NCBI GenBank assembly: GCA_937625935.1
Contig: OW569360.1
Span: forward strand, 310,001-374,000
Length of the DNA stretch: 64,000 nt
DNA from: Tetramitus jugosus
Taxonomy: Eukaryota > Heterolobosea > Eutetramitea > Acrasida > Vahlkampfiidae
Direction of reading: 5' to 3'
In this document: piece after piece, positions 1 through 64,000 of the stretch
Position numbering within the stretch: the stretch's first letter is position 1
How the letters are laid out: each line of letters starts with the position of its first letter
The notes under the pieces: generated by a model
Seen by the model: the letters and a program-made list of their open reading frames with translations, nothing else
The model's database searches: none
What the model was told of the DNA's origin: nothing
Program-made: the position numbers and the translations under genes

Positions 1-350
1 ACATGTTGACATACAATGATGACTCACTCGAGAGCTACATGACCTATAATCTAGGACGGAAAATCAATGAGGCGACATCGCTTTACAAACCACCAGTACC
101 AGAATTTCAGCTCTTCCGAATTCAACTGAAATCGAATAGCACAGAGTTTGTGGCCGAAACAGCCAGTATTCTCATTCTGATCGAAGGATCGGTTTCAATT
201 GACATTGAGCTCAACCAGACTTCCTCTTCGCTGACCTTAATGCGAGGCGACATTTATCTGATTGAAGCCAATGCAAAATTGTCCATTTCTTCTGCCCAGC
301 ACGCTCACTTGTTCATTGCATCAAGCAATCCAAATTACGATCAAAACTAA
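1..350 (+). CDS. mannose-6-phosphate isomerase, C-terminal end (5' partial)
   Basis: The gene runs off the left edge; only about 115 C-terminal residues are visible, ending at the TAA at 348-350. The peptide carries the C-terminal cupin segment typical of type I phosphomannose isomerases: a VPEFQLFRIQL stretch, then a SILILIEGSVSI strand pair and a turn with the pattern L.RGDIYLI (RGD.FfiPA in the family). In this family the enzyme interconverts fructose-6-phosphate and mannose-6-phosphate in the cytosol and feeds GDP-mannose and N-glycan synthesis. The metal-binding catalytic part lies outside the window, so activity cannot be judged. The ATG at position 3 is probably internal. It converges on the longin gene with a 28-bp gap. 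The family match is from recalled motifs. Confidence 0.72.
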   Translation, partial: MLTYNDDSLESYMTYNLGRKINEATSLYKPPVPEFQLFRIQLKSNSTEFVAETASILILIEGSVSIDIELNQTSSSLTLMRGDIYLIEANAKLSISSAQHAHLFIASSNPNYDQN

Positions 351-378
351 AAAATTAAACAAATATTTGTGTTGTGTA

Positions 379-2619
379 TTACAGCATATGTGTGTGATAC
401 TCTCTTCTCACTGTTTCTCTGACTTGGTTTTCCAAGTGTTCGAGCTTAAATTGCTCAAACACTTTTCCTTGGTTCGCTGATGGTGGTTGTTGAACTTGAT
501 GATGATAGATTAGTTCGGTATCAAACATCTTCTTACTGTACAGGATATGGGAGGCACTCTTTAGGTAGAGCTTTGTGATTTGTGACATGGACTTATCGGT
601 TGATATTTTGTCACCTCCGAGTGACATCATCTCGTGAGCAGACGCACACCTGTGAATAAAGTTTTCGGAAGTATTATTCGTGGTTAGCATTTGGTCATTA
701 TTGTTAAACATGAGAACACTGGATCGATTCCCTTCACTCATGTTTCTTCTTATGTTTTGTTGAGATACTGCCTTTGGTCTCTTCACTCTCATCCTGTCAG
801 AGACAAGATAAGGTTGATTGTCAGACTCTGTCCTGTTAAATGCATCTGCTGTGGGACTCCCGATATTTTGGCTCTGACTAACAGTTGGCACTTTGAAAGA
901 TTTTGGAATTTGGAGTCTGTCCAATTGTTTGTCAATTCTGTGCAGGGTTTGGCAGCACTGAGACCGAATATGTTTTATCAATGTTTTCTGAATACTCATG
1001 AGCCTGTCAACATCTCGAATCTCAAACACTGACACAAGAGATATAGATCCACATTTGTATGTGAACAAACCTACTACTTGAGTTTTATCCTCAACATTAT
1101 TCTTCTTTCTAGAATCTCTAGATGTTTGTGCATCCTCTTCCTCATGTGGCATCTGACTTTGATAGTAGGAGACAGATGACTCTGATCGTAACTTATCACT
1201 GTTTTCTCTCAGAGTCTGAAGCAATTCACTATTAGGATAAATTCTCGTGATGTCGAGACGTTCATTCACATCATACATGGAGTGCTGATTAAATGCAGTC
1301 TTATCCTCATCAATATCGGCATCACTGCATTCAGAAACATCGTCTGTAATATCAGTTGTTTTTGCATCCAACTCATTGTTCACATATGCCCAATCTGATC
1401 TCTTATTTGGTTCCAGGTTGTTTGTGTTTGTGCCTTTCACTCCACTCCTCGAAATAAACTCATTGATACACATCAGTCTGAACAAGACAGCATCTTTCAC
1501 GAACATCTCTGGAAGATGATTACACAAAATATTGTCTTCATACAACACACATGAACCCAAATAGTGGACATCCTTCATTGAATCCTCTCTTGGCGTTGAG
1601 CTTTTCTCTCCTTCTACAAAAAAGTCCAACAAATCGTCCAATAAATGAACGGTAGACAAAAAGGCTGCATTGTTTCTCGGTGGCAATTCCAAATAACCTA
1701 ATGGATGAAACATATCCACTGGTGACTCATGAAATCGATCAAACAGAGCCGTTAATTCCAATCCATAATCCTTCATTCTCTCTTGATGCATCAACTCAGT
1801 TGAAACATCAGCCGGTGATGTTTTTTCTTCCTTTTGTTGTGTCTCATTTTCTTCATGATTCGATTTCTTGTCAAAGTTTTCAGTTGAGCTCAACAAGCTC
1901 TGTCTTCGCTCTTCCTTGCTCTTTGGATAGGGCAAACCATGAAACATACTCATATTGTTTACCATTCTCTCTGCAAAAGCAATGAGACTGGATTGAGGCA
2001 CAGAGATGGGTGCTCCCACAACCAACAAATTTCGATTATTGTTAAATTTGCTCACTGCCAACTGAGAATTCAAAAATTGAATCACACTCACAAATTCGTC
2101 TGCCGGTTCAAAAAAGCTCAAGAATGTCCAATATGCCTGAATCATACCCACAATAAACAATTGATCATTTGGGTGACAAGAACAGTTATGAGTGTAGAAA
2201 TATCGAGTTTTTTCACTCATTCTGTCATCATCCGTATCCAACTCATCATTGGACGAAAGTTCAAAAATGAAAAAACTGCGCTCCATGATGGCAATACGGT
2301 CCTGCTTTTGTTTCTCACTCTTCAGTTCGAAATCAGTGACTTCTTTTGATTGAAAGGGAATCATGTTCTGACCTAGAATGTTACCTGAGAGAAGTTTGTG
2401 ATGTTTTGTGCCTTTGCTCGTTTTTAGAGAGCGACATTGATCGGACATTTGATAAAAGTATTGACTGACGAGTTGTGAGTTGTGCATGTTGGATGAGAAG
2501 ATGGTCTCTTGTGGTGGTTGATTGTTGAATTGTTGGTGGTGAAGTGAGGAAGCATTGTTGGTGTTGCTGTTATAGCTACCAGACTCTTGTTGCTGTTGTT
2601 GCAATGACCGTCCAAGCAT
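379..2619 (-). CDS. longin-domain protein of the CCZ1/HPS4/INTU type
   Basis: About 746 residues from the ATG at 2619; the frame extends 22 codons further upstream but only to a TTG. After a Gln/Asn/Ser-rich N-terminus, roughly residues 110-230 look like the first longin domain of CCZ1, HPS4 and Inturned: FFIFELSS, then an insert, KTRYFYTH, then NDQLFIVGMIQAYWTFLSFF and a strand NLLVVGAPI. The centre (about 250-500) is acidic and low in complexity; the last 200 residues contain a Val/Phe/Ile-rich segment (VVGLFTYKCGSISLVSVFEI) that could be a second longin strand set. Known members pair with MON1, HPS1 or Fuzzy to form GEFs for Rab7, Rab32/38 or ciliary factors. Which of the three this is cannot be decided by eye. 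It is co-oriented with the isomerase gene upstream. Confidence 0.5.
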   Translation of the reverse strand: MLGRSLQQQQQESGSYNSNTNNASSLHHQQFNNQPPQETIFSSNMHNSQLVSQYFYQMSDQCRSLKTSKGTKHHKLLSGNILGQNMIPFQSKEVTDFELKSEKQKQDRIAIMERSFFIFELSSNDELDTDDDRMSEKTRYFYTHNCSCHPNDQLFIVGMIQAYWTFLSFFEPADEFVSVIQFLNSQLAVSKFNNNRNLLVVGAPISVPQSSLIAFAERMVNNMSMFHGLPYPKSKEERRQSLLSSTENFDKKSNHEENETQQKEEKTSPADVSTELMHQERMKDYGLELTALFDRFHESPVDMFHPLGYLELPPRNNAAFLSTVHLLDDLLDFFVEGEKSSTPREDSMKDVHYLGSCVLYEDNILCNHLPEMFVKDAVLFRLMCINEFISRSGVKGTNTNNLEPNKRSDWAYVNNELDAKTTDITDDVSECSDADIDEDKTAFNQHSMYDVNERLDITRIYPNSELLQTLRENSDKLRSESSVSYYQSQMPHEEEDAQTSRDSRKKNNVEDKTQVVGLFTYKCGSISLVSVFEIRDVDRLMSIQKTLIKHIRSQCCQTLHRIDKQLDRLQIPKSFKVPTVSQSQNIGSPTADAFNRTESDNQPYLVSDRMRVKRPKAVSQQNIRRNMSEGNRSSVLMFNNNDQMLTTNNTSENFIHRCASAHEMMSLGGDKISTDKSMSQITKLYLKSASHILYSKKMFDTELIYHHQVQQPPSANQGKVFEQFKLEHLENQVRETVRREYHTHML

Positions 2620-2750
2620 TGTTTGCTTTTTTGCTTGTTTTTGTTTTTGTTGTTGTTGGCGGGAAAAATGGTGATGTTCATTCAATACAATAAATATTTT
2701 TTTTTAGTCGGGGGAAAGGAAACGGCATGTTTGTGGTTCTGCATCTCGAT

Positions 2751-3629
2751 TCAGAGCTTGCTGTTCATTTTCATGGCAATGAACATTTTGATGGCTTCGA
2801 TGGAAGTATCAGATGCCCATCCTCTCTTCAAGTACTCTGTTTCTTTGAGGCACACCTTGTCCATATTCTCCAATCCTCCATACAATTGGTCCATAATGAG
2901 CATCTTGGCCGTCATGAGTGCATCCGAGTCATATCCAGACAAAGTTTTGATAATCTTTTGTGTTCTTGCTTTGAACTCTTGATCTGGGAACACATCATTC
3001 ACAAAAGAAATTTGCTTTGCTTCACTGGAGCTAAACTTTTTGCCCAACAGTAAAAATTCACTCGCCTTCTGTCTTCCGAGCAACCTAGGAAAAGTGAGGG
3101 AGCTCTGACCTTCAGGCGCTAATCCCAATGCCATAAATGGTGTATGGAAGGTCGCCTTATCGCTACAATAAACAAAATCAAACAAGGGCAAAATAGTGCA
3201 AGCAATTCCGACGCTCGGTCCATTCACCAACGCAACACAAATCTTTGTGCATCGATAAATACTTTGAACAAAATACTTGTAGAATTCTCCACTACCATGC
3301 ACCCACTTGTCCATGGAGACTTGATCCTTTGCATCTGCAAACTGTACCAACTGGGCCAACGGCCTCAGGTCGTTGCCAGAAGAGAAAAATTCTCCGGCTC
3401 CCGTCAAAGTCACCACACTGACGCGATTGTCGGTGCTCGCACTTCTAAACGCGTGGATCAATGTGAGATACATGGTTTGGGTAATGCAATTCTTATTCTT
3501 CTCATTGTTGAGTGTGATGTTCATTACACCGCCGCTCCTCTGAATTATCAAATTCGGATCTTGTGTCGGCAAATTGTCGAGACTGGGAACTTCAGTGAGG
3601 GAAGAGGCGTTGTGATTCGCAGTTGCCAT
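2751..3629 (-). CDS. peroxisomal enoyl-CoA delta-isomerase/hydratase (ECI2-like)
   Basis: 292 residues with the crotonase fold. An ITLNNEKNKNCIT strand (about 37-50) is followed by GAGEFFSSGNDL, the oxyanion-hole segment (about 80-91), and VNGPSVGIACTILPLFD (about 138-154). The segment APEGQSSLTFPRLLGRQKA then matches the family's SPEGxSSxxFPxxxG block, whose Glu is the catalytic acid of ECI-type isomerases. The protein ends in SKL, a canonical PTS1, so peroxisomal import is predicted. The expected role is moving a 3-cis or 3-trans double bond to 2-trans during beta-oxidation of unsaturated fatty acids; a hydratase role is the main alternative. The ATG at 3629 is the first in frame. The upstream side is a 400-bp spacer shared with the divergent EGF gene. 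Confidence 0.85.
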   Translation of the reverse strand: MATANHNASSLTEVPSLDNLPTQDPNLIIQRSGGVMNITLNNEKNKNCITQTMYLTLIHAFRSASTDNRVSVVTLTGAGEFFSSGNDLRPLAQLVQFADAKDQVSMDKWVHGSGEFYKYFVQSIYRCTKICVALVNGPSVGIACTILPLFDFVYCSDKATFHTPFMALGLAPEGQSSLTFPRLLGRQKASEFLLLGKKFSSSEAKQISFVNDVFPDQEFKARTQKIIKTLSGYDSDALMTAKMLIMDQLYGGLENMDKVCLKETEYLKRGWASDTSIEAIKMFIAMKMNSKL

Positions 3630-4041
3630 CGCTTTGTGATGTAGATCTTATACTTAATAGTAAGTGGGGTTGGTCTCTTGAGTTATGTTACCTCGTTTTC
3701 GTTTCTGTTTTTACTTGTTCGGGGTCTGGTTGTAGTAACTCGGAGTTTACGAGAGGATTGAGAACTAAAAAAAGATGCGGATTAAAAAGGTGGTGGGTGT
3801 CCCTTCCCTGACAGATGACACCAGTGATAATCCCGCCTGCGTGAACCAGCCCCACACCTTCACATTGACAGCTCTTCTTTGCACTCTCGGAACACTTCTC
3901 CATCATCTAGTCTTTTTGGAAGTGGGAAGTTGGCGCCTCAATAACGACACTCTTAAACCCCAATAAACAACAACAAAAAACGGAATCACGACAACACTTT
4001 AACACCCACCAACCACACCAACAACAATAACAAACTCAGCA
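3630..4041. other. divergent intergenic spacer
   Basis: This spacer lies between the divergent isomerase and EGF-receptor genes. Several short frames are open here, but none shows domain-like or composition signals. It presumably holds both promoters; no defined element was recognised. Confidence 0.5.
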
Positions 4042-4146
4042 ATGAAGTTACTACAAAAAAGTGTTGTTGGAGGAGTCCATTCCCACAATTATTATTCTTA
4101 CAACAACAGCAATACCAATAGCAACAATAACAACAATTTTAAAAAC

Positions 4147-7100
4147 ATGAAACATTTTTTCATTGCACTCTTGTTCACATTCATGTTCCTCTGTGCCACT
4201 ACTACGATCTCTGTTGTCCAAGCAACACTGCCTAGAGATTGTAGACAAATTCTCAAAAAGAACATGAACAGTACTTCTGGTAGTCACACCATTTACCCTG
4301 ATGGAACCACACCAGTCACTGTACAGTGTGATATGACTCTGTTGGGTGGAGGTTGGACCTTGTTTGACTATAGTCCAAAGTCGTATGATGCTATTGGTGA
4401 CATGACATCTCCCTATCTCGCTACACTGGCCAACTCCAATGCCCATATTGGTGCCAATCAAATTTACTTTGGTGGAAATTTGACTGTGGACAGTACGTTG
4501 GAGAATGTCAATGGTAATGAAATGTTCTTCTTGGGACCTGATTCCCAATTTTGTTCCTATCAGAGATTCAAGACTTCTTCTGGAATCTATTTGGCACCCA
4601 ATACCGTGTCAATCTTCTCCTACGAGTTGGGTTGTCTGATGACTTTTGATGACATGGCAATTACTCCGTCAAATTACTTGGTCGGTTTCACAGATTACGA
4701 GTCTGCAGCTGAAACTGACTATCAGAACAACAAGTACGATTATTCATTCTCTGTTTACATGAGAGAAAATTTTGACTGTTTCGGTCTCAGTGAGTATGAC
4801 ACTGAATTTGTCTGTGGTGGTCACGGTACCTGCAATGGAACAGACTCCTGTGTCTGTGACGCAAACTACTTTGGTCCAGAGTGTGAGTTGACTACTTGCT
4901 TTGGTGTCCAGAGTGACTCACCTCTTGTGTGCTCGGGTAACAACGGTACATGTATCTCATTCAACACTTGTAACTGTACTACAGGATATGAAGGTGAACA
5001 GTGTTCACTACCTGTCTGCTTTGGTCTCCCAAGCAACGACAGTCAAGTTTGTAGTGGAAATGGTGTTTGTTCATCTCCTGATGTTTGTTCGTGCCATGCT
5101 GGATTCACTGGTGAAGATTGTTTTGACAAGGGTAACTGTACTGCAGGTTATGGAGACGTCAATTGTACCACTCCTATCTGTTATGGTGTTCTGGGTAGCG
5201 ATCTAGGTGTGTGCAGTGGAAATGGTGCTTGTATGGCTCCTAATGATTGTGATTGTGATATTGGTTATGCTGGATCCGATTGTTCTAAGGTGACATGCTT
5301 TGACATTCCAGCTGATGATCCTCGTGCTTGTAACGCCAACGGTACATGTACCAACGTGGATACTTGCACATGTAATGCTGGATATCTTGGAGCCGAGTGT
5401 ACTTATCCCACCTGTTACTCTGTTGATTCCAGAAACGTGTCTGCTTGCTACGGAAATGGTAAGTGTATTGCTCCGGATGTCTGTCAGTGCTATGAAGGTT
5501 ATACTGGTGATATGTGTACCATGCCATATTGCTTTGGAATCTTTTATACTGATCCAGCTGCTTGTAGTGGAAATGGATCCTGTGTCAACAAGGATACTTG
5601 TAACTGTAAGCCTGGTCACATTGGTGTCGACTGTTCCATCAAAACTTGTTTTAAGACTCAAGCAAATGACAGCTCTGTCTGCTCTGGCAACGGTGCTTGT
5701 GTAGATGTTGATCGGTGTGAGTGCGAACATGGATATTTTGGTTCAAATTGCTCAACTTATTCATGCTTTGGCTATGACTCATCCGATCCTAGAGCATGTA
5801 ATGGTAATGGTTTCTGCCAAAGTCCAGATGTCTGTAACTGTCTTGGCGACTATGCCGATGATAGATGTCTGCTCAAAATGTGTTATGGCATCCTGTCCAA
5901 TGAATCGTCGGTGTGTAGCGGTAATGGAGATTGTGTAGACCTCAATAAGTGTACATGTGACGCACACTATCTCGGAAGCCAATGTCAACACACCACATGT
6001 TATGGCACTCTGTCCAATGTGACTGCAAGTGTATGTTCTGGTCATGGTACTTGTTCCGCTTACAACAATTGTACATGTAACAGTGGATATACAAAGAACA
6101 ATTGCTCCGTTCCAATTTGTTACTCTGTCAGTGGAGATTCTGCATCTGTCTGTTCCGGACATGGTACCTGCTCTAAACCAGACACTTGTGTCTGTGCTCA
6201 AGGCTATGTTGGAGATCAATGTCAAACTGTCACTTGTTCCTCCCTTTCGGCAACTGATCCCAAGGTCTGTAACGGTAGAGGAGTTTGTGGTTCATACAAC
6301 AAGTGTACTTGTACCTCTGGGTTCTCTGGCAATAATTGTGAAACTGTGGATACTTGCTCTGGTGACTATACACTTGCTCTCTCCGGTTCTAGCGCTCAAA
6401 CAGTGTCTCTCTCCGATTCATCCTGTGAGACTGTTCTGGCTTCGATTCCAACTGTCCAACTAGCAACTCCTCAACATTCTGTTTTCAATGGAAATGCCCT
6501 CTATCTTTTCAAGTCCAACTCGATTCATGTTGTGCCATTCACTAGCACATCTACACTGTCTTCGACAGATTTGTCGATCTCTATAACTACAAGCACCATT
6601 GTGGGTGTTCAAGCAACAAAGTCTGCTCTCTATGCATTTGTTACATCTAATGGTGTACCAGCAATCATTAGAGTTGATCTGGCCACCAAGGAAACTCGAT
6701 CACTCTCCCTTACTGGCTTTACCATGTCCACCACATTCAACAACGCTCGATTTATGACTGTGAATAGTGACAGCTTATTCTGTATTGCACAGAATGCTGG
6801 AGGCCACGCAGTGTTGAAGGTTGATCTCTCACTCATCACATTCACCTCCATTTTCACATTCAGTACACTGGATGTTGAGTCCCTACTGATTGTCAACGGA
6901 TCACCTGCCCTCATCAAGCAATCCATCCTTTCTTCAATTGTGTCTGGCAATTTGCAACAAATTACCAATCTGGCCACCACTGGTTCTGCATTCTTGAGTG
7001 CTCCAATTACTTCCAAGACTGAAGCATCCAACAAGATCTACTTGATTAGAGATTTATACAAGCGCATCACAGTGTTGAACAGCGATGGATCCATCTCCTC

Positions 7101-8682
7101 TGAAAGAAAACTACCTGTTGATGACAGTACTAACTATCGTATCCTTGGTGGATGGACGCCTACCATCTCTGCTCTCTCTTCGTCCCTTGCAGTGACGACC
7201 ACTAGCTCTGTGATTGGTCTTACCGGAACTAATCTTCTCTTTGGAACAAGATCCGCCTTAACTGTACAGGCAAGACAGAACACAGCAATCACATTTAGCT
7301 TACCACTCAAATCTTGCGCTGGATTGAACGTTCAAGCAGATGCTTGTGTAGAGACCGGTGTCCAAAACTGGGGTAATGTCTTGATTTCAAACACTACTTT
7401 GTCTGTGGTTCCAGTATCTGGTTACAAACCTGTACAGATGTCTGACGATTTGACTGTTATGTTCTACAATGCTTTTGTGAGTGAAATCTCCTTAACAACT
7501 GCTCCACAAACTATTACCGGTAACGTGAATATCCGTGTTGTTTATATTCCACTCACAGCTGCTACATGTAAATACACACTTGGAAGTACCGGCTCTACAG
7601 AAACCGTTGGTACTGTCGTGTCACACACCCAAGTCAGTTGTCCGTTGCCTAAGCTTGACTCCTTTAGTGGAACATTGAGAGTGACCATTTCGGCCGGAGG
7701 ATTGTCATACCAATCTAATGCCTTCATCACCATCACTACTGCTACACAAGTTGTGAATGAATTTAGTTCACCTGAGGCTATCACCCTACTTCTGGAAGCT
7801 CCAGCATCAAGTGGAGGAACAACATCGGAATCTCGTCCAAGTGTTCTCGAAATTGTATACGTGGAGAAGTATGCCAACAGAACTATGTTGAAGTACGGAT
7901 CAACACTCGATACTACAAAGAAGGAGAGAACAACCATGAAGTTCAAGGACAAGTATCAACTGTACGGAAATACCATTTCATTTAATTTCTTGATTCCTTC
8001 GGCAAGTACTGTTGCAGCCAACTTGATTGAACAATTGCTGCGTGATGGAGACGATTATCTCATGGCTGCCATCATACAAGACGCTTCAGGTTCTAAGAGT
8101 GTTGCTGTAACTTATCAGTTCGGTGCCAACACCGAAACTGCCTCCTCCGCTTGCCCTATGGAAATTGGTACTCTTTATTCCTTGCAAACGAAGGCTGTTA
8201 CTCCAGACTCTTCTCAAGGCAAATGGATCTTCAAGACTCAATTGCTGCTTGATTCTACTGTTGTGTGCGAGGCTACCATTACTTCTCCAGTGAAATTGTC
8301 TATCCTCAATCCATACATTGCCAATAGCTATGATTTGTTGATGGGTCAAAGTGTAGGCTTTGGTGCATCAGCAAGAAAGGTGTCTGCATCTCAAGAGCTT
8401 GATATTTTCCTCAGCAGTGCTTCAACTGGTTGTGAACAAGTATCTTGCGATGTATCAACTATGCCAAAGCCTCCTGTCTCTCCAGCTTCAAAGGGTTGGA
8501 TTGCTGCTGCAGTAATTGTGCCACTTGTGGCTGTAGGCGTCCTGATCGCTCTTGCTGTACTCGCTGTTATTGTGTTTATTCTCATCAGAAGAAAGCAAAA
8601 CACGAAGGCTGTCTCGAAGATGGTCACTCAAAATATCCACACGTTCCGAACTGAAGATTTCGAAGAGATGAGAGAAATCTAA
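4147..8682 (+). CDS. fibrinogen-like/EGF-repeat single-pass surface protein
   Basis: 1511 residues from the ATG at 4147. A start at 4042 is also open but would put an Asn-rich 35-residue leader before a clear signal peptide (MKHFFIALLFTFMFLCATTT). Residues about 30-80 resemble the N-terminal half of a fibrinogen-related domain (DCRQIL, SGSHTIYPDG, VQCDM, GGGWTLFDY). From about residue 215 to 740 there are roughly 15 tandem EGF-like modules of the form CxGxGxCxxxxxCxCxxGYxGxxC. A Thr/Ser-rich beta-strand region with many N-glycosylation sequons follows. The single membrane helix (about 1450-1484, GWIAAAVIVPLVAVGVLIAL) leads to a short RRK-anchored cytoplasmic tail ending EDFEEMREI. Adhesion or phagocytic recognition is inferred from architecture only; tenascin-like stalks are the closest general analogue. 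Confidence 0.75.
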   Translation: MKHFFIALLFTFMFLCATTTISVVQATLPRDCRQILKKNMNSTSGSHTIYPDGTTPVTVQCDMTLLGGGWTLFDYSPKSYDAIGDMTSPYLATLANSNAHIGANQIYFGGNLTVDSTLENVNGNEMFFLGPDSQFCSYQRFKTSSGIYLAPNTVSIFSYELGCLMTFDDMAITPSNYLVGFTDYESAAETDYQNNKYDYSFSVYMRENFDCFGLSEYDTEFVCGGHGTCNGTDSCVCDANYFGPECELTTCFGVQSDSPLVCSGNNGTCISFNTCNCTTGYEGEQCSLPVCFGLPSNDSQVCSGNGVCSSPDVCSCHAGFTGEDCFDKGNCTAGYGDVNCTTPICYGVLGSDLGVCSGNGACMAPNDCDCDIGYAGSDCSKVTCFDIPADDPRACNANGTCTNVDTCTCNAGYLGAECTYPTCYSVDSRNVSACYGNGKCIAPDVCQCYEGYTGDMCTMPYCFGIFYTDPAACSGNGSCVNKDTCNCKPGHIGVDCSIKTCFKTQANDSSVCSGNGACVDVDRCECEHGYFGSNCSTYSCFGYDSSDPRACNGNGFCQSPDVCNCLGDYADDRCLLKMCYGILSNESSVCSGNGDCVDLNKCTCDAHYLGSQCQHTTCYGTLSNVTASVCSGHGTCSAYNNCTCNSGYTKNNCSVPICYSVSGDSASVCSGHGTCSKPDTCVCAQGYVGDQCQTVTCSSLSATDPKVCNGRGVCGSYNKCTCTSGFSGNNCETVDTCSGDYTLALSGSSAQTVSLSDSSCETVLASIPTVQLATPQHSVFNGNALYLFKSNSIHVVPFTSTSTLSSTDLSISITTSTIVGVQATKSALYAFVTSNGVPAIIRVDLATKETRSLSLTGFTMSTTFNNARFMTVNSDSLFCIAQNAGGHAVLKVDLSLITFTSIFTFSTLDVESLLIVNGSPALIKQSILSSIVSGNLQQITNLATTGSAFLSAPITSKTEASNKIYLIRDLYKRITVLNSDGSISSERKLPVDDSTNYRILGGWTPTISALSSSLAVTTTSSVIGLTGTNLLFGTRSALTVQARQNTAITFSLPLKSCAGLNVQADACVETGVQNWGNVLISNTTLSVVPVSGYKPVQMSDDLTVMFYNAFVSEISLTTAPQTITGNVNIRVVYIPLTAATCKYTLGSTGSTETVGTVVSHTQVSCPLPKLDSFSGTLRVTISAGGLSYQSNAFITITTATQVVNEFSSPEAITLLLEAPASSGGTTSESRPSVLEIVYVEKYANRTMLKYGSTLDTTKKERTTMKFKDKYQLYGNTISFNFLIPSASTVAANLIEQLLRDGDDYLMAAIIQDASGSKSVAVTYQFGANTETASSACPMEIGTLYSLQTKAVTPDSSQGKWIFKTQLLLDSTVVCEATITSPVKLSILNPYIANSYDLLMGQSVGFGASARKVSASQELDIFLSSASTGCEQVSCDVSTMPKPPVSPASKGWIAAAVIVPLVAVGVLIALAVLAVIVFILIRRKQNTKAVSKMVTQNIHTFRTEDFEEMREI

Positions 8683-8743
8683 TCTAACTTACACCGATTA
8701 AAAATTAATTTAACCTTTACCTGATGGATTTAACTCAAAAGAT

Positions 8744-8840
8744 CTCCCATACCGGGACTCGAACCCGGGTCTTCCGGGGACTTTTGCATTTCAGCTTGGA
8801 AGTGAAAGCCGGATATCCTAACCAGCTAGACTATATGGGA
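8744..8840 (-). tRNA. tRNA-Glu(UUC) with a 24-nt intron
   Basis: Read on the minus strand, a complete cloverleaf is present. The acceptor stem TCCCATA (8834-8840) pairs perfectly with TATGGGA (8745-8751). The anticodon stem TCCGG/CCGGA encloses the loop CTTTCA+C, and the T-arm CCGGG-TTCGAGT-CCCGG is perfect. Anticodon TTC lies at 8804-8806. A 24-nt intron at 8779-8802 sits at the canonical 37/38 position; removing it restores a 7-nt loop. A T4 run at 8737-8740 can serve as the Pol III terminator. A retroposed element is inserted 36 bp upstream of the 5' end. Confidence 0.93.
8779..8802 (-). other. tRNA-Glu intron
   Basis: 24-nt insertion between anticodon-loop positions 37 and 38. It is the only interruption of an otherwise perfect tRNA-Glu. 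One-base ambiguity exists because a C can be assigned to either junction. Confidence 0.8.
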
Positions 8841-8876
8841 ATATATCTATTTCTCAGCCTTAAGAATTAGGTGCCC

Positions 8877-8895
8877 AAAACGTTTTTTGAGGTGA
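8877..8895 (+). repeat. target-site duplication, left copy
   Basis: The 19-bp sequence aaaacgttttttgaggtga is found here and again at 10281-10299, bracketing the retroposed element. The bases just outside and inside the copies differ (c at 8896, a at 10300), which fixes the right edge. The four leading A residues overlap the poly(A) tail on the right copy. Confidence 0.9.
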
Positions 8896-8900
8896 CGCCG

Positions 8901-10145
8901 ATGAAAAAACGAACAAACACCCCTGTTGTTCGTGAGTATGAGAATCCACGCTATGCTGTGTGGACCACAGCACCAAGAGGAACTGCTCCAAGCAGCAAGG
9001 AGGTCATCATCACTGGAAAGTGCGATGACTCTCCAAAAGCTGCCTTGGCCAAGAAAATTGGCTTGGATTTTGGTGATTTGCTCACCAGGGTCCAAGTCAT
9101 CAAGAAGGGCCCCAAGAGGTTTGTTGCGTGGGTAACTGTTGTTGATGACAACATTTACCCATTTGTTGAATCCTTCAACCGCAACAAGAAGATGAGTGGC
9201 TGCAAGGCAGCACTCAAGCACAACGTTGATTGTGACAAGAAGGTCGTCCTCCACGGAGTCAAAGGTAAGACGGAGGACGACATCAAGGCCATGCTCGGCA
9301 CAACAAAGGTCAAGAATGTGCTCAAGAAGCACAACACTGCCTTTGTTGTGATGGAGTCTGAAACGTATGCCGAAGCTTTGCTTCGGAACGTTCAAGCCAT
9401 GCCAGTGGAGGTGGAAGCAAAGCGCTTCCTTCCACGCCCACGTGACCCTGTCAAGGCTGTCAGCAAGAGGCTGACTAAGATGTATCAAGAACTCCTGGCT
9501 GTGGTGGACGACCTGCGCCACCAAGTCAGTGTGTTAAAAGAAATGGCTTCCGACAACCGGATTCCCCTCGAGTCCCCGTCTCCAAGGACGCCGGACCGAA
9601 TCTCCGAATTCGAACCTTCGACTCCGTCTACGACCGATGACTGGGAGTCGATCATGCCGGAGTCCCGCCCCGTTACTCCAACTACGGTCACCCAAGAGCC
9701 AACCAACAACACCATTGATGAGGATGCTCGTAACAGAGCAATCCTCGAGCTAGTATTGAACACCTCCGAGGTGTTCACGAAAGCCAAGAAGGAGATTGCT
9801 GCCCGAGCAATCATGGTGGACCGTGCAAGAAGCACAACCACACAAGAGGATCCAGTTGAGTTGGACCTCTGTAACCCCGACTGCGAGTTACAGAGTCCCC
9901 AACTCAACGAGAACAAGAAACGATCAGCACGTGTCACCGTTGGTGACACTACTGCTAACAAGATCCCGGCCAGGTTGGCCAGTATCAAGTCAGGTGCTCT
10001 CCGTAGGTCCTACCAACTGGCTAGGACTACGGAGCCATCTGATCTCACCAGTGGTGCTCCAGTCGGTAGTGGAGGCCCTCGCAACGAATCCCTGAAGAAG
10101 GGATCAAAACAACATTCCAAGAAGAGAATGAATCCTGTTGCGTAG
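8901..10145 (+). CDS. retroelement ORF1-like protein with two RRM-like folds and a coiled coil
   Basis: 414 residues from the ATG at 8901; a GTG ten codons upstream lies in the target duplication and is not part of the element. Two successive beta-alpha-beta-beta-alpha patterns are visible. The first (about 33-100) starts KEVIITGKCDD and continues VQVIKK, FVAWVTVV. The second (about 112-185) starts KKVVLHGVKGKTEDDI and continues VKNVLKKHNTAFVVMES. A short heptad-like helix follows (about 190-220, MYQELLAVVDDLRHQVSVLKEMA), then a Pro/Ser/Thr-rich linker, a helix with RNRAILELVLNTSEVFTKAKKEIAARA, and a basic tail. Nucleic-acid-binding ORF1 proteins of LINEs combine RRM and coiled-coil modules; that role is inferred. 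No catalytic motif is seen. The family itself was not recognised. Confidence 0.6.
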   Translation: MKKRTNTPVVREYENPRYAVWTTAPRGTAPSSKEVIITGKCDDSPKAALAKKIGLDFGDLLTRVQVIKKGPKRFVAWVTVVDDNIYPFVESFNRNKKMSGCKAALKHNVDCDKKVVLHGVKGKTEDDIKAMLGTTKVKNVLKKHNTAFVVMESETYAEALLRNVQAMPVEVEAKRFLPRPRDPVKAVSKRLTKMYQELLAVVDDLRHQVSVLKEMASDNRIPLESPSPRTPDRISEFEPSTPSTTDDWESIMPESRPVTPTTVTQEPTNNTIDEDARNRAILELVLNTSEVFTKAKKEIAARAIMVDRARSTTTQEDPVELDLCNPDCELQSPQLNENKKRSARVTVGDTTANKIPARLASIKSGALRRSYQLARTTEPSDLTSGAPVGSGGPRNESLKKGSKQHSKKRMNPVA

Positions 10146-10187
10146 GCCTGCCACTCCACTGGGCAAGCACCACACCATGTTAGACAA

Positions 10188-10213
10188 TTGAGAGCAGGCA
10201 AGCCTGCTCTCAA
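10188..10213 (+). repeat. perfect 11-bp hairpin in the element's 3' UTR
   Basis: Left arm ttgagagcagg at 10188-10198, loop caag, right arm cctgctctcaa at 10203-10213. It begins 43 bp after the ORF stop. 3' stem-loops are known recognition elements for some LINE reverse transcriptases; function here is inferred. Confidence 0.8.
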
Positions 10214-10280
10214 ACAAAAGAAAAATAAAAGTTCCGCAACGTGGTGCTCACGCACCATTTGTTGTATTAAAAAAAAAAAA

Positions 10281-10299
10281 AAAACGTTTTTTGAGGTGA
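10281..10299 (+). repeat. target-site duplication, right copy
   Basis: Second copy of aaaacgttttttgaggtga, directly after the poly(A) tract. Collapsing the two copies and removing 8896-10280 recreates an uninterrupted spacer upstream of tRNA-Glu. Confidence 0.9.
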
Positions 10300-10855
10300 A
10301 GACAATAAGGGATCATATTAATGGATGAGCTCAGTAACGACCCAAATGAAATCCGTCAAACTGGTTCCAATACCAAGTTCAATGGGGGTTGCACAACTCA
10401 CAGTGTGTGGACCTAAGGTTTGATAACCAACAGTGGTGCAACGGCAGGCGTACAACTAACGAGCAAAGGAAGACTGGGAAACAATGTTAGGTATGTTAGG
10501 TGTGGAAACGCAAGCTGCGAAACAAGTTGCCAAAGGTCTAAAAAAAATGGAATCAAAAGGATATCACCAAGAAGAAAGCGAAACAGTTCATGGACTAAGA
10601 GGAGATAACGAACAATGCAACAGCATAAACGAAACAGCTACATCATGTAGAGAGAATCAACAACGAATAAACAGCGCAACCATTGGTTGAGGAGGGCCAG
10701 TGGATTTCAGACTGCAAGTATCCATACCACTTGGACGACTCACCCATTGCCATTTCTTGCGTCTTCATCAGACAGGTATCGTTGCATAGCTTCATTCATC
10801 TCGGCAAAAGAAATTTCGCAATCGGGGGAATGTCCTGATCAAAAACAGAAAGCAA
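10300..10855. other. gene-free spacer with decayed coding relics
   Basis: No intact gene is visible between the retroposed element and the cyclophilin. Short frames on both strands are interrupted. One minus-strand stretch at 10643-10795 resembles a SET-domain methyltransferase fragment and is listed separately. The rest looks like decayed or intergenic DNA. Confidence 0.45.
10643..10795 (-). pseudogene. possible relic of a SET-domain (LSMT/SETD-type) methyltransferase
   Basis: A 50-codon minus-strand frame contains MGESSKWYGYLQSEIHWP. This resembles the E..G..S.WyPYLqsLP block of Rubisco-LSMT/SETD3/SETD6-type SET proteins. The overlapping frame immediately upstream (ISFAEMNEAMQRYLSDEDARNG) is also coding-like but shifted, as expected of a frameshifted remnant. 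No flanking SET core is present. The similarity covers only about 18 residues and may be chance. Confidence 0.25.
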
Positions 10856-11520
10856 ATGTCAGTCACGCTCCACACCAGCTGTGGTGACCTCAAAATTGAA
10901 TTGTTTTGTGATAAATGTCCAAAAGCAACAGAGGTATCTAATGAGCATTTCACAAACGTTTTTGATCTTACTTTGAAAAGAAGCTAAAGCCAATTCTCAG
11001 AATTTTTTAGCCTCGTGTGCCTCAGGGTACTATGACGGAACGATCTTTCACCGAAACTCGCCTGGTTTCCTCGTCCAGGGTGGAGATCCAACTGGCACAG
11101 GCAAAGGAGGACAGAGTATCTGGGGCAGATCATTTGAGGACGAATTTAGCGACGATCTGTTGCATGACAAGAGAGGAATCGTTGCCATGGCCAACAGGGG
11201 AGCAAACACCAATAACTCACAGTTCTACAGTTAGTAGTTGTTTGATTAGTTTTTTTTTAAATATTCACAGTTGTCTTGCTTTTTCTTATTATTCCATTGA
11301 ATTGAATTTGATCTGACATTCAAGTACAATAACAGTTACCTATGCACCTCAAGCTCACTTGAACAATGTCTCGACTGTTTTTGGACATGTAATCTCTGGC
11401 ATGGACACATTGAACAAGATGGAGAAGGTACCAACAAAGGGAAAGAGAGAAAAGCCAACAGAGGATATCACCATTCACAAGGTCACTATTCACGCAAACC
11501 CAATTGCTCCTCTCATCTAA
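10856..11520 (+). CDS. PPIL3: PPIL3-type peptidyl-prolyl cis-trans isomerase (cyclophilin), three exons
   Basis: Exons are 10856-10933, 11001-11229 and 11336-11520. Introns are 67 and 106 nt with donors gtatct and gttagt and acceptors ctcag and aacag. The spliced product is 163 residues, the usual PPIL3 length (about 161). It begins [20 protein letters not shown], then [54 protein letters not shown] and [13 protein letters not shown]. The catalytic Arg in FHRN and the [12 protein letters not shown] loop are conserved. Human PPIL3 is a spliceosome-associated cyclophilin, so a role in pre-mRNA processing is inferred from family. Exon boundaries were set by frame continuity and alignment to the cyclophilin pattern; an unspliced reading breaks after about 70 codons. 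Confidence 0.9.
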
Positions 11521-12016
11521 TTCAGTCTCTCTCGCTCTCTCAAGGACCTCCCAAGAGCCAAATGAACGCGACACATGTTCTGATCGAACGCTATCAGTCA
11601 GGGATGACCTTGCCTAAAAATAAGCAAAGCTTCTCTCGGAGGCAACAGAGCGTGTCATCCATCTGTGAAAAAAAAAAGCTTTGCCCAACAAAAAAACATC
11701 AAACAACAACAAACCATTCAAACAACAAGCACACCTTTTTTGAGTCCCACAACACCACCTGCACACTCACCACACCTAAAGCTAACACACACCGTGTGTA
11801 ACAACACCGACACCTCCTCCCACTACTACCAACGAAAAAAATTCATTTTTTTGCAGCTCTACGACAACAAAAAAAGCTTTTTTCATCCGTCCAAAATTTC
11901 TCCTACCTACTCTGCTACCCAAACCCAAAATCGAACGACTCTCCTCTATATACACACATTTTTGCACGCACTCTTCCAACACCTCCTCCTGTTCATTGTA
12001 TTTGTAAATACTCACG
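11521..12016. other. gene-free spacer and 5' leader of the CCCH gene
   Basis: CA-rich, low-complexity sequence between two co-oriented genes. Overlapping short frames on both strands are Thr/Pro/Gln-biased translation of the repeats, and I see no gene. It probably contains the 3' UTR of the cyclophilin and the promoter and leader of the zinc-finger gene. Confidence 0.5.
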
Positions 12017-13990
12017 ATGAACCACAATCCAATTCAGTGGCAACAACAACAACAACAACATCATGGTGGACTTGACTCACCTGTTGGTGTGTGGTTCACT
12101 AGTACCCACAGCCCTTCTTCTCCACAACATCAACAACAGCATCAACAACAACAACAGATGAGAATCAATGAACCAATGAGTTGGGATGAATTGACTCATA
12201 ATAATAATAACAATAGTAATAATAATAGTAATAATAGTCCAAATCGATTCAATAGTCGACCATTGCAACATGGTCACTCTCTCTCCTTCTCCTCTGTATC
12301 ATCATCCTTGTCATTTGACAGTGAATTTCAATTCTTGTCAACATTGACATCAACAACATCAACTACCACTCCATTTCGTTCATTGACCAGTCAACAACAA
12401 CAACAACAGATGGTTGATTTTGAAGAAGAGGATTGTTTCAATCAAATGATTGATATGGATCATCATTTCCCACATCATCATCATCATCATCACAATAGTA
12501 ATAAGAATAATAATAGAAGTGAGATGATGATGATGATGAATGATAGTAGTGGTGTTGATATTGACAATGATGATTATGAAGTGTTGAGATCAGTGAATGA
12601 ATTGTTGCGTGGAGAAGAAGGAGAAGCAGGAAGTACAAATGATGATAATGATGAAACTCAACATCACTATGGTTTCAACCACACACGTGCCTCTCCTCAC
12701 TCACACGCATCACTCCTCTCATTTCCACATCAACAACAACATCATCATCAACAACAGCAACAGCAATCCTTTTCGTTCCATTCATCACCTTCTTCTCCAT
12801 CACCTTCTTCCTCTTCACCCTCTCCTTCGCCGTCATTGTTTGGCCCAAGTGCACAATATCATCATCATCAACAACAACACCCTTCCAAACCTCCACAACA
12901 ACAACATCACAGCAGTCGAAAGACTGTACCCTGTAAATTTTATCAACATGGAATGTGTAGATCGGGGGACAATTGTAGATTTTTTCATGAAACACCCATG
13001 TTGGATTCTTCACTCTATGAACATCATAACAATAACAGTGGTTTTCATGTATCATCTTCACCGATTGCAGTGAACAATCGATCATCAATTCGAACCTCAT
13101 CTTCTTCGTTGTCATCCTCTGTTGGGTCAAACAGTAGCATGGGAAGTGTTCACAATTATTTGAGCTCATCCAACAGTGCCACTGGCCATCATCATCATCA
13201 CCATCATAATGGCCATAACAGCCATAATAACAAGTATTGCAAGTTTTATGAACAAGGCTCTTGTCAAAGAGGTCAAGCATGTCCATTTATTCATGATCCA
13301 TCAAGAGTTGTGTCGTTGAATAGCAACCACAACCACAACCACAATAACACTAGCTATGGTGGTGGTGGAAATGGTATCAGTTATCATGGTGGTGAGACTG
13401 GTAATAACAATAATAGTAGTGGTGGCATTGGTTTCATTCATAATCGATCCATGTCATCATCATCATCTTCCATATCTCCCTCCTCTCATTTCACACCCTT
13501 TCACACGAACAACAATAACACTGGAAATTATTTCCAAATGGATCACTCAATGTACTATAGCCCACAGGCACACAGCTCCATGTTGACCATGGCTGGATTT
13601 GATTCCCCTAGTACCTCCCCTACCAACTCTTCGAATGTCGCCTCAGCAACCACTGCCACTGAACATTTGGACAATCAAAGTGTTGATGACGAAGAGATCA
13701 AGGATCAGAAGTCATCAGACGATGAATCAAAAGTCTGTCCATTTTACTTGAAAGGTGAGTGTCGATATGGAGAAAGATGTCGAAATTTGCATATTCGATT
13801 GTCTACAAACAAGAAAAAGTTTGATTTGAATGCATTGGAGAGAATGAGCAGAATTCCATGCAAGTATCATAGACAGGGTGTTTGTCCCTTTGGCAGCATG
13901 TGCTACTTCAATCACGCAATTGTGGATGAAGAAGAGGAACGGGAACGATTAAGTCGCTCTGCAAATCGTGGCGCTGAAGTAACCTTTTAG
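12017..13990 (+). CDS. CCCH zinc-finger protein with four fingers and long Gln/His/Asn/Ser runs
   Basis: 657 residues. Four C-x7/8-C-x5-C-x3-H fingers can be read: CKFYQHGMCRSGDNCRFFH (about 308-326), CKFYEQGSCQRGQACPFIH (about 408-426), CPFYLKGECRYGERCRNLH (about 574-592) and CKYHRQGVCPFGSMCYFNH (about 615-633). Such fingers bind single-stranded RNA in TTP, Nab2, Unkempt and plant TZF proteins. The intervening sequence is dominated by Gln, His, Asn and Ser homopolymers, with no RING or RRM, so it is not a makorin. A role in mRNA stability or translation is inferred. ATG context and the preceding leader support the start at 12017. The homopolymer tracts would be length-variable between strains. 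Confidence 0.85.
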   Translation: MNHNPIQWQQQQQQHHGGLDSPVGVWFTSTHSPSSPQHQQQHQQQQQMRINEPMSWDELTHNNNNNSNNNSNNSPNRFNSRPLQHGHSLSFSSVSSSLSFDSEFQFLSTLTSTTSTTTPFRSLTSQQQQQQMVDFEEEDCFNQMIDMDHHFPHHHHHHHNSNKNNNRSEMMMMMNDSSGVDIDNDDYEVLRSVNELLRGEEGEAGSTNDDNDETQHHYGFNHTRASPHSHASLLSFPHQQQHHHQQQQQQSFSFHSSPSSPSPSSSSPSPSPSLFGPSAQYHHHQQQHPSKPPQQQHHSSRKTVPCKFYQHGMCRSGDNCRFFHETPMLDSSLYEHHNNNSGFHVSSSPIAVNNRSSIRTSSSSLSSSVGSNSSMGSVHNYLSSSNSATGHHHHHHHNGHNSHNNKYCKFYEQGSCQRGQACPFIHDPSRVVSLNSNHNHNHNNTSYGGGGNGISYHGGETGNNNNSSGGIGFIHNRSMSSSSSSISPSSHFTPFHTNNNNTGNYFQMDHSMYYSPQAHSSMLTMAGFDSPSTSPTNSSNVASATTATEHLDNQSVDDEEIKDQKSSDDESKVCPFYLKGECRYGERCRNLHIRLSTNKKKFDLNALERMSRIPCKYHRQGVCPFGSMCYFNHAIVDEEEERERLSRSANRGAEVTF

Positions 13991-14150
13991 GATACATCAT
14001 GGCAAATATGTGTTTCCTCAAGTTATCGTTTGAGGACCAAATGTACATACAGAAATACTGCATCAGCAATAAATAATTTAATTTTGAATATCTATTGACA
14101 TCTGTCAACTGTGCACACCACAAACGCAAGCTCTTAAGACGAAGGAAGAA

Positions 14151-14534
14151 ATGAATGTCAATAGCATGCAATCAAGGGAAACGTCGTCGTGTCGAACTCC
14201 CCTTCGAATTACTCGACAATACCATTATTCCTCGAGCGATGTCTCCAAGCAATCAGAACAGTCCAAGACCAAGTTGACCGAGCTTGAGCACTCGTGTGAA
14301 CAAGCTCCCAATGTTGTTATGGACAATTCTCCAAGCAGAACAATCATTCATTATACAAGCAATCCGAACATAAGCTCAAAATCCTCACCTCGGAGGGATC
14401 TATCAAGCGGTGCCGCTGTAGGCTCACCACAAAGAAACTTGGTTCACTCAACTCCTGTTCTGATACCTAAGCCTAGATTAACATTCAATCGAAATATGGC
14501 TCAGTCCGAAGAATCAGTGCCAAAGAGTACTTGA
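14151..14534 (+). CDS. small hypothetical Ser/Thr/Pro-rich protein
   Basis: 127 residues, starting MNVNSMQSRETSSCRTPLRI and ending SVPKST. It is rich in Ser, Thr, Arg, Asn and Pro with several SP/TP and RxxS phosphorylation-type sites, and has no transmembrane segment or recognised domain. It fills the gap between the CCCH gene and the convergent membrane-protein gene and does not overlap another gene in antisense, so it is probably real, though a long 3' UTR frame is possible. No function is suggested. Confidence 0.45.
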   Translation: MNVNSMQSRETSSCRTPLRITRQYHYSSSDVSKQSEQSKTKLTELEHSCEQAPNVVMDNSPSRTIIHYTSNPNISSKSSPRRDLSSGAAVGSPQRNLVHSTPVLIPKPRLTFNRNMAQSEESVPKST

Positions 14535-14558
14535 TCCCAATAAAGGACTTGGTGAAAT

Positions 14559-16073
14559 TTAAGATTTTCGCAAGAGTTCCTCCCTCTCTTCCGAGTTGTG
14601 AATTGTGGAGCAATACTTGTTGATTCCAATGGCAAAAGTACAAACAACAACCATCAGAAAGGCAACTGCACACACAATTCCTGATATAATCAGCTTTTCT
14701 TTCAAAGAGAGATATCTGGCTATGCACCACGTAGCTTTTCTTTGGGCAATCAGACGTATTGTATCTTCTCTGTCATATTCGTTCTCGATACCCATATGCA
14801 CCCATCGATTATAGGCATTGTCTAGTCCATTCTTTGGGACACCGATTCCGTCCAGTCTCGATACATTGAACTGAAAGCCTTCGGAGGAAAAAGTTGAGAT
14901 CCAATGTTGCAAACTCGTCTGATCTGTCACTAAAGGAACAACATCCTTAACGACTCCAGTATTAATTGAGTTATTCAACATACCACTTCCAGATTGAAAG
15001 AACAGGGTAGGTTTGCCCAGCATGAGTGCAATAATATTGGCATTGGAATCTTGTGAGACCACAAAAAGAGAAACAAGAGATGCTCTAATGGCAGACAGAG
15101 AGACACCTGGGATCGGGTTTGCTGGTAGTACATGTACTTGATTGGATAGTTTCAACCTCCGGACCAACTTTTCCTCGAGTCTAGATAAGTACATTTCAGG
15201 TGACGATGCAATAATTACATCATACCTCTCCAACAACTTCAATTCAATGCCATACTTCAAAAATTGCTCCAATGAATCCAAATAACCATCACCAGACGTA
15301 CCAACAAAGGCGATCAAGTCCTTTGAATACAACTTTACATCAATCTCTCTTTCAATCTCTCTCAGAATTTGTCCATTAGTCTCATTCGATCGCTCCATCA
15401 TCCAAGTACTCACAAACGCATCACCAACTGTATGAACCTTGTCCCTCATATCACCTCCCATGACTTCAAACGCCTCCGTCATACTCTCCGATTCAGTCCA
15501 CACCTCTGTCCACACTGACGAATTATGAAACAAGTCCGAAGCAGTACTATTCCACTTCCATATCATATCTGTGAAATAGGCCACACTCACAATGGATGCA
15601 TCACTCGAAACAAACGATTCCACAATCTGACTCTGCACTCTCGTGCTCGTTCCACTAATGATGGCTCTCGGGCTCACACAACTCATCAACTTTTTCAGTT
15701 CACTCTGACTCAACTCACTCCACACTTGATCTTTTTTCCAGCCTTGCACACAAATGTCAAAACTCAAGCTCACACACAGCTCAGCATACTCTGCTGACTC
15801 GTATAGCATATCCTCTGCCGTGTCACCAATCAACAACAATGTGACAGAGTGAGGCGTATCAGACAAGATACGATCAATTATGGGTGTCATGCTGTTCACT
15901 TCACTGCTCGAATGAATGAGAAACAGGAGATCGGTTGTAATGGGAGGAACACGGGAGCGATGGGGCAGTTGATCAATGCTCGTCGTGACGCAGGAGATGA
16001 ACCACAAGAGTGACAGTATCAACAACAACAACAGCAATAATGGTGAATGATGCTTGGATCTCTTGGTCGTCAT
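14559..16073 (-). CDS. type I membrane protein of unknown function with a glycosyltransferase-B-like segment
   Basis: 504 residues from the ATG at 16073. The open frame extends to 16259 but the start was chosen because it immediately precedes a signal peptide (MTTKRSKHHSPLLLLLLLIL). A membrane helix lies near the C-terminus (about 465-490, LIISGIVCAVAFLMVVVCTF), followed by a short tail. The lumenal part alternates strands and helices and includes ALMLGKPTLFFQSGSGM followed by VVPLVTDQTSLQHWI. This is reminiscent of the nucleotide-sugar-binding half of GT-B transferases or UDP-GlcNAc epimerases, but no diagnostic motif is complete. Several N-x-S/T sequons (WNSTAS, FHNSSV, RSNETN) agree with secretion. 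Function not recognised. Confidence 0.55.
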   Translation of the reverse strand: MTTKRSKHHSPLLLLLLLILSLLWFISCVTTSIDQLPHRSRVPPITTDLLFLIHSSSEVNSMTPIIDRILSDTPHSVTLLLIGDTAEDMLYESAEYAELCVSLSFDICVQGWKKDQVWSELSQSELKKLMSCVSPRAIISGTSTRVQSQIVESFVSSDASIVSVAYFTDMIWKWNSTASDLFHNSSVWTEVWTESESMTEAFEVMGGDMRDKVHTVGDAFVSTWMMERSNETNGQILREIEREIDVKLYSKDLIAFVGTSGDGYLDSLEQFLKYGIELKLLERYDVIIASSPEMYLSRLEEKLVRRLKLSNQVHVLPANPIPGVSLSAIRASLVSLFVVSQDSNANIIALMLGKPTLFFQSGSGMLNNSINTGVVKDVVPLVTDQTSLQHWISTFSSEGFQFNVSRLDGIGVPKNGLDNAYNRWVHMGIENEYDREDTIRLIAQRKATWCIARYLSLKEKLIISGIVCAVAFLMVVVCTFAIGINKYCSTIHNSEEREELLRKS

Positions 16074-16365
16074 TTTGGTATCATTCAATGCGTTGGTTGT
16101 TTTTTTCGTCTTGGAAAGAAGAATTCCTCTTCGAATTGGGCATTTCAGAGAGAAGATTACGTGAGCACTCATTTTCCCTGTCCACATCAATCGACACGAC
16201 GGTCGTTGATGCAGAAAAGCAGAGATCGTGAAGTGTGATGAGTTCAAGCTTGGGAACATTGTACAATGTCATCATTATGCAAAGAGGATCTCAACTGTCC
16301 TTTGCGATTACAAAATATTTGATGGAAAATGACCGTGTTGCGAATAATTATGGTATACAATGACT

Positions 16366-18126
16366 TTACACACTGATTTCGGTGAGGATTTTGACGATCT
16401 GATCAAACGAAGGTCGTTCATCAGGTATTCGTGACCAACACTGATTAATGAGGCCTAGGATCAGTTGAGGTGCATTCTCGGGTAGATCTGGACGGTGGTT
16501 GTGTTCTGTGACAGCTTGGCAAATCTTGGCAGAGATTGTTTCTCTCCATGGTTTCTTTCCAGAGTATAACTCAGCCAACAGTACACCATATGCATACACG
16601 TCAACCTTCTTGCTCTGTGGTAAGTTCGCGAATTCTTCTGGTGATTTGTATTGCGGCAAGCCGACACACCCGATTCCTTTCCTAGATACTATTTCTCCAT
16701 CTTGCAGATAGTAGCAATGATTCAATTCTATACCAATCTTCGCAGTAAAATTGTCCAGTAAGAATACTAAGTGAGGTTTCAGATTTCTATGAATGATATT
16801 CTTCGAGTGCAGATAGGCAAGTCCTTGAGCAACAGACCTGGCAATGCTCAGTAGGAAATTAGGATCAGACAACCGGCTTCGTGTTTCTAAGGTGTCTCTA
16901 GTTGGTTTCTTATGCAATAAATCATGCAGATTTCCTCTAGAAAATGGCTCCAGTGCTATTTTGAAATAGTGCTTCTCCCGAATTAAGTAATATCCTACGT
17001 ATTGAAGAATGTTGGCATGTGCTAGCTGACACAATACATTTGTCTCATGTATCAAATCTGGAATCTCCGATCCATCAACCTTGTACAACAATGTTCGGAG
17101 GGCGATTGGTCTGTTGTTGTATATCGCTGATTTAACTACACCAGTATCAGATTTAATTAATATCCTGCCTTCTTGAATCGATGTTTCATGATCACTAATA
17201 AGACGAGCAGTTTCATGTGAGCACTCTCTCTCAAATCGTTCGATGACTCGTTTCACTTCCACAGCGCACCTCTCTTCAATAATCTTCCGCTCAATCTGAA
17301 TGACCAACTCCTTCACTCTATCAATCAAATTCCTGAGGAAACCAAACTCACTGGAGACGACCATCGTTTTCATTAACTGACTACAAGTCTCTCTCGCATC
17401 ATTCATTCTTCTCTGACAATCCGTGTGCTTCACAAGGACTGTCGGACACACACTAGGAAAATTCTCATCAATGACAAACTCAAACACATAGCTCGTACAA
17501 TCGTCCACCATGGCACGAGGCGACCGATTTTGACTAGATTGCATTGAGCTATTGCGTTGATCCTCCGTCACGGGCATAAACGAAGCATCCAAGCTTCGAT
17601 TGACATCACAATCTACCAGCAAGCCACCACCAATGTAAGAATGGGCACCCAACGGAGACAACGAATTCTGCACCAACACAATATTTTCTTCTCCAGCATG
17701 TTGCTGCAACGATTTCTTCGATAACGTCTCACATCGAACAAGCAGCTCAAAGTGCAACATGTTGTCCACATTGGGAAACTGCAAAGAGTATAAAAATTGG
17801 AGTACCCGATCTTCGATCAAACGCCTCAGTATCACAGCAGTTTCCTCCTTGTTGTTTTTTTGTTCATGCGAAAAGAATTTTTCATATTCAATGAGACGGT
17901 TGTCCATTGGACAGGCACTCACCTCATCTTGCACTCGCTGTTGGATCTGATCCAGCGAGAAATAAATAGAAGAGGATGACGAGATGGGTGCATCCACGAT
18001 TTGATGCATCGTAGATGACGGACCTGTCGAAGTACTTTTGGCGCCATCTGCAATACTCGGAGAATTAGGATTGGCGGGAGTGGATTTTTTTTCCAGTTTC
18101 TTTTGTTGAGCCAATCGTTTCAGCAT
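16366..18126 (-). CDS. pseudokinase with an N-terminal RWD-like region
   Basis: 586 residues from the ATG at 18126; the frame continues 25 codons upstream only to a TTG. Residues about 60-290 contain an RWD-like pattern (YVFEFVIDENFPSVCPTVLV near 213-232) followed by a helical, charged linker. Residues about 320-586 are a protein-kinase fold of the TKL/SCY1-like kind. The catalytic positions are lost: no glycine loop is seen, the VAIK lysine is Arg (IALR, R344), HRD is HRN (446-448) with the Mg-binding Asn replaced, and DFG is IEL (466-468). The structural APE is PEE and the DVYAYGVLLAELYSGKKPW block is intact. It should therefore act as a scaffold or allosteric partner. RWD domains bind GCN1-like partners in GCN2; any such role is inference. 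Confidence 0.72.
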   Translation of the reverse strand: MLKRLAQQKKLEKKSTPANPNSPSIADGAKSTSTGPSSTMHQIVDAPISSSSSIYFSLDQIQQRVQDEVSACPMDNRLIEYEKFFSHEQKNNKEETAVILRRLIEDRVLQFLYSLQFPNVDNMLHFELLVRCETLSKKSLQQHAGEENIVLVQNSLSPLGAHSYIGGGLLVDCDVNRSLDASFMPVTEDQRNSSMQSSQNRSPRAMVDDCTSYVFEFVIDENFPSVCPTVLVKHTDCQRRMNDARETCSQLMKTMVVSSEFGFLRNLIDRVKELVIQIERKIIEERCAVEVKRVIERFERECSHETARLISDHETSIQEGRILIKSDTGVVKSAIYNNRPIALRTLLYKVDGSEIPDLIHETNVLCQLAHANILQYVGYYLIREKHYFKIALEPFSRGNLHDLLHKKPTRDTLETRSRLSDPNFLLSIARSVAQGLAYLHSKNIIHRNLKPHLVFLLDNFTAKIGIELNHCYYLQDGEIVSRKGIGCVGLPQYKSPEEFANLPQSKKVDVYAYGVLLAELYSGKKPWRETISAKICQAVTEHNHRPDLPENAPQLILGLINQCWSRIPDERPSFDQIVKILTEISV

Positions 18127-18312
18127 CGTGTTTGTCAAACAGATGATATTTTGTTGTTGTTTATTTTGTTTGTTGTGTGTTTTGTGTGGCCTGTGGAACA
18201 AAGCACATTTCCAATGTGTTCCTCAAATTGGAACTTGAAGCGAAATGCACCTTCGACTAACGGACAAATAAAAAGAAGAATACCGAAAAAAAGAGCGCGA
18301 ACAGTGTGAAAA

Positions 18313-21300
18313 ATGGTAGTGTTGAGAGGAAAGAGAGCGAGAAGCTATGTGGAGGATTCAGGCTCTGACACGAACCAGAGTGACGATGACGGTGATGCAT
18401 ATGTGTGCAACCAAAATTTGTCATCGGACGATGATGAAGATGAATTGACACATGATCGAGATGAAGCAGAAGTCCTTCCATTGCCAACGGATGATGAAGA
18501 AAGTTTGAAACCAAAGAGAAAGATCAAAAGAACAAGTACGGCAACTGAGAAAAAGGCACCTCTGCCTAAAAGCACAAAAGCCAAGGCAACTGCAACACGC
18601 GCTACCAGGACTAGCAGTCAAGTTTCAAAGGGTCCAGCAAAGATGAAGCAGCAAACATTGCTATCGATTGTCAAAAGACAGAAAACGAGTGATGTAACCA
18701 AGGAGGAACCAATGTCTGATGGCGAAGAAGTGAAAACGAAGAGTCGGGCGAGTACGAGCTCTGCTCCTCCTGAGCCTAAGAAGCTAAAGCAAGAGGAGAG
18801 CAAATCAAGTTCAGATTATTCATCAAATACCAAGTATGCGTGGCTGTATAACACGTGTGATGCATACGGAGTTCCTCACTCTGATCCGAATTCTGATCCA
18901 ACGACAGTCACTGTGCCCGCTAGTGCCTATCGGAATATGAAGGATTTTGAGAAACAGTATTGGGATATTAAGAAGAAATATTTTGATGTCGTTCTATTGA
19001 CAAAGAGTGGAACGTTTTATGAAATGTATCAAACAGATGCGCTCATAGGAGGAGAGGTTCTGGATTTTGTCGTAAAGGAGTTTGCCGGGATGCTGCGAGC
19101 TGGATTTTATGAAACAGCGTTTCTAGAAAAGGCAGCAGTATTGCTTCAACATGGGTACAAGGTTGGTCGAGTTGAACAGACCGAAAAACGAAAATCTGGT
19201 AGTGGTGCTGGATTAGTGAATCGCGAATTGGTACAGATTCTTACAGACGCAACATTGATGGATGATGAGATGATTGGAGGATACAGTAGTAAGATATTGT
19301 TGGCAATCAAGGAAGATGAAACAAAAGAGTTCGTAGGTGTCGCGTTTAGTGATGCAAGTACTGCTACTGTTTATGTGAGCTATATTCGCTTAGAAGAGTT
19401 AGAAGCCCTCCTCTATCAAGTCGCCCCTATATCTGTACTGTGTGAGCATCAAGGTGTCTCCAAGGAGCTTGTCAAATTAATGAATCAAAAAACAAACAAG
19501 AAACTAATTTATCGAAGGAGTCACAGTAGCTTTAGTGTGGATGAAACAAGAGAGAGAATCGAGCAAGTATTCTCAGATTCTGTACCCGAATCGCTGACAT
19601 CTTACACGTCAAATGATACTACAATGGGTGCTCTCGGTGTTTTGCTGGGCTATTTGAAGTATCTATTAGTTGATGAAACAATCCTATCCTCGAAGAACAT
19701 TATCCCATTTGAGAATACGACATTGCTAACAAGAGCGAAAAGAATGGTAATTGATGGACAGAGTCTTAATAATTTAGAAGTGCTAAGAAACGTACATAAC
19801 AATCAACGAGGAACCTTAGTAGAGTTTATGAACCGAGCTGTAACATCACAAGGAAAACGTTTGTTTGAAAGGTGGTTATGTTCTCCGTTGGTTCAAATTC
19901 CAGATATCGAGAACAGATTAGCGTGCATCGAGGACTTGCATCACTCTTCGGAAGTTGATGCTATTCGATCACTGCTTTCTAGAGTACCTGACCTCGAACG
20001 AATGTTATCTAAAATTCATTATGAAGCAACAGTTAAAAAGGATGCAATTATGTACGATCCCAAGATTGAGCAGAGAAAAGTACAGTTGCTTTTGAGAACA
20101 ATGAGCGGTTTTAAGAAACTAGAGAGTGTCTCTGATAAGCTCGATGAGATATCAGAGCAGTTTCAATCATCAAAAATGAAACAACTAGTTCAGGACTTGG
20201 TAGAGGCGTGCCAACTCATAGGTTCGTTTGAAAAGGCATTTGATCATGAAAAAGCAGTATCAGAAGGTAAAATATATCCCAATAGAGGTGCGAATGCAGA
20301 GTACGATGTCATATCAGACAAAATTAGCGGTATCATTGAGACATTCACCAATGAGTTAGAAGAATTGAAGTCGAAATGCAAAGCAGCCAAGCACGTTGAC
20401 AGTCGGAAAGATATTTATTTGATCGAAGTGCCAAAGAATACCAAGGTGCCTAAAGATTTTCAACTGGTGAGTGAAACCAAACAAGTGTCTCGCTATTACT
20501 CACCACTGATCAAAAGCAAGCTAAAGGATCTAAAAGAACTACTCACAGAAAGGACAGAAAAGCTAGAAGTGCAAACCAAGTTGATGTTACAGAAATTTGA
20601 TTCATATCATCAAGTCTGGAGAAAAGCTGTTGACATTGGCGCAGAAATTGATTGCTTAATTAGTCTCTGTTCTATATCCTTTACGTCTCACCTGTCAATG
20701 ACACGTCCAACATTTGTGTCTGATTCTAAGCACCCTGTGTTCGATCTCAAGCAAATGACTCACCCATGTATTCGCTCTGATCAACCTGTTCCCAATGATA
20801 CGATCCTCGGAGGTCCAAACAATTCCTCTACAATCATAGTGACTGGAGGCAATATGGCGGGCAAAAGCTCATTGTTGAGGCAGAATTGCGTGGCGATTAT
20901 CATGGCTCAGATGGGATGCTACGTCCCAGCTCAGCGCTTCACACTCACACCAGTTGACAGAATATTCACTCGTATTGGAGCCAATGACAAAATTATGGCT
21001 GGAGAGTCGACTTTCATGGTAGAAATGAATGAGACTGCCAATATTCTGCGCAATGCCACAGACAAGAGTTTTGTTATTTTAGATGAAATGGGTCGTGGTA
21101 CTTGCACATTTGATGGAATTTCCATCGCTTTCAGTGTGATTAAGTATCTGGCCGAGAAGGTTCGATGTCGAATGCTATTTAGCACTCACTATTCAGATTT
21201 AGCTGAAGAACTGAAGAATCATCCTCTAATAGATGCCTACCAAATGTCTTTCGTTGAAGTTTCAGATGCTAGAGACGGGCAACGAATCATTTTCACATAT

Positions 21301-21603
21301 CAGTTTGTACCAGGTGTTTGTTCGAAGAGCTATGGTATGAACGTTGGTAGGGCTGCTGGTATTCATCCACACATCATCCAGAGAGCAGAGTATTGGGCTG
21401 ACCAATACCAGAAACAACTAATGGCATTTCAAGAGAGCAAGCACACGAAGAATCCATCTCTCTCTACTCCTCAAACAGCACTGTTTGCTGAATTGTTCAA
21501 TCTGATCACGACTAAGACAGACTCAACTGATCGTTCCCAAATCAGAAACCTTCAAGCATCTATCCTCAACTATTACTGTTCCTCCTTTTCTAACTCGCAA
21601 TAA
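18313..21603 (+). CDS. MSH6: DNA mismatch repair protein MSH6
   Basis: 1096 residues. After an acidic, Lys-rich N-terminus comes a KQQTLLSIVKRQ stretch (about 114-125) where MSH6 proteins carry a PCNA-binding PIP box; here the aromatic pair is replaced by Ile-Val. The MutS mismatch-binding domain starts near residue 175 and contains GTFYEMYQ (about 233-240), the Phe-x-Glu that wedges into mismatches. The connector and lever/clamp follow, then the ATPase with Walker A GGNMAGKSS (about 845-853), Walker B DEMGRGT (about 923-929) and the STHYSDL switch. MSH6 pairs with MSH2 as MutS-alpha to recognise base mismatches and small loops in the nucleus. It shares a 186-bp divergent promoter region with the pseudokinase gene. 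Single exon, intact. Confidence 0.95.
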   Translation: MVVLRGKRARSYVEDSGSDTNQSDDDGDAYVCNQNLSSDDDEDELTHDRDEAEVLPLPTDDEESLKPKRKIKRTSTATEKKAPLPKSTKAKATATRATRTSSQVSKGPAKMKQQTLLSIVKRQKTSDVTKEEPMSDGEEVKTKSRASTSSAPPEPKKLKQEESKSSSDYSSNTKYAWLYNTCDAYGVPHSDPNSDPTTVTVPASAYRNMKDFEKQYWDIKKKYFDVVLLTKSGTFYEMYQTDALIGGEVLDFVVKEFAGMLRAGFYETAFLEKAAVLLQHGYKVGRVEQTEKRKSGSGAGLVNRELVQILTDATLMDDEMIGGYSSKILLAIKEDETKEFVGVAFSDASTATVYVSYIRLEELEALLYQVAPISVLCEHQGVSKELVKLMNQKTNKKLIYRRSHSSFSVDETRERIEQVFSDSVPESLTSYTSNDTTMGALGVLLGYLKYLLVDETILSSKNIIPFENTTLLTRAKRMVIDGQSLNNLEVLRNVHNNQRGTLVEFMNRAVTSQGKRLFERWLCSPLVQIPDIENRLACIEDLHHSSEVDAIRSLLSRVPDLERMLSKIHYEATVKKDAIMYDPKIEQRKVQLLLRTMSGFKKLESVSDKLDEISEQFQSSKMKQLVQDLVEACQLIGSFEKAFDHEKAVSEGKIYPNRGANAEYDVISDKISGIIETFTNELEELKSKCKAAKHVDSRKDIYLIEVPKNTKVPKDFQLVSETKQVSRYYSPLIKSKLKDLKELLTERTEKLEVQTKLMLQKFDSYHQVWRKAVDIGAEIDCLISLCSISFTSHLSMTRPTFVSDSKHPVFDLKQMTHPCIRSDQPVPNDTILGGPNNSSTIIVTGGNMAGKSSLLRQNCVAIIMAQMGCYVPAQRFTLTPVDRIFTRIGANDKIMAGESTFMVEMNETANILRNATDKSFVILDEMGRGTCTFDGISIAFSVIKYLAEKVRCRMLFSTHYSDLAEELKNHPLIDAYQMSFVEVSDARDGQRIIFTYQFVPGVCSKSYGMNVGRAAGIHPHIIQRAEYWADQYQKQLMAFQESKHTKNPSLSTPQTALFAELFNLITTKTDSTDRSQIRNLQASILNYYCSSFSNSQ

Positions 21604-21696
21604 ATTATTTATATGACTAAAACGCGGATAACAAACTAAATAATCATGCTTGTGATATAAGACCTAATCCCAGGAAGAACATTTTTAAGGTGTATA

Positions 21697-22674
21697 TTAC
21701 CGATGTTTGAAATTAATCGTCCTGGACTCGGAGCAATCAGATATCATGTCTCGCGGATTCAACTTCCAATGGTCTTCGATCAGTTTCAAATTAGATCGAG
21801 CAACTTCAAGATATTCGCTATAGCATGAAAGGCCATCTGGATAGGATTGTATGAGCTCTATTGCCCTTAACAAATCCCGGTGAGTGCTTGCAGTACTAAT
21901 CGGAAAGAGTATGGCAGTTTCTATCAACAGAACCGGTGTCCATAAGGAATCTCCCTTCAACAATGCCTTTTGGTAAATGCCTTTGGTAAGTATTCTTTGT
22001 GCATAGTACATTTCTATAACCTTGGCAAGAGCAATTAACTCTGGAGCTGAGAAATCTTCTGAATAAATTGACACCAAAGAAAGGAGTTTCTCACAATCTA
22101 TTTGCCTTCTAGGTGTGAAGACGAACCTGATTATTCCATGTACTCCGAGAAGAAACACAGCCAAATAGGTCCCAAGAATCTCACAACTGGAAATAAATGG
22201 AGTCTTCCACGTTATAGCCATTCGCTCTGGAAGCAACAAACTTATCAGAGCAAGAGAAGACGTAAAAGGCAAGAGCGTTAAAGTACCAGCGCTATGGATC
22301 ATCGCCACACATAGTGCAACAGCGCCAAAGCGAACGGATTTTCCACTATCGGACTCAACCTTAATTAATTTGTCAAGTGCGGTGGGTAGGATTGTTGAAC
22401 GTAACTCAGATTCCAACAAGTTCACTTTCGGATAGATCAACGAGTCACTCCAGGAAATATCTTGTTTCTTCTTTCTCAATTGTCGAATACTCATATTCTT
22501 ATCGAACCTTGACTCTAGCCATTTCTCAAACCCAGACACCTTGAAAGAGGTGTTCTCAGTCAGAGTGAACGATTGAAGCCTTTTGGCGCGAATTTGAGAA
22601 GCAAAAAATCTCTGATTTACGAGTGCAACTTTTGGGATCAAAGGATATCGTTTGACAATAATGGCAGCTCGCAT
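21697..22674 (-). CDS. unknown membrane protein, probably mitochondrial
   Basis: 325 residues from the ATG at 22674. The N-terminus (MRAAIIVKRYPLIPKVALVN, then QRFFASQIRAKRLQSF) is basic, acid-free and amphipathic, like a mitochondrial presequence. Two or three hydrophobic segments follow (about 118-150 and 160-190, including FGAVALCVAMIHSAGTLTLL and GTYLAVFLLGVHGIIRF). The C-terminal third is helical, with an LIALAKVIEMYYAQ stretch that could be TPR-like. No family was recognised; an Oxa1-like insertase was considered because of size and topology but its motifs were not found. It is divergent from the next gene, with about 120 bp between the two start codons. Confidence 0.5.
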   Translation of the reverse strand: MRAAIIVKRYPLIPKVALVNQRFFASQIRAKRLQSFTLTENTSFKVSGFEKWLESRFDKNMSIRQLRKKKQDISWSDSLIYPKVNLLESELRSTILPTALDKLIKVESDSGKSVRFGAVALCVAMIHSAGTLTLLPFTSSLALISLLLPERMAITWKTPFISSCEILGTYLAVFLLGVHGIIRFVFTPRRQIDCEKLLSLVSIYSEDFSAPELIALAKVIEMYYAQRILTKGIYQKALLKGDSLWTPVLLIETAILFPISTASTHRDLLRAIELIQSYPDGLSCYSEYLEVARSNLKLIEDHWKLNPRDMISDCSESRTINFKHR

Positions 22675-22797
22675 GTTATTGACTCGATGTTGTTATCTTT
22701 CTTGTGGAAATGTTAGTATCGCCAGTATGTTTTTCCGTAACACTCCTCCTTGGTCAGCGGAAATAATTGTTCGGCCAAAATATGGCAGTTGAAGGAC

Positions 22798-23472
22798 ATG
22801 AATACCCCGCGACTGCAAGAGAAGAAGTCCTGTGTGCAAATGAATCAACAACCACCCGTGTTCGTTATGAACCGCGTTAGTGTTCAACAATTCGAAGAAG
22901 AAGCAAGAACGTTCACTCTTGAGCAACTTGAACGTGCTGGTCTATTGGAAGCTCATCTAGCGGCACTCTCTCCACCTCCACCGCCTCTACCGAGGTGGCA
23001 TTGGTGGTTCAACATTGCTGTTCAGGGTTTCAACCACTTTATCACTCTATTGGTCCTGCCAGTGAGGTTGATATGGGCATTGTTCTTGGTTGTCGGGCAA
23101 GTTGTGTCACATATCATCGCAATAGTAGCTTATTGTGTGTCGGCTCTGATTAACCTTGTTGTGCGAGTACTGACTCACCCAGTTGTGATCTTTTTGCTGG
23201 TGTACACCTTCGTACTTTACCAAAATGATGGACCAGACTCCCCAACCACCAATATTGCGAGACATGTTGATCCGGTAGTGCCATATCAAATACCACATTT
23301 TGAGATCAAACATTACCATTACTTTGAAGAACCAGAGAGTTATGACGATGATTATTATGAAGAACCGTCATTGTATGTACAACCAACCCAGCAGAATTAT
23401 CATGTTGGTCCGAGAGGAGGTGTCTACTATTATAACAAAAATGGGAACAAACAATATGTCAAGAGGAGGTGA
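22798..23472 (+). CDS. unknown multi-helix membrane protein with a C-terminal GPRGGxYY motif
   Basis: 224 residues from the ATG at 22798; the open frame starts 16 codons earlier at a TTG. It has a Gln/Glu-rich helix (RVSVQQFEEEARTFTLEQLE), a PPPPPLPRWHWWF linker, then two or three hydrophobic helices (about 80-155, ITLLVLPVRLIWALFLVVG, AYCVSALINLVVRVL, VVIFLLVYTFVLYQ). A Tyr/Asp-rich segment leads to the end, which reads HVGPRGGVYYYNKNGNKQYV. That last block strongly resembles the short GPRGG-Y-Y-x-x-x-G-x-K-x-Y module annotated in chlorovirus and some bacterial proteins as a PBCV-type basic adaptor domain (recalled from memory). Function unknown. Confidence 0.55.
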   Translation: MNTPRLQEKKSCVQMNQQPPVFVMNRVSVQQFEEEARTFTLEQLERAGLLEAHLAALSPPPPPLPRWHWWFNIAVQGFNHFITLLVLPVRLIWALFLVVGQVVSHIIAIVAYCVSALINLVVRVLTHPVVIFLLVYTFVLYQNDGPDSPTTNIARHVDPVVPYQIPHFEIKHYHYFEEPESYDDDYYEEPSLYVQPTQQNYHVGPRGGVYYYNKNGNKQYVKRR

Positions 23473-23935
23473 GAAACCATTTATTGTACGACAAAGAGTA
23501 AACAGAAACTCTCTTGTCTTAACACTGAGGTATTGTTATCTACTGTTCATCAAACTCCTTCAAATTCATTTCTTCTAGCGAAGCTTTTACCTTAATACGA
23601 GCCAAAAGATGATTCAGTTGATCCTCTCCAGAAAGTCTGAAGCTGTCTGCTCTATTCTGCAGTAAAATCATGCTCATATCTCCAATCTTCTTCATCTGTG
23701 TCTTTGTTTTTCTTCTTCGTTAAATCTGTTGGTCATAAGGAACACCATAAGTTTTGAGCCAATTTTGTTTCTTTTTGCTTTCTCTTCTGGTGCTAACTCT
23801 ACCCTAAACTCCATCGTTCTTATTGGAGCAAGAGAAATTAAGTTATGGGTTTTTCTCATTGTGGGTACGCGCAAACTTTGACAATAGAAATCCACTTTAG
23901 TTTCTGGCGAACTTGTGCTATTGGCGTGAAATTAA
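23473..23935. other. spacer between two convergent units, one short frame only
   Basis: No long gene. The only coding-like stretch is a 51-codon minus-strand frame at 23540-23695, listed separately. Another minus frame (up to 23895) overlaps it in a different phase. Confidence 0.4.
23540..23695 (-). CDS. possible short gene or terminal exon (51 residues)
   Basis: The frame MKKIGDMSMILLQNRADSFR continues through LSGEDQLNHLLARIKVKA and stops at 23540-23542. The amphipathic, alpha-helical composition looks more protein-like than the surrounding frames. The ATG is directly preceded by a cacag acceptor-like sequence, so this could be the last exon of a spliced gene whose first exon lies at about 23700-23895. 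No family recognised, no splice donor confidently assigned. Confidence 0.3.
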   Translation of the reverse strand: MKKIGDMSMILLQNRADSFRLSGEDQLNHLLARIKVKASLEEMNLKEFDEQ

Positions 23936-24320
23936 TCACACCAGATCACGTTGTTTTCTCATCCCTTTCAGAGATATTGAGTGGTGTTCACAATACTCAA
24001 GTACCTTGACTACGAAAGTATGGTCTCGTCCGTTGTTGTACCAACTGAGTCCGCGAGTGCCCTTCAAAGAAACTAATGCTCTCTCTGAGATCGATTCTTG
24101 ACTGCAGCCATTCATATAGAGTGTATGAACACCAGACAAATGAGGAAACGCATTGTCGGTGATTTGAAGGCAATAACTCATATCAAGTGTGTGAATGCCA
24201 GTCAAATATGAAAATGCATCATCCGTGACATTCTTACAACCAATCATAATGAGAGTGTGAATTCCCTTCAAATAAGAAAATGAGTTATCAGTGATTTGAT
24301 TGCAACCACTCATATTGAGA

Positions 24321-24432
24321 GTGTGAATGCCAGTCAAGTAAGAAAATCCCTCCTCCGTGATATTCTTGCAACCACTAATACGGAGCGTGTGAATGCCAAT
24401 CAAATGAGGAAACGCACGATCTGTGATTTGAT
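24321..24432 (-). repeat. 112-bp near-identical internal repeat (copy 1 of 2)
   Basis: Matches 24781-24892 with three mismatches in 112 bp (about 97% identity). Other LRR units in the same gene are much more diverged, so this is a recent segmental duplication or gene-conversion tract inside the LRR array. Confidence 0.85.
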
Positions 24433-24780
24433 GACAATCAGTCATATCAAGTACTTGAATGCCTGTTAAATGAACGAATGCTCGATCGGTAATTTGATTA
24501 CAATACCTCATACTAAGGGTGTGAATTCCAGTCAAATACCCAAAAGCCTGATCTGTGATCCGTTTGCACGATGTAATATCAAGCGTATGAATGCCAGTCA
24601 AATGACGAAATGCATTGTCTGAAATTTGATTACAATAACTCATTCCGAGTGTGTGAATACCAGTCAAATGTGAAAAGGCCTGATCTGTGATTCGAATACA
24701 AGATCTCATCTCGAGTGTGAATACCAATCAACTGCGAAAAGGCTTCATCCCTTATATGGTCACAAGATATCATTTCAAGC

Positions 24781-24892
24781 GTGTGAATGCCAGTCAAGTA
24801 AGAAAATCCCTCCTCCGTGATATTCCTGCAACCACTAATACGGAGCGTGTGAATGCCAACCAAATGAGGAAATGCACGATCTGTGATTTGAT
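24781..24892 (-). repeat. 112-bp near-identical internal repeat (copy 2 of 2)
   Basis: Partner of 24321-24432, offset 460 bp. Restoring the 2-bp loss between them makes the offset 462 bp, a multiple of three, which agrees with the frameshift call. Confidence 0.85.
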
Positions 24893-25211
24893 AGCAGTAA
24901 CTCATATCAAGTGTGTGAATACTACCTTTGAAAAACTGGAAATGCTCATCCGTCACATAAGGACTTCTGTACAAGTTAACATTGAACAGTGTGCCCTTCG
25001 CCAGCTTAAACAACTGCTCAATCTCTACAGGCTCCATATCGTGTTTGAGTGTCATGCTCTTGTTGGACATGAGAAGTCGATTGAATTTAAATTGATTGAG
25101 CCCTTTGCAAGTGTAACTCAATCGCATCCATTCTCGAGTGTCACAAAACTCGATCACTTTTGACCATGCATCCTTGCAAAGTTCAGAACAAATTTCAATG
25201 CTCACTTCCAT

Positions 25212-25573
25212 TGTTTCTCTTTCACACTTGATTGCATGCTATTGGATTTGTTTCGCGATTTTTCGTTCCACAGAATTGTGATCAGTTCTGAATCCCTCGT
25301 TCAAGAACATTACAAAACCAGTTGGGGCGAACTACAACTAAGTTTCTCCACAGAATACAACAATCATCCTGTTGAAACCTCCGATCATGCGTCGGTTTTA
25401 GGAACATTTCACACCTCAGGAAAAATGAGAAAGCGGACAAGCTTTTGTGCGCAAATATCCTTGATCTGACGGATAGAGAGATATAAATTGAAATTTGCTT
25501 GGGATCAATCCTAGTCCTCACACAAAATTCAAAAACAACACACCACATAAAGAACACCCATACTCTGTAAACC
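25212..25573. other. divergent spacer between LRR pseudogene and reductase
   Basis: 362 bp without a convincing gene. A 77-codon plus-strand frame at 25236-25469 has no protein-like features. It presumably contains both promoters. Confidence 0.4.
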
Positions 25574-26626
25574 ATGTCTGAAGTATCCAATAAAGCTGTC
25601 ATTCTCGTCAGTAGACCAAAAGGACCCATCTCTGAAGACAACTTCAAGATTGACAATCTCCCTTACCCAAAAATCTCCAATCCATCCAAGGAACTCATTG
25701 TCAAATTGCTCCAATGCTCTGTCGATCCATACATGAGAGGACGTATGAAGGAAGGCAAGAGCTACGTGCCTCCATTCGAGCTGAACAAGCCAATTGATGG
25801 TTACGCCATTCTTCAAGTGATCGAAGCCAGTGAGCAAGGAAATGAAACTGGTTTTAAGAAGGGAGATCTAGTGACTGGTGTTGTGCCATTCCAAGAGTAC
25901 GGTTTGATCAATGTCGATCAAACTCAAGTGTTTCCTTTGCATGAGACATTGACCACTGGAAAATTGCCACTTTCCTATGGATTGAGTGCATTAGGCATGC
26001 CTGGAATGACTGCTTGGGTCGGTTTCAATCATCTTGCTGAACCAAAGGCTGGTGAGACTGTTCTCGTGTCCGCTGCTGCTGGTGCTGTTGGTTCCATGGT
26101 TGGTCAACTCGCAAAGATTAAAAAGTGTCATGTGGTTGGTGTCGCTGGATCCGATGACAAGGTGAAATACATTTGTGAAAAGCTTGGATTCGATCACGGT
26201 TTCAACTACAAGACAACGAGCTACGAAAAGGGAATTGAAAAGTTCTGTCCAAATGGTATCGACATTTACTTTGATAATGTTGGAGGAGATGCTCTGGATC
26301 AAGCTATCATTCATTTGAACAAGTTTGGAAGAATCACTCTCTGCGGTGCAATCTCTGAATATAATCGTGAGACTCCTTCTCAGGGACCAAGACTGTCATT
26401 CTTGCTTGTCGGAAAAGGTGCTAAAATGCAAGGATTCATTGTATCATACTATCAACACCTGTACCCACAAGCTGCAGATGAGATGGCCAAGTGGTTGCTA
26501 TCTGGAGAACTCAAGATTGACGAGACTGAACATCATGGAATTGATAGTGTCCCACGAGCATTTATTGGACTCATGGAGGGTGAGAACATCGGTAAAATGA
26601 TCGTGAAAATTGCCCCCAAACAGTAA
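25574..26626 (+). CDS. NADPH-dependent medium-chain reductase (PTGR/CurA type)
   Basis: 350 residues, full length for the zinc-free MDR subfamily that includes prostaglandin reductases, plant zeta-crystallin-like alkenal reductases and bacterial CurA. Visible blocks are RPKGPISEDNF near the N-terminus, VDPYMRGRM (about 51-59), VDPYMRG being diagnostic for the family, the substrate-loop GMPGMTAWVGF (about 140-150), and the dinucleotide-binding ETVLVSAAAGAVGSMVGQLAK (about 160-180, AxxGxxG pattern). DIYFDNVGGDALD and ISEYN follow. No zinc-binding cysteines are present. Expected chemistry is NADPH-dependent reduction of alpha,beta-unsaturated ketones or aldehydes, in the cytosol, often a detoxification role. 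Single exon, clean start and stop. Confidence 0.9.
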   Translation: MSEVSNKAVILVSRPKGPISEDNFKIDNLPYPKISNPSKELIVKLLQCSVDPYMRGRMKEGKSYVPPFELNKPIDGYAILQVIEASEQGNETGFKKGDLVTGVVPFQEYGLINVDQTQVFPLHETLTTGKLPLSYGLSALGMPGMTAWVGFNHLAEPKAGETVLVSAAAGAVGSMVGQLAKIKKCHVVGVAGSDDKVKYICEKLGFDHGFNYKTTSYEKGIEKFCPNGIDIYFDNVGGDALDQAIIHLNKFGRITLCGAISEYNRETPSQGPRLSFLLVGKGAKMQGFIVSYYQHLYPQAADEMAKWLLSGELKIDETEHHGIDSVPRAFIGLMEGENIGKMIVKIAPKQ

Positions 26627-26740
26627 ACGTTTTACGATTCGGAGGTACCGGTTGGGCGCTTGAAGAAATGAGGAAATCTCCTCGTGAATAAAGAAACAAG
26701 CTAAAATCAATTATCAGCGAGCGAATCCTAGTAACAAAAG

Positions 26741-27105
26741 ATGGTTAATACTTGGAGTGATGGTCTGTGTTCTTGTGCTTCCCCTGAAGCTTGCATCAAA
26801 TCCTTCATCTGTGCTCCCATTTTCCTGAGCATTGAAAAGGGAGGGTGGGATGGAACAAACTGTTTGATGAACTGCTTAACGTTCAATCCAATTCAATTGA
26901 GACATCAAGTCCGTACTATCCATGGAATTGAAGGGTCTTGCATTGGTGATTGTTTGATCGCTTACTTTTGGTATGTAACTTCTCAATTGCTCCCGTTGTC
27001 GTTCTGGTTTACTCACACTGCCTTGTGAATAAAAGTGCACCATGTTCTATGGCTCAAGTAATGCGTACTATGCAGGCTCACGGTCCTGTGTCGAAGCACA
27101 TGTAA
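26741..27105 (+). CDS. PLAC8-family Cys-rich protein, two exons
   Basis: Exons are 26741-26970 and 27036-27105, with a 65-nt intron (gtatgt...ataaaag). Splicing gives 99 residues, typical for PLAC8. The sequence starts NTWSDGLCSCASPEACIKSF and contains R-x-x-x-R-related RHQVRTIHGIEGS, then DCLIAYF. The second exon supplies CAPCSMAQVMRTM, which restores the family's DCxxxxFCxxCxxxQ ending. Without the intron the frame would end in an unrelated hydrophobic tail. PLAC8 proteins are small membrane-associated factors (plant FWL/PCR, animal cornifelin) linked to cell size and metal handling; the role here is unknown. Exon junction chosen by phase and family pattern. Confidence 0.82.
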
Positions 27106-27149
27106 CAAGAGTTTACAATAAATATTGGCACAATTTATCTGACAGATAC

Positions 27150-28751
27150 TCACAACTTGACATAAATCTTCTTACGGTGCAAGTATGCAGCCAATGGCAG
27201 CCAAATAGCCTCAAACAAAACTGCAAATATCAAAGATGCAAAACGGCTATCCTTAATCCAAGAGTGCAAACAAGCACTGTAAAACCACGAATACAATGAA
27301 ATTCTTCTGTGATGCCAATAGGCTGGAATCTTCAACATGATGGAAACTGCGAGATTTGGGAGAACGTACATGAGTAATGGATTACTGCCTACCCATAGGA
27401 AGGGCTGAATCCAATACTTGTCATACTTTTTCACATCGACCACAAATGTGATGACACTGAGCATTGCACCAGCAATAGCAGGTGTCAAAATGGCAAAACT
27501 AGTGGACCATATGTGCTTATTGAAAGGGAAGTATGGCTCAATAGCAAACGCAATTGCAAAGAAGACTGAACTTGCCAACAACCAATGAGTCATTTGTCTG
27601 TAGAGCTTGCCTTGGAATGATTCGCCCTTGGAAGCACCCATTTGTGACACCTTGAAATAGAGAACTCCCATGTAGGTGGTCATAATGGCAGGTAGAGTGC
27701 TCAAGAAACCCTCTGGATCATAGATACCCTTTCTGTAAATGTTGTTTCGATGAAGTATCCTCTGATCGAAAAAGGCCTGTGCCGTACAAGCTTCATCATA
27801 GATATCTCCTCTAGTGGAACAGCCTGCGACCTTGACACCAAACGTAGCACCCAAATAAATGGCTTGAAGTGCCAAAATCATCACGATCTGCACGCTAGTC
27901 CACTTGACAAGACAAACAAGACAGCAAACCATAAAGTAACAAATACCGATTCTCTGCATCACACCCATGACTCTAATATTCCATGGATCAGTAATATGAG
28001 CCAACAGAGAAAACAACAGACCAATCGCAAACAACATGCAAGATCTTCGCAAAATCTTCAACCACAACCAAACTTCATCATACACGTGCTTCTTCATCGG
28101 AAGAATCCAACAAAACTTGATTCTTCGTGTATCATTCTCCTCTCTACTCTTCTTCACTTGTTTCTCTCTGTCCACATGCACGTTTCGAAACGTAATACCA
28201 ATTGCATAACCCGATATAAACAAAAAGAAGGGAAACACACAGTCAGTCGGAGTAAATCCATTCCAATCCGCATGTTCAAATGGCCACCATGTAGCAGCAG
28301 GTTGATTGTTCACAACAATCATGAGCATCACTGTCATTCCTCTCAAGATATCCAATGACAGCATTCTCTGAGCAGTCGTAGGAGCAGCCATCGGAGTTAT
28401 TTTGGATTGGGCGGGCAAAAGAGACAATTTCTCATTGTCATCCTCATTGGTGGTAGTTGCCTCTTGATAAAGATTGATCACATTACTGTTGCTCTCCACA
28501 ACAACATCAACCGCAAAATCTTGGTGCTGTTGTTGTTGACTTTCAGTGCCATTATCTCCATTCGAGAGGGGTGAAGTGGTGGATGTGTTGGTGCCAATGT
28601 ATTGCTGTTGAGATAACATTGTCGTAGTGTTGGTTAAGCTGGGTTTGGCGTGTGACCTCTCTTCTTGTTGGATGATTTGCTTACAAATTCGCTCGTGTGA
28701 ATGTCGTGTCGTCATCCCTGTTGAGTGTTTTCGACTGGATAACTCCGTCAT
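27150..28751 (-). CDS. HGSNAT-like transmembrane acetyltransferase
   Basis: 533 residues from the ATG at 28751; seven further codons upstream begin at TTG. An N-terminal polar, Gln/Asn-rich region (about 1-125) precedes RMLSLDILRGMTVMLMIVVNN. Then comes FEHADWNGFTPTDCVFPFFL, matching the heparan-alpha-glucosaminide N-acetyltransferase signature in which the His (of FEHADWNG) is the acetyl-accepting active-site residue. About ten further hydrophobic helices follow, with QRIGICYFMVCCLV and AYWHHRRISLYSW. The family moves acetyl groups from cytosolic acetyl-CoA across the lysosomal membrane to terminal glucosamine. Lysosomal location and substrate are inferred. The 3' end lies 44 bp from the convergent PLAC8 gene. 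Confidence 0.87.
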   Translation of the reverse strand: MTELSSRKHSTGMTTRHSHERICKQIIQQEERSHAKPSLTNTTTMLSQQQYIGTNTSTTSPLSNGDNGTESQQQQHQDFAVDVVVESNSNVINLYQEATTTNEDDNEKLSLLPAQSKITPMAAPTTAQRMLSLDILRGMTVMLMIVVNNQPAATWWPFEHADWNGFTPTDCVFPFFLFISGYAIGITFRNVHVDREKQVKKSREENDTRRIKFCWILPMKKHVYDEVWLWLKILRRSCMLFAIGLLFSLLAHITDPWNIRVMGVMQRIGICYFMVCCLVCLVKWTSVQIVMILALQAIYLGATFGVKVAGCSTRGDIYDEACTAQAFFDQRILHRNNIYRKGIYDPEGFLSTLPAIMTTYMGVLYFKVSQMGASKGESFQGKLYRQMTHWLLASSVFFAIAFAIEPYFPFNKHIWSTSFAILTPAIAGAMLSVITFVVDVKKYDKYWIQPFLWVGSNPLLMYVLPNLAVSIMLKIPAYWHHRRISLYSWFYSACLHSWIKDSRFASLIFAVLFEAIWLPLAAYLHRKKIYVKL

Positions 28752-28909
28752 TGAGAGAAACTCCTTCAACAACTTCCACTGATTTCATGAACCTGTCGTC
28801 AACAAGAAACAAAACTCCGTTTTGAAATGCGCAATTCGAAAAACACAAAAAATCGAACAAAACAAAAAAATCAAAGCGAACAAGAAAAAAAAACCAGATT
28901 ATAAAAAAA

Positions 28910-30270
28910 ATGGCACAACAGCAAGATGAATCAACACCATCAACAACAAATGACAACGCCAACAACCAACAACAACAACAAGATATAAATCAAGTAGAAT
29001 TGGTCACTTACATGTGCGGTGGTAATTTATTCGAAGTACCAAAGAGGTATCAAGTCAAAGGAGTGTTGGGACAAGGAGCGTATGGTGTTGTTGTCAGTGC
29101 AAGAGACACTGATACGGACACTGATGTGGCCATCAAGAAAATTTTTAATATTTTTGAGCATGACAAGGAATATCAAAAGAGAATTTTGAGAGAAGGTAAG
29201 ATTATCTTTATCATCTTTTGTGACTGTGTGTGTTTGCTATCATCCATCACTCAGTGGATGTGACATTCATATTTCTCTTTTTTGTCGGAGAAGGAGAAAA
29301 AGGAATCGGAGAAACTAACACCCATCATCTTGCATTCACAGTGAAAATTATGAGACATTTTAGAGATCATGAGAATATTGTAAACTTGGTGGACTTGATA
29401 CCACCAAAGAGCTTTGATGAATTCAGAGACGTGTACATTGTAATGGAACTCATGGACAGTAATCTCCGACAGATGATTCGAAGCCCGCAACAATTGTCCG
29501 ACCAGAACGTGCAATACTTTTTGTATCAGATGCTACGAGGGTTAAAGTACGTTCATTCTGCTGGTGTCTTGCACAGAGACATCAAACCGAGCAACATTTT
29601 GTTGAATGCTGACATGGATGTCAAATTGTGTGACTTTGGATTGAGCAGAGGAGTGGATTTTGAGACGGATCCGACCATGTCTACTACATATGTTGCGACT
29701 CGATGGTACAGAGCACCAGAATTGTTGTTAATGTGGGATCAGGCATCAAAGGCGTTGGACGTGTGGTCCATTGGGTGCATTTTGGCAGAGTTGTTGGAAC
29801 CGTTGCCTCGAAAAAAGGTCTTGTTCCCCGGTAAGCACTACTTGAATCAGTTGGAGCTCATATTGAACGTTTGTGGAACACCGCCAGAGGATGAAATCAA
29901 GGGATGCGTCAAGGCCAAGAAATACATGAAATCTCTACCAAAGAAACCAAAGCAGCACTTTAAGGACATGTACCCTCATGCAAATCCGTTGGCTGTTGAT
30001 CTATTGGAGAAAATGTTGTCGTTTGATCCAACGAAACGTATTACCGTGGAGGAATGTTTGGAGCATGCCTATCTAGAGACGATGCACGATCCAGAAGATG
30101 AACCCACATGTCCAACCTTTGATTTCAAGTTCAACAATGATATTGAAATCTCGGAGATTAAGCAAATGATGTACGATGAAATAATGGATTTTCAACTCAA
30201 GGAACATGGTACATATAGCCAAGGCGTTTTGAACACGAACGAAGTGGTGCACCTCGATGACAATCATTAA
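28910..30270 (+). CDS. MAP kinase with TTY activation motif, two exons
   Basis: Exons are 28910-29195 and 29342-30270. The 146-nt intron has donor gtaaga and acceptor cacag. Product 404 residues. A Gln/Asn-rich leader (1-30) is followed by the kinase domain: glycine loop GQGAYG (54-59), VAIK (K76), HRDIKPSN (HRD 173-175), DFG (193-195) and VATRWYRAPE. The MAPK dual-phosphorylation site reads T210-T211-Y212 instead of TEY/TDY/TPY/TGY. A common-docking motif is present near the end (HDPEDEP, like the ERK YDPSDEP), so activation by a MAPKK is expected. Divergent from HGSNAT with a 158-bp shared promoter. Confidence 0.92.
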
Positions 30271-30320
30271 TCATTAAATTGATATATTTTTTGTACAAGA
30301 TTTCCGAATTGTTGTGTTTG

Positions 30321-31706
30321 TTATATTGGTATTCCGAGTGTTCTCATGACCATTGGTCCAGTGAAAACTGCAGCAAATCCAATGTGTGCATATGTCATAA
30401 ACACACAAGGAACTTCAACAATGTATCGGTGACAGTTCTGCACACCGTCTACGTGAGCCTTACCGAGTCGCAAGGTCTCAATTATGCGAGGCACAACCAA
30501 ATAGGTCAACTTTTTCGTTATGCTCTTTGAAATAAACATGGTGCTGTATCCGACAAGACACCGCAGCAGCATCATCTTGATCCAGGCAAGAGCTCCAGAT
30601 GATATCACATCGTGTTGACCAAATGGACTCAAGTCACCAGCAATCAGTCCACTGTGCAACCAATCTGCCAAGAAGCAACCACAAGAGACACCCAACACGC
30701 GCGCCGTATCACCAAACGACGAACTCCAAATCTGTCGATTGCGTGGATAAACAGCCAACATGAAAACAAAGCAACAAACAATCACAATCGGCACATGAAA
30801 ATTTCCATGTTGCATAACATAGAAATCCACAATCGGGTACAATTGCATCTCTGCCATTACACAAACATATCCCAACAACAGTCCCACATAAATGTCAATC
30901 AACGAATGCACACCGAGATACAATCGAGACAAGCACGTCAAAAAGCACCACAGCACAACCAATACATAACCCAATAGTAACCACATGACACTCTGCGCTC
31001 TTGTCATTATCGCTTGTTCACCATCAACAATACCACCACCACTACTACTACTAATCTCACTATTCGTCATCATCAAACTCTCAATCAATCGATATCGCTG
31101 CATCATGTAATAAAACAAATAATTGGACATGGAGACTGCTGCCATTGCATGCGTACTCGGCAGACCATACTCTGTCTCATAATGACTCTCCAATCGAATG
31201 ACTGGTGGAGATTTTGGTCTCGGGAGGCACATGAGATCCTTGACAACTTGACCAACGTACTCTGAGAAGAACCACACGACAATGACATGTCTACCGAGTG
31301 ACCAAGACACATTCCAATAGAGAAAAGGCAAAAATGAGGCAAACATGGACTCGTTTCCGAGTGCAGCACCCAGTAACATGACCCAATGAATGAATCGATT
31401 TCCAATCGTATAATTTTTCAGTTTCTTCTTCTCCTCTTCATGATCATCATTATTGTTAGTAGTACTACTATTGCTTATTATTGTCATCTTATTATTGGTC
31501 CTATTGTTATTGTTGTCATTCATTCCACTGCCATCATGATTGCTATTGTTATTATTGTTGTTATTGTTATTGTTGTTGATAGAATAATGATAATAATGAT
31601 GATGATGTTGGAGACCAAATGTTTTTTGAAAAGCGGAGACAATGTGCACGTCGCCGTCGACTCGTGACTGGAAATAGGTCCGTGTGCTTGTGTACACTGT
31701 GTTCAT
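30321..31706 (-). CDS. PAP2-superfamily phosphatase, sphingosine-1-phosphate phosphatase-like
   Basis: 461 residues from the ATG at 31706; the longer frame to 31817 starts with GTG. An Asn/His-rich N-terminus (about 30-100) precedes a multi-helix membrane domain. The three PAP2 phosphatase signatures are intact: KDLMCLPRP (KxxxxxxRP), YGLPSTHAM (PSxH) and SRLYLGVHSLIDI (SRxxxxxHxxxD). Spacing and the preceding LPFLYWNVSWSLGRHVIVVWF resemble SGPP/Lcb3 enzymes of the endoplasmic reticulum, which dephosphorylate long-chain base phosphates. A dolichyl-diphosphatase or lipid phosphate phosphatase is possible. It converges on the MAPK gene with a 50-bp gap. Confidence 0.88.
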   Translation of the reverse strand: MNTVYTSTRTYFQSRVDGDVHIVSAFQKTFGLQHHHHYYHYSINNNNNNNNNNNSNHDGSGMNDNNNNRTNNKMTIISNSSTTNNNDDHEEEKKKLKNYTIGNRFIHWVMLLGAALGNESMFASFLPFLYWNVSWSLGRHVIVVWFFSEYVGQVVKDLMCLPRPKSPPVIRLESHYETEYGLPSTHAMAAVSMSNYLFYYMMQRYRLIESLMMTNSEISSSSGGGIVDGEQAIMTRAQSVMWLLLGYVLVVLWCFLTCLSRLYLGVHSLIDIYVGLLLGYVCVMAEMQLYPIVDFYVMQHGNFHVPIVIVCCFVFMLAVYPRNRQIWSSSFGDTARVLGVSCGCFLADWLHSGLIAGDLSPFGQHDVISSGALAWIKMMLLRCLVGYSTMFISKSITKKLTYLVVPRIIETLRLGKAHVDGVQNCHRYIVEVPCVFMTYAHIGFAAVFTGPMVMRTLGIPI

Positions 31707-32002
31707 TGTTTCTTGTTTGTTTGTTTGTGTTGTTTGTTTAAAAATTCGCGTAATGTTTTGTTGTTGTCTAAATTCTACTTGGGGGGAAAAGGTGTTTGAT
31801 TTTGTTCGTTGCCACACAATGCGGAATTTTTCATAACAACGGTCAGATTATTAAGGCCAGTTAGTTAGTTAACGTCAGGAGGTGCAAAGAACGGGAGGTA
31901 AAGCTCTCAGGTTTTGGTCTCACTTGTGTTTCGTTGTTTTTGTAGCTTTCGGCTTTTGGAACACTAACAGTTCTGTTATGTTTCAATGTATTTTGGTATT
32001 TT

Positions 32003-32986
32003 TTAATTACGCTGACTATTTGTGGTTGCGGTGGCTCCTTTACGTGCTGTTCCAATGTGAGCTGCTGTTGCTCCGCTTCTCTTGGAGAGTTTCTTTTTTT
32101 GTAATTCTTCAGCTCTGCCTCCTCTGATAATGACCAGTAGAGCATCCACAAAGAGACCGAGCACAGCACCAATGAGGCCTCCAATGAGACGATCCGTATG
32201 GTCATGGAATCCGAACACCGTCGAAGTAATGAAATAGAAGATTACAAAAAAGGTGAATACCGTTACAATCAGATCAAGTCCAACGCCCAATTGACCCTTG
32301 TACGTGCTAAATGGATCTCTTTCCTGTTCTCTTCTCTGTCTAAAGTTTACATTGGCAACCATTTGTGCATACAATGTATCATCATACGCTTTTTGTAACT
32401 GAGCCAATCTTCTGAGAAACTTTGGATCCTTGGGAGGTGGTGGAGGTGGCTCTGGAAAGCTTGCTCTCGATTTCTTGATCAACTTGTGCAAATAAAGCTT
32501 TTCTTTGTTGTTCTTGTTGAAGCTATTCACAACTTGAATGGCTTGCTTTAGGATTGAATAGGGAACAAAGGATCTGTTTGGTGTCGTCTCTGTTGTTGCC
32601 AACGCTTCTTCAGAAGAAGCTTCCGTGCTCTTCTTTTCATTAGCAGGATCCGTATTGTCCTTGGTTGTCATTGAACACTCAAACTGGTGTAGCTCTGCAT
32701 ACTTCTTTTGGCTTGATTCTTCGACCAACAATTTTTGTGCTTGTTGGATCACTTGAATGATCTCATCGCTCAAATCAAAGAGAAGACCAGTCAACACGTG
32801 TGGTTCAACATTGTTTGATGACGAGGCCAGAGCGGTGTGCTTCATTGTTTGATGATCACGTCGTGTTTTGATTTTTTCACTTTCCAGTTGCGAAAGGAAT
32901 CCTGTGTTGATGTGTGGGAAGGTCGAGCATGCATGCACACGGATGTTATCCTTTTCCAAAGTCTTGCCATTAGATTTCTGACTCAT
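32003..32986 (-). CDS. Vma12/TMEM199-like V-ATPase assembly factor
   Basis: 327 residues from the ATG at 32986. An in-frame ATG at 33046 would add 20 residues that are hydrophobic but not conserved in the family. The N-terminal half is polar and variable. The diagnostic part is LYLHKLIKKSRASFPEPPPP followed by PKFLRRLAQLQKAYDDTLYAQMVANV (about 195-250), matching the LYLHKLLxGxxxxxPxxxxxxxxPxLxxRL...YxxM block of Vma12/TMEM199. Two membrane helices close the domain (LIVTVFTFFVIFYFITSTVF and LIGGLIGAVLGLFVDALLVI). Yeast Vma12 and human TMEM199 act in the ER to assemble the V0 sector of the proton pump. A basic tail (KKKLSKRSGA) ends the protein. Its 5' end lies about 100 bp from the divergent LRR gene. 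Confidence 0.78.
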   Translation of the reverse strand: MSQKSNGKTLEKDNIRVHACSTFPHINTGFLSQLESEKIKTRRDHQTMKHTALASSSNNVEPHVLTGLLFDLSDEIIQVIQQAQKLLVEESSQKKYAELHQFECSMTTKDNTDPANEKKSTEASSEEALATTETTPNRSFVPYSILKQAIQVVNSFNKNNKEKLYLHKLIKKSRASFPEPPPPPPKDPKFLRRLAQLQKAYDDTLYAQMVANVNFRQRREQERDPFSTYKGQLGVGLDLIVTVFTFFVIFYFITSTVFGFHDHTDRLIGGLIGAVLGLFVDALLVIIRGGRAEELQKKKLSKRSGATAAHIGTARKGATATTNSQRN

Positions 32987-33091
32987 GATCTTCACCTTGA
33001 AGAAAATAAGTAACAGGCAGTTTATGTTACAAGGAACATTCAACATTGAGGTTTTATTGAACGACAAACGGATTGAGTTCAGAAAAGAAAA

Positions 33092-34051
33092 ATGAAGCGA
33101 GAAAAGACAGAGGACTCAGACGATGATACCAATGAAACAATCAAGCGAAAGAGAGCCAATGAAAGTTGTGATGAATGTGTTGTCACAACAGACATGAGTG
33201 AATTTTTTGAAATTTGTTCCGTACTCTGCAAGGATGCATGGTCAAAAGTGATCGAGTTTTGTGACACTCGAGAATGGATGCGATTGAGTTACACTTGCAA
33301 AGGGCTCAATCAATTTAAATTCAATCCATTGCTCCTGTTCAACAAGAGGATGACACTAAAGTGCGACATGGAATCTAAAGAGATTGAACACTGGTGGAGA
33401 TTAAGAAGCAACACACTGTTCAATGTTGACCTGAATGGAAATCCTTATGTGAATGATGAGCATTTCCAGTTTTTCACAGCTCGTCTTCACACACTCTGTA
33501 TGAATTTTTGTCAGCAAGTGACAAACAAGGCATTTTCTTATTTGACTGGCATTCACACGCTCGAGATGGTATATTGTCATCAAATTACGGATCAAGCCTT
33601 TTCACATTTGGGTGGTATTCACACACTCGATATGAGCTATTGCAGTCGAATTACAGACAATTCATTTCGTTATTTGACTGCCATTCATACACTTATTATT
33701 GCTAATTGCAAACAGATCACAGATAATGCCTTTGTGCATTTGACTGGAATTCACACGCTTGATGTGAGTGGTTGCGACTCCATCACAGACAATGCGTTTT
33801 CTTATTTGACAGGGGTTCACACACTTGATATTCGATCTTGCCTTCAGATCACAGACAATGCATTTCCTCATTTCGTTGGCATTCACGCACTTGACATGAG
33901 TGGATGCTATCAAGAATCGATCACCGAGAAGGCATTAGTTTTTTTGAAGGACATTCGTAGGCTGTGTTGGTGTAACAGACGAAACCATAATCTCACGTAC
34001 AAGGTGCGCAGACATTGTAAACGGCACTCGATAACTCTGAAACTGAACTAG
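33092..34051 (+). CDS. leucine-rich-repeat protein (intact paralogue of the broken gene at 23936-25211)
   Basis: 319 residues. A Lys/Asp/Glu-rich leader is followed at about residue 40 by FEICSVLCKDAWSKVIEFCDT, continuing EWMRLSYTCKGLNQFKF. This is an F-box-like helical head shared with the pseudogene. About eight LRRs of 25 residues follow, each GIHTLDMSxCxxITDNAFxxLT, the cysteine-containing LRR subtype seen in FBXL/AMN1-type proteins. Family proteins usually act as substrate adaptors for SCF ubiquitin ligases; whether this head binds SKP1 is not visible. The M35 start (MSEFFEICSV) matches the pseudogene's start and is an alternative. Intact frame throughout. Confidence 0.82.
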   Translation: MKREKTEDSDDDTNETIKRKRANESCDECVVTTDMSEFFEICSVLCKDAWSKVIEFCDTREWMRLSYTCKGLNQFKFNPLLLFNKRMTLKCDMESKEIEHWWRLRSNTLFNVDLNGNPYVNDEHFQFFTARLHTLCMNFCQQVTNKAFSYLTGIHTLEMVYCHQITDQAFSHLGGIHTLDMSYCSRITDNSFRYLTAIHTLIIANCKQITDNAFVHLTGIHTLDVSGCDSITDNAFSYLTGVHTLDIRSCLQITDNAFPHFVGIHALDMSGCYQESITEKALVFLKDIRRLCWCNRRNHNLTYKVRRHCKRHSITLKLN

Positions 34052-34164
34052 CAATAAAAACATATAAGCAATAGAAATTAGATAGTAAGGAATGGTAGTG
34101 GAACACTTGGAACACAGAACAGCTTCGGGATGTGTAACAAAAAGTGGATGTTTCATTTGAATTG

Positions 34165-37100
34165 TTACATTTGAGACGCCTGAAGTTTTTGGTCCAAGTA
34201 CTTGGCTTTCAGATACAGACGATATTCAGCACATGTCTCAAATCGAATCCATGTGTCAGAAACATTGTTCATGACACTGTTAAGAAGGGCAGTCACGCAC
34301 TCTTCGACCTCAGATGCCAAAGAGTGATTGGAGTTACACAATGACATGAACCGCTTCCTGACTTCATTCGGAATGTTGACTTCGAGGGGGGAATATGGTA
34401 CGAGATATCTCTCCTTGATTGACACCAATTCAATGGATCTCTGAGCAGGCTGTAAACCTATCAGTGTGGGCTTTAGAGTGTCTAACTCCTTCCACAAGAG
34501 TAAGTTCTCTAGACTGAACTCCCGTAGACAATAATCGTGAATAATTGGGTATGTTTTTTCATCCCTAATAAACTTGCGAATCATCTCAGCAATATCACCA
34601 TCCTCACCCTTAATCTTCTTTGTTTGGAAAGAAGATCGAATAAAATTAATAAGGGAACAACATCCCACAAAAACACCGAATACTAGTATTCTCATAAACA
34701 AGTATAGTACATCGAATATAAACTGAGCAATAGTAATACCATCGTCAAACTTTTGTCGCACTTGCATATTGATACCGATAATATAGGAAACAACAGCCAA
34801 GACGATCGTAGCAAGCATCAAAATGCTTTCAACCCTAAATCTGAGCGGGTCATTGTGCCAAAAATATTGAGCAAAGTAATGTTTGACGTTGGCGGCTTGT
34901 TCACTTCGAGAGATTGCCTCTTGTTGATCGGCAACCTTCTTCCATTTGTTTTTGGCCTTTCGAACTATTTGTTCGAAGATCATATCCCACAAAAATACTA
35001 CCACGACACCGACCATGATCACCATGGCCATCATAAAATATGAAACTGATTGAATGGTTATTGATTGGGCATATGTCAAAACATTAGTCACCCGTAACAT
35101 CATGAATATCAGGAAATAAATGAATGTTGATGCACAAACGAGGAGACAACCAACGAGGTATGCAGCAGAAGACGAGAGAGCTCTGGCCATCAGAATAGTT
35201 GGTCGTTGCTTTCTGGCCATTGCTTCATAAATATGCTTCAATAAATAATATCGAATGTGTTGCCAAAAGAAGATGAACCAGGCAGTAATCGACAGAGGAT
35301 TCACGATTATCATTACGATATGATGGATAATGTTTGCTCGGTCTCTGTTGGAGTTATAGTCCGATATCAACAGGGAATTACGAATGATGCCTTGGAGGAT
35401 ACATTCTGCCAAAACAGCCAGCAATCCGACAAATGGCCCCAAGTATCTTGATCTGGCTGGTTGAGCACCTCTAATGAAAAACAGCACCACGATCAAGGGT
35501 AGTGCAATTGCAGTCAAAACAAGGTTCACTGCAACTGATGCAATAAATATGCGCCTGTTGATCGTTGGCAACTGACCATCGACAAGCGGATATTCAATAA
35601 ATGCAGCAAAACTTGTTGTATGGTTGCATCTACAAATGATTTGATTATCTTCAGTTAATCCACCAAAATAGCATCCATCAGATCTCCAAGTACTTTGTGT
35701 TGCATCAAATTCTTCATAATATTTGCATATATATGTTATGTTCCTCTTTTCAGCAGAACTGTTGGTAACCAGAGGAGACAACAAGAACGTAATAGGTTCA
35801 GTCAAATTCCTAGCTTCTATGACTGATTCATTTTGATCCAAAATTTTAAAGACCAGCACTGGAGTATTAGGAGATGTCGAGTTCATCCATGAGTAAAGAT
35901 TGACTCGTAGGGATAAATACACTAATCCAGCTTCATTATCAATGTCTGCAAATGTAGGCAATGGAGCTAGTTGCGAAGGCAATATGACTACATCACTCTG
36001 ATTTACATGAATCGTACTGTTTGATATATCAGTCACATAGTTGTATGAAGCAAACATATCCAAGTTCTTTGCGTTCACGAGTGAATCTTGTTCTCCTGGC
36101 ACTTTAGAAGCAATTGCTCTCTTAGCGATATTGACAATCAGCTCCAGATAGTCGCTGCTTAGTGATTTGTCGGAGCCATAAAATAATTGAGCAATGCTGG
36201 ATGCTATCGTAATCGCCTTTTCAATCATATCTGGCGTGTTAAGCACACATACCACCCCATCTTCAATTACCCAAGTGACTTCAACATTATCAGCAAATAT
36301 TCTCGAAAGCATCTCAAGTACAACTTGAGCGCTGTAAATATCGAGCTGTTCAGAAACAATATTGTGAAGAACTTGCAATTCCTGCATTCGATATTCATAT
36401 GGTAGCGGATCACTTGAGTTGAACTTGTTATCTTGTGCTAGCTTCAACACATAAATGAGCTCTCTTGTTAAGTCGTCCAATGCTGTTTGGTTATTCAAAA
36501 AGGAACTCCCTGAAACTAAAATTTCATTCAAGACTATAATAGTAGATTCAAGTTCACCGTCGAATAATAATCCGTCAAGCATATCGTTCTTGATTTTGTC
36601 AATACTGTTTTGGATCCAATCAACCAATTGTGAAGGATTAGTAAAGTTGGCAGGTTGGATCGTAACATCGATCGCAGCTATGGATTCTTCCTCGAAACGA
36701 TTGCGAGCCAAAACACGCAGTGATACAGATATCTCGGCTTGAGTAGAGAATGGTAGCGTCACGATTGTTGATTCAATCGGAAGGAATGGCGTAAGTTTCT
36801 GCCAATCACCACTATAACTCAGATATTCGAAGGAGTATCTTAATGGTTCAAATCTCTCATCTGATTCCCAACCAGATGTGGATATATTGAATTGAGTAGT
36901 TGACCCAGGCACAGGATTAACCTCTATCTGTCCTCCATAAGGACCTGGACTGGTTGAGATCATCAACTCAGAGTAAGTGAAATCTGAAGCATCTTGCTTG
37001 TTTAACACTGAGAAACGAACCAAATATGTACTCGCTCGTTGTAAAACATTTGGCAAGATGACAAGCTCTTTTCTATTCAACGCTGGTACACCAAGCTGGC

Positions 37101-39576
37101 TTTGATCTAATACCAGATCGACAATACCCAACGTTGAGTCGTTGCGAAAGAGAGTCCAGGAGAGCTCAAATCCATCTCTTGCATTGCGATCTAGAACGGC
37201 TTTGAATTGTACTCTCCAACTTGTTGCAATGTATGGATAATAATCTGTAACGATAATTGGTACAGGTAAGCCCGAGTTGGCAATTGATTCAATGATGACC
37301 GAGTACCTAGAAGATCGCCCACCAACAATGTATGTCACTTCAAAAGAATATCTTCCAGCAGTGTGAAATACAAATGATATATCACTGCCTGTCGGCAGTG
37401 GTTCATATGGACATGCTCCTGTAGGGGAAATAGCAGAACAACTCCAAAGGTACTGAGCAGGCAAATCACTAGCACCTGGATAATAAGATTCAGCGGCACT
37501 TAGATACACAGTTGTATTCACTGCGACCCGTCTATTACCATATCTTATTCTTGCGACGGGATCATCGTCTAGTACCTGAATCGTAACAGAGTCTGAAATG
37601 GTGACATTGGTGATATCTGCTGGCATCTTCACAGAGAATTTAAATGTATAGGTGCCTGAACCAAGGGGGAATTGGTAGGAGTCGAAATTTAAACGAGAGG
37701 ATGACATCGTGGTATTGAAAAATTCTGGGTTAATATCGAATGTTGTCCTCTCCCAAATGTACTCAACATTAGGAACACTTGGAGAGCAAGAGGTCACCAC
37801 TGCAATCAGCGAGAGAGCATCGCGTCTCCTAATTTGCTGATTTCCTCCCCTAATGCGGACTGATAGTTTGGAGCAATCAAATGAACAATCACTACCAAGA
37901 TAGTTCTTAGCACAACTACAAACATTACTTTCTATACAGGTTCCAAATCCAGAACATGCATTAAGAGCAGAACAATTCGCGTATGTTTCCATTTCCATCA
38001 TAAATTGACAGCCAGGTGTGACCATGTCAAACGTGTTGTCGAATGACGGGTTGACTGATAGTTGACCACCAATAAATAATCGATCATTACTTACAATAGC
38101 TAAGGACGTAACGATATCATCACCAGTTCCACCTATTCTTCGGGCCCAAACGGGTGTTCCATCTGGTGCAAATTTGGCCACGAACCCATCTGTGTCCTCG
38201 GCATATAATTCGCTGTTACCAACAGTCATATTTTGTGCAAATAATCCAGCAATATATACCTCCAATCTCGAATTAACACCGATAGAGAATGGTTGACTCG
38301 TGTCTGTTGAAGTAATGCCTGACAACCACACAATATTACCAGTGCCAGCTAAGAGCTTCAACACAAAAGTATTGACAGTAGTCGACGTTAAAGTATGACC
38401 ACCAAAGTCAATATCACCTGAAAAGGCACCGGAAACATATAAATTATTCACTTCGTCTCTATCCAAGGATACTGATGCAATAGTGGTGTTGAACGTTCCA
38501 TAGAACTGCGCATATTGTAACGCACCACTCGTATCAAGCTTGGCAATAAACACATACACTGTATCGCTAAGCAAAGTGTAATTGGTTGATTGACATTGGA
38601 ACCAAGGACCTTGAACAATACCCAACACAAAAATATTATCGTTTGCATCAATTTGTACAGAAGAACCGAGATCTTGACCCGGTCCACCACATGCAATTGC
38701 CCATTGAACCGTTCCACTAGAGCTAATCTTTGTCACAAAGATGTCATCAGTACCGTAAAATGGTGTTGATAAGGCTCCAAAGGTACCCACATTACCCACA
38801 TTACCAACAAGGACCACATCACCCTGAGAATTGACCTTGATATCGCTGAGAGATTCATCATTACATCACAACACAACAATAAAGAACAATAGACCAAGTC
38901 AGTCACCTCCAACATCAAAAAAAAAACAGTTGGGAATAAAAAAAATATATCAATCGAGCACTACATACACTGCAGAATCGACACCGTCTGCACTGCCAAT
39001 CGCCTTCATCCACTGGAGAGTTCCATCTACATTATACTTTGCCACAATGCCATCAACTGAGCCCGTTCCTGGTATCAAACTCAAAGATCTTTGAAGTGCT
39101 ACTGCTTTGAATGGTTCTTCGTCAAACAGGGTAGGATTGGACAGAGAGTGACCCACAACGTACAAATCTCCAGTCTTCTCATTCACACTTCCAGTTGATA
39201 ACACCTCAGCAGCCAATCCCGTGACAGAGGAAGCCCACTGCACAAACGATTGTGTCTCACCCTTCTTAAAAAAGAGAGCATCAGCTGGAATGCCAGCTGT
39301 AAATGTAAAGTTTTTGGCGGGATCAGTCCCCGATGTCGGAAAAATGATGGAAGAACCTAAAATTTGAGAAAAACCAATGAGTGATCCCTGTTGGTCAGAG
39401 ATGAAACTATTGAGAGTATCAGTTGATTTTCCATATGTAAAAACTGTGTTTGTTAAAAATTTTCCCCGATAGGTATCAGGAGGCAGAGTGAGGAGGGAGG
39501 TGGTGAAGGGTATCTGCTGCAGAAGCAGTAGAATAGAAAATAGGAGTGTCACCAACGGTGGAAGAAGCAGTGACAT
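34165..39576 (-). CDS. adhesion-GPCR-like receptor with C-terminal RGS domain, two exons
   Basis: Exons are 38969-39576 and 34165-38845 with a 123-nt intron (donor gtatgt, acceptor ctcag). Product 1762 residues. A signal peptide (MSLLLPPLVTLLFSILLLLQ) leads to beta-propeller-like GDVVLVGNV/GTLQWMKAIG repeats (about 60-490), one EGF module (CSGFGTCIESNVCSCAKNYL, about 500-530) and PKD/REJ-like Ig folds (DPVARIRYGNRRVAVNTTVYL and ESYYPGA, about 550-750). A long helical stretch and a GAIN/GPS-type site follow (CYFGGL, then CRCNHTTSFAAFIEYP, about 1250-1290). Seven hydrophobic helices come next (about 1300-1590). The tail is an RGS fold (about 1620-1755, REFSLENLLLWKELDTL, then RFETCAEYRLYLKA). 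Such RGS tails accelerate GTP hydrolysis by G-alpha. Ligand and coupling unknown. Confidence 0.82.
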
Positions 39577-39752
39577 TTGCTGCTGCTTTTTGTGTGGGAG
39601 GTGCTTGTTGGCGGTTAGAGATGATGGTGTTGCGTGAGACACTCTGTTTTTTTTGGACGGATGTCTTTTGGCGCTCAAGTGTCACTCAAGGAGGGAGTTT
39701 CTTTTTCTCCGTTTATATGTCGCAGATTCGGCGGCGGTTTCCACACAGGTTC

Positions 39753-40364
39753 TTAGTTGTCAAAGAAGAATACGAGGCGTACATCCTCACCCTCTCCGTC
39801 CTCTGATAACTCCTCGAGAGTAGGAATATCATTCTCGCAAAAACCATCTGCGGCACTTCGATATGTAGCACCCCAATGGACGGTTGTGTAGCAATTGCTT
39901 TGGATCGAACCTGTGGCGATCATATTTTCCATTTCTTCTTCACTCAGATGCACAATGTTGGGGCCGCTAATAAAAGTGCAATAGCTCGTTGGAGCACCCT
40001 CCTTCTTGTACACCAGGAATTCTTGAGCATTGATCGTTCCTTGTTTTTGTGTTTCTTGGTCCCAGTCGTATTCTTTCAATTCCTTTAATGACAAATAGGA
40101 GTGAGAATGACCGTCATAGCCCCATTGGTCAGACTCCTTCTGAACTGCGTCAGAAACATCGTATGGAAGACCCTTGGGCTCCGAGATTGGATTGAATCCC
40201 GCACCGGTGGAAGCGCCAGCAAAACCAAAGCCATTTCTCACATCAGCCAAGATCGCAAATAGGTCATAGTTTCTTCCCATTTGGCAATCCACATCATCCT
40301 TCAACTCCCATATCTCTGATTCCTTGTTGTACTTTTCGATGAAGACGTGGATATCGCAACCCAT
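39753..40364 (-). CDS. MGCDIH-family protein of unknown function
   Basis: 203 residues from the ATG at 40364. Upstream in-frame sequence to 40520 is derived from a decayed neighbour copy, not from this protein. The N-terminus MGCDIHVFIEKYNKESEIWE is the hallmark of a family I recall mainly from bacteria, phages and large DNA viruses. NYDLFAILADVRNGFGFAGA and GLPYDVSD follow, with HSHSYLSLKEL. The Cys-Asp-His start and a later HSHS suggest a metal site, but no reaction is established. Acidic C-terminus (EELSEDGEGEDVRLVFFFDN). A foreign origin is plausible but base composition is not obviously different. Confidence 0.7.
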   Translation of the reverse strand: MGCDIHVFIEKYNKESEIWELKDDVDCQMGRNYDLFAILADVRNGFGFAGASTGAGFNPISEPKGLPYDVSDAVQKESDQWGYDGHSHSYLSLKELKEYDWDQETQKQGTINAQEFLVYKKEGAPTSYCTFISGPNIVHLSEEEMENMIATGSIQSNCYTTVHWGATYRSAADGFCENDIPTLEELSEDGEGEDVRLVFFFDN

Positions 40365-40499
40365 GATTGTTAATCTTTGACTTCGTTTGTTGTGGACAGA
40401 ATTTAGTCGAAAAATACAACTTCTGAAGCGGGCGAACTGAGTGAATCCGAAATCTCCAACTACGGTGTTTTTGGTGGGGCAGGCTGAGTTGTGAGATGT

Positions 40500-40590
40500 C
40501 ATACCTCTCCATTCTGACAACTACTCGAGAGTAGGAATATCATGGTCGCAAAAGCCGCGTGCTGCACTTCGATATGTCACTCCCAATGTA
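40500..40590 (-). pseudogene. relic of a second MGCDIH-family gene (3' end only)
   Basis: Minus-strand translation reads VTYRSAARGFCDHDIPTLE, stop, LSEWRG, against ATYRSAADGFCENDIPTLEELSEDGE in the intact gene. DNA matches 39800-39885 over about 75 bp at roughly 80% identity. The rest of the copy is missing, and the intact gene's promoter now lies in or next to it, as after a tandem duplication and collapse. Confidence 0.75.
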
Positions 40591-40755
40591 TGTGGTAAAC
40601 AAAACAATGAAACAATGATGTACTTCATTCGGAGTATGATTCAAGTTGAGGCTTCGTGTGAAACAACAAGATCGCATCACAATGACTGTACTTTTATTAT
40701 TTACAGATCGTAGACCTTTGGGCAACGAACATTAATCAGAGTGGTATCAGTACAC

Positions 40756-40935
40756 CTACTTCTTCTTCTCCTCCTCGTCCTTCTCAATGAATTCGTCCCA
40801 GTTAGAATGGAGCTGTTCCTGTTCATAACCGTGCATATCTCCCTTCACATCATTCTTTTCGACAATCTTTGAAGGAAGGTGTTCTAGACCAACGTCCTTC
40901 TTCTCTGTCTCTAGTAGTTGCTTGTCTCTATCCAT
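40756..40935 (-). CDS. possible small acidic/basic protein or last exon (59 residues)
   Basis: The frame MDRDKQLLETEKKDVGLEHL ends SNWDEFIEKDEEEKKK at the TAG 40756-40758. It is strongly charged, helical and coding-like, and is too short for most gene callers. The frame stays open upstream for ten codons (QFFIAYHKIR) back to a cctag that could be a splice acceptor. A nearby minus-strand stretch (about 40970-41080, TIFLDGFSIKPKFLVDQPF) may be an earlier exon in another phase. No family recognised. Confidence 0.4.
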   Translation of the reverse strand: MDRDKQLLETEKKDVGLEHLPSKIVEKNDVKGDMHGYEQEQLHSNWDEFIEKDEEEKKK

Positions 40936-41144
40936 TCTGATCTTATGGTATGCTATGAAGAATTGCTAGGTTCTTGTTCTCTCGATGAATACTTGGGTTT
41001 CTTGTTTCTGAAAGGTTGGTCAACCAAAAATTTCGGTTTTATGCTAAACCCATCTAGGAAAATCGTGTTGTATTTTGGTCACTCAGGAGTAAAATTTCCT
41101 AGGAAAGTTGTCGGATCAGAGATCAATCAGCTGACAGTTCTTTA

Positions 41145-44100
41145 TTACATGAGCCATCCCTTGCATTTTGATGTTCCACAGTGGCACCTGAGTCTCTGCT
41201 TTATGATATAATTATAGTTATAAGTTAATTCTTCACCACATCTGATATTACGGTTCGCAAAAAAGGCAATTCTGGACAAGTGAGGATTGCGTGTGTCAAC
41301 AGACACTTCTCTGGAGATCATATTGGGTGAACAGGAGTGGTTGAGCCATCGAGCAACATTTCCATACCGATTCGAGTCGATACTGTACTTGTTATCTTCA
41401 GATCTGACGTCAAACAAGTAACTGCATTCGTACTTTGTATCGTAGGCTAGGCCTCTCTCCTCTGCGATGGCTTCTGTGATCAACTCACCTACATATTCAG
41501 CCACAAATTGACCTCTCTTGATATCCTCCAATGCTCTGACACCCCAACCCTTCAACTCTGTTTTAAAAAGTTCCATTTTGACCGAGAGACCTCGCTGAAC
41601 AACTCGGTTGGAACAAGTTTTTGGATCACACTTACAGTTGTCATTACATTCAAATATGTGGAATATCGAATTGAATCCTCTTTTTGTCAACAATCCTTCT
41701 TCATTGTAGGCAGCGCCTCCCATGCGGGACACACATTCACAGCTCAACCCACATGTGACAGGGTTTTGTTCCTCAGACTCCTTCTCTTCTTTCTTCTTTG
41801 TTGATTGTGTTCGAATCTTGCTCCTCGACTTGGAAGTATGCTTTGATTTATGACCACATTTGCACCCTCGAACATCATCATTTTCTAATTCCTTCTCAAT
41901 TATGTGTGCAATGGAGGGCTCTGGACGAGTCTCGAGTAAATAATGGAAGGAATCAAATAATTTTAAGTCAACTTCGTTGATAGAACTGACAGGATATCGG
42001 GACAATCCGCGTGATATGTCATCGAACTTGTAATAAAACCTCAGATCATCGTCAAAATCGATAGCACACATTGATTTAGGAAGTTTGTTGCCATTTCCAT
42101 CATCTCTATCTCCGCTTTCGCTCTCTTCATTGATGATTCGAGAAACTGCAACTGTTGCATGTTGTTTGTATGTATCCATGAGATTTTCCCAACCTCTTCT
42201 GCATTTGAGGAGTCGATCCTTTAGTTTTTCAAGGGTTAATGTGTTCATATTCACATTTTTGCCATCCTTCTTCATCCAAATATTCTGGAGTTTCTCCAGT
42301 GTTTCTTGTTTGACTCTTCGAAGTTTTTGCTCTGTTTCTTCTAATCGTCCAATACCTGGATCACATGTTTCATACACAACACTCGAAAAGGTTTCAAATG
42401 CACCCAGATGTGTCAAGTGCAACTTGATTGCGTCTGGATATCGACCACACAACAAAGATAAACCATATATAATGTAGTGCAGAGAAATTTCTTGCCCATA
42501 ATTATCTAAATAATCCTTAATAAGTTCAATCTCACGTTCAAATAGTAGATTAATCTTTGGTAATTTGCAAAATATACGCCAATATGGCTTCTGCATATCA
42601 GAATATATGTTTGTAAACAGAGTGCTAGCGTTAGTCTGCTTGCCACCAAATTTAGGCAGGAAAGAGAAGCATAGTTTTTCATTTGGATGCTTCTCCTCTT
42701 CGATCATTCTATCCTGCTTCTCAACATCTTCCCGCGTCTGCAACTTGTGATCTTGCTGCAACTCAGGCTCAAATGTAATCTCGTGATTCTCCCAATGGAA
42801 GCAATAATGCTCAATACCAATCTTTTCAACCAACTTAACCTGAAATTCTATTCGATCATAAAGCACCATAACTGGTTCGCAACAAAAATATGCTGTCACT
42901 ACAGCATACTTTCTTATGGTGCCGTCATCTGCGGTCTCCCAATCTTCTCCGTTTGGTGCGTCCCTATAACACCAACCCAAATAAATAACAGAATGAGTAT
43001 TATCAATTACAGCTTCAATAATGGAGGTCGAAGCATGGAAATGCTTAAATCCGTTTAGCTCAACATCCTCCTTGCACTGATCCAGTGTTTTTTGATACAT
43101 TTGATTCAATATTGAATCCTTCATTGAGGAACTTAATAGGGCAAACTCCTTCTTTTGAAGATGCTTAAATTTTTGATACAAATCCTCTCTGCTCTCAATG
43201 AAAAACTTGTGTAATACCAAGTGTATTGTGTCACATATCATCTTATTAAACTGTCTAATCTTTCTTTGGTTTTTGATGTCATAGAAGAAGGAAGGACACT
43301 TAATCTTTGTTCTTCTTTCATTGTACTGGAACCCTAATCGCTTATACCATTTAAAAACATCATTATTCGACATTAGAATTTCATTCGACGCCGTATACGG
43401 AGTCACAATTGAATACAAATTAGACAACGTCTCTACTCCATCCACATTCTCATCAATCATTGTTAAATCATCAAAACAATTTGTCATTCTGTGAATCAAT
43501 AGAAAACCTTGCATGAAATCAATGGGACTGTGCTGCAAAAACTCATATGCCAACCGTTCTGTGGCCACCTGTGAAAACACTCTTTTGGAACTCGAGAACC
43601 AACCACATACTTGATTCTTCATCTTTGCATCACTCTTCTCACTCTCTTCATCCTTCTTTTCGATCGTATCATGATTCATCGCATCTGTATCATGATCGAC
43701 CGAAAAAACTTGATAAGACGAAGAAGGAGGAGCAGTCGTTGTCGTCGCTGGTAAAAATTCAATCTTGGCCAGAGTGAAACGACTGGACGATCGCCGTTGT
43801 CGTTTTTTCAATGGACTTGGACTCACGATCAAACATGGCTCTTCATTCGTGACTTCCTCCACCTTTTTCTTTTCATGATCATGATGACCACTGCCGGTAC
43901 TTTGCTCATTCTCATTTTCATTATTCTTACTGTTATTGTTATTATTTCTTGTGTTGTGATAGTGATGATTGATCGGCAGAGAAGAATAACAAGCAGAGCT
44001 ATTGTCACCTGCATCTACATGAGAATGTTCTTCCTTGTTATTGACAACAGGTGACTGTTGTTGAGAGTGGTTGTTGTTATTATGCTGTTGTTGTTGCTGT

Positions 44101-44414
44101 TCTTGTTCTTCATCTTGTTGTTGTTGCTTGATCATCCATAGTCGACGTTTGGATCGGCGCGGTGGTGAAGTCGAAGTAGATGGTGATGACTTTGCATATT
44201 TAATGACAGGTTTTCTGGGAGTGGGCATTGGAAATGGGAGTGCATAAGTTGTGGATGATTTTCTTTGGCTTCCAACAAAGTTCTCATTTTTCACGAGAAG
44301 TTTCTCCGTGCATTTCGCGCCAAAACGCTTTTTGCTAATACAAAAAATGGAGTTTTTATTTCTTTGTTGGACTGTTGGGCTTGCAGTACTTGTCTCCACG
44401 ACTTGGCTCGGCAT
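41145..44414 (-). CDS. SET-domain histone lysine methyltransferase (SUV39-like)
   Basis: 1089 residues from the ATG at 44414; the frame runs on to 44492 only via a GTG. The first 250 residues are Gln/Asn/Ser-rich and basic. The C-terminal 215 residues hold a pre-SET-like Cys cluster (GCKCGHKS, CGLSCECVS, CNDNCKCDPKTCSNRVVQRG) and the SET core: GWGVRALEDIKRGQFVAEYVGELIT, YLFDV, DSNRYGNVARWLNHSCSPNM, and ELTYNYNY. A post-SET RCHCGTSKCKGWLM closes the protein. The NHSCxPN and ELTYxY blocks for SAM and lysine binding are intact. The pattern best fits H3K9 methyltransferases of the SUV39/G9a class, active in heterochromatin; an ASH1/SET2-type target cannot be excluded. No chromodomain was seen. 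Confidence 0.88.
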   Translation of the reverse strand: MPSQVVETSTASPTVQQRNKNSIFCISKKRFGAKCTEKLLVKNENFVGSQRKSSTTYALPFPMPTPRKPVIKYAKSSPSTSTSPPRRSKRRLWMIKQQQQDEEQEQQQQQHNNNNHSQQQSPVVNNKEEHSHVDAGDNSSACYSSLPINHHYHNTRNNNNNSKNNENENEQSTGSGHHDHEKKKVEEVTNEEPCLIVSPSPLKKRQRRSSSRFTLAKIEFLPATTTTAPPSSSYQVFSVDHDTDAMNHDTIEKKDEESEKSDAKMKNQVCGWFSSSKRVFSQVATERLAYEFLQHSPIDFMQGFLLIHRMTNCFDDLTMIDENVDGVETLSNLYSIVTPYTASNEILMSNNDVFKWYKRLGFQYNERRTKIKCPSFFYDIKNQRKIRQFNKMICDTIHLVLHKFFIESREDLYQKFKHLQKKEFALLSSSMKDSILNQMYQKTLDQCKEDVELNGFKHFHASTSIIEAVIDNTHSVIYLGWCYRDAPNGEDWETADDGTIRKYAVVTAYFCCEPVMVLYDRIEFQVKLVEKIGIEHYCFHWENHEITFEPELQQDHKLQTREDVEKQDRMIEEEKHPNEKLCFSFLPKFGGKQTNASTLFTNIYSDMQKPYWRIFCKLPKINLLFEREIELIKDYLDNYGQEISLHYIIYGLSLLCGRYPDAIKLHLTHLGAFETFSSVVYETCDPGIGRLEETEQKLRRVKQETLEKLQNIWMKKDGKNVNMNTLTLEKLKDRLLKCRRGWENLMDTYKQHATVAVSRIINEESESGDRDDGNGNKLPKSMCAIDFDDDLRFYYKFDDISRGLSRYPVSSINEVDLKLFDSFHYLLETRPEPSIAHIIEKELENDDVRGCKCGHKSKHTSKSRSKIRTQSTKKKEEKESEEQNPVTCGLSCECVSRMGGAAYNEEGLLTKRGFNSIFHIFECNDNCKCDPKTCSNRVVQRGLSVKMELFKTELKGWGVRALEDIKRGQFVAEYVGELITEAIAEERGLAYDTKYECSYLFDVRSEDNKYSIDSNRYGNVARWLNHSCSPNMISREVSVDTRNPHLSRIAFFANRNIRCGEELTYNYNYIIKQRLRCHCGTSKCKGWLM

Positions 44415-44529
44415 TGTGTTTGTCGTTTCTGTTAGTTGTGGTGGATACCTGACTGTGAGTTTAGAAGGCACATGCCTGTAGTTCGCCTGCACACTTCCTT
44501 TCGCGGACGATAGAATGACAGTGCCATCA

Positions 44530-44543
44530 GACCTCTGGGCACC
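44530..44543 (+). repeat. target-site duplication of the small retroposon, distal copy
   Basis: gacctctgggcacc occurs here and at 44656-44669, directly bracketing a 112-bp insert with an oligo(T)/(A) tail. Flanking bases differ on both sides, giving a clean 14-bp duplication. Confidence 0.85.
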
Positions 44544-44655
44544 TTTTTTTTTGATACAACGCGCAGTTGCTCACTTTATTGTTTATCATTCTTTCCATTA
44601 GTTTCACTTATACTCATTGTGCCGCTCGCAGAGCGTTACTTCAGTTTGTAGTCCC
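44544..44655 (-). mobile_element. 112-bp poly(A)-tailed SINE-like retroposon
   Basis: Read on the minus strand the insert begins GGGACTACAAACTG, has a CGCTC-tgc-GAGCG hairpin (44623-44635) and an AATAAA signal, and ends TTGTATC followed by nine A. It is bounded by a 14-bp duplication. It encodes nothing. Its end (AATAAA, then GCAAC, then GTTGTAT-C/T-An) resembles the end of the larger element at 8896-10280. This suggests the two share 3' recognition sequences, or that this is a severely 5'-truncated relative. It lies 30 bp (to the near duplication) upstream of the tRNA-Ala 5' end and points away from it. Confidence 0.75.
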
Positions 44656-44669
44656 GACCTCTGGGCACC
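44656..44669 (+). repeat. target-site duplication of the small retroposon, tRNA-proximal copy
   Basis: Second gacctctgggcacc copy; 30 bp separate it from the first base of tRNA-Ala at 44700. Confidence 0.85.
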
Positions 44670-44720
44670 CAATACTCTATTTTTAGAAATACAGAAAGAG
44701 GGGTCATGGCTCAGTTGGTA

Positions 44721-46035
44721 CCCGAATGAAAAATCACATGAGGCAACCAGCACCTGACTTTCGTTGCCCCAGATCCTGACTCGGATCAAGTCCGGTGCTG
44801 ACTAACTCAGAGTCAGCACTGGAGTCAGGTACAAACCAACCATCTGCAGTGGTCCAAGTCGCCATTCATTATCAGGTGCCGACTTGCTCAAGTCAGGTAT
44901 TGTGTCCTGTGCAAACTCATGACCCAAGTCAACATCAGGCTAACAAGGAGAAACAGGGCGAGTGAGGGGCCAAAAAAATTCTTGTAATCTTATGAGAGAA
45001 TGAAGAAAAACTTTTATTGAATATTTTTCGTGAATCAAAATCAACCCTTCTGGACAGATTCCAAAGAAAACTCTCATCACTCGGTAAGTGGGCAATCACT
45101 GATCTTTGTACTTTATCTCCGCACGTCTGATCAAGGAGACTCCTCGTGAGAATTGGTTGATCATTATTTCTCCGACAATTTTGAGCAAGGCGTGAGTAGG
45201 AAAGAAGTTGTAAGTTATAAATACAAACAAATTGCGAAGTTCGACATACCATGTACAGTTTTCTTTGTTATTCGACAACTTCTCTCCACTGTGAAAAAGG
45301 AGGGTAAGTGACATCAACAATTTACAATAAAGAAAATTGATACTGACCTAATACAATGCTCATTTTTGTTTTGGCACCTTTCAATATCCTTTCCTCAACT
45401 TTCAGAGCAGGCATTGCTTCATCATTCTCCAGCAAGCAAGTCACTCATATCTGATTGAAGTGAAAATTCAAAAAATCACAAGTGATCGAAACATAAATAA
45501 AAAGAACAAACTTACTAGTATTCAGTCTCAACTCTTTCTTGATCTGTTTGTTCAACACCTGTTCCTTGTGTCAGTACTTGCTCAGTAGATGGAGCTGCAG
45601 GAGTAACAATCTGCTTCTTGTCAGATGTTTCTTGAGTCGTTGTGGTCACACGTCTTGAGATTCAATAAGGGAGTTTGTATCCCAACTTAAAAATTTTTGT
45701 TCTTGGAAGCAGTTGCGTTTGGGTTAGTTGTGTTCGGTTTGTTGGAAACAAACCGACTTCGACAAATTCAAGTGGTTGGTTGTGATTAGCAGTTGAGAGA
45801 GAGATCGGGCTAAAATATCGACTCAGTTGACTTGCTGTTTTTTCACTTAACTCATGGTTCAGTGGTGTACTTCTTGTGAGTCAGTACCTGAGTTGTATTC
45901 CAACTTTCTTGATGGAGTTGACACTGGAGTCGGCAGCAGCTTTTGTCGAGTCAATTCCCGACTTTTTTGTCGAATTAGGCAGCTCCTGACTCATGACCTG
46001 ATCTCGCATAGTCAGGTTCCCACGTTTTATTCGGG
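44721..46035. mobile_element. 1315-bp TA-flanked DNA transposon (Tc1/mariner-like, non-autonomous)
   Basis: The insert is flanked by TA on both sides (44719-44720 and 46036-46037), the target duplication of Tc1/mariner elements. Its ends are inverted repeats: left CCCGAATGAAAAATC, right (reverse complement) CCCGAATAAAACGTG, with an ACCTGACT match slightly further in. Both subterminal 200-bp regions are crowded with GACTC/CTGACT/GTCAGG motifs in alternating orientation. No transposase is recognised. The centre (about 44940-45680) is AT-rich like host genes and has minus-strand coding-like pieces with plausible splice sites, e.g. VTTTTQETSDKKQIVTPAAP at 45515-45660 and a 74-codon frame at 45096-45320. 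These may be captured host sequence or degraded transposase. Confidence 0.78.
44723..44940. repeat. left subterminal motif array of the TA element
   Basis: About 220 bp with repeated CCTGACT, GACTTGAGTCAGG-like, AGTCAGCAC and CAGGTGC words in both orientations. The right subterminal region (about 45840-46030) carries the same words. Such arrays are usual transposase-binding zones in TIR elements; this role is inferred. Confidence 0.5.
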
Positions 46036-46130
46036 TAGAGCGCGTGCTTTGCATGCATGAGGTCCAGGGTTCGATTCCCTGTGGCTCCAGTTTTGCATTC
46101 TTCTTGGACGAATTCTGGGGCAATCAAAAG

Positions 46131-46829
46131 ATGATACAGCGCAACAAACTTTCTTTCCTCTGTGTGCGTGGCTTCAGTACCGTTTCTTTCTCCTGTGCTC
46201 GTTCCTCTCAATTCGTCAAGTGGCCTGAGCAAATCACTGCGTCAAATCCTCTGGGACGAGAGAAGCGCTTGCAGCAGTACAAGCTCATAACTCAAGATCA
46301 ATTCTCAAAGTGTGCAGGAGGTGATCGCAGTAAGCTGTACCGATCTACAGAACAAGAACTAAAACAAAGAAATGCACTGAATTTGAGAGATGCCTTGGAA
46401 TATATATGCGTTTACATGACGTACAAGAACAGTCAGACAATGAAGGCTGAGGAATCCATGAGTGAAACTATTGATCGAATCAAGAACATGAAATACTTTG
46501 TTTCCTATGTTCAGCAGCTCTGGCAAGAAGTATTGTTAGCAAAGAAGGTGTCCAACAGTGAACAACAAATCTCTGAAGCTCCAAAGAGTCTCGAACAAGT
46601 ACTGGACAGTATTTTCTATCGTGTGTTTTCTGATGAGAGTGATGTACCAATGAAGCACTCACAAACAACTGACATGGTACTGTTGCACAAGATGGATTGG
46701 CCTGATATGTACGATATGGCAACCCTTATCGCTCTCTGCAAGTACAGCTATGTTCCATTTTGTTTTGCAACGACAGACCAACAGTTACCTTACCAGACGT
46801 ATGACACACTGGATCTGTCCCTTGTCTAA
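46131..46829 (+). CDS. unknown protein with mitochondrial-type leader
   Basis: 232 residues from the ATG at 46131. The open frame reaches back to 46044 inside the tRNA-Ala 3' half, so that part is not coding. The first 30 residues (MIQRNKLSFLCVRGFSTVSF) are basic and Ser-rich without acids, ending near SCARSSQF, typical of a mitochondrial presequence. The body is helical with YKLITQDQFSKCAGGDRSKL, ALEYICVYMTYKN and a C-terminal LLHKMDWPDMYDMATLIALC. No domain recognised. The start lies 41 bp after the tRNA end. Confidence 0.6.
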   Translation: MIQRNKLSFLCVRGFSTVSFSCARSSQFVKWPEQITASNPLGREKRLQQYKLITQDQFSKCAGGDRSKLYRSTEQELKQRNALNLRDALEYICVYMTYKNSQTMKAEESMSETIDRIKNMKYFVSYVQQLWQEVLLAKKVSNSEQQISEAPKSLEQVLDSIFYRVFSDESDVPMKHSQTTDMVLLHKMDWPDMYDMATLIALCKYSYVPFCFATTDQQLPYQTYDTLDLSLV

Positions 46830-47032
46830 TGAACCATATCGCACATCCTCACCTATACTAAGATCGCAACAGTATAAAAATGCGATGTAATCTTTTTTGT
46901 TCCCGGGGAACACTCAACCGAATTCCTTTTTTGATCCCTCCGTCGAACCTAAAACTATCAACATCATTCTTCATGATCATTAATCTCTTCTGAAACCCTT
47001 CAAGAACTGACTACTATTCATTGCAACAAGAT

Positions 47033-48634
47033 ATGCTGCTAAAACAACTGCGAGACCCTGTGAAGCTTGTGCACACAATCATTCGAATCGCGATTCTTCT
47101 CTCCACTCTGCTGACAGAATTCCTCTGCTTGAGACTCGGTATCAGGAGACCCAAAAGAACTGAAGCTCTTCAAAATAATTTTGCACCAGTGTTCGATGAA
47201 CTTGATAATCGAGAGCACGTGGTTTACGGCTGTTCTCGACCACTCTCCCCTGATTTTCCTCCTGGAATTTTTGTCAGGAATGGACCCAATCCTCAATACA
47301 CTCCCACAAGAGGTAATTACCATTGGTTTGATGGAGATGGTCACTTGCACTCCATTCTCATCGAAGAAGATAGAAAGGTTCGCTACAAGAATTGTTTTGT
47401 GAGAACTGAGAAATATCTGATGGAGAAGCAGCATCAGCAACCCATTCTCTATGGTATAGCTCACAAAGGAAACCCGTTCATTTACTTGGATTATCTTTTC
47501 CAAAAAGTGTTTTGTGGTTTGAAATCGATCCCGAACCACAACGCCGCAAACACCTCAATTGAGTATCATAACGGGAAGTGCCTCGCTTTGTTCGAAGCAG
47601 GTAAACCTCATGAGATTGAACTACCTTCGTTGGAAACAAAGGGTATTTATGATTTCAATGGTCAACTGAAGCACCATATGACTGCTCATCCAAAGCTTGA
47701 TCCAGTGACAGGAGATTTAATCTTCTTCGCCTACAATGTGAAACCCTCCCTGATTCATTATTCCATCGCGAATAAGAAAGGAGAGATAGTTCATGATGTT
47801 AACTTCACTGAAGCACCCTTCTCTACCATGATGCATGATTTCGCGTGCACTGAAAAGTATACTTTGATTAATTATTTTCCTTTTAAATTGAATCCCCAGT
47901 TAATATTGGAGGGGAGAGTACCTTTTGAGATGGATGATAAGGATGTGACGAAAATTGCTGTCATTCCTCGTTACTATCAACCAGACAAGGACGAAATCAA
48001 GTGGTTCACAGCCAAAAAAGGCTACTCGTTCCACACAGTGAATGCTTATGATGATGGCGATTGGATTGTTATGAGATGTTGTTTCTCTGATGATATGACT
48101 CTCGAATTGTTTGAACAAGACCTTACAAAACCAAAGTTCAACCCGCGTTTGTATGAATGGAGGTTGAACACGAAAACAGGAGAAGTGAAGGAACAATCTT
48201 TGCTGTTTAGAAATGAAGCTCATACGGAAGAAGATCCAATGGAGCTTTTCTGTGATTTTCCTGTTATTAATGACGATTATGAGTGCCGAAAGAATCGATA
48301 TAGCTGGGTTGCTTTGACTCAACCCGATAGTGTATTGATGGGTCGACTGTGTAAGGTTGACTTTGAGAAAATGACTTATAGAACATACTCTTTTGATCCC
48401 AGTCATATGTCTGGTGAATGGTCCTTGGTGAAAAAGTTGAATGCCAAGAACGAAGACGATGTTTATGCTATGTCATTTGTTTACAATGAGAAAGCCAAGA
48501 CAAGTTCATTCCAAGTGATTGATGGCAAAACTCTCGAGAAGGATACACTCTCGGTGTTCCCTCTGCCCAGAAGAGTACCGCATGGTTTCCATGGAAAATT
48601 TATCACTAAATCAGAGTACACTGCTCAAACCTAG
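47033..48634 (+). CDS. carotenoid oxygenase family enzyme (CCD/RPE65 type)
   Basis: 533 residues from the ATG at 47033; a TTG four codons earlier opens the frame. An N-terminal hydrophobic helix (TIIRIAILLSTLLTEFLCL) suggests membrane attachment. PPGIFVRNGPNPQYTP and YHWFDGDGHLHSI are family signatures. The four iron-binding histidines can be assigned to MTAHPK, MMHDFA, SFHTVNAY and PHGFHG, in the expected order of the seven-bladed propeller. Members oxidatively cleave carotenoids, apocarotenoids or stilbenes with Fe(II) and O2. In an amoeba a dietary apocarotenoid or aromatic substrate is likely, but this is inference. Single exon; convergent with the esterase gene. Confidence 0.93.
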   Translation: MLLKQLRDPVKLVHTIIRIAILLSTLLTEFLCLRLGIRRPKRTEALQNNFAPVFDELDNREHVVYGCSRPLSPDFPPGIFVRNGPNPQYTPTRGNYHWFDGDGHLHSILIEEDRKVRYKNCFVRTEKYLMEKQHQQPILYGIAHKGNPFIYLDYLFQKVFCGLKSIPNHNAANTSIEYHNGKCLALFEAGKPHEIELPSLETKGIYDFNGQLKHHMTAHPKLDPVTGDLIFFAYNVKPSLIHYSIANKKGEIVHDVNFTEAPFSTMMHDFACTEKYTLINYFPFKLNPQLILEGRVPFEMDDKDVTKIAVIPRYYQPDKDEIKWFTAKKGYSFHTVNAYDDGDWIVMRCCFSDDMTLELFEQDLTKPKFNPRLYEWRLNTKTGEVKEQSLLFRNEAHTEEDPMELFCDFPVINDDYECRKNRYSWVALTQPDSVLMGRLCKVDFEKMTYRTYSFDPSHMSGEWSLVKKLNAKNEDDVYAMSFVYNEKAKTSSFQVIDGKTLEKDTLSVFPLPRRVPHGFHGKFITKSEYTAQT

Positions 48635-48691
48635 ATAGTTTGATCATAAATAATTGTAATATACATGTTTCAAAGTTGTACTATTCATAAG

Positions 48692-50514
48692 CTATGAATT
48701 GTAGAAGCGATAGCCCCATTTGTCCCACATATCACACTTGTCCCTTCGGTAGCCAACTTGCAATGAAACCTTTGGTGTCTCTAGCTTCATGTAGTTCAAA
48801 TTTTGTGGCGTAAACTGCTCCCATTGGACAGGAGGAGAGTTTGGTCCCTTGTTTGGTGATCCAGAGTAAGCAAAGTTGGTCCAATAATCGATCATAGTAT
48901 CTGACAATCTTCCTTCATCTGCAGTTGGAGAATATTTGCTAAAGGTGTGGAAAGTGAATGGCATATCTGCACCATGACATGTATGATTGACACAAAATGG
49001 ATACTTTGGTCCCCAACCATCGAATGATAAAGCATGATCGAACACATAAAGATACATGTTGGCATTGACGCTTCTTGTCTGATTATAAGCAGCTGCTAAA
49101 GCATATCGAGTAGGTGCAGTAAAAATGTAATCCGTTCCCAGCACGGAAAGATCCTCTCTCTTGTCCGAATGGAGAGCAGGATAGGCCTTCTGTACTGTCC
49201 AATAGTGCTTAAAGAATAAAGCAGCTATAGCAGCTTCATACTCTACATAGTTCATTGGAGTACTCATTGCCAAGTAGATAAACATGCGAGCCTCTTCAGA
49301 GCATGATCCAAACATTAAATCTGTCTTGAAGAATTGGCCTGTCAAAAAAGATTCAATCAATTGTGTCTTCAGCTCAATACCATCAATGACTGGAGTATAG
49401 GGCATGAAGAGAGTAAATGGATGACGGATATTGAGGTGAGAAGTGGCGGCATCCTGATACACAACAATATCTTGCCACTTCAATGACATGTAGCACTGAT
49501 CAGATGGATCATTTTGACAACCAGCTTCCTTTGCAAAATATCCGCTAAACTTATCAGCAACATCGGGAGTCAAGAATGGAATGGAAAGAGGGTTGCTCTG
49601 GATGATAACCTTGTGAAATAGTCCTTTGCTCAACGGGGACATTAAATGAGTCTAGAAGTAAAAATACATGGAAGGTCGTGGGTAATTAATCGGCAACAGA
49701 AATTTGCCAGTTAGTTCAAATTGTGATTATTGAAATTTGACTGTGGTGACCTAAATCTGACTGGAGCTCCACGATATCATGTCCCACCCAACAACAAAAA
49801 ACACAGGAGTGTAGTAATACATACATTGACACTGGCAGCTCCAGCAGACTCACCAAACAGAGTTACACGATTTGCATCACCTCCAAATTGACCAATATTC
49901 TTTTGCACCCATTGAAGTGCCATTCTCTGATCTTGAATTCCCAAATTACCCTTAATGCCTCTCTTCTTATCAACCATGAAGCCCAACAATCCCAATCGAT
50001 AATTTATCGTCACGAGAATGACTTTTCCCCGATTTACAAAATATCCTCCTTCATAGAGATCACAATTCGCCGTACCCATATCAAAATGACCACCAGGAAT
50101 AAAGATCATGACAGGCAAATTGGTAGAATTTGCAGTGGAGGAAGAAATGGGTCTATACACATTCAATGAAAGACAATCTTCACTTGTCTCTGTTGCACAG
50201 AGACCTGCAGGCAGAGAACAAAGTTGAGGACATTGTGGACCAAACTGAGAAGCATCCAAGTCTTGTGTCCATGAACTTGGCTCAACAGGTGACCTCCATC
50301 GATAGTTTCCAGTTGGGGCAGCAGCAAATGGAATATTCTTCCAATATTGATAACCAACATTGGTGTCAGTGGCACCGAGCACTGGTCCGTTGCTTGTTTC
50401 TACTCTGATGCGTTGGGCTTTGATTTCAGTCGAAAAGCAAACGAAAAGAAGAAGGCAGACAACGGACAGCAAACAAGAAAGTTGCCGCACAAATGTAAAT
50501 TTGACCTTTTGCAT
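48692..50514 (-). CDS. secreted type-B carboxylesterase, two exons
   Basis: Exons are 49825-50514 and 48692-49651, with a 173-nt intron (donor gtatgt, acceptor ttctag). Product 549 residues from the ATG at 50514, which starts a signal peptide (MQKVKFTFVRQLSCLLSVVC). Alpha/beta-hydrolase landmarks are present. IPFAAAPTGNYRWRSP and CLSLNVYRP are cholinesterase-type signatures. The oxyanion segment FIPGGHFDMG has Pro where most have His. The nucleophile elbow is GESAGA (Ser about 223). A Glu in GSCSEEARMF is the probable acid and the His in NHTCHGADMPF completes the triad. N-glycosylation sequons and Cys pairs fit a secreted or lysosomal enzyme hydrolysing carboxylic esters; substrate unknown. 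Confidence 0.92.
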
Positions 50515-50834
50515 GAAGAAGAATAGATGAGATGTTGTTTGTTGTGAGCTCAATCAAAATTGTGTGTTTCCTGTGCGTGTTCTGAATGTCAACAACAGCT
50601 GTGCGATCGAAAGAAGGGATGGATGACAATGTCTCGGGATAATATCATCATCGGAAAAATGAAGTATGTAGAAGAGTCGACTTGAGAAGCATCAACTCCG
50701 CAACTCCGTAAAACACCGACTAATTTCACACGCAATCGGATGTCGTGTTTGAAACTTGTCGATCTTATTTGACCGTTTCCATCGTGTTGCATTCTTCACA
50801 ACACGCACAAAAAAAAACAGAAACAATACCAACC

Positions 50835-51567
50835 ATGAAGTTCATTCTATTGATCGCTGTCGCTCTTATCGCCTTTGCTTTGGCACACAACGTCCAAGCT
50901 GACTCCACCCTTCCAAACTACCCACCTGCAAGTCAATTGCAAGCTAACGTCACCTTCCAACCAGGTCTCTATGAGAATGACAAGCAAAAGTTCACTGGTG
51001 TCTTCCACTTTAACTCTGACAGCAAAAAGTACTCCTTGTTGGCTCATGATGCCATCAGAACTACTGAAATCTCCATCTTCCTTGTAAGTGTTTCTCCGTG
51101 TTTTTTGGCGCGCAAAAGCTTTTTACAAATGATTGTTCCGATTCGCTAATCATCTCTCTTTGTTTTGTGAATGATTGTCTACATAGGAGGACTCTCACAC
51201 CCAATACGTCATGTCCGAATTCGGTGAGTTTGGCTTCGATTGCATCAAGTACACCAATGACGGTTTGACTGGCTTTGCTGGTGCTTTCATCCCTCCATTT
51301 GGCTTTGACATGAGCTCTGCTACCTACAGTGGTGTTGCTGCCTGTGCTGCTGGAAACTGCGATGCTTTCGAAATTAAGTCTGCCTCTGGTGTTAGTGCTA
51401 CCTTGCTCTTTGAAGAAGGTACCTCTGCTGACAGAAAGTTGGTTGGTGTTGAGACTGTTGACGCTCAACACAACAAGAGATCTGCTCAATTCTCCAACTG
51501 GCAAGTTACCACTCAAGATGACAGCTACTTCAAGCTCCCAACCAAGGCTAAGTGTCATGCTCCATAA
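50835..51567 (+). CDS. small secreted protein of unknown family, two exons
   Basis: Exons are 50835-51083 and 51187-51567; the 103-nt intron has donor gtaagt and acceptor acatag. Product 209 residues, beginning with a signal peptide (MKFILLIAVALIAFALAHNV). The mature part is beta-rich with YENDKQKFTGVFHFNSDSKK, FGFDCIKYTNDGLTGF, a CAAGNC pair and a final Cys (KAKCHAP), so two disulfides are likely. Codon use is strongly biased to ACC, AAG, GGT, GCT, which in protists usually marks high expression. No family recognised; ependymin-like lipid-binding folds were considered from the pattern but not supported. Confidence 0.8.
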
Positions 51568-51937
51568 ATTTGATCATATCGAATAAACTATGATCTATCT
51601 TTTTTTTTAGCAAACAAGAAGGTTGTTTTAAAAGAGTTTTGTAATGAAGAGAGCAAAAGACCACATTGTATTTCGAAAAACGATGTGTAATAAGAAAGAA
51701 TAATAAGTAAAACAACAACCTTAAGGTTTGGCATGCAAAATCTATTGCCAAAGTTTCATTTTGTAATTTACCATCCATGAATGTTTTGTACAGGGCAAGT
51801 TTACTAGGAAATTCTTGAATTGTGTGCACCTTTTTGCAATTCAACAATCTCACACATCGACAAACTCTTTGGTCACAAAATATGCACATGCAAAAAAACC
51901 CCTATTCTCACGTAATAATTTCATAATTCGCATTTCT
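51568..51937. other. convergent spacer
   Basis: 370 bp between the 3' ends of the secreted-protein and NDUFB11-like genes. AT-rich with a T9 run at 51601-51609. A 113-codon minus-strand frame (51548-51889) is Phe/Leu/Cys-biased and overlaps the secreted protein's end; I do not consider it a gene. Confidence 0.45.
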
Positions 51938-52333
51938 TTAATTTTGTTGTTCTCTTTGTTCTCTTGCTCGCTTTCTTCGCAAAAACTCATCATCGGCCCA
52001 AGTATCAACAGAGTAATCCGGCTTAAAAGTCAAACATAACAAGAGTGCAAGCAAAGAACCACCAAACAGCAAATAATGTCCAAATTCCCATCCTTCATTT
52101 TGGTAGGATTGTCCCTTTGGTATATTGAACAATCTTCCTTCATCGTCAGTGTAGTGTTCGTGGTGATGGGTGTCGTGGTCGTGATGATGATCATCGAGGT
52201 GAGCTGGTGCTGCACCACCGTTCTTCACTGGTGTAGTGTGGAATTTTTGTTGTTGAACGGATAGGAAGAGTCTTTGTTGATGTTGTCTCTTGGTTACTGC
52301 TGAAACCAATAATCTTCTTGCTGCGCTGTTCAT
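51938..52333 (-). CDS. mitochondrial complex I subunit NDUFB11/ESSS-like
   Basis: 131 residues. A basic presequence (MNSAARRLLVSAVTKRQHQQ) ending near KFHTTPVKNGG is followed by a His/Asp-rich segment. Then comes GWEFGHYLLFGGSLLALLLC, a single membrane helix, with TFKPDYSVDTWADDEFLRRKRARE behind it. The pattern W..R..FFFG(helix)..LPDY...eW...EA.R is that of NDUFB11 (ESSS), a single-span accessory subunit of the complex I membrane arm. The match is by recalled pattern over about 55 residues. His-rich stretch (HHHDHDTHHHEH) is unusual. Divergent from PAN3 with about 265 bp between. Confidence 0.65.
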   Translation of the reverse strand: MNSAARRLLVSAVTKRQHQQRLFLSVQQQKFHTTPVKNGGAAPAHLDDHHHDHDTHHHEHYTDDEGRLFNIPKGQSYQNEGWEFGHYLLFGGSLLALLLCLTFKPDYSVDTWADDEFLRRKRAREQREQQN

Positions 52334-52598
52334 TGCTGGAAAAAAAGATGTTTTTGTTGTTGCTTTGCGTGGTTTTTTTTCTCATCGGAAAAAACATTCA
52401 TTGTAATCAATTTCACCAGCTCCGACAAATGACGCAGAAACTGGACAGTCCGACAAAAAGCTTCGAGATCAAGAAGGCAACAACTGATTGCAATATTTCA
52501 ACTTGTGTCAAAAATTTTATCAAAGCTTTGTTGTTGCATTTGATTGTGAAGATACGACCAATCATCGTTTGCACAATTGAAAAAAAAGCTGTTGTACT

Positions 52599-54848
52599 AT
52601 GAAACCGCAAACTGCTGCTTTTTATCCATCGACCAACAAGAACAATACCAACAATAGTAGTATGAAGTCAGTGAGCAGTGGCATGAGTGCCTCTTCGAGT
52701 CCATTCATACCCAGTCAATCATCGTCGTTTGGCTCTCCATCGACATCATCATTGTTCATTCCATCGTCTCCCTCATCTTCTTCTGCGTCGATGGCTACTC
52801 ACCATCATTATCACTCTCAACAGGTATGACGATTATACGACGACTAGAATTTTTTTAAAAGTCATTAACTTTTTTTGTGTTGTCACAATTAACTTGTTGT
52901 TGGTTATTTGTTGTGATCCAATCAACAATAGAATATTGCTTCACCAGTCAAGTCCACTCCATTCTATCCACAATCTCAACAAGCATCTTCTTCTTCATCT
53001 TCTACAATCGGTCATCATCACCATCATAGTCATCATAGTCATCATCAGTCGCAGCAGCAATCAAAATCACCACAACCATCATTCATTCCATTTTATCCAT
53101 CTGTCAGCACTACTGATTCATCTACTGCCTATGGAAGTCCCAGTCGATCATCTACACTGCAACAACAGACGAGGCACAATCAACATCATCAACACTACCA
53201 TCAACTACAACAGCAGCAGTCACAGCAACCACAACCACAACAACAACTATATTCAACGAAGAACATGACGTCCTCTGCTCCCTTTAGACCATCGTTGGAC
53301 TCGACTCAAAAAGTGCAAAAGTTGAACATGTCGAGTGGAAGTGGTCAAGGTGCCTATTCACGTCTTGCTACTTCATTCTCGCCAATTGCTTCCTCTTCGC
53401 CAATGCCCTCCTCTCCGTATGCTTCTGTGGATCATCAGCATCATCATCATGCAACAACCACTGTTGCACCACCATATGCTTCTTCGAGTACTCCCTATCG
53501 ATCTGTTGCCTCCTTTTCAATGAATGAAGGATTGAGACAAATGCTAGTGAATCGAACAATGCTTGCACACCGATTAATGACACCTTCAGAGTTGAGTGAA
53601 ACACAGGTTCCAACCAATGTACAGCACTTTCATTCATTGTACCCATTGGATGCATCTGTCAACATTCAAAACAGCGACAACCAATCGAAAATTTGTAATT
53701 TTATGACAGAGGTGTACAAAGCAGTGAATTCAATGAATGGATCTCCGTGTGTGCTGAGGCGAATAAAGGCAATATCATCCAATTCGAAGACAAGCCTTCC
53801 GTCATGGGAATTTGCAAATCGATACGTGGACATTTGGAAGCAGTTGAAACATCCGAATATTGTTGGTCTGCAGTCCCTATTCAGTACGAGTGAGTTTGGA
53901 GCATCTGCTTCCTCGCCAGAATGGGTGTTTGTGTATGATTATTTTGTGGGAAGTGAAAGTTTGGAGGCACATTATTCTGTGAACGCGATTCGTGCACCTC
54001 CAGAGCCGATCATGTGGAGTTACATTTGTCAAATTGTGTCTGCGCTAAAAGTGATACATGCATCTAGTCTAGCGTACAGAGCACTGCATTCATCAAAGGT
54101 GTTATTGCTGTCCAGTAACAGGCGCATTAAGTTGAACTGTGTTGGACTATTGGATGTATTATGTCCAGTTCGCGAGAGAGATGCACCAGAAGATCAACCG
54201 CTCGACGAAGAACAAGTCGATAACATTTATTATGATCAGTTGGCAGAACTTCAGGATCAAGACATTATGGATCTTGGATATCTATTATTGAACTTGGCGA
54301 GCAAGAGCAATGATGCCAAGTTACATGTTGACAAGCGACTATCCGAAATTGAGAATGTGTATTCTGAGGAGTTTGTAGACCTCGTGAAGTATTTGGTATC
54401 GGAGGGTGAGGAGTTGAAATCCATTGATGATATCATAAACATGATAGGTTCGCACTATCATGACGAAACAGTCTACTTGTATGAACAAAATGATTACCTG
54501 GAGGACGAGCTGGTCAAGGAACTCGATAATGGAAGACTGTTACGACTTCTGGTGAAACTAAACTTTGCAATTCAGTACGCAGAGGAACAACAAAAGTATA
54601 CGAACTCGGATTCTGGTGATCTACATGTACTTTTACTTTTTAGTGACTATTTATTCAAGCAGGTCAATTCAGATGGTTCACCTGTGATAGACTATGGTCA
54701 CATTACGGAAACGCTTAACAAACTAGATGCTGGTACGAGCGAAAAGCTTCTTTTAATGAGTAAGGATGAGCAATCTCTCATTGTAGCTAGTTTCAAGGAG
54801 CTCAAGAGGAGCGTCAACCAAATATTTAAGTTCTTCTTTGAGCTATGA
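52599..54848 (+). CDS. PAN3: PAN3, pseudokinase subunit of the PAN2-PAN3 deadenylase, two exons
   Basis: Exons are 52599-52823 and 52932-54848; 108-nt intron (gtatga...acaatag). Product 713 residues. The first 250 are Ser/His/Gln-rich with FYP motifs; the very start (MKPQTAAFYP) resembles a PAM2 motif for binding poly(A)-binding protein. The pseudokinase domain (about 300-570) includes VLRRIKAI, WKQLKHPNIVGLQSLF, SALKVIHASSLAYRALHSSK (no HRD) and LNCVGLLDVL (no DFG). The C-terminal knob contains RLLVKLNFAI, LLLFSDYLFKQVNSDGSPVI and ITETLNKLDAGTSEKLLLMS, the most conserved PAN3 block. PAN3 recruits the PAN2 exonuclease to shorten mRNA poly(A) tails in the cytoplasm. No N-terminal CCCH finger was seen. 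Confidence 0.92.
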
Positions 54849-55252
54849 TATTTGATGAAAGGAAAGAAATATTTATTCACTATATAAATACATATTATTG
54901 TAGATACAGTGCATGATTGTTTGTTTGGGATTCGACATTTCCAAAGACAGACTAGAGTGGTCTGTTGCCAAAGTAGTTCCCGTTGCCCTCGATCTGATGT
55001 TCCGTAGAACCGGGATAATCGGTTCCAGTTGGGTATCTACGACGACTTCGAGACCAACAACTTTCCACACCGGTGAAGGGTCCTATTTTTGTTGGACTCT
55101 GGAATGGCCTTTTAAAACTTCTGAATACTACTCTCACTTCTTTCCCTATTTATTTATAATTGTGGCTCCTCCAAGGCTCCATACTTGAGACTGAACAGAA
55201 ACTTGAATCAAGAGATTTAATACTGCGAATAGAAGAAGACAAAAGTAGTGAT
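54849..55252. other. spacer with one exon-like minus-strand stretch
   Basis: 404 bp between PAN3 and the kinase gene, no gene with a proper start. A minus-strand frame at 54952-55137 (VVFRSFKRPFQSPTKIGPFT, then RSRRRYPTGTDYPGSTEHQI, to the TAG) reads like protein but has no ATG; it may be the last exon of an unplaced gene. The opposite strand is also open. Confidence 0.35.
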
Positions 55253-58195
55253 ATGAAGAATCCTCATAATCAAATATTCCCTATATCGAGCTCGTTAGAT
55301 ACGAGCTACACTTCACGGAGAAGAACGTCCTCTTCTGTGAGCTCCAAAAGTTCAAGAAAACCTAGTGAATCATTTTCCGCGTATGATAACATTGGTCACT
55401 CCAAGTCTGGATACTTTGCCGAGCAATTGAAGCTTGGAACGAGTAGGTTATCATTCAGGAGACGCGATTCTCAAAGGTCGAATGGTTCAACCTCTTCTCG
55501 ATGTTGGTTCTGCTGTTTTACTTCGCATGTGGAGGATGATGAAGTACCCGTGTTCTCCAAACCTCATCTCAGAACTTCATCCGATGAGTTATATCCTGTG
55601 TCTGAAGATGAATCGACCCTAGTTCCGGTCATTGAACGAATAGTGAGCAGACGAAACTCCATGTCATACCCACCAATGAACGAAGTGTATGTCGAGAATA
55701 CATCCACTACTCAACAACCTCCACTTTCAGCTCCCACTCTCAACAGTAATTCATACTCGAATCTATCTAGTTACACTTCTAAGAATACCAAGGAACGATT
55801 CATGATGGTTGATGATGAACCTCGTTATCCATCTCTCGAAACTTCCAAAGAAGATTACATCCCCGAGAAGCCACACGATGTCTCAGCAGCAGCAACACAT
55901 GACAAGAATGGGCCGACAACCTTCCTACCAACATGCTCAACAACTCTTACAACAGTCAACGTCAGTCACACCCATTTTTTATGCAACTGCTTTTTTTCCC
56001 CGAATCCTCTCCGTTCCCTCATGCTGAACCAGCAACCAGCAGCAGTCGAGCTCCACCAACATCAGAACGCCCCAAACGACCACCACCCTCACCATCACCA
56101 GACAAAAACACGAAGAAGTAGAGGAATTTTTAGCCACAAAAACAGCAAAAAGAAAATGGGTGTGGTTCAGTCAGTTCACGATAACGCATCCGATCGTTCA
56201 CCCATCACTCCACGCAGTAGCGATGACAATCATCACAACAATAATAATGGTAGCAATGGTAGTAATAGTAGTAATAGTAGTAGTCATGTGACAAACAACA
56301 ACAAGCGAAGAACAACAGTGATTGGTCAAGTTTCTAATGTTCATTCTGAAGGAAACGGTTCCATGAGCAGTACATCAACTGCACAACAACAACAAGTGTT
56401 GAGTAGTAATAGTGGTGCTAGTAGTAGTAGCAGTAGTAGTAATAGCAGTAGTAATAGCAGTAGTAATAGTAGTGTTGTAGACAATGATGCTGCTTCAATT
56501 GAAAAAACACGACAACAACAACAACAACAACAATTATTGTTGCAACAGTCGGAACAACATACAAGAACGAGATCATCTACATTGCCATCTATATCCAGTT
56601 GGTTCCGAAAGCGAAAAAATAACAATAACAAGAAGAATAAGAACCATGCAAGTGGTGGTAGTAGTAGTGGTAGTGGTTCATCAGTAGTCCATAATAATAA
56701 TACGAACAGTAGTAATGACGAGTCGGACAAGCAAGTGGAAAGAAGTAGTTTGGACCTGGGTCATCATCAGAACATTTCATCCGATAAGAATGGTGCGGTG
56801 AACAAGTCGTTTTTTCGGGAGACAAAATTGGTTCGAATGGGAACGGACGAAGAGGGAAATAAGACGGTGAACGAGTATAGTATTATTCGGACGTTGGGCA
56901 GTGGAAGTTATGGAAAAGTCAAGTTGGCAATGGACAGTAAGAATAAGGCATTTGTATGTGTGAGCTTATGTGTGTGTGTTGGTGTGCGATGGATGTGCGA
57001 GGATGACGGAGACGATGATGATCCGAATCATTTTTGTTATTGTTATTTGTGTGTGACACATTTTTTTAACATGTGCTCGTTTTTTTGTTTGTTTCGTGTC
57101 ACATTGAATGTCTGTGCATGACAATGTGTAATGATGTGACGTGAAAATTTATAGGCCATTAAAATTATGAACAAATCCATGCTGAAGCGTGTTCAAAAGA
57201 GTGATGATGTGAGAAAGGAGGTGGCCATCCTAAAAAAGATGAAACATCCAAATGTTGTTCGATTGTATGAGGTGATTGATGATCCGGAGAATGAAAAGTT
57301 GTTCCTGGTGATGGAGTATGTACAGAACGGGCCAGTGTTAAAATTGGAGAACAATCGGGCAAAGTGCACCTTTAGTGAACAAAAGAGCAGAAAATATATT
57401 AATGATATTCTGAGTGGATTGGAATATTTGCACAGTATGCGAGTTTGTCACAGAGATATCAAACCGGAAAACTTGTTGCTCGATGGATCCGATAATGTGA
57501 AATTATCCGATTTTGGAGTGAGCACAATGTATGAAGGTGAGGATGATACCGTAAAAGTGACTGCTGGTACACCTGCTTTCTTGGCACCTGAGGCATGCAC
57601 CGGAGAGAAGTATTCGGGAAGAATGGCCGATATATGGGCTGTAGGTGTCACATTATTCATTTTTACCTTTGGTTATCTTCCATTCAATGGCGATTCCTAT
57701 ATGGAAATGTATAAGAGCATTCAGAACGATCCATTGTTGTTCCCTGATGGAGATGAGTCAATTGAAGTGAGCGCAGAGTTAAAGAACCTCATTAAGAGAA
57801 TGTTAGAGAAGGATGCGAAGAATAGAATCCGGTTACCAGATATCAAGAATCATCCATGGATAACACAGACAGGAACAATTGAAGAAGCAGAGAAAATGGA
57901 GTCAGTGTACGACATGGATTTGGATGACGAAAGCGAGACGATACCAATTACCGATACTGAAGTCAAGAATGCTATTGTCGAAGGTTCAAGTAAGGTGGTC
58001 GATCAATTTTTTATGCTAGTCAAAATGAAGTCAAAACTGAAGAAGATGGCAGATGATGCTAGGACCAAAGTGCCTGACCCAGACCTTGGCTCCGAAGTCG
58101 AAGCCATTACGGACGACTCGTCAGAAAAGCAAGAAAATCAGACAAACGATCTCTCGACGGACATGGATGCCAAAGGAGTGACCACACCCGAATAA
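55253..58195 (+). CDS. CaMKK/GRIK-type protein kinase with long Ser/Gln/Asn-rich N-terminus, two exons
   Basis: Exons are 55253-56953 and 57155-58195; 201-nt intron (gtatgt...ttatag). Product 913 residues from the ATG at 55253 (the frame opens earlier at a TTG). About 530 residues of low-complexity Ser, Asn and Gln precede the kinase domain: GSGSYGKV glycine loop, FAIK (the exon junction falls just before AIK), HRDIKPEN (about 666-673), DFG (686-688) and TAGTPAFLAPEA. NGPVLKLENN, where CaMKKs have GPVMEVP, plus the DILSGLEYLH helix point to the CaMKK/SAK1/GRIK branch that phosphorylates AMPK/SnRK1 activation loops. LKB1-like function is the alternative. The acidic tail has no clear calmodulin site. 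A possible cryptic intron near 55960-56030 was not modelled. Confidence 0.82.
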
Positions 58196-58242
58196 CAAGT
58201 TAATTATTTATAATGTTGGTACTATTATGATCGTGTATTGTT

Positions 58243-59552
58243 CTAGTTTCTGGTATCGAATTCAAAGTCGGGCAGTGGAATCCATTCACCAGCTCTCATT
58301 CTACCAGGCACTTTAGCTTCTAGGTTCTTCTGCAGATAATCAGTAAACCACATTTCGCCGGTTCCCTCGGGTTGGTTATCTTCGAAGTGGCCGTAGTAAA
58401 AGTTTCCATCGCACATTTTCCAGAATCCAAGTCCCAGCTGTCCCTTTTCCCATGTTCCTTCAAAAATACAGCTCTTATTAACAAAGTGATAGACACCTTC
58501 TCCGTGCTTTAATCCTTCGGCCCATTGGCCGACGTATCGATCACCGTTAGGATAGTACATTTCACCTTGTCCATGCCGTTTGTTGTTCATCCAATTGCCA
58601 ACATAGATGGAACCATCCTTGTTTTTCATAACTCCTCTACCATGCTTCATGTTCTCCTTGTATTGCCCAGCATAGAAAGGATAAGGTCCATATTGTAATA
58701 CATAGTACACATTCAGTAGTTTTAATGAAGGATCGTTGGCACAGAGATGCTTTGCAGCTTCCATGAACTTCTCCTCCTTCACCAATGGTGACACAATCTC
58801 ATCTTCTTTCGCCAACTTATCAACTAGAACATCTTGAGGAATTAATCCCTTCTCTCTCTTCTTTTTCATTGTATGTTTGAATAGATAGATCCCTCTACCA
58901 TGTTTCATCTCACTTTCAAACTCTCCGATGTAGCTATCTTCGTTTGAGTAGTAGGCAAGACCCTTTCCATGCCTATGATTGAATTCATTTCTTCCACCAC
59001 CATAAATCTGAAAAAATCAAATGATATGTAAATTCTAAGAAGAAACAGAATGAGAACTTATAGCTTGTGAAGTACTTACACCCAGAGTCACGACATATTT
59101 CACTCTATTCTCGTCAATGCCAGGATGCTCTTCCAAATATTGACTAATGAAACCTTCCTTATCAAATCCATCGTCAAATTCAATCTTCTTTCCATCTTCG
59201 TCGAACTCTTCCTCTTCTTCAATTTCTTCCTCCTCTGCTTCTTCTTCTCCTTCCTCTTCAGCAAAGAATTGCTTCTTTGCAGTCATGTAGTCATCCCAAA
59301 TTTTCTTGTCCCACTTTTTGAACAAGTCAATTTCATCCATTTCCTCATAATCAAAGTCTAATTCAATATTTATTTATGTAAGAACCATGTCTACACACAA
59401 CTAGAAGCACAACAGTTCAAGTATTTACCTTCTTCTGGTTGTTCTTCCTCACCTTCTTGTTCGTCTTCTTGTTCTCCTTCCTCCTCTTCTTCCTCAGGCT
59501 CAGATTGAGACATTACTTCTTCTTCATCATGATCTTCTTCATCGTCATACAT
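58243..59552 (-). CDS. MORN-repeat protein with acidic N-terminus, three exons
   Basis: Exons are 59429-59552, 59080-59357 and 58243-59007; introns 71 and 72 nt (gtaaat...attag; gtaagt...tttcag). Product 388 residues. Residues 1-90 are highly acidic (MYDDEEDHDEEE, later AEEEEIEEEEEF), with a Trp-containing KKWDKKIWDDYMTAKKQFFA. From about 130 on there are MORN units: HRHGKGLAYYSNEDSYIGEF, KHGRGIYLF, a 60-residue insert, then KHGRGVMKNKDGSIYVGNWM, RHGQGEMYYPNGDRYVGQW, KHGEGVYHF and EGTGEMWF. MORN proteins bind membranes or scaffold cytoskeletal assemblies, and several are radial-spoke or basal-body parts. A flagellar role would fit an amoeboflagellate but is inference. Phase of all three exons is consistent. 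Confidence 0.85.
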
Positions 59553-59685
59553 GGTTCCTGAATTCAAGCAATTTCCTTAGCCGTTTCTTGAATTTTCGTA
59601 ATTTGCTTCTGGCGCCAAAAATCTCAGTTTCTATTTATTCCAGAAATAAAACGAAATTCACACAAACAAAAATTGTTCTTCAAAA

Positions 59686-62121
59686 ATGCAATCGATTGAC
59701 GTGGAAGCGGATGATGACTTGGTCATCATTGAGCACTATGTCCACGTGTATGAACTTGTTCTATGGTCACCAAAATCTTCCAAAAACAACAATGCCAATT
59801 CATCTCTGCGAAACAAGGTCTACGATTGCACATCAGAGCTCACACTCAATCGCATGTTGGTTTTAACAAGAGAAAAGTTGATTGAAAATTTTCCGTTTCG
59901 ATTAGTAGGCGATGGTACATCTCCTCTCTTTCTTCCACTTCATTTGTATAAAGTAGAGGCAACGGATGATCAGTTGAGAGAGTTGTTGGTGTTGATGAGA
60001 CGCATATTGATGTATAATTGTGGTCAGGAAACGTACCGTGTTCCCAATCATTTTGTTGACATGTTGTTTGTGGAGTCGGGAAATAATGGTAAAAAGCCAC
60101 TGGGTGAGAATGGAATAGTGTTGATTCCAGTGAGAGAGCTAGCGAGGTGGAAGCAAGTCATGGATAGGAAGAATGGTAAATCATCTGCAATTTCGTTTGA
60201 ATTTTTTCAGCGTTCGCTACAAACAGAGATGCTCTTTGGAACATCTTTGCCGACACATGGCAATGAAAAGAACAGTGACGATGATGATGCTATTGCGTTT
60301 TATCCTGTGTCTATCCTATCGATCGAAAATTGGATTCGATCTCTGGAAAATGATCAACAGTACAAGCTGAGTAAAACATTTTCAAAGGTCCACTCACTTA
60401 AATCGAAGTATGCTGAAGAGTTCAAGTATGAGGACGTGTCCAATACTCAAGATGAAGCATTGAGAGTGTATATTGGTCGGTATGAACAGTTAATGGCAAA
60501 TGTCGCAGGATCGATCGCGGTGCATAAGAACACTGGTGAGATGTTTCGAGTTGAATACCTGTTAATGGAACACGATCTAACCGTCGTGTGTCAACCGGTT
60601 CAATCACTTTGTGATATGCAATCGACATCGTCATGGACTCAATATTTGGAATTGTATTTCAATGGTGAAAGGTCCGATGATTGGTGTGGTTTGAGCAGTC
60701 ATGTTTGTGTTTCGTGTAGCGACTTGTTCATGCTTCCGTTCACGAGACAAGTGATCGATATATTAGCAAACACCAACATGGTTATTGGAATATTGAGTAG
60801 TATGTCAATTCAATCTCGGATGATTCACTCGTTAGAGTACGATATGGCGTTGTCATTTGATATGAACATTGCGATCAACAGTCTTGTTACAGAAGACTTT
60901 TGTATTAAGGTTGGTAATGGATTGGAATTGAGCTCAAAACTACTTATTGTTGGCAAGTATGCCATGGACTTAGTTCTGTCGAAAATTACTTTCGAAAAGT
61001 ATCTAGAGACGAAGGATCGGAGTATACTAACAAAGAAAGATGATATCGACTCTAAATTGATACAAATAGCGAAAAAGCTACAATTAGGATCCTACGTTTT
61101 ATCGATGCCTGATGCGGTGATAACTGAAGAGCAACTATTGAAAATAATGTATTCTCTGATTGGATCAGTTTTCATCGTGGAGGATGGCTTGAAGCAGGTG
61201 ACTCGATTTTGCGCAAAGTTCCTTTTCGAAGGAGAACCGTTAACATATCGGAAGGCAACCAAACCCAAGCATGAGTTCGTTTTACGGGTTGAGAGTCTCC
61301 TGGATGGATACCAATTTTCTCATAACTGTATGTGTCTTAACTTTTCACAGCGAGACAATGCTGAGATTATAAATCAAATAGTTGAGCTTGGAAATTGTAT
61401 GATACGACTGGCAGTGCTTGTCAATATTGCCAAGAACAATTCAGATGTATCGTTCAATGATATTCATGAGAAGATTCATGAGTTTGTGACACCTGATTCA
61501 TTATTGAGGGCATCAATTCCTTTCAACAAGCTCCAAAGCTCAGTCACTAAACGTAATCTACTCTCCGTAATTGTTGGATTATTATTCATTGACGATGGTC
61601 TCTCATTCAATCCGATCGATAGTGAGGATCAAATACCAGAGTGTGATGTCAGTACCGGATTTATTGGCAAGTACTTCCTAAGGATTATTGACATGACACC
61701 AAGGCTCAATAAGCTTCGAAAAGTAACGAATCAACCTGCACTTAGTACTACACGAATGGTTCGTGTGTCAGATGCCAGATCCTTCATAAAACAACAACAC
61801 GAAGCCCTCAAAAAAGTTCGCGAAGATGAGAAGACACTGCTAAAGGAACTTCAGGATGACTTGAGAACACTCAAAGAGGAAGCGACTGAAACAAAGAATA
61901 CTCTTCAAGAGATATCAACAATTGAAGTCAAACTCCTCTCATCGAACGCACAGTCAGTTCCTGCCTCTCTGTTGAATGCCAACCTCGATTCCATTCTTGA
62001 ATACGTAACATCTCTGAACAAAGAGATAGAAGTTGAAGAACCTCCACTCAACAAGAAATCTTCAAAAAGGACACGAAGAAGAAAGTGTTTCAAGAAGAAG
62101 AAGCGCAAAAAACAGAACTGA
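59686..62121 (+). CDS. probable catalytically dead Dicer-like protein (platform-PAZ-RNaseIII-RNaseIII)
   Basis: 811 residues, single exon. Residues about 18-165 follow the Dicer platform pattern (YVHVYELVLWSP, then LTREKLIENFPFRLV, QLRELLVLMRRIL, ENGIVLIPVRELARWK). Residues about 255-355 resemble PAZ (AGSIAVHKNTGEMFRVEYLL, QYLELYF, LFMLPFT). Residues 365-515 and 530-645 align as two RNase III folds: SSMSIQSRMIHSLEYDMAL then KLLIVGKYAMDLV then KIMYSLIGSVFIVEDGL; and SLLDGYQFSH then QIVELGNCMIRLAV then NLLSVIVGLLFIDDGL. The acidic residues of both active sites are gone (GD is GK at 423-424 and GN at 569-570; the second-motif Glu is Tyr489 and Ser627). A coiled coil (about 700-745) and a Lys/Arg nuclear-type tail follow. 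No helicase. Recognition is by pattern, not alignment. Confidence 0.5.
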   Translation: MQSIDVEADDDLVIIEHYVHVYELVLWSPKSSKNNNANSSLRNKVYDCTSELTLNRMLVLTREKLIENFPFRLVGDGTSPLFLPLHLYKVEATDDQLRELLVLMRRILMYNCGQETYRVPNHFVDMLFVESGNNGKKPLGENGIVLIPVRELARWKQVMDRKNGKSSAISFEFFQRSLQTEMLFGTSLPTHGNEKNSDDDDAIAFYPVSILSIENWIRSLENDQQYKLSKTFSKVHSLKSKYAEEFKYEDVSNTQDEALRVYIGRYEQLMANVAGSIAVHKNTGEMFRVEYLLMEHDLTVVCQPVQSLCDMQSTSSWTQYLELYFNGERSDDWCGLSSHVCVSCSDLFMLPFTRQVIDILANTNMVIGILSSMSIQSRMIHSLEYDMALSFDMNIAINSLVTEDFCIKVGNGLELSSKLLIVGKYAMDLVLSKITFEKYLETKDRSILTKKDDIDSKLIQIAKKLQLGSYVLSMPDAVITEEQLLKIMYSLIGSVFIVEDGLKQVTRFCAKFLFEGEPLTYRKATKPKHEFVLRVESLLDGYQFSHNCMCLNFSQRDNAEIINQIVELGNCMIRLAVLVNIAKNNSDVSFNDIHEKIHEFVTPDSLLRASIPFNKLQSSVTKRNLLSVIVGLLFIDDGLSFNPIDSEDQIPECDVSTGFIGKYFLRIIDMTPRLNKLRKVTNQPALSTTRMVRVSDARSFIKQQHEALKKVREDEKTLLKELQDDLRTLKEEATETKNTLQEISTIEVKLLSSNAQSVPASLLNANLDSILEYVTSLNKEIEVEEPPLNKKSSKRTRRRKCFKKKKRKKQN

Positions 62122-62279
62122 TACTCCGCTGTAAATCCTGACAGCTCTGTCATCACCAAACGGTTCAAAGGAACTTATTCACCGCTTTCATCATTGATGC
62201 GACAATGAAAGGAACAACAACCAAACGGTTCAACCAAAACAACACCCCACACAAACAACAAACAACACAACACAAAAAA

Positions 62280-62585
62280 ATGGTATCCGTCAATAGTGTC
62301 ACAAGCAACAAATTCTTTTTGCCAATCGCCGCTGCCGCCGCCACAGCTGTACTACTCGGAATTTCTATCCGCATTTGGAGCAAGTGGTCATCCGTAGCAG
62401 AGCAAGACAAGAAAAATGATGACTCTTCGGATGATGATGAAGACGGTGGAGAACTCTTGACTTTTGAAGAATTTATTCTGGCTGAGAATGAAAAAACTGA
62501 TTCTACAGAGTTGAGCTTCAAGGAATTTATGCAAAAGGAAAAAAAGAGGGAATCTTTGGCGCGAAGATCTCAACGAGTCGATTAA
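62280..62585 (+). CDS. small single-pass membrane protein, unknown
   Basis: 101 residues from the ATG at 62280; the frame also opens at 62205 in a Thr/Gln-rich leader. One hydrophobic helix (FFLPIAAAAATAVLLGISIR) precedes an acidic region (DDSSDDDEDGGE) and two repeats of an FEEFILAE/FKEFMQKE motif, then a basic end. Helix-anchored proteins of this size occur in the ER and mitochondrial outer membrane. Not recognised. Confidence 0.55.
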   Translation: MVSVNSVTSNKFFLPIAAAAATAVLLGISIRIWSKWSSVAEQDKKNDDSSDDDEDGGELLTFEEFILAENEKTDSTELSFKEFMQKEKKRESLARRSQRVD

Positions 62586-62923
62586 CTGTTGATCCTCTCT
62601 GGATTGACCTCAGTCTTGTTGTTGAAGCTGAGAATAACAACTTGTTTGTCCAATTGAGTGTTGACAGACTACGTTGTGTGTAGACCACACTGGTAGATGA
62701 AAGTCGTGTGTGAATTCACATCATTCGTCACTTGTCTTGTGCGTCATCATGCAGAAGGTACCTTCCACAAAAAGAACAAAACTTTCCACGGGTACCCTCA
62801 CACAAAATACATAAAAACAAAAAAGCTTACAAAACTCCTTTGTATTGATTGCACACCACACACACGTGACACCAGAGCAAAAGAAAAATAGGATCATACA
62901 TTTCAGTTTATTTTATTGTGATT
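62586..62923. other. convergent spacer
   Basis: 338 bp between two convergent genes. A short plus-strand stretch after 62588 reads VDPLWIDLSLVVEAENNNLF in another phase, but has no start and stops after 35 codons. No gene called. Confidence 0.4.
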
Positions 62924-63625
62924 TTAGAGTCCAAGGATTTGCTTCTTCTTTTGAGCAAATTCCTCCTCTGACAAAATTCCCTTATCGCGCAACTCTGCCA
63001 ACTTGATCAAATCATCCAAATTTCCACTACCAGAAGAAGCTGCTGGCTTTGCTGGTGCAACGACTACAGTTGGTGTAGTCTTTGGTGGTGTAAACACAAC
63101 TGGCTTGCTCACAACAGGTGCTGTTGTTTGTGGTTGTTCTGATGGTGATGATGATGCACTTTGATTTGCAACCATCTTTGAACGATTGACCAAACTCGTG
63201 AACGCATTCATTCGTTGAACATTGGCATGAACATGATTGTCCTGTACGGTAGTCACTTCAATATCAATTGGTTTCTTAGGTGCGTTACTTGCATTTTTTC
63301 CACTGTTTGCTACTGTTACACTCTGATTCATGTGTTGTGCTGCTTTGGCTTGTTGATTGAAACCGGTGATTTGATCGGCCATGAGCACAATTTCACTAAT
63401 GAATGAAAATTTAATGTCACTGTAACCATTCTTGTCAATGTTAATCTTTTCATTGACACCGTCATCGTTCCAGTACACATTGCTCATGCACCACTCGTTG
63501 CACAAGTCTTTTAATGGAATTTTTCCGTCTTTTGTTTTTACAATTTTTCGTTTGAGTTCTTGTGTCTTGTTGAACTTGTTGACTAGAATGACTGGAATGC
63601 CCTCTGGATTATCAATATCTTCCAT
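62924..63625 (-). CDS. SHOCT-domain protein of unknown function
   Basis: 233 residues from the ATG at 63625 (MEDIDNPEGIPVILVNKFNK); the frame extends to 63754 without family support. Residues 1-100 form a mixed alpha/beta region (IPLKDLCNEWCMSNVYWNDD, then FSFISEIVLMADQI). Residues about 105-200 are Ala/Ser/Pro/Thr-rich. The end (LDDLIKLAELRDKGILSEEE followed by FAQKKKQIL) is a SHOCT motif, a short C-terminal helix pair common in prokaryotic and some eukaryotic proteins and thought to mediate oligomerisation. No catalytic residues evident. Divergent from the methyltransferase at the right edge. Confidence 0.72.
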   Translation of the reverse strand: MEDIDNPEGIPVILVNKFNKTQELKRKIVKTKDGKIPLKDLCNEWCMSNVYWNDDGVNEKINIDKNGYSDIKFSFISEIVLMADQITGFNQQAKAAQHMNQSVTVANSGKNASNAPKKPIDIEVTTVQDNHVHANVQRMNAFTSLVNRSKMVANQSASSSPSEQPQTTAPVVSKPVVFTPPKTTPTVVVAPAKPAASSGSGNLDDLIKLAELRDKGILSEEEFAQKKKQILGL

Positions 63626-63793
63626 TGTTGTTACTGTTGTTATTGTGTGGTGTTTTTTGATTTTGTGCTCGCTGTAATTTTTACTTGTTCTATTTGACAA
63701 GTGATTCGAGAACAGTTCGAGCTCGGTGACATGTGACAACAGTTGAACTTTCAATCATTCAATTGAACTCTCCTCCAATCGGACCAACAACAA

Positions 63794-64000
63794 ATGCAAA
63801 TTCCAAAAGAAAACAACAAAAACAACATGTCAACGACACCATCGGAACCACAACAAGAGCAACAAATTATCCAGACAGAGATCACTCAAGATCCACTCCA
63901 CTTTGAACAAGAATTCGTCACAAACGTCTACAATCACATTGCTCCTCACTTTTCATCCACAAGGTACAAAGCATGGCCCTACGTGGAGCAATTTTTGTTG
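63794..64000 (+). CDS. TRM9/ALKBH8-type tRNA wobble-uridine methyltransferase, N-terminal part (3' partial)
   Basis: 69 codons are visible before the window ends. After a polar leader (a second ATG at 63827 is also in frame) comes FEQEFVTNVYNHIAPHFSST, then RYKAWPYVEQFLL. This is the conserved entry of TRM9/ALKBH8 methyltransferases (E..yV..VYd.IA.HFs.TR...WP.V..FL) just before their SAM-binding motif. These enzymes, with TRM112, methylate 5-carboxymethyluridine at tRNA position 34. The SAM-binding core is outside the window. Confidence 0.85.
   Translation, partial: MQIPKENNKNNMSTTPSEPQQEQQIIQTEITQDPLHFEQEFVTNVYNHIAPHFSSTRYKAWPYVEQFLL

Follow-up and report, generated by a model that had tools for sequence, protein, structure and literature searches.

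Non-LTR retrotransposons of Tetramitus jugosus face tRNA and 5S genes from a short upstream distance

INTRODUCTION

Safe-harbour insertion of mobile elements near tRNA genes is known in detail from slime moulds. The TRE5-A element (DRE) of Dictyostelium discoideum is described as lying about 47 bp upstream of tRNA genes with its 5' end facing the gene, as using 5S genes too, and as carrying two ORFs with APE and RT; its non-autonomous form TRE5-A.2, which carries ORF1, is thought to be moved in trans (PMC5391098, PMC5911963). In Polysphondylium pallidum, the non-LTR element NLTR-B is reported 39–64 bp upstream of tRNA genes (PMC5911963, PMC5006619), and in Saccharomyces cerevisiae Ty3 targets Pol III genes through TFIIIB (PMC5006619). 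The tRNA-targeted non-LTR elements in a review table all come from social amoebae (PMC5911963). Judged by titles and the openings of abstracts, in a literature coverage that subscription papers mostly fall outside, we found no report of the system described here and nothing combining Naegleria, tRNA gene and non-LTR retrotransposon.

Here we analyse a 64,000-nt stretch of the Tetramitus jugosus genome (the window), in which two poly(A)-tailed inserts lie upstream of tRNA genes, together with the relatives of these inserts genome-wide. In a protein search with mitochondrial SdhB, the three best of at least 120 matches stood at 98, 87 and 82%, and the first eukaryote named among those listed was Acrasis kona at 55%.

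RESULTS

Element 1 (8896..10280, plus strand), delimited by its genome copies and its junctions, is flanked by two identical copies of a 19-bp target-site duplication, AAAACGTTTTTTGAGGTGA, one on the tRNA side (8877..8895) and one beyond the poly(A) (10281..10299); the exact 3' edge is ambiguous inside the A-run. Its target is an intron-bearing tRNA-Glu(TTC) on the minus strand (8744..8840; Rfam RF00005, 55.9 bits; ARAGORN with introns), toward which the element turns its 5' end while the poly(A) occupies the far end. The insert, the 19-bp duplication and the poly(A) are as given in a preliminary description of this DNA; the distance to the 5' end of the tRNA is 35 bp. By ORF reading, element 1 contains an ORF1 of 414 aa (8901..10145, plus strand) with its ATG about 5 nt from the element 5' end, and a motif search placed the 3' terminal motif GCAAC..GTTGTATT (10236..10269, plus strand) ahead of the poly(A), a terminus common to LINEs and the E2 family. 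Element 1 is a member of E1, a non-LTR retrotransposon family that has ORF1 only.

Element 2 (44544..44655, minus strand) was characterized through 18 genome matches and an alignment with three relatives, in which two 3'UTR hairpins are separated by about 34 nt that element 2 lacks. The 14-bp duplication GACCTCTGGGCACC (distal copy 44530..44543, tRNA-proximal copy 44656..44669) encloses exactly 112 bp, and the insert lies 30 bp from the 5' part of a tRNA-Ala(TGC) (44700..44719, plus strand, by sequence reading) with its poly(A) pointing away from the gene. These values agree with the preliminary description, as does the orientation of both inserts, 5' end toward the tRNA and poly(A) away from it, when read at the junctions. 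That description had taken the inserts for two independent retroposons, a reading that did not hold: the 112-bp insert is, by alignment, a 5'-truncated LINE 3' end whose terminus shares its motif with element 1, and we therefore regard the two as insertions of one lineage and not as unrelated retroposons or separate families. The D-loop of the tRNA-Ala is itself interrupted by an insert of about 1.3 kb, so that the gene lies in two parts, the 3' part at 46037..46089 (plus strand; Rfam match 46015-46089).

E1 comprises 36 genome copies with a 5' end, at least 91% identical in copies >1.3 kb; matches lacking the 5' end are not counted, nor is a 50-bp piece at C45:253512 whose query start is 62. 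For E2, 39 copies were listed genome-wide, excluding six matches of ~48–51% identity that start later than residue 7, and 31 of the 39 were examined. The lineage also includes copies with a predicted reverse transcriptase: RVT_1 gave 73 matches in the genome at E <= 0.001, with open frames of up to 1,318 aa, and was present in all five ORF2s scanned with Pfam. In four of these five no endonuclease domain was listed, and an RNase H match was listed in none; the ORF2 of locus L080 gave L1-type endonuclease matches at 8.5e-4 and 8.6e-3, with Exo_endo_phos_2 below the cut-off. Among solved structures, the RT has its best relative in R2, not L1. E1, E2 and the LINEs have the 3' terminal motif GCAAC..GTTGTAT in common (the search demanded GTTGT by construction), which suggests movement in trans. 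Mammalian HAL1 (half-LINE) likewise kept ORF1 and lost ORF2, as in the ORF1-only families here; unlike these elements, it is not known to have target specificity.

The LINE ORF1, read in one copy, starts about 64 bp from a tRNA-Lys and is 26% identical to E1 ORF1. For the latter, the window copy gave no Pfam match above the cut-off; in a set of eight ORF1 relatives, HSBP1 was matched by one (9e-4) and DEAD_assoc by four (best 0.007). A PDB match of ORF1 at 6e-11 was rejected as homology, its score being the sum of five short repeats that contribute about 9 bits apiece. A pooled pN/pS of 0.18 (8 copies, 4 with a broken frame; pairs non-independent, low values partly reflecting source copies) points to purifying selection on the predicted E1 ORF1 protein; the private changes (19 synonymous, 15 nonsynonymous) seem close to neutral. 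Only about 5–30 nt of 5' UTR, with a variable A-run, precede the ORF1 ATG in E1 and E2, as well as in the single LINE whose 5' end was read.

The 5' ends of 24 of the 36 E1 copies directly face a Pol III gene (23 tRNA, one 5S); 11 are stacked behind another element (6 of the 11 traced to a tRNA, 5 untraced) and one faces a 22-nt tRNA-like remnant. With about 430 tRNA genes assumed (654 minus 226 B-box matches), the probability of 24/36 under random placement is ~2e-69. Among the 31 examined E2 copies, 26 have a tRNA or 5S gene in front of the 5' end, and the other 5 are stacked. For the LINEs, 30 RT loci were fetched, with L061 and L079 left out for an unclear 5' limit, and the 5' end could be seen in 10 truncated LINEs, 7 of which face a Pol III gene. 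So do 8 of 18 short LINE 3' fragments, and a ninth could be traced to one. In three fragments whose 5' end is visible (L046, L052, L054), no duplication was detectable and the 5' side lacks a Pol III gene; in another four the 5' end is out of view. Three loci read as facing tRNA remnants (L073, L077, L097) gave no tRNA match in Rfam. A test on coordinates alone finds a target at at least 5/36 E1, 8/39 E2 and 6/35 RT copies, an undercount because it drew on 63 scored tRNA and 47 scored 5S matches and on the first 100 B-box places; one of the eight E2 targets, a 5S gene lying 324 bp away on the same side, was replaced by a tRNA-Gln after flank reading.

As a control centred on the tRNA genes, we inspected the flanks of the 26 nuclear ones with the highest scores (17 Ile, 5 Arg, 4 Lys). 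An element lies within 180 bp upstream in 14 of the 26 and downstream in none (Fisher p 1e-5). One reference protein derives from a sampled gene (L014), and among the positives L016 is a match of 36 aa. The preliminary description had named lack of enrichment near Pol III genes as the outcome that would speak against targeting; genome-wide, enrichment was found.

The geometry of insertion is narrow. Target duplications were recognized in 10 of 11 loci checked (14–19 bp long, with a gap of 33.6 +/- 3.8 bp to the gene), the E1 locus L004 having no convincing one; two further duplications, of 16 and 13 bp, have gaps of 30 and 28 bp. Measured from the mature tRNA or 5S gene, the duplicated target begins about 28–40 bp upstream, its start varying over ~12 bp, and its tRNA-distal edge, i.e. 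the element 5' junction, is found at 44–56 bp in the 10 loci, in keeping with the ~40–54 bp of the dictyostelid TRE5 family. At all junctions read the element turns its 5' end toward the gene and is divergent from it, and the same gene may be struck repeatedly, giving stacked insertions. Poly(A), duplications of 13–19 bp and 5' truncation at many lengths are hallmarks of target-primed reverse transcription. The narrow distance and single orientation at Pol III genes apply to E1, E2, truncated LINEs and several short 3' fragments, the exceptions being some short LINE fragments, and support the targeting analogous to TRE5 that had been suggested from the two window sites.

A gene-dense genome might produce such a distribution if insertion were untargeted or weakly targeted and selection had cleared nearly all copies except those upstream of tRNA and 5S genes. 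The window holds 22 ORFs of at least 300 aa in 64 kb, so that safe sites are scarce, and a few LINE fragments do sit at places without a Pol III gene. Yet we consider this very unlikely, given the ~12-bp spread of the duplication start, the one orientation of the junctions read, the identical geometry at 5S and tRNA genes, the placement of L002, which is 98% identical to the window E1 copy and oriented toward its target likewise, and the nearly empty downstream flanks of the sampled tRNA genes (an element within 1.4 kb in 2/26). In a compact genome, selective loss of insertions at other places could make the pattern look stronger, but it does not explain the narrow range and the one orientation.

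It is also very unlikely, in our judgement, that the endonuclease reads a DNA sequence upstream of Pol III genes and not a bound complex. At about -35 of both window tRNAs stands TGGGCACC, but reading the other flanks by eye did not reveal this sequence there, and we rejected it as a shared upstream target motif known from two window sites only. Nor was a consensus visible by eye among the ten duplications. As 5S genes are used like tRNA genes and the duplications lack a visible consensus, position, not sequence, seems decisive.

DISCUSSION

Our data point with high confidence to a non-LTR lineage that uses target-primed reverse transcription to integrate just where Pol III transcription complexes end on their upstream side. 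The endonuclease would be brought to the site through TFIIIB or another Pol III component, with the ORF1 protein as the probable tether, and the orientation would depend on which strand receives the first nick where the bound complex ends. The LINE ORF2 may copy E1 and E2 in trans by recognising their common 3' end.

Pol III genes as targets are shared with Ty3, but Ty3 is an LTR element with an integrase that inserts near the transcription start, whereas the T. jugosus inserts are products of target-primed reverse transcription. NLTR-B is likewise a non-LTR element upstream of tRNA genes; it differs in having an RNase H domain, which was not listed in the five T. jugosus ORF2s, and in carrying APE, RT and RH in separate frames. 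The comparison with TRE5 made in the preliminary description proved apt, as TRE5-A also faces tRNA genes, at ~47 bp, and also uses 5S genes.

True membership in the Dictyostelium TRE5 family, through vertical or horizontal relationship, would be a matter of ancestry and is compatible with the proposed mechanism. Position, orientation and 5S use are alike, and both systems have an RT and satellites carrying ORF1; at least one ORF2 here also has a putative L1-like endonuclease. On the other hand, searches with the ORF1 and ORF2 proteins gave no TRE-named protein among the matches listed, most of which are nameless; the 5' UTR of ~5–30 nt leaves no room for the promoter-bearing A-module of TRE5-A; and T. 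jugosus has two diverged ORF1-only families and the GCAAC..GTTGTAT 3' end. Membership in the TRE5 family appears rather unlikely to us.

Tentatively, and as less likely than not, we entertain an independently evolved LINE system outside the dictyostelids that is targeted to Pol III complexes, borrows its promoter from the target flank and keeps ORF1 in cis as a TFIIIB tether. In this reading the elements would have lost the 5' UTR and any promoter of their own, and transcription of each copy would start from the flank directly ahead of its tRNA or 5S target gene. Targeting would then supply promoter and safe site at once, which would also explain the strict orientation, and ORF1-only satellites would be common because ORF1, the tether, would be needed in cis while ORF2 would act in trans.

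With a second system that agrees in position, orientation, 5S use and the presence of ORF1-only satellites, it becomes testable whether ORF1–TFIIIB binding is repeatable and whether tRNA upstream regions serve as promoters for resident elements; more than half of the sampled tRNA genes (14/26) already bear a copy.

Two insertions at tRNA genes in the window

The preliminary description placed two inserts with poly(A) tails upstream of tRNA genes in the window, their 5' ends toward the tRNA. Both are present in that orientation, each with a flanking target duplication. Element 1, the window copy of the ORF1-only non-LTR family E1, occupies 8896-10280, carries AAAACGTTTTTTGAGGTGA on both sides (8877-8895 and 10281-10299) and lies 35 bp from an intron-bearing tRNA-Glu gene on the minus strand. 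Element 2, a 112-bp 5'-truncated LINE 3' end at 44544-44655, is flanked by GACCTCTGGGCACC (44530-44543 and 44656-44669) and lies 30 bp from tRNA-Ala. Rfam, too, detects no tRNA genes in the window besides these two. The tRNA-Ala gene is no longer in one piece, its first 20 nt (the 5' end) being at 44700-44719 and the remainder at 46037-46089.

The interruption is an insert of ~1.32 kb in the D-loop (44720-46036) with short inverted ends (ACCCGAAT..ATTCGGGT) and TA at either edge. Three other copies share about 90-92% identity with it, and its left junction (allowing up to 2 mismatches) was found in the window copy only. The window also holds a repeat array at 24121-24920 with a spacing of mostly 66 bp and repeats 66-83% alike to the reference copy.

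Genome-wide distribution of the elements

We searched the genome (56 contigs, 26.35 Mb in total). Two contigs, C54 and C56, both have 49,460 bp and identical tRNA coordinates; the genes of C54 (rps12, rpl11 and sdhB by reading, sdhB supported by a protein search too) we take to be of mitochondrial type. Genome-wide enrichment near Pol III genes (tRNA or 5S rRNA), the check proposed in the preliminary description, was found both for E1 (24/36 copies facing such a gene directly) and for the second ORF1-only family E2 (26 of 31 copies examined). 5S rRNA genes seem dispersed, the 47 best-scored matches being spread over many contigs, e.g. C1, C10, C11 and C20.

The DNA search with E1 gave 66 match rows, among them 36 copies whose 5' ends coincide to within about 10 nt; the 5' flanks of all 36 were read or located. 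Nineteen of the direct cases come from sequence (L001, L002, L004-L008, L087-L091, L093-L095, L100, L101, L103, L104), including L006, where the target is a 5S gene with 123 bp identical to the L076 5S gene called by Rfam at C10:118604; five come from coordinates, that on C9 being confirmed by sequence in L011 and that on C5 having a B box as its sole basis. A further 11/36 copies have another element in front of them (stacking), as read from sequence (L003, L092, L096, L098, L099, L102, C4) or placed by coordinates (C11, C7, C38, C40), and in the six stacks that were followed a tRNA lies beyond the first element (L003, Gln; C11, Tyr; C38, Asn; C7, Tyr; C4, Arg; C40, a tRNA by coordinates). 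In the one other copy, L097, the 5' end faces a 22-nt piece that matches the 3' end of the L126 tRNA exactly and gave no tRNA score in Rfam.

E2, whose ORF1 is about 50% identical to that of E1 in a protein search, is represented by 39 protein matches beginning at residue 6 or 7, and its 5' end pattern by 37 exact copies. Of the 39, we examined 31, 20 of them fetched as the next unresolved in list order. In these 20 flanks, 13 targets were called by ARAGORN and one by Rfam (L126); other cases are L105, L106, the copy in L003 and six copies placed by coordinates, three at a tRNA match and three at a B box. 5S genes are faced in L109, L123 and C13 (the last by coordinates). Five examined copies are stacked (L113, L119, L120, L124 and C18, which sits behind a LINE fragment at tRNA-Ile). 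In L056 (about 1560-1800) we observed a chimaera of an E2 5' end, at tRNA-Asp, fused to a LINE 3' end.

For the related RT-bearing LINEs, RVT_1 gave 73 genome matches (E <= 0.001), and the open frames reach 1,318 aa. The 5' limit was in view for 10 of the 30 RT loci fetched, and 7 of the 10 face a Pol III gene (His, Gln, Trp, Leu and Val tRNAs, a 5S gene and one tRNA by coordinates). Two others, L073 and L077, face what we read as putative tRNA remnants, in which Rfam found no tRNA; the tenth, L068, was assigned to neither class. Together with L097, these tRNA-like fragments suggest that some target genes were lost after insertion. One LINE copy has a 435-aa ORF1, starting about 64 bp from tRNA-Lys, that is 26% identical to the E1 ORF1, and an ORF2 split into several frames.

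The 18 genome matches of element 2 are 3' ends of LINEs. Eight face a Pol III gene (tRNA-Ala for the window copy; His, Leu, Asn, Met, Leu and Asp tRNAs; one 5S gene), another (L049), the C4 copy described above, leads to tRNA-Arg, two (L043, L055) lie behind an E2 copy, and for four (L042, L047, L048, L050) the sequence in view shows no 5' end. The 5' side of L046, L052 and L054 showed no Pol III gene, nor was a duplication detected; rearrangement or off-target insertion may account for these three.

Position of insertion relative to Pol III genes

As a control starting from the tRNA side, we took 26 nuclear tRNA loci chosen solely for their covariance score and searched the 1.4 kb flanking each side for matches to the ORF1 and ORF2 proteins. 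Upstream, 14/26 loci have an ORF match that starts 18-174 bp away and is directed away from the tRNA (L016 has an additional upstream match at 388 bp, directed toward it), whereas downstream of the same loci the first 180 bp gave no match and the full 1.4 kb gave two (upstream versus downstream, Fisher p = 1e-5 and 6e-4). In 10 of the 11 loci with both ends available, the gap between RNA gene and target duplication is 30-40 bp (mean 33.6, s.d. 3.8) and the duplication is 14-19 bp long; for L004 no duplication was obtained. Further duplications were found in L051 (gap 30, 16 bp) and, at a 5S gene, in L044 (gap 28, 13 bp). No consensus among the duplications is visible by inspection, and the distance is equal for 5S and tRNA targets. 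What the target sites have in common is the upstream margin of the Pol III initiation complex.

Proposed mechanism and probable role of ORF1

As far as sequence can tell, the insertions have the form of target-primed reverse transcription (TPRT) products, in a narrow position and a single orientation, with the same gene reused. The elements would be tethered to TFIIIB or another Pol III component, most likely via the ORF1 protein. Tethering of this kind is reported for TRE5-A, the tRNA-gene-targeted non-LTR element of Dictyostelium, in PMC5911963 and PMC5006619.

E1 and E2 have an ORF1 and lack an RT. The pooled pN/pS of 0.18 for ORF1 in eight E1 copies (356 nonsynonymous and 595 synonymous pairwise differences, which are non-independent) indicates that the ORF1 protein seems to matter for spread. 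The reading frame is broken in 4/8 copies; private changes (19 synonymous, 15 nonsynonymous) suggest that single inserts drift.

The E1, E2 and LINE termini that end in GTTGT[A/T]T followed by poly(A) comprise 42 distinct sequences. Of these, 35 have GCAA in the preceding 22 nt (10% background); 4 of the 7 without it are ends of E1 or E2 with a longer loop. Judged by base complementarity, GCAAC can pair with GTTGT at the 3' terminus. The common terminus is compatible with movement in trans by one RT.

Comparison with known systems

The likeness to TRE5-A, one of behaviour, extends to position, orientation, the use of 5S genes and an ORF1-carrying satellite. However, TRE5-A carries a promoter-active module in its 5' UTR, whereas here about 5-30 nt separate the start of ORF1 from the element's 5' end. 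That end is a variable A-run, followed by CGCAGAAAAAA in E2 and in two E1 copies, and it resembles an untemplated or slipped 5' poly(A) leader. At the junctions measured, the A-run counts 1-13 in 23/25 (E1) and 2-14 in 19/20 (E2). The nearest solved relatives of the RT are R2 proteins. Two ORF2s were searched further, and one of them gave a weak match to an L1-type endonuclease.

PMC5006619 names Physarum, Acanthamoeba and Protostelium as taxa in which no TRE-like elements were identified. Taken together, the Pol III-targeted element system of Tetramitus jugosus is real and strong, and its behaviour is close to that of a known system; judged from titles and the starts of abstracts in the literature searched, it is apparently unreported for this lineage.
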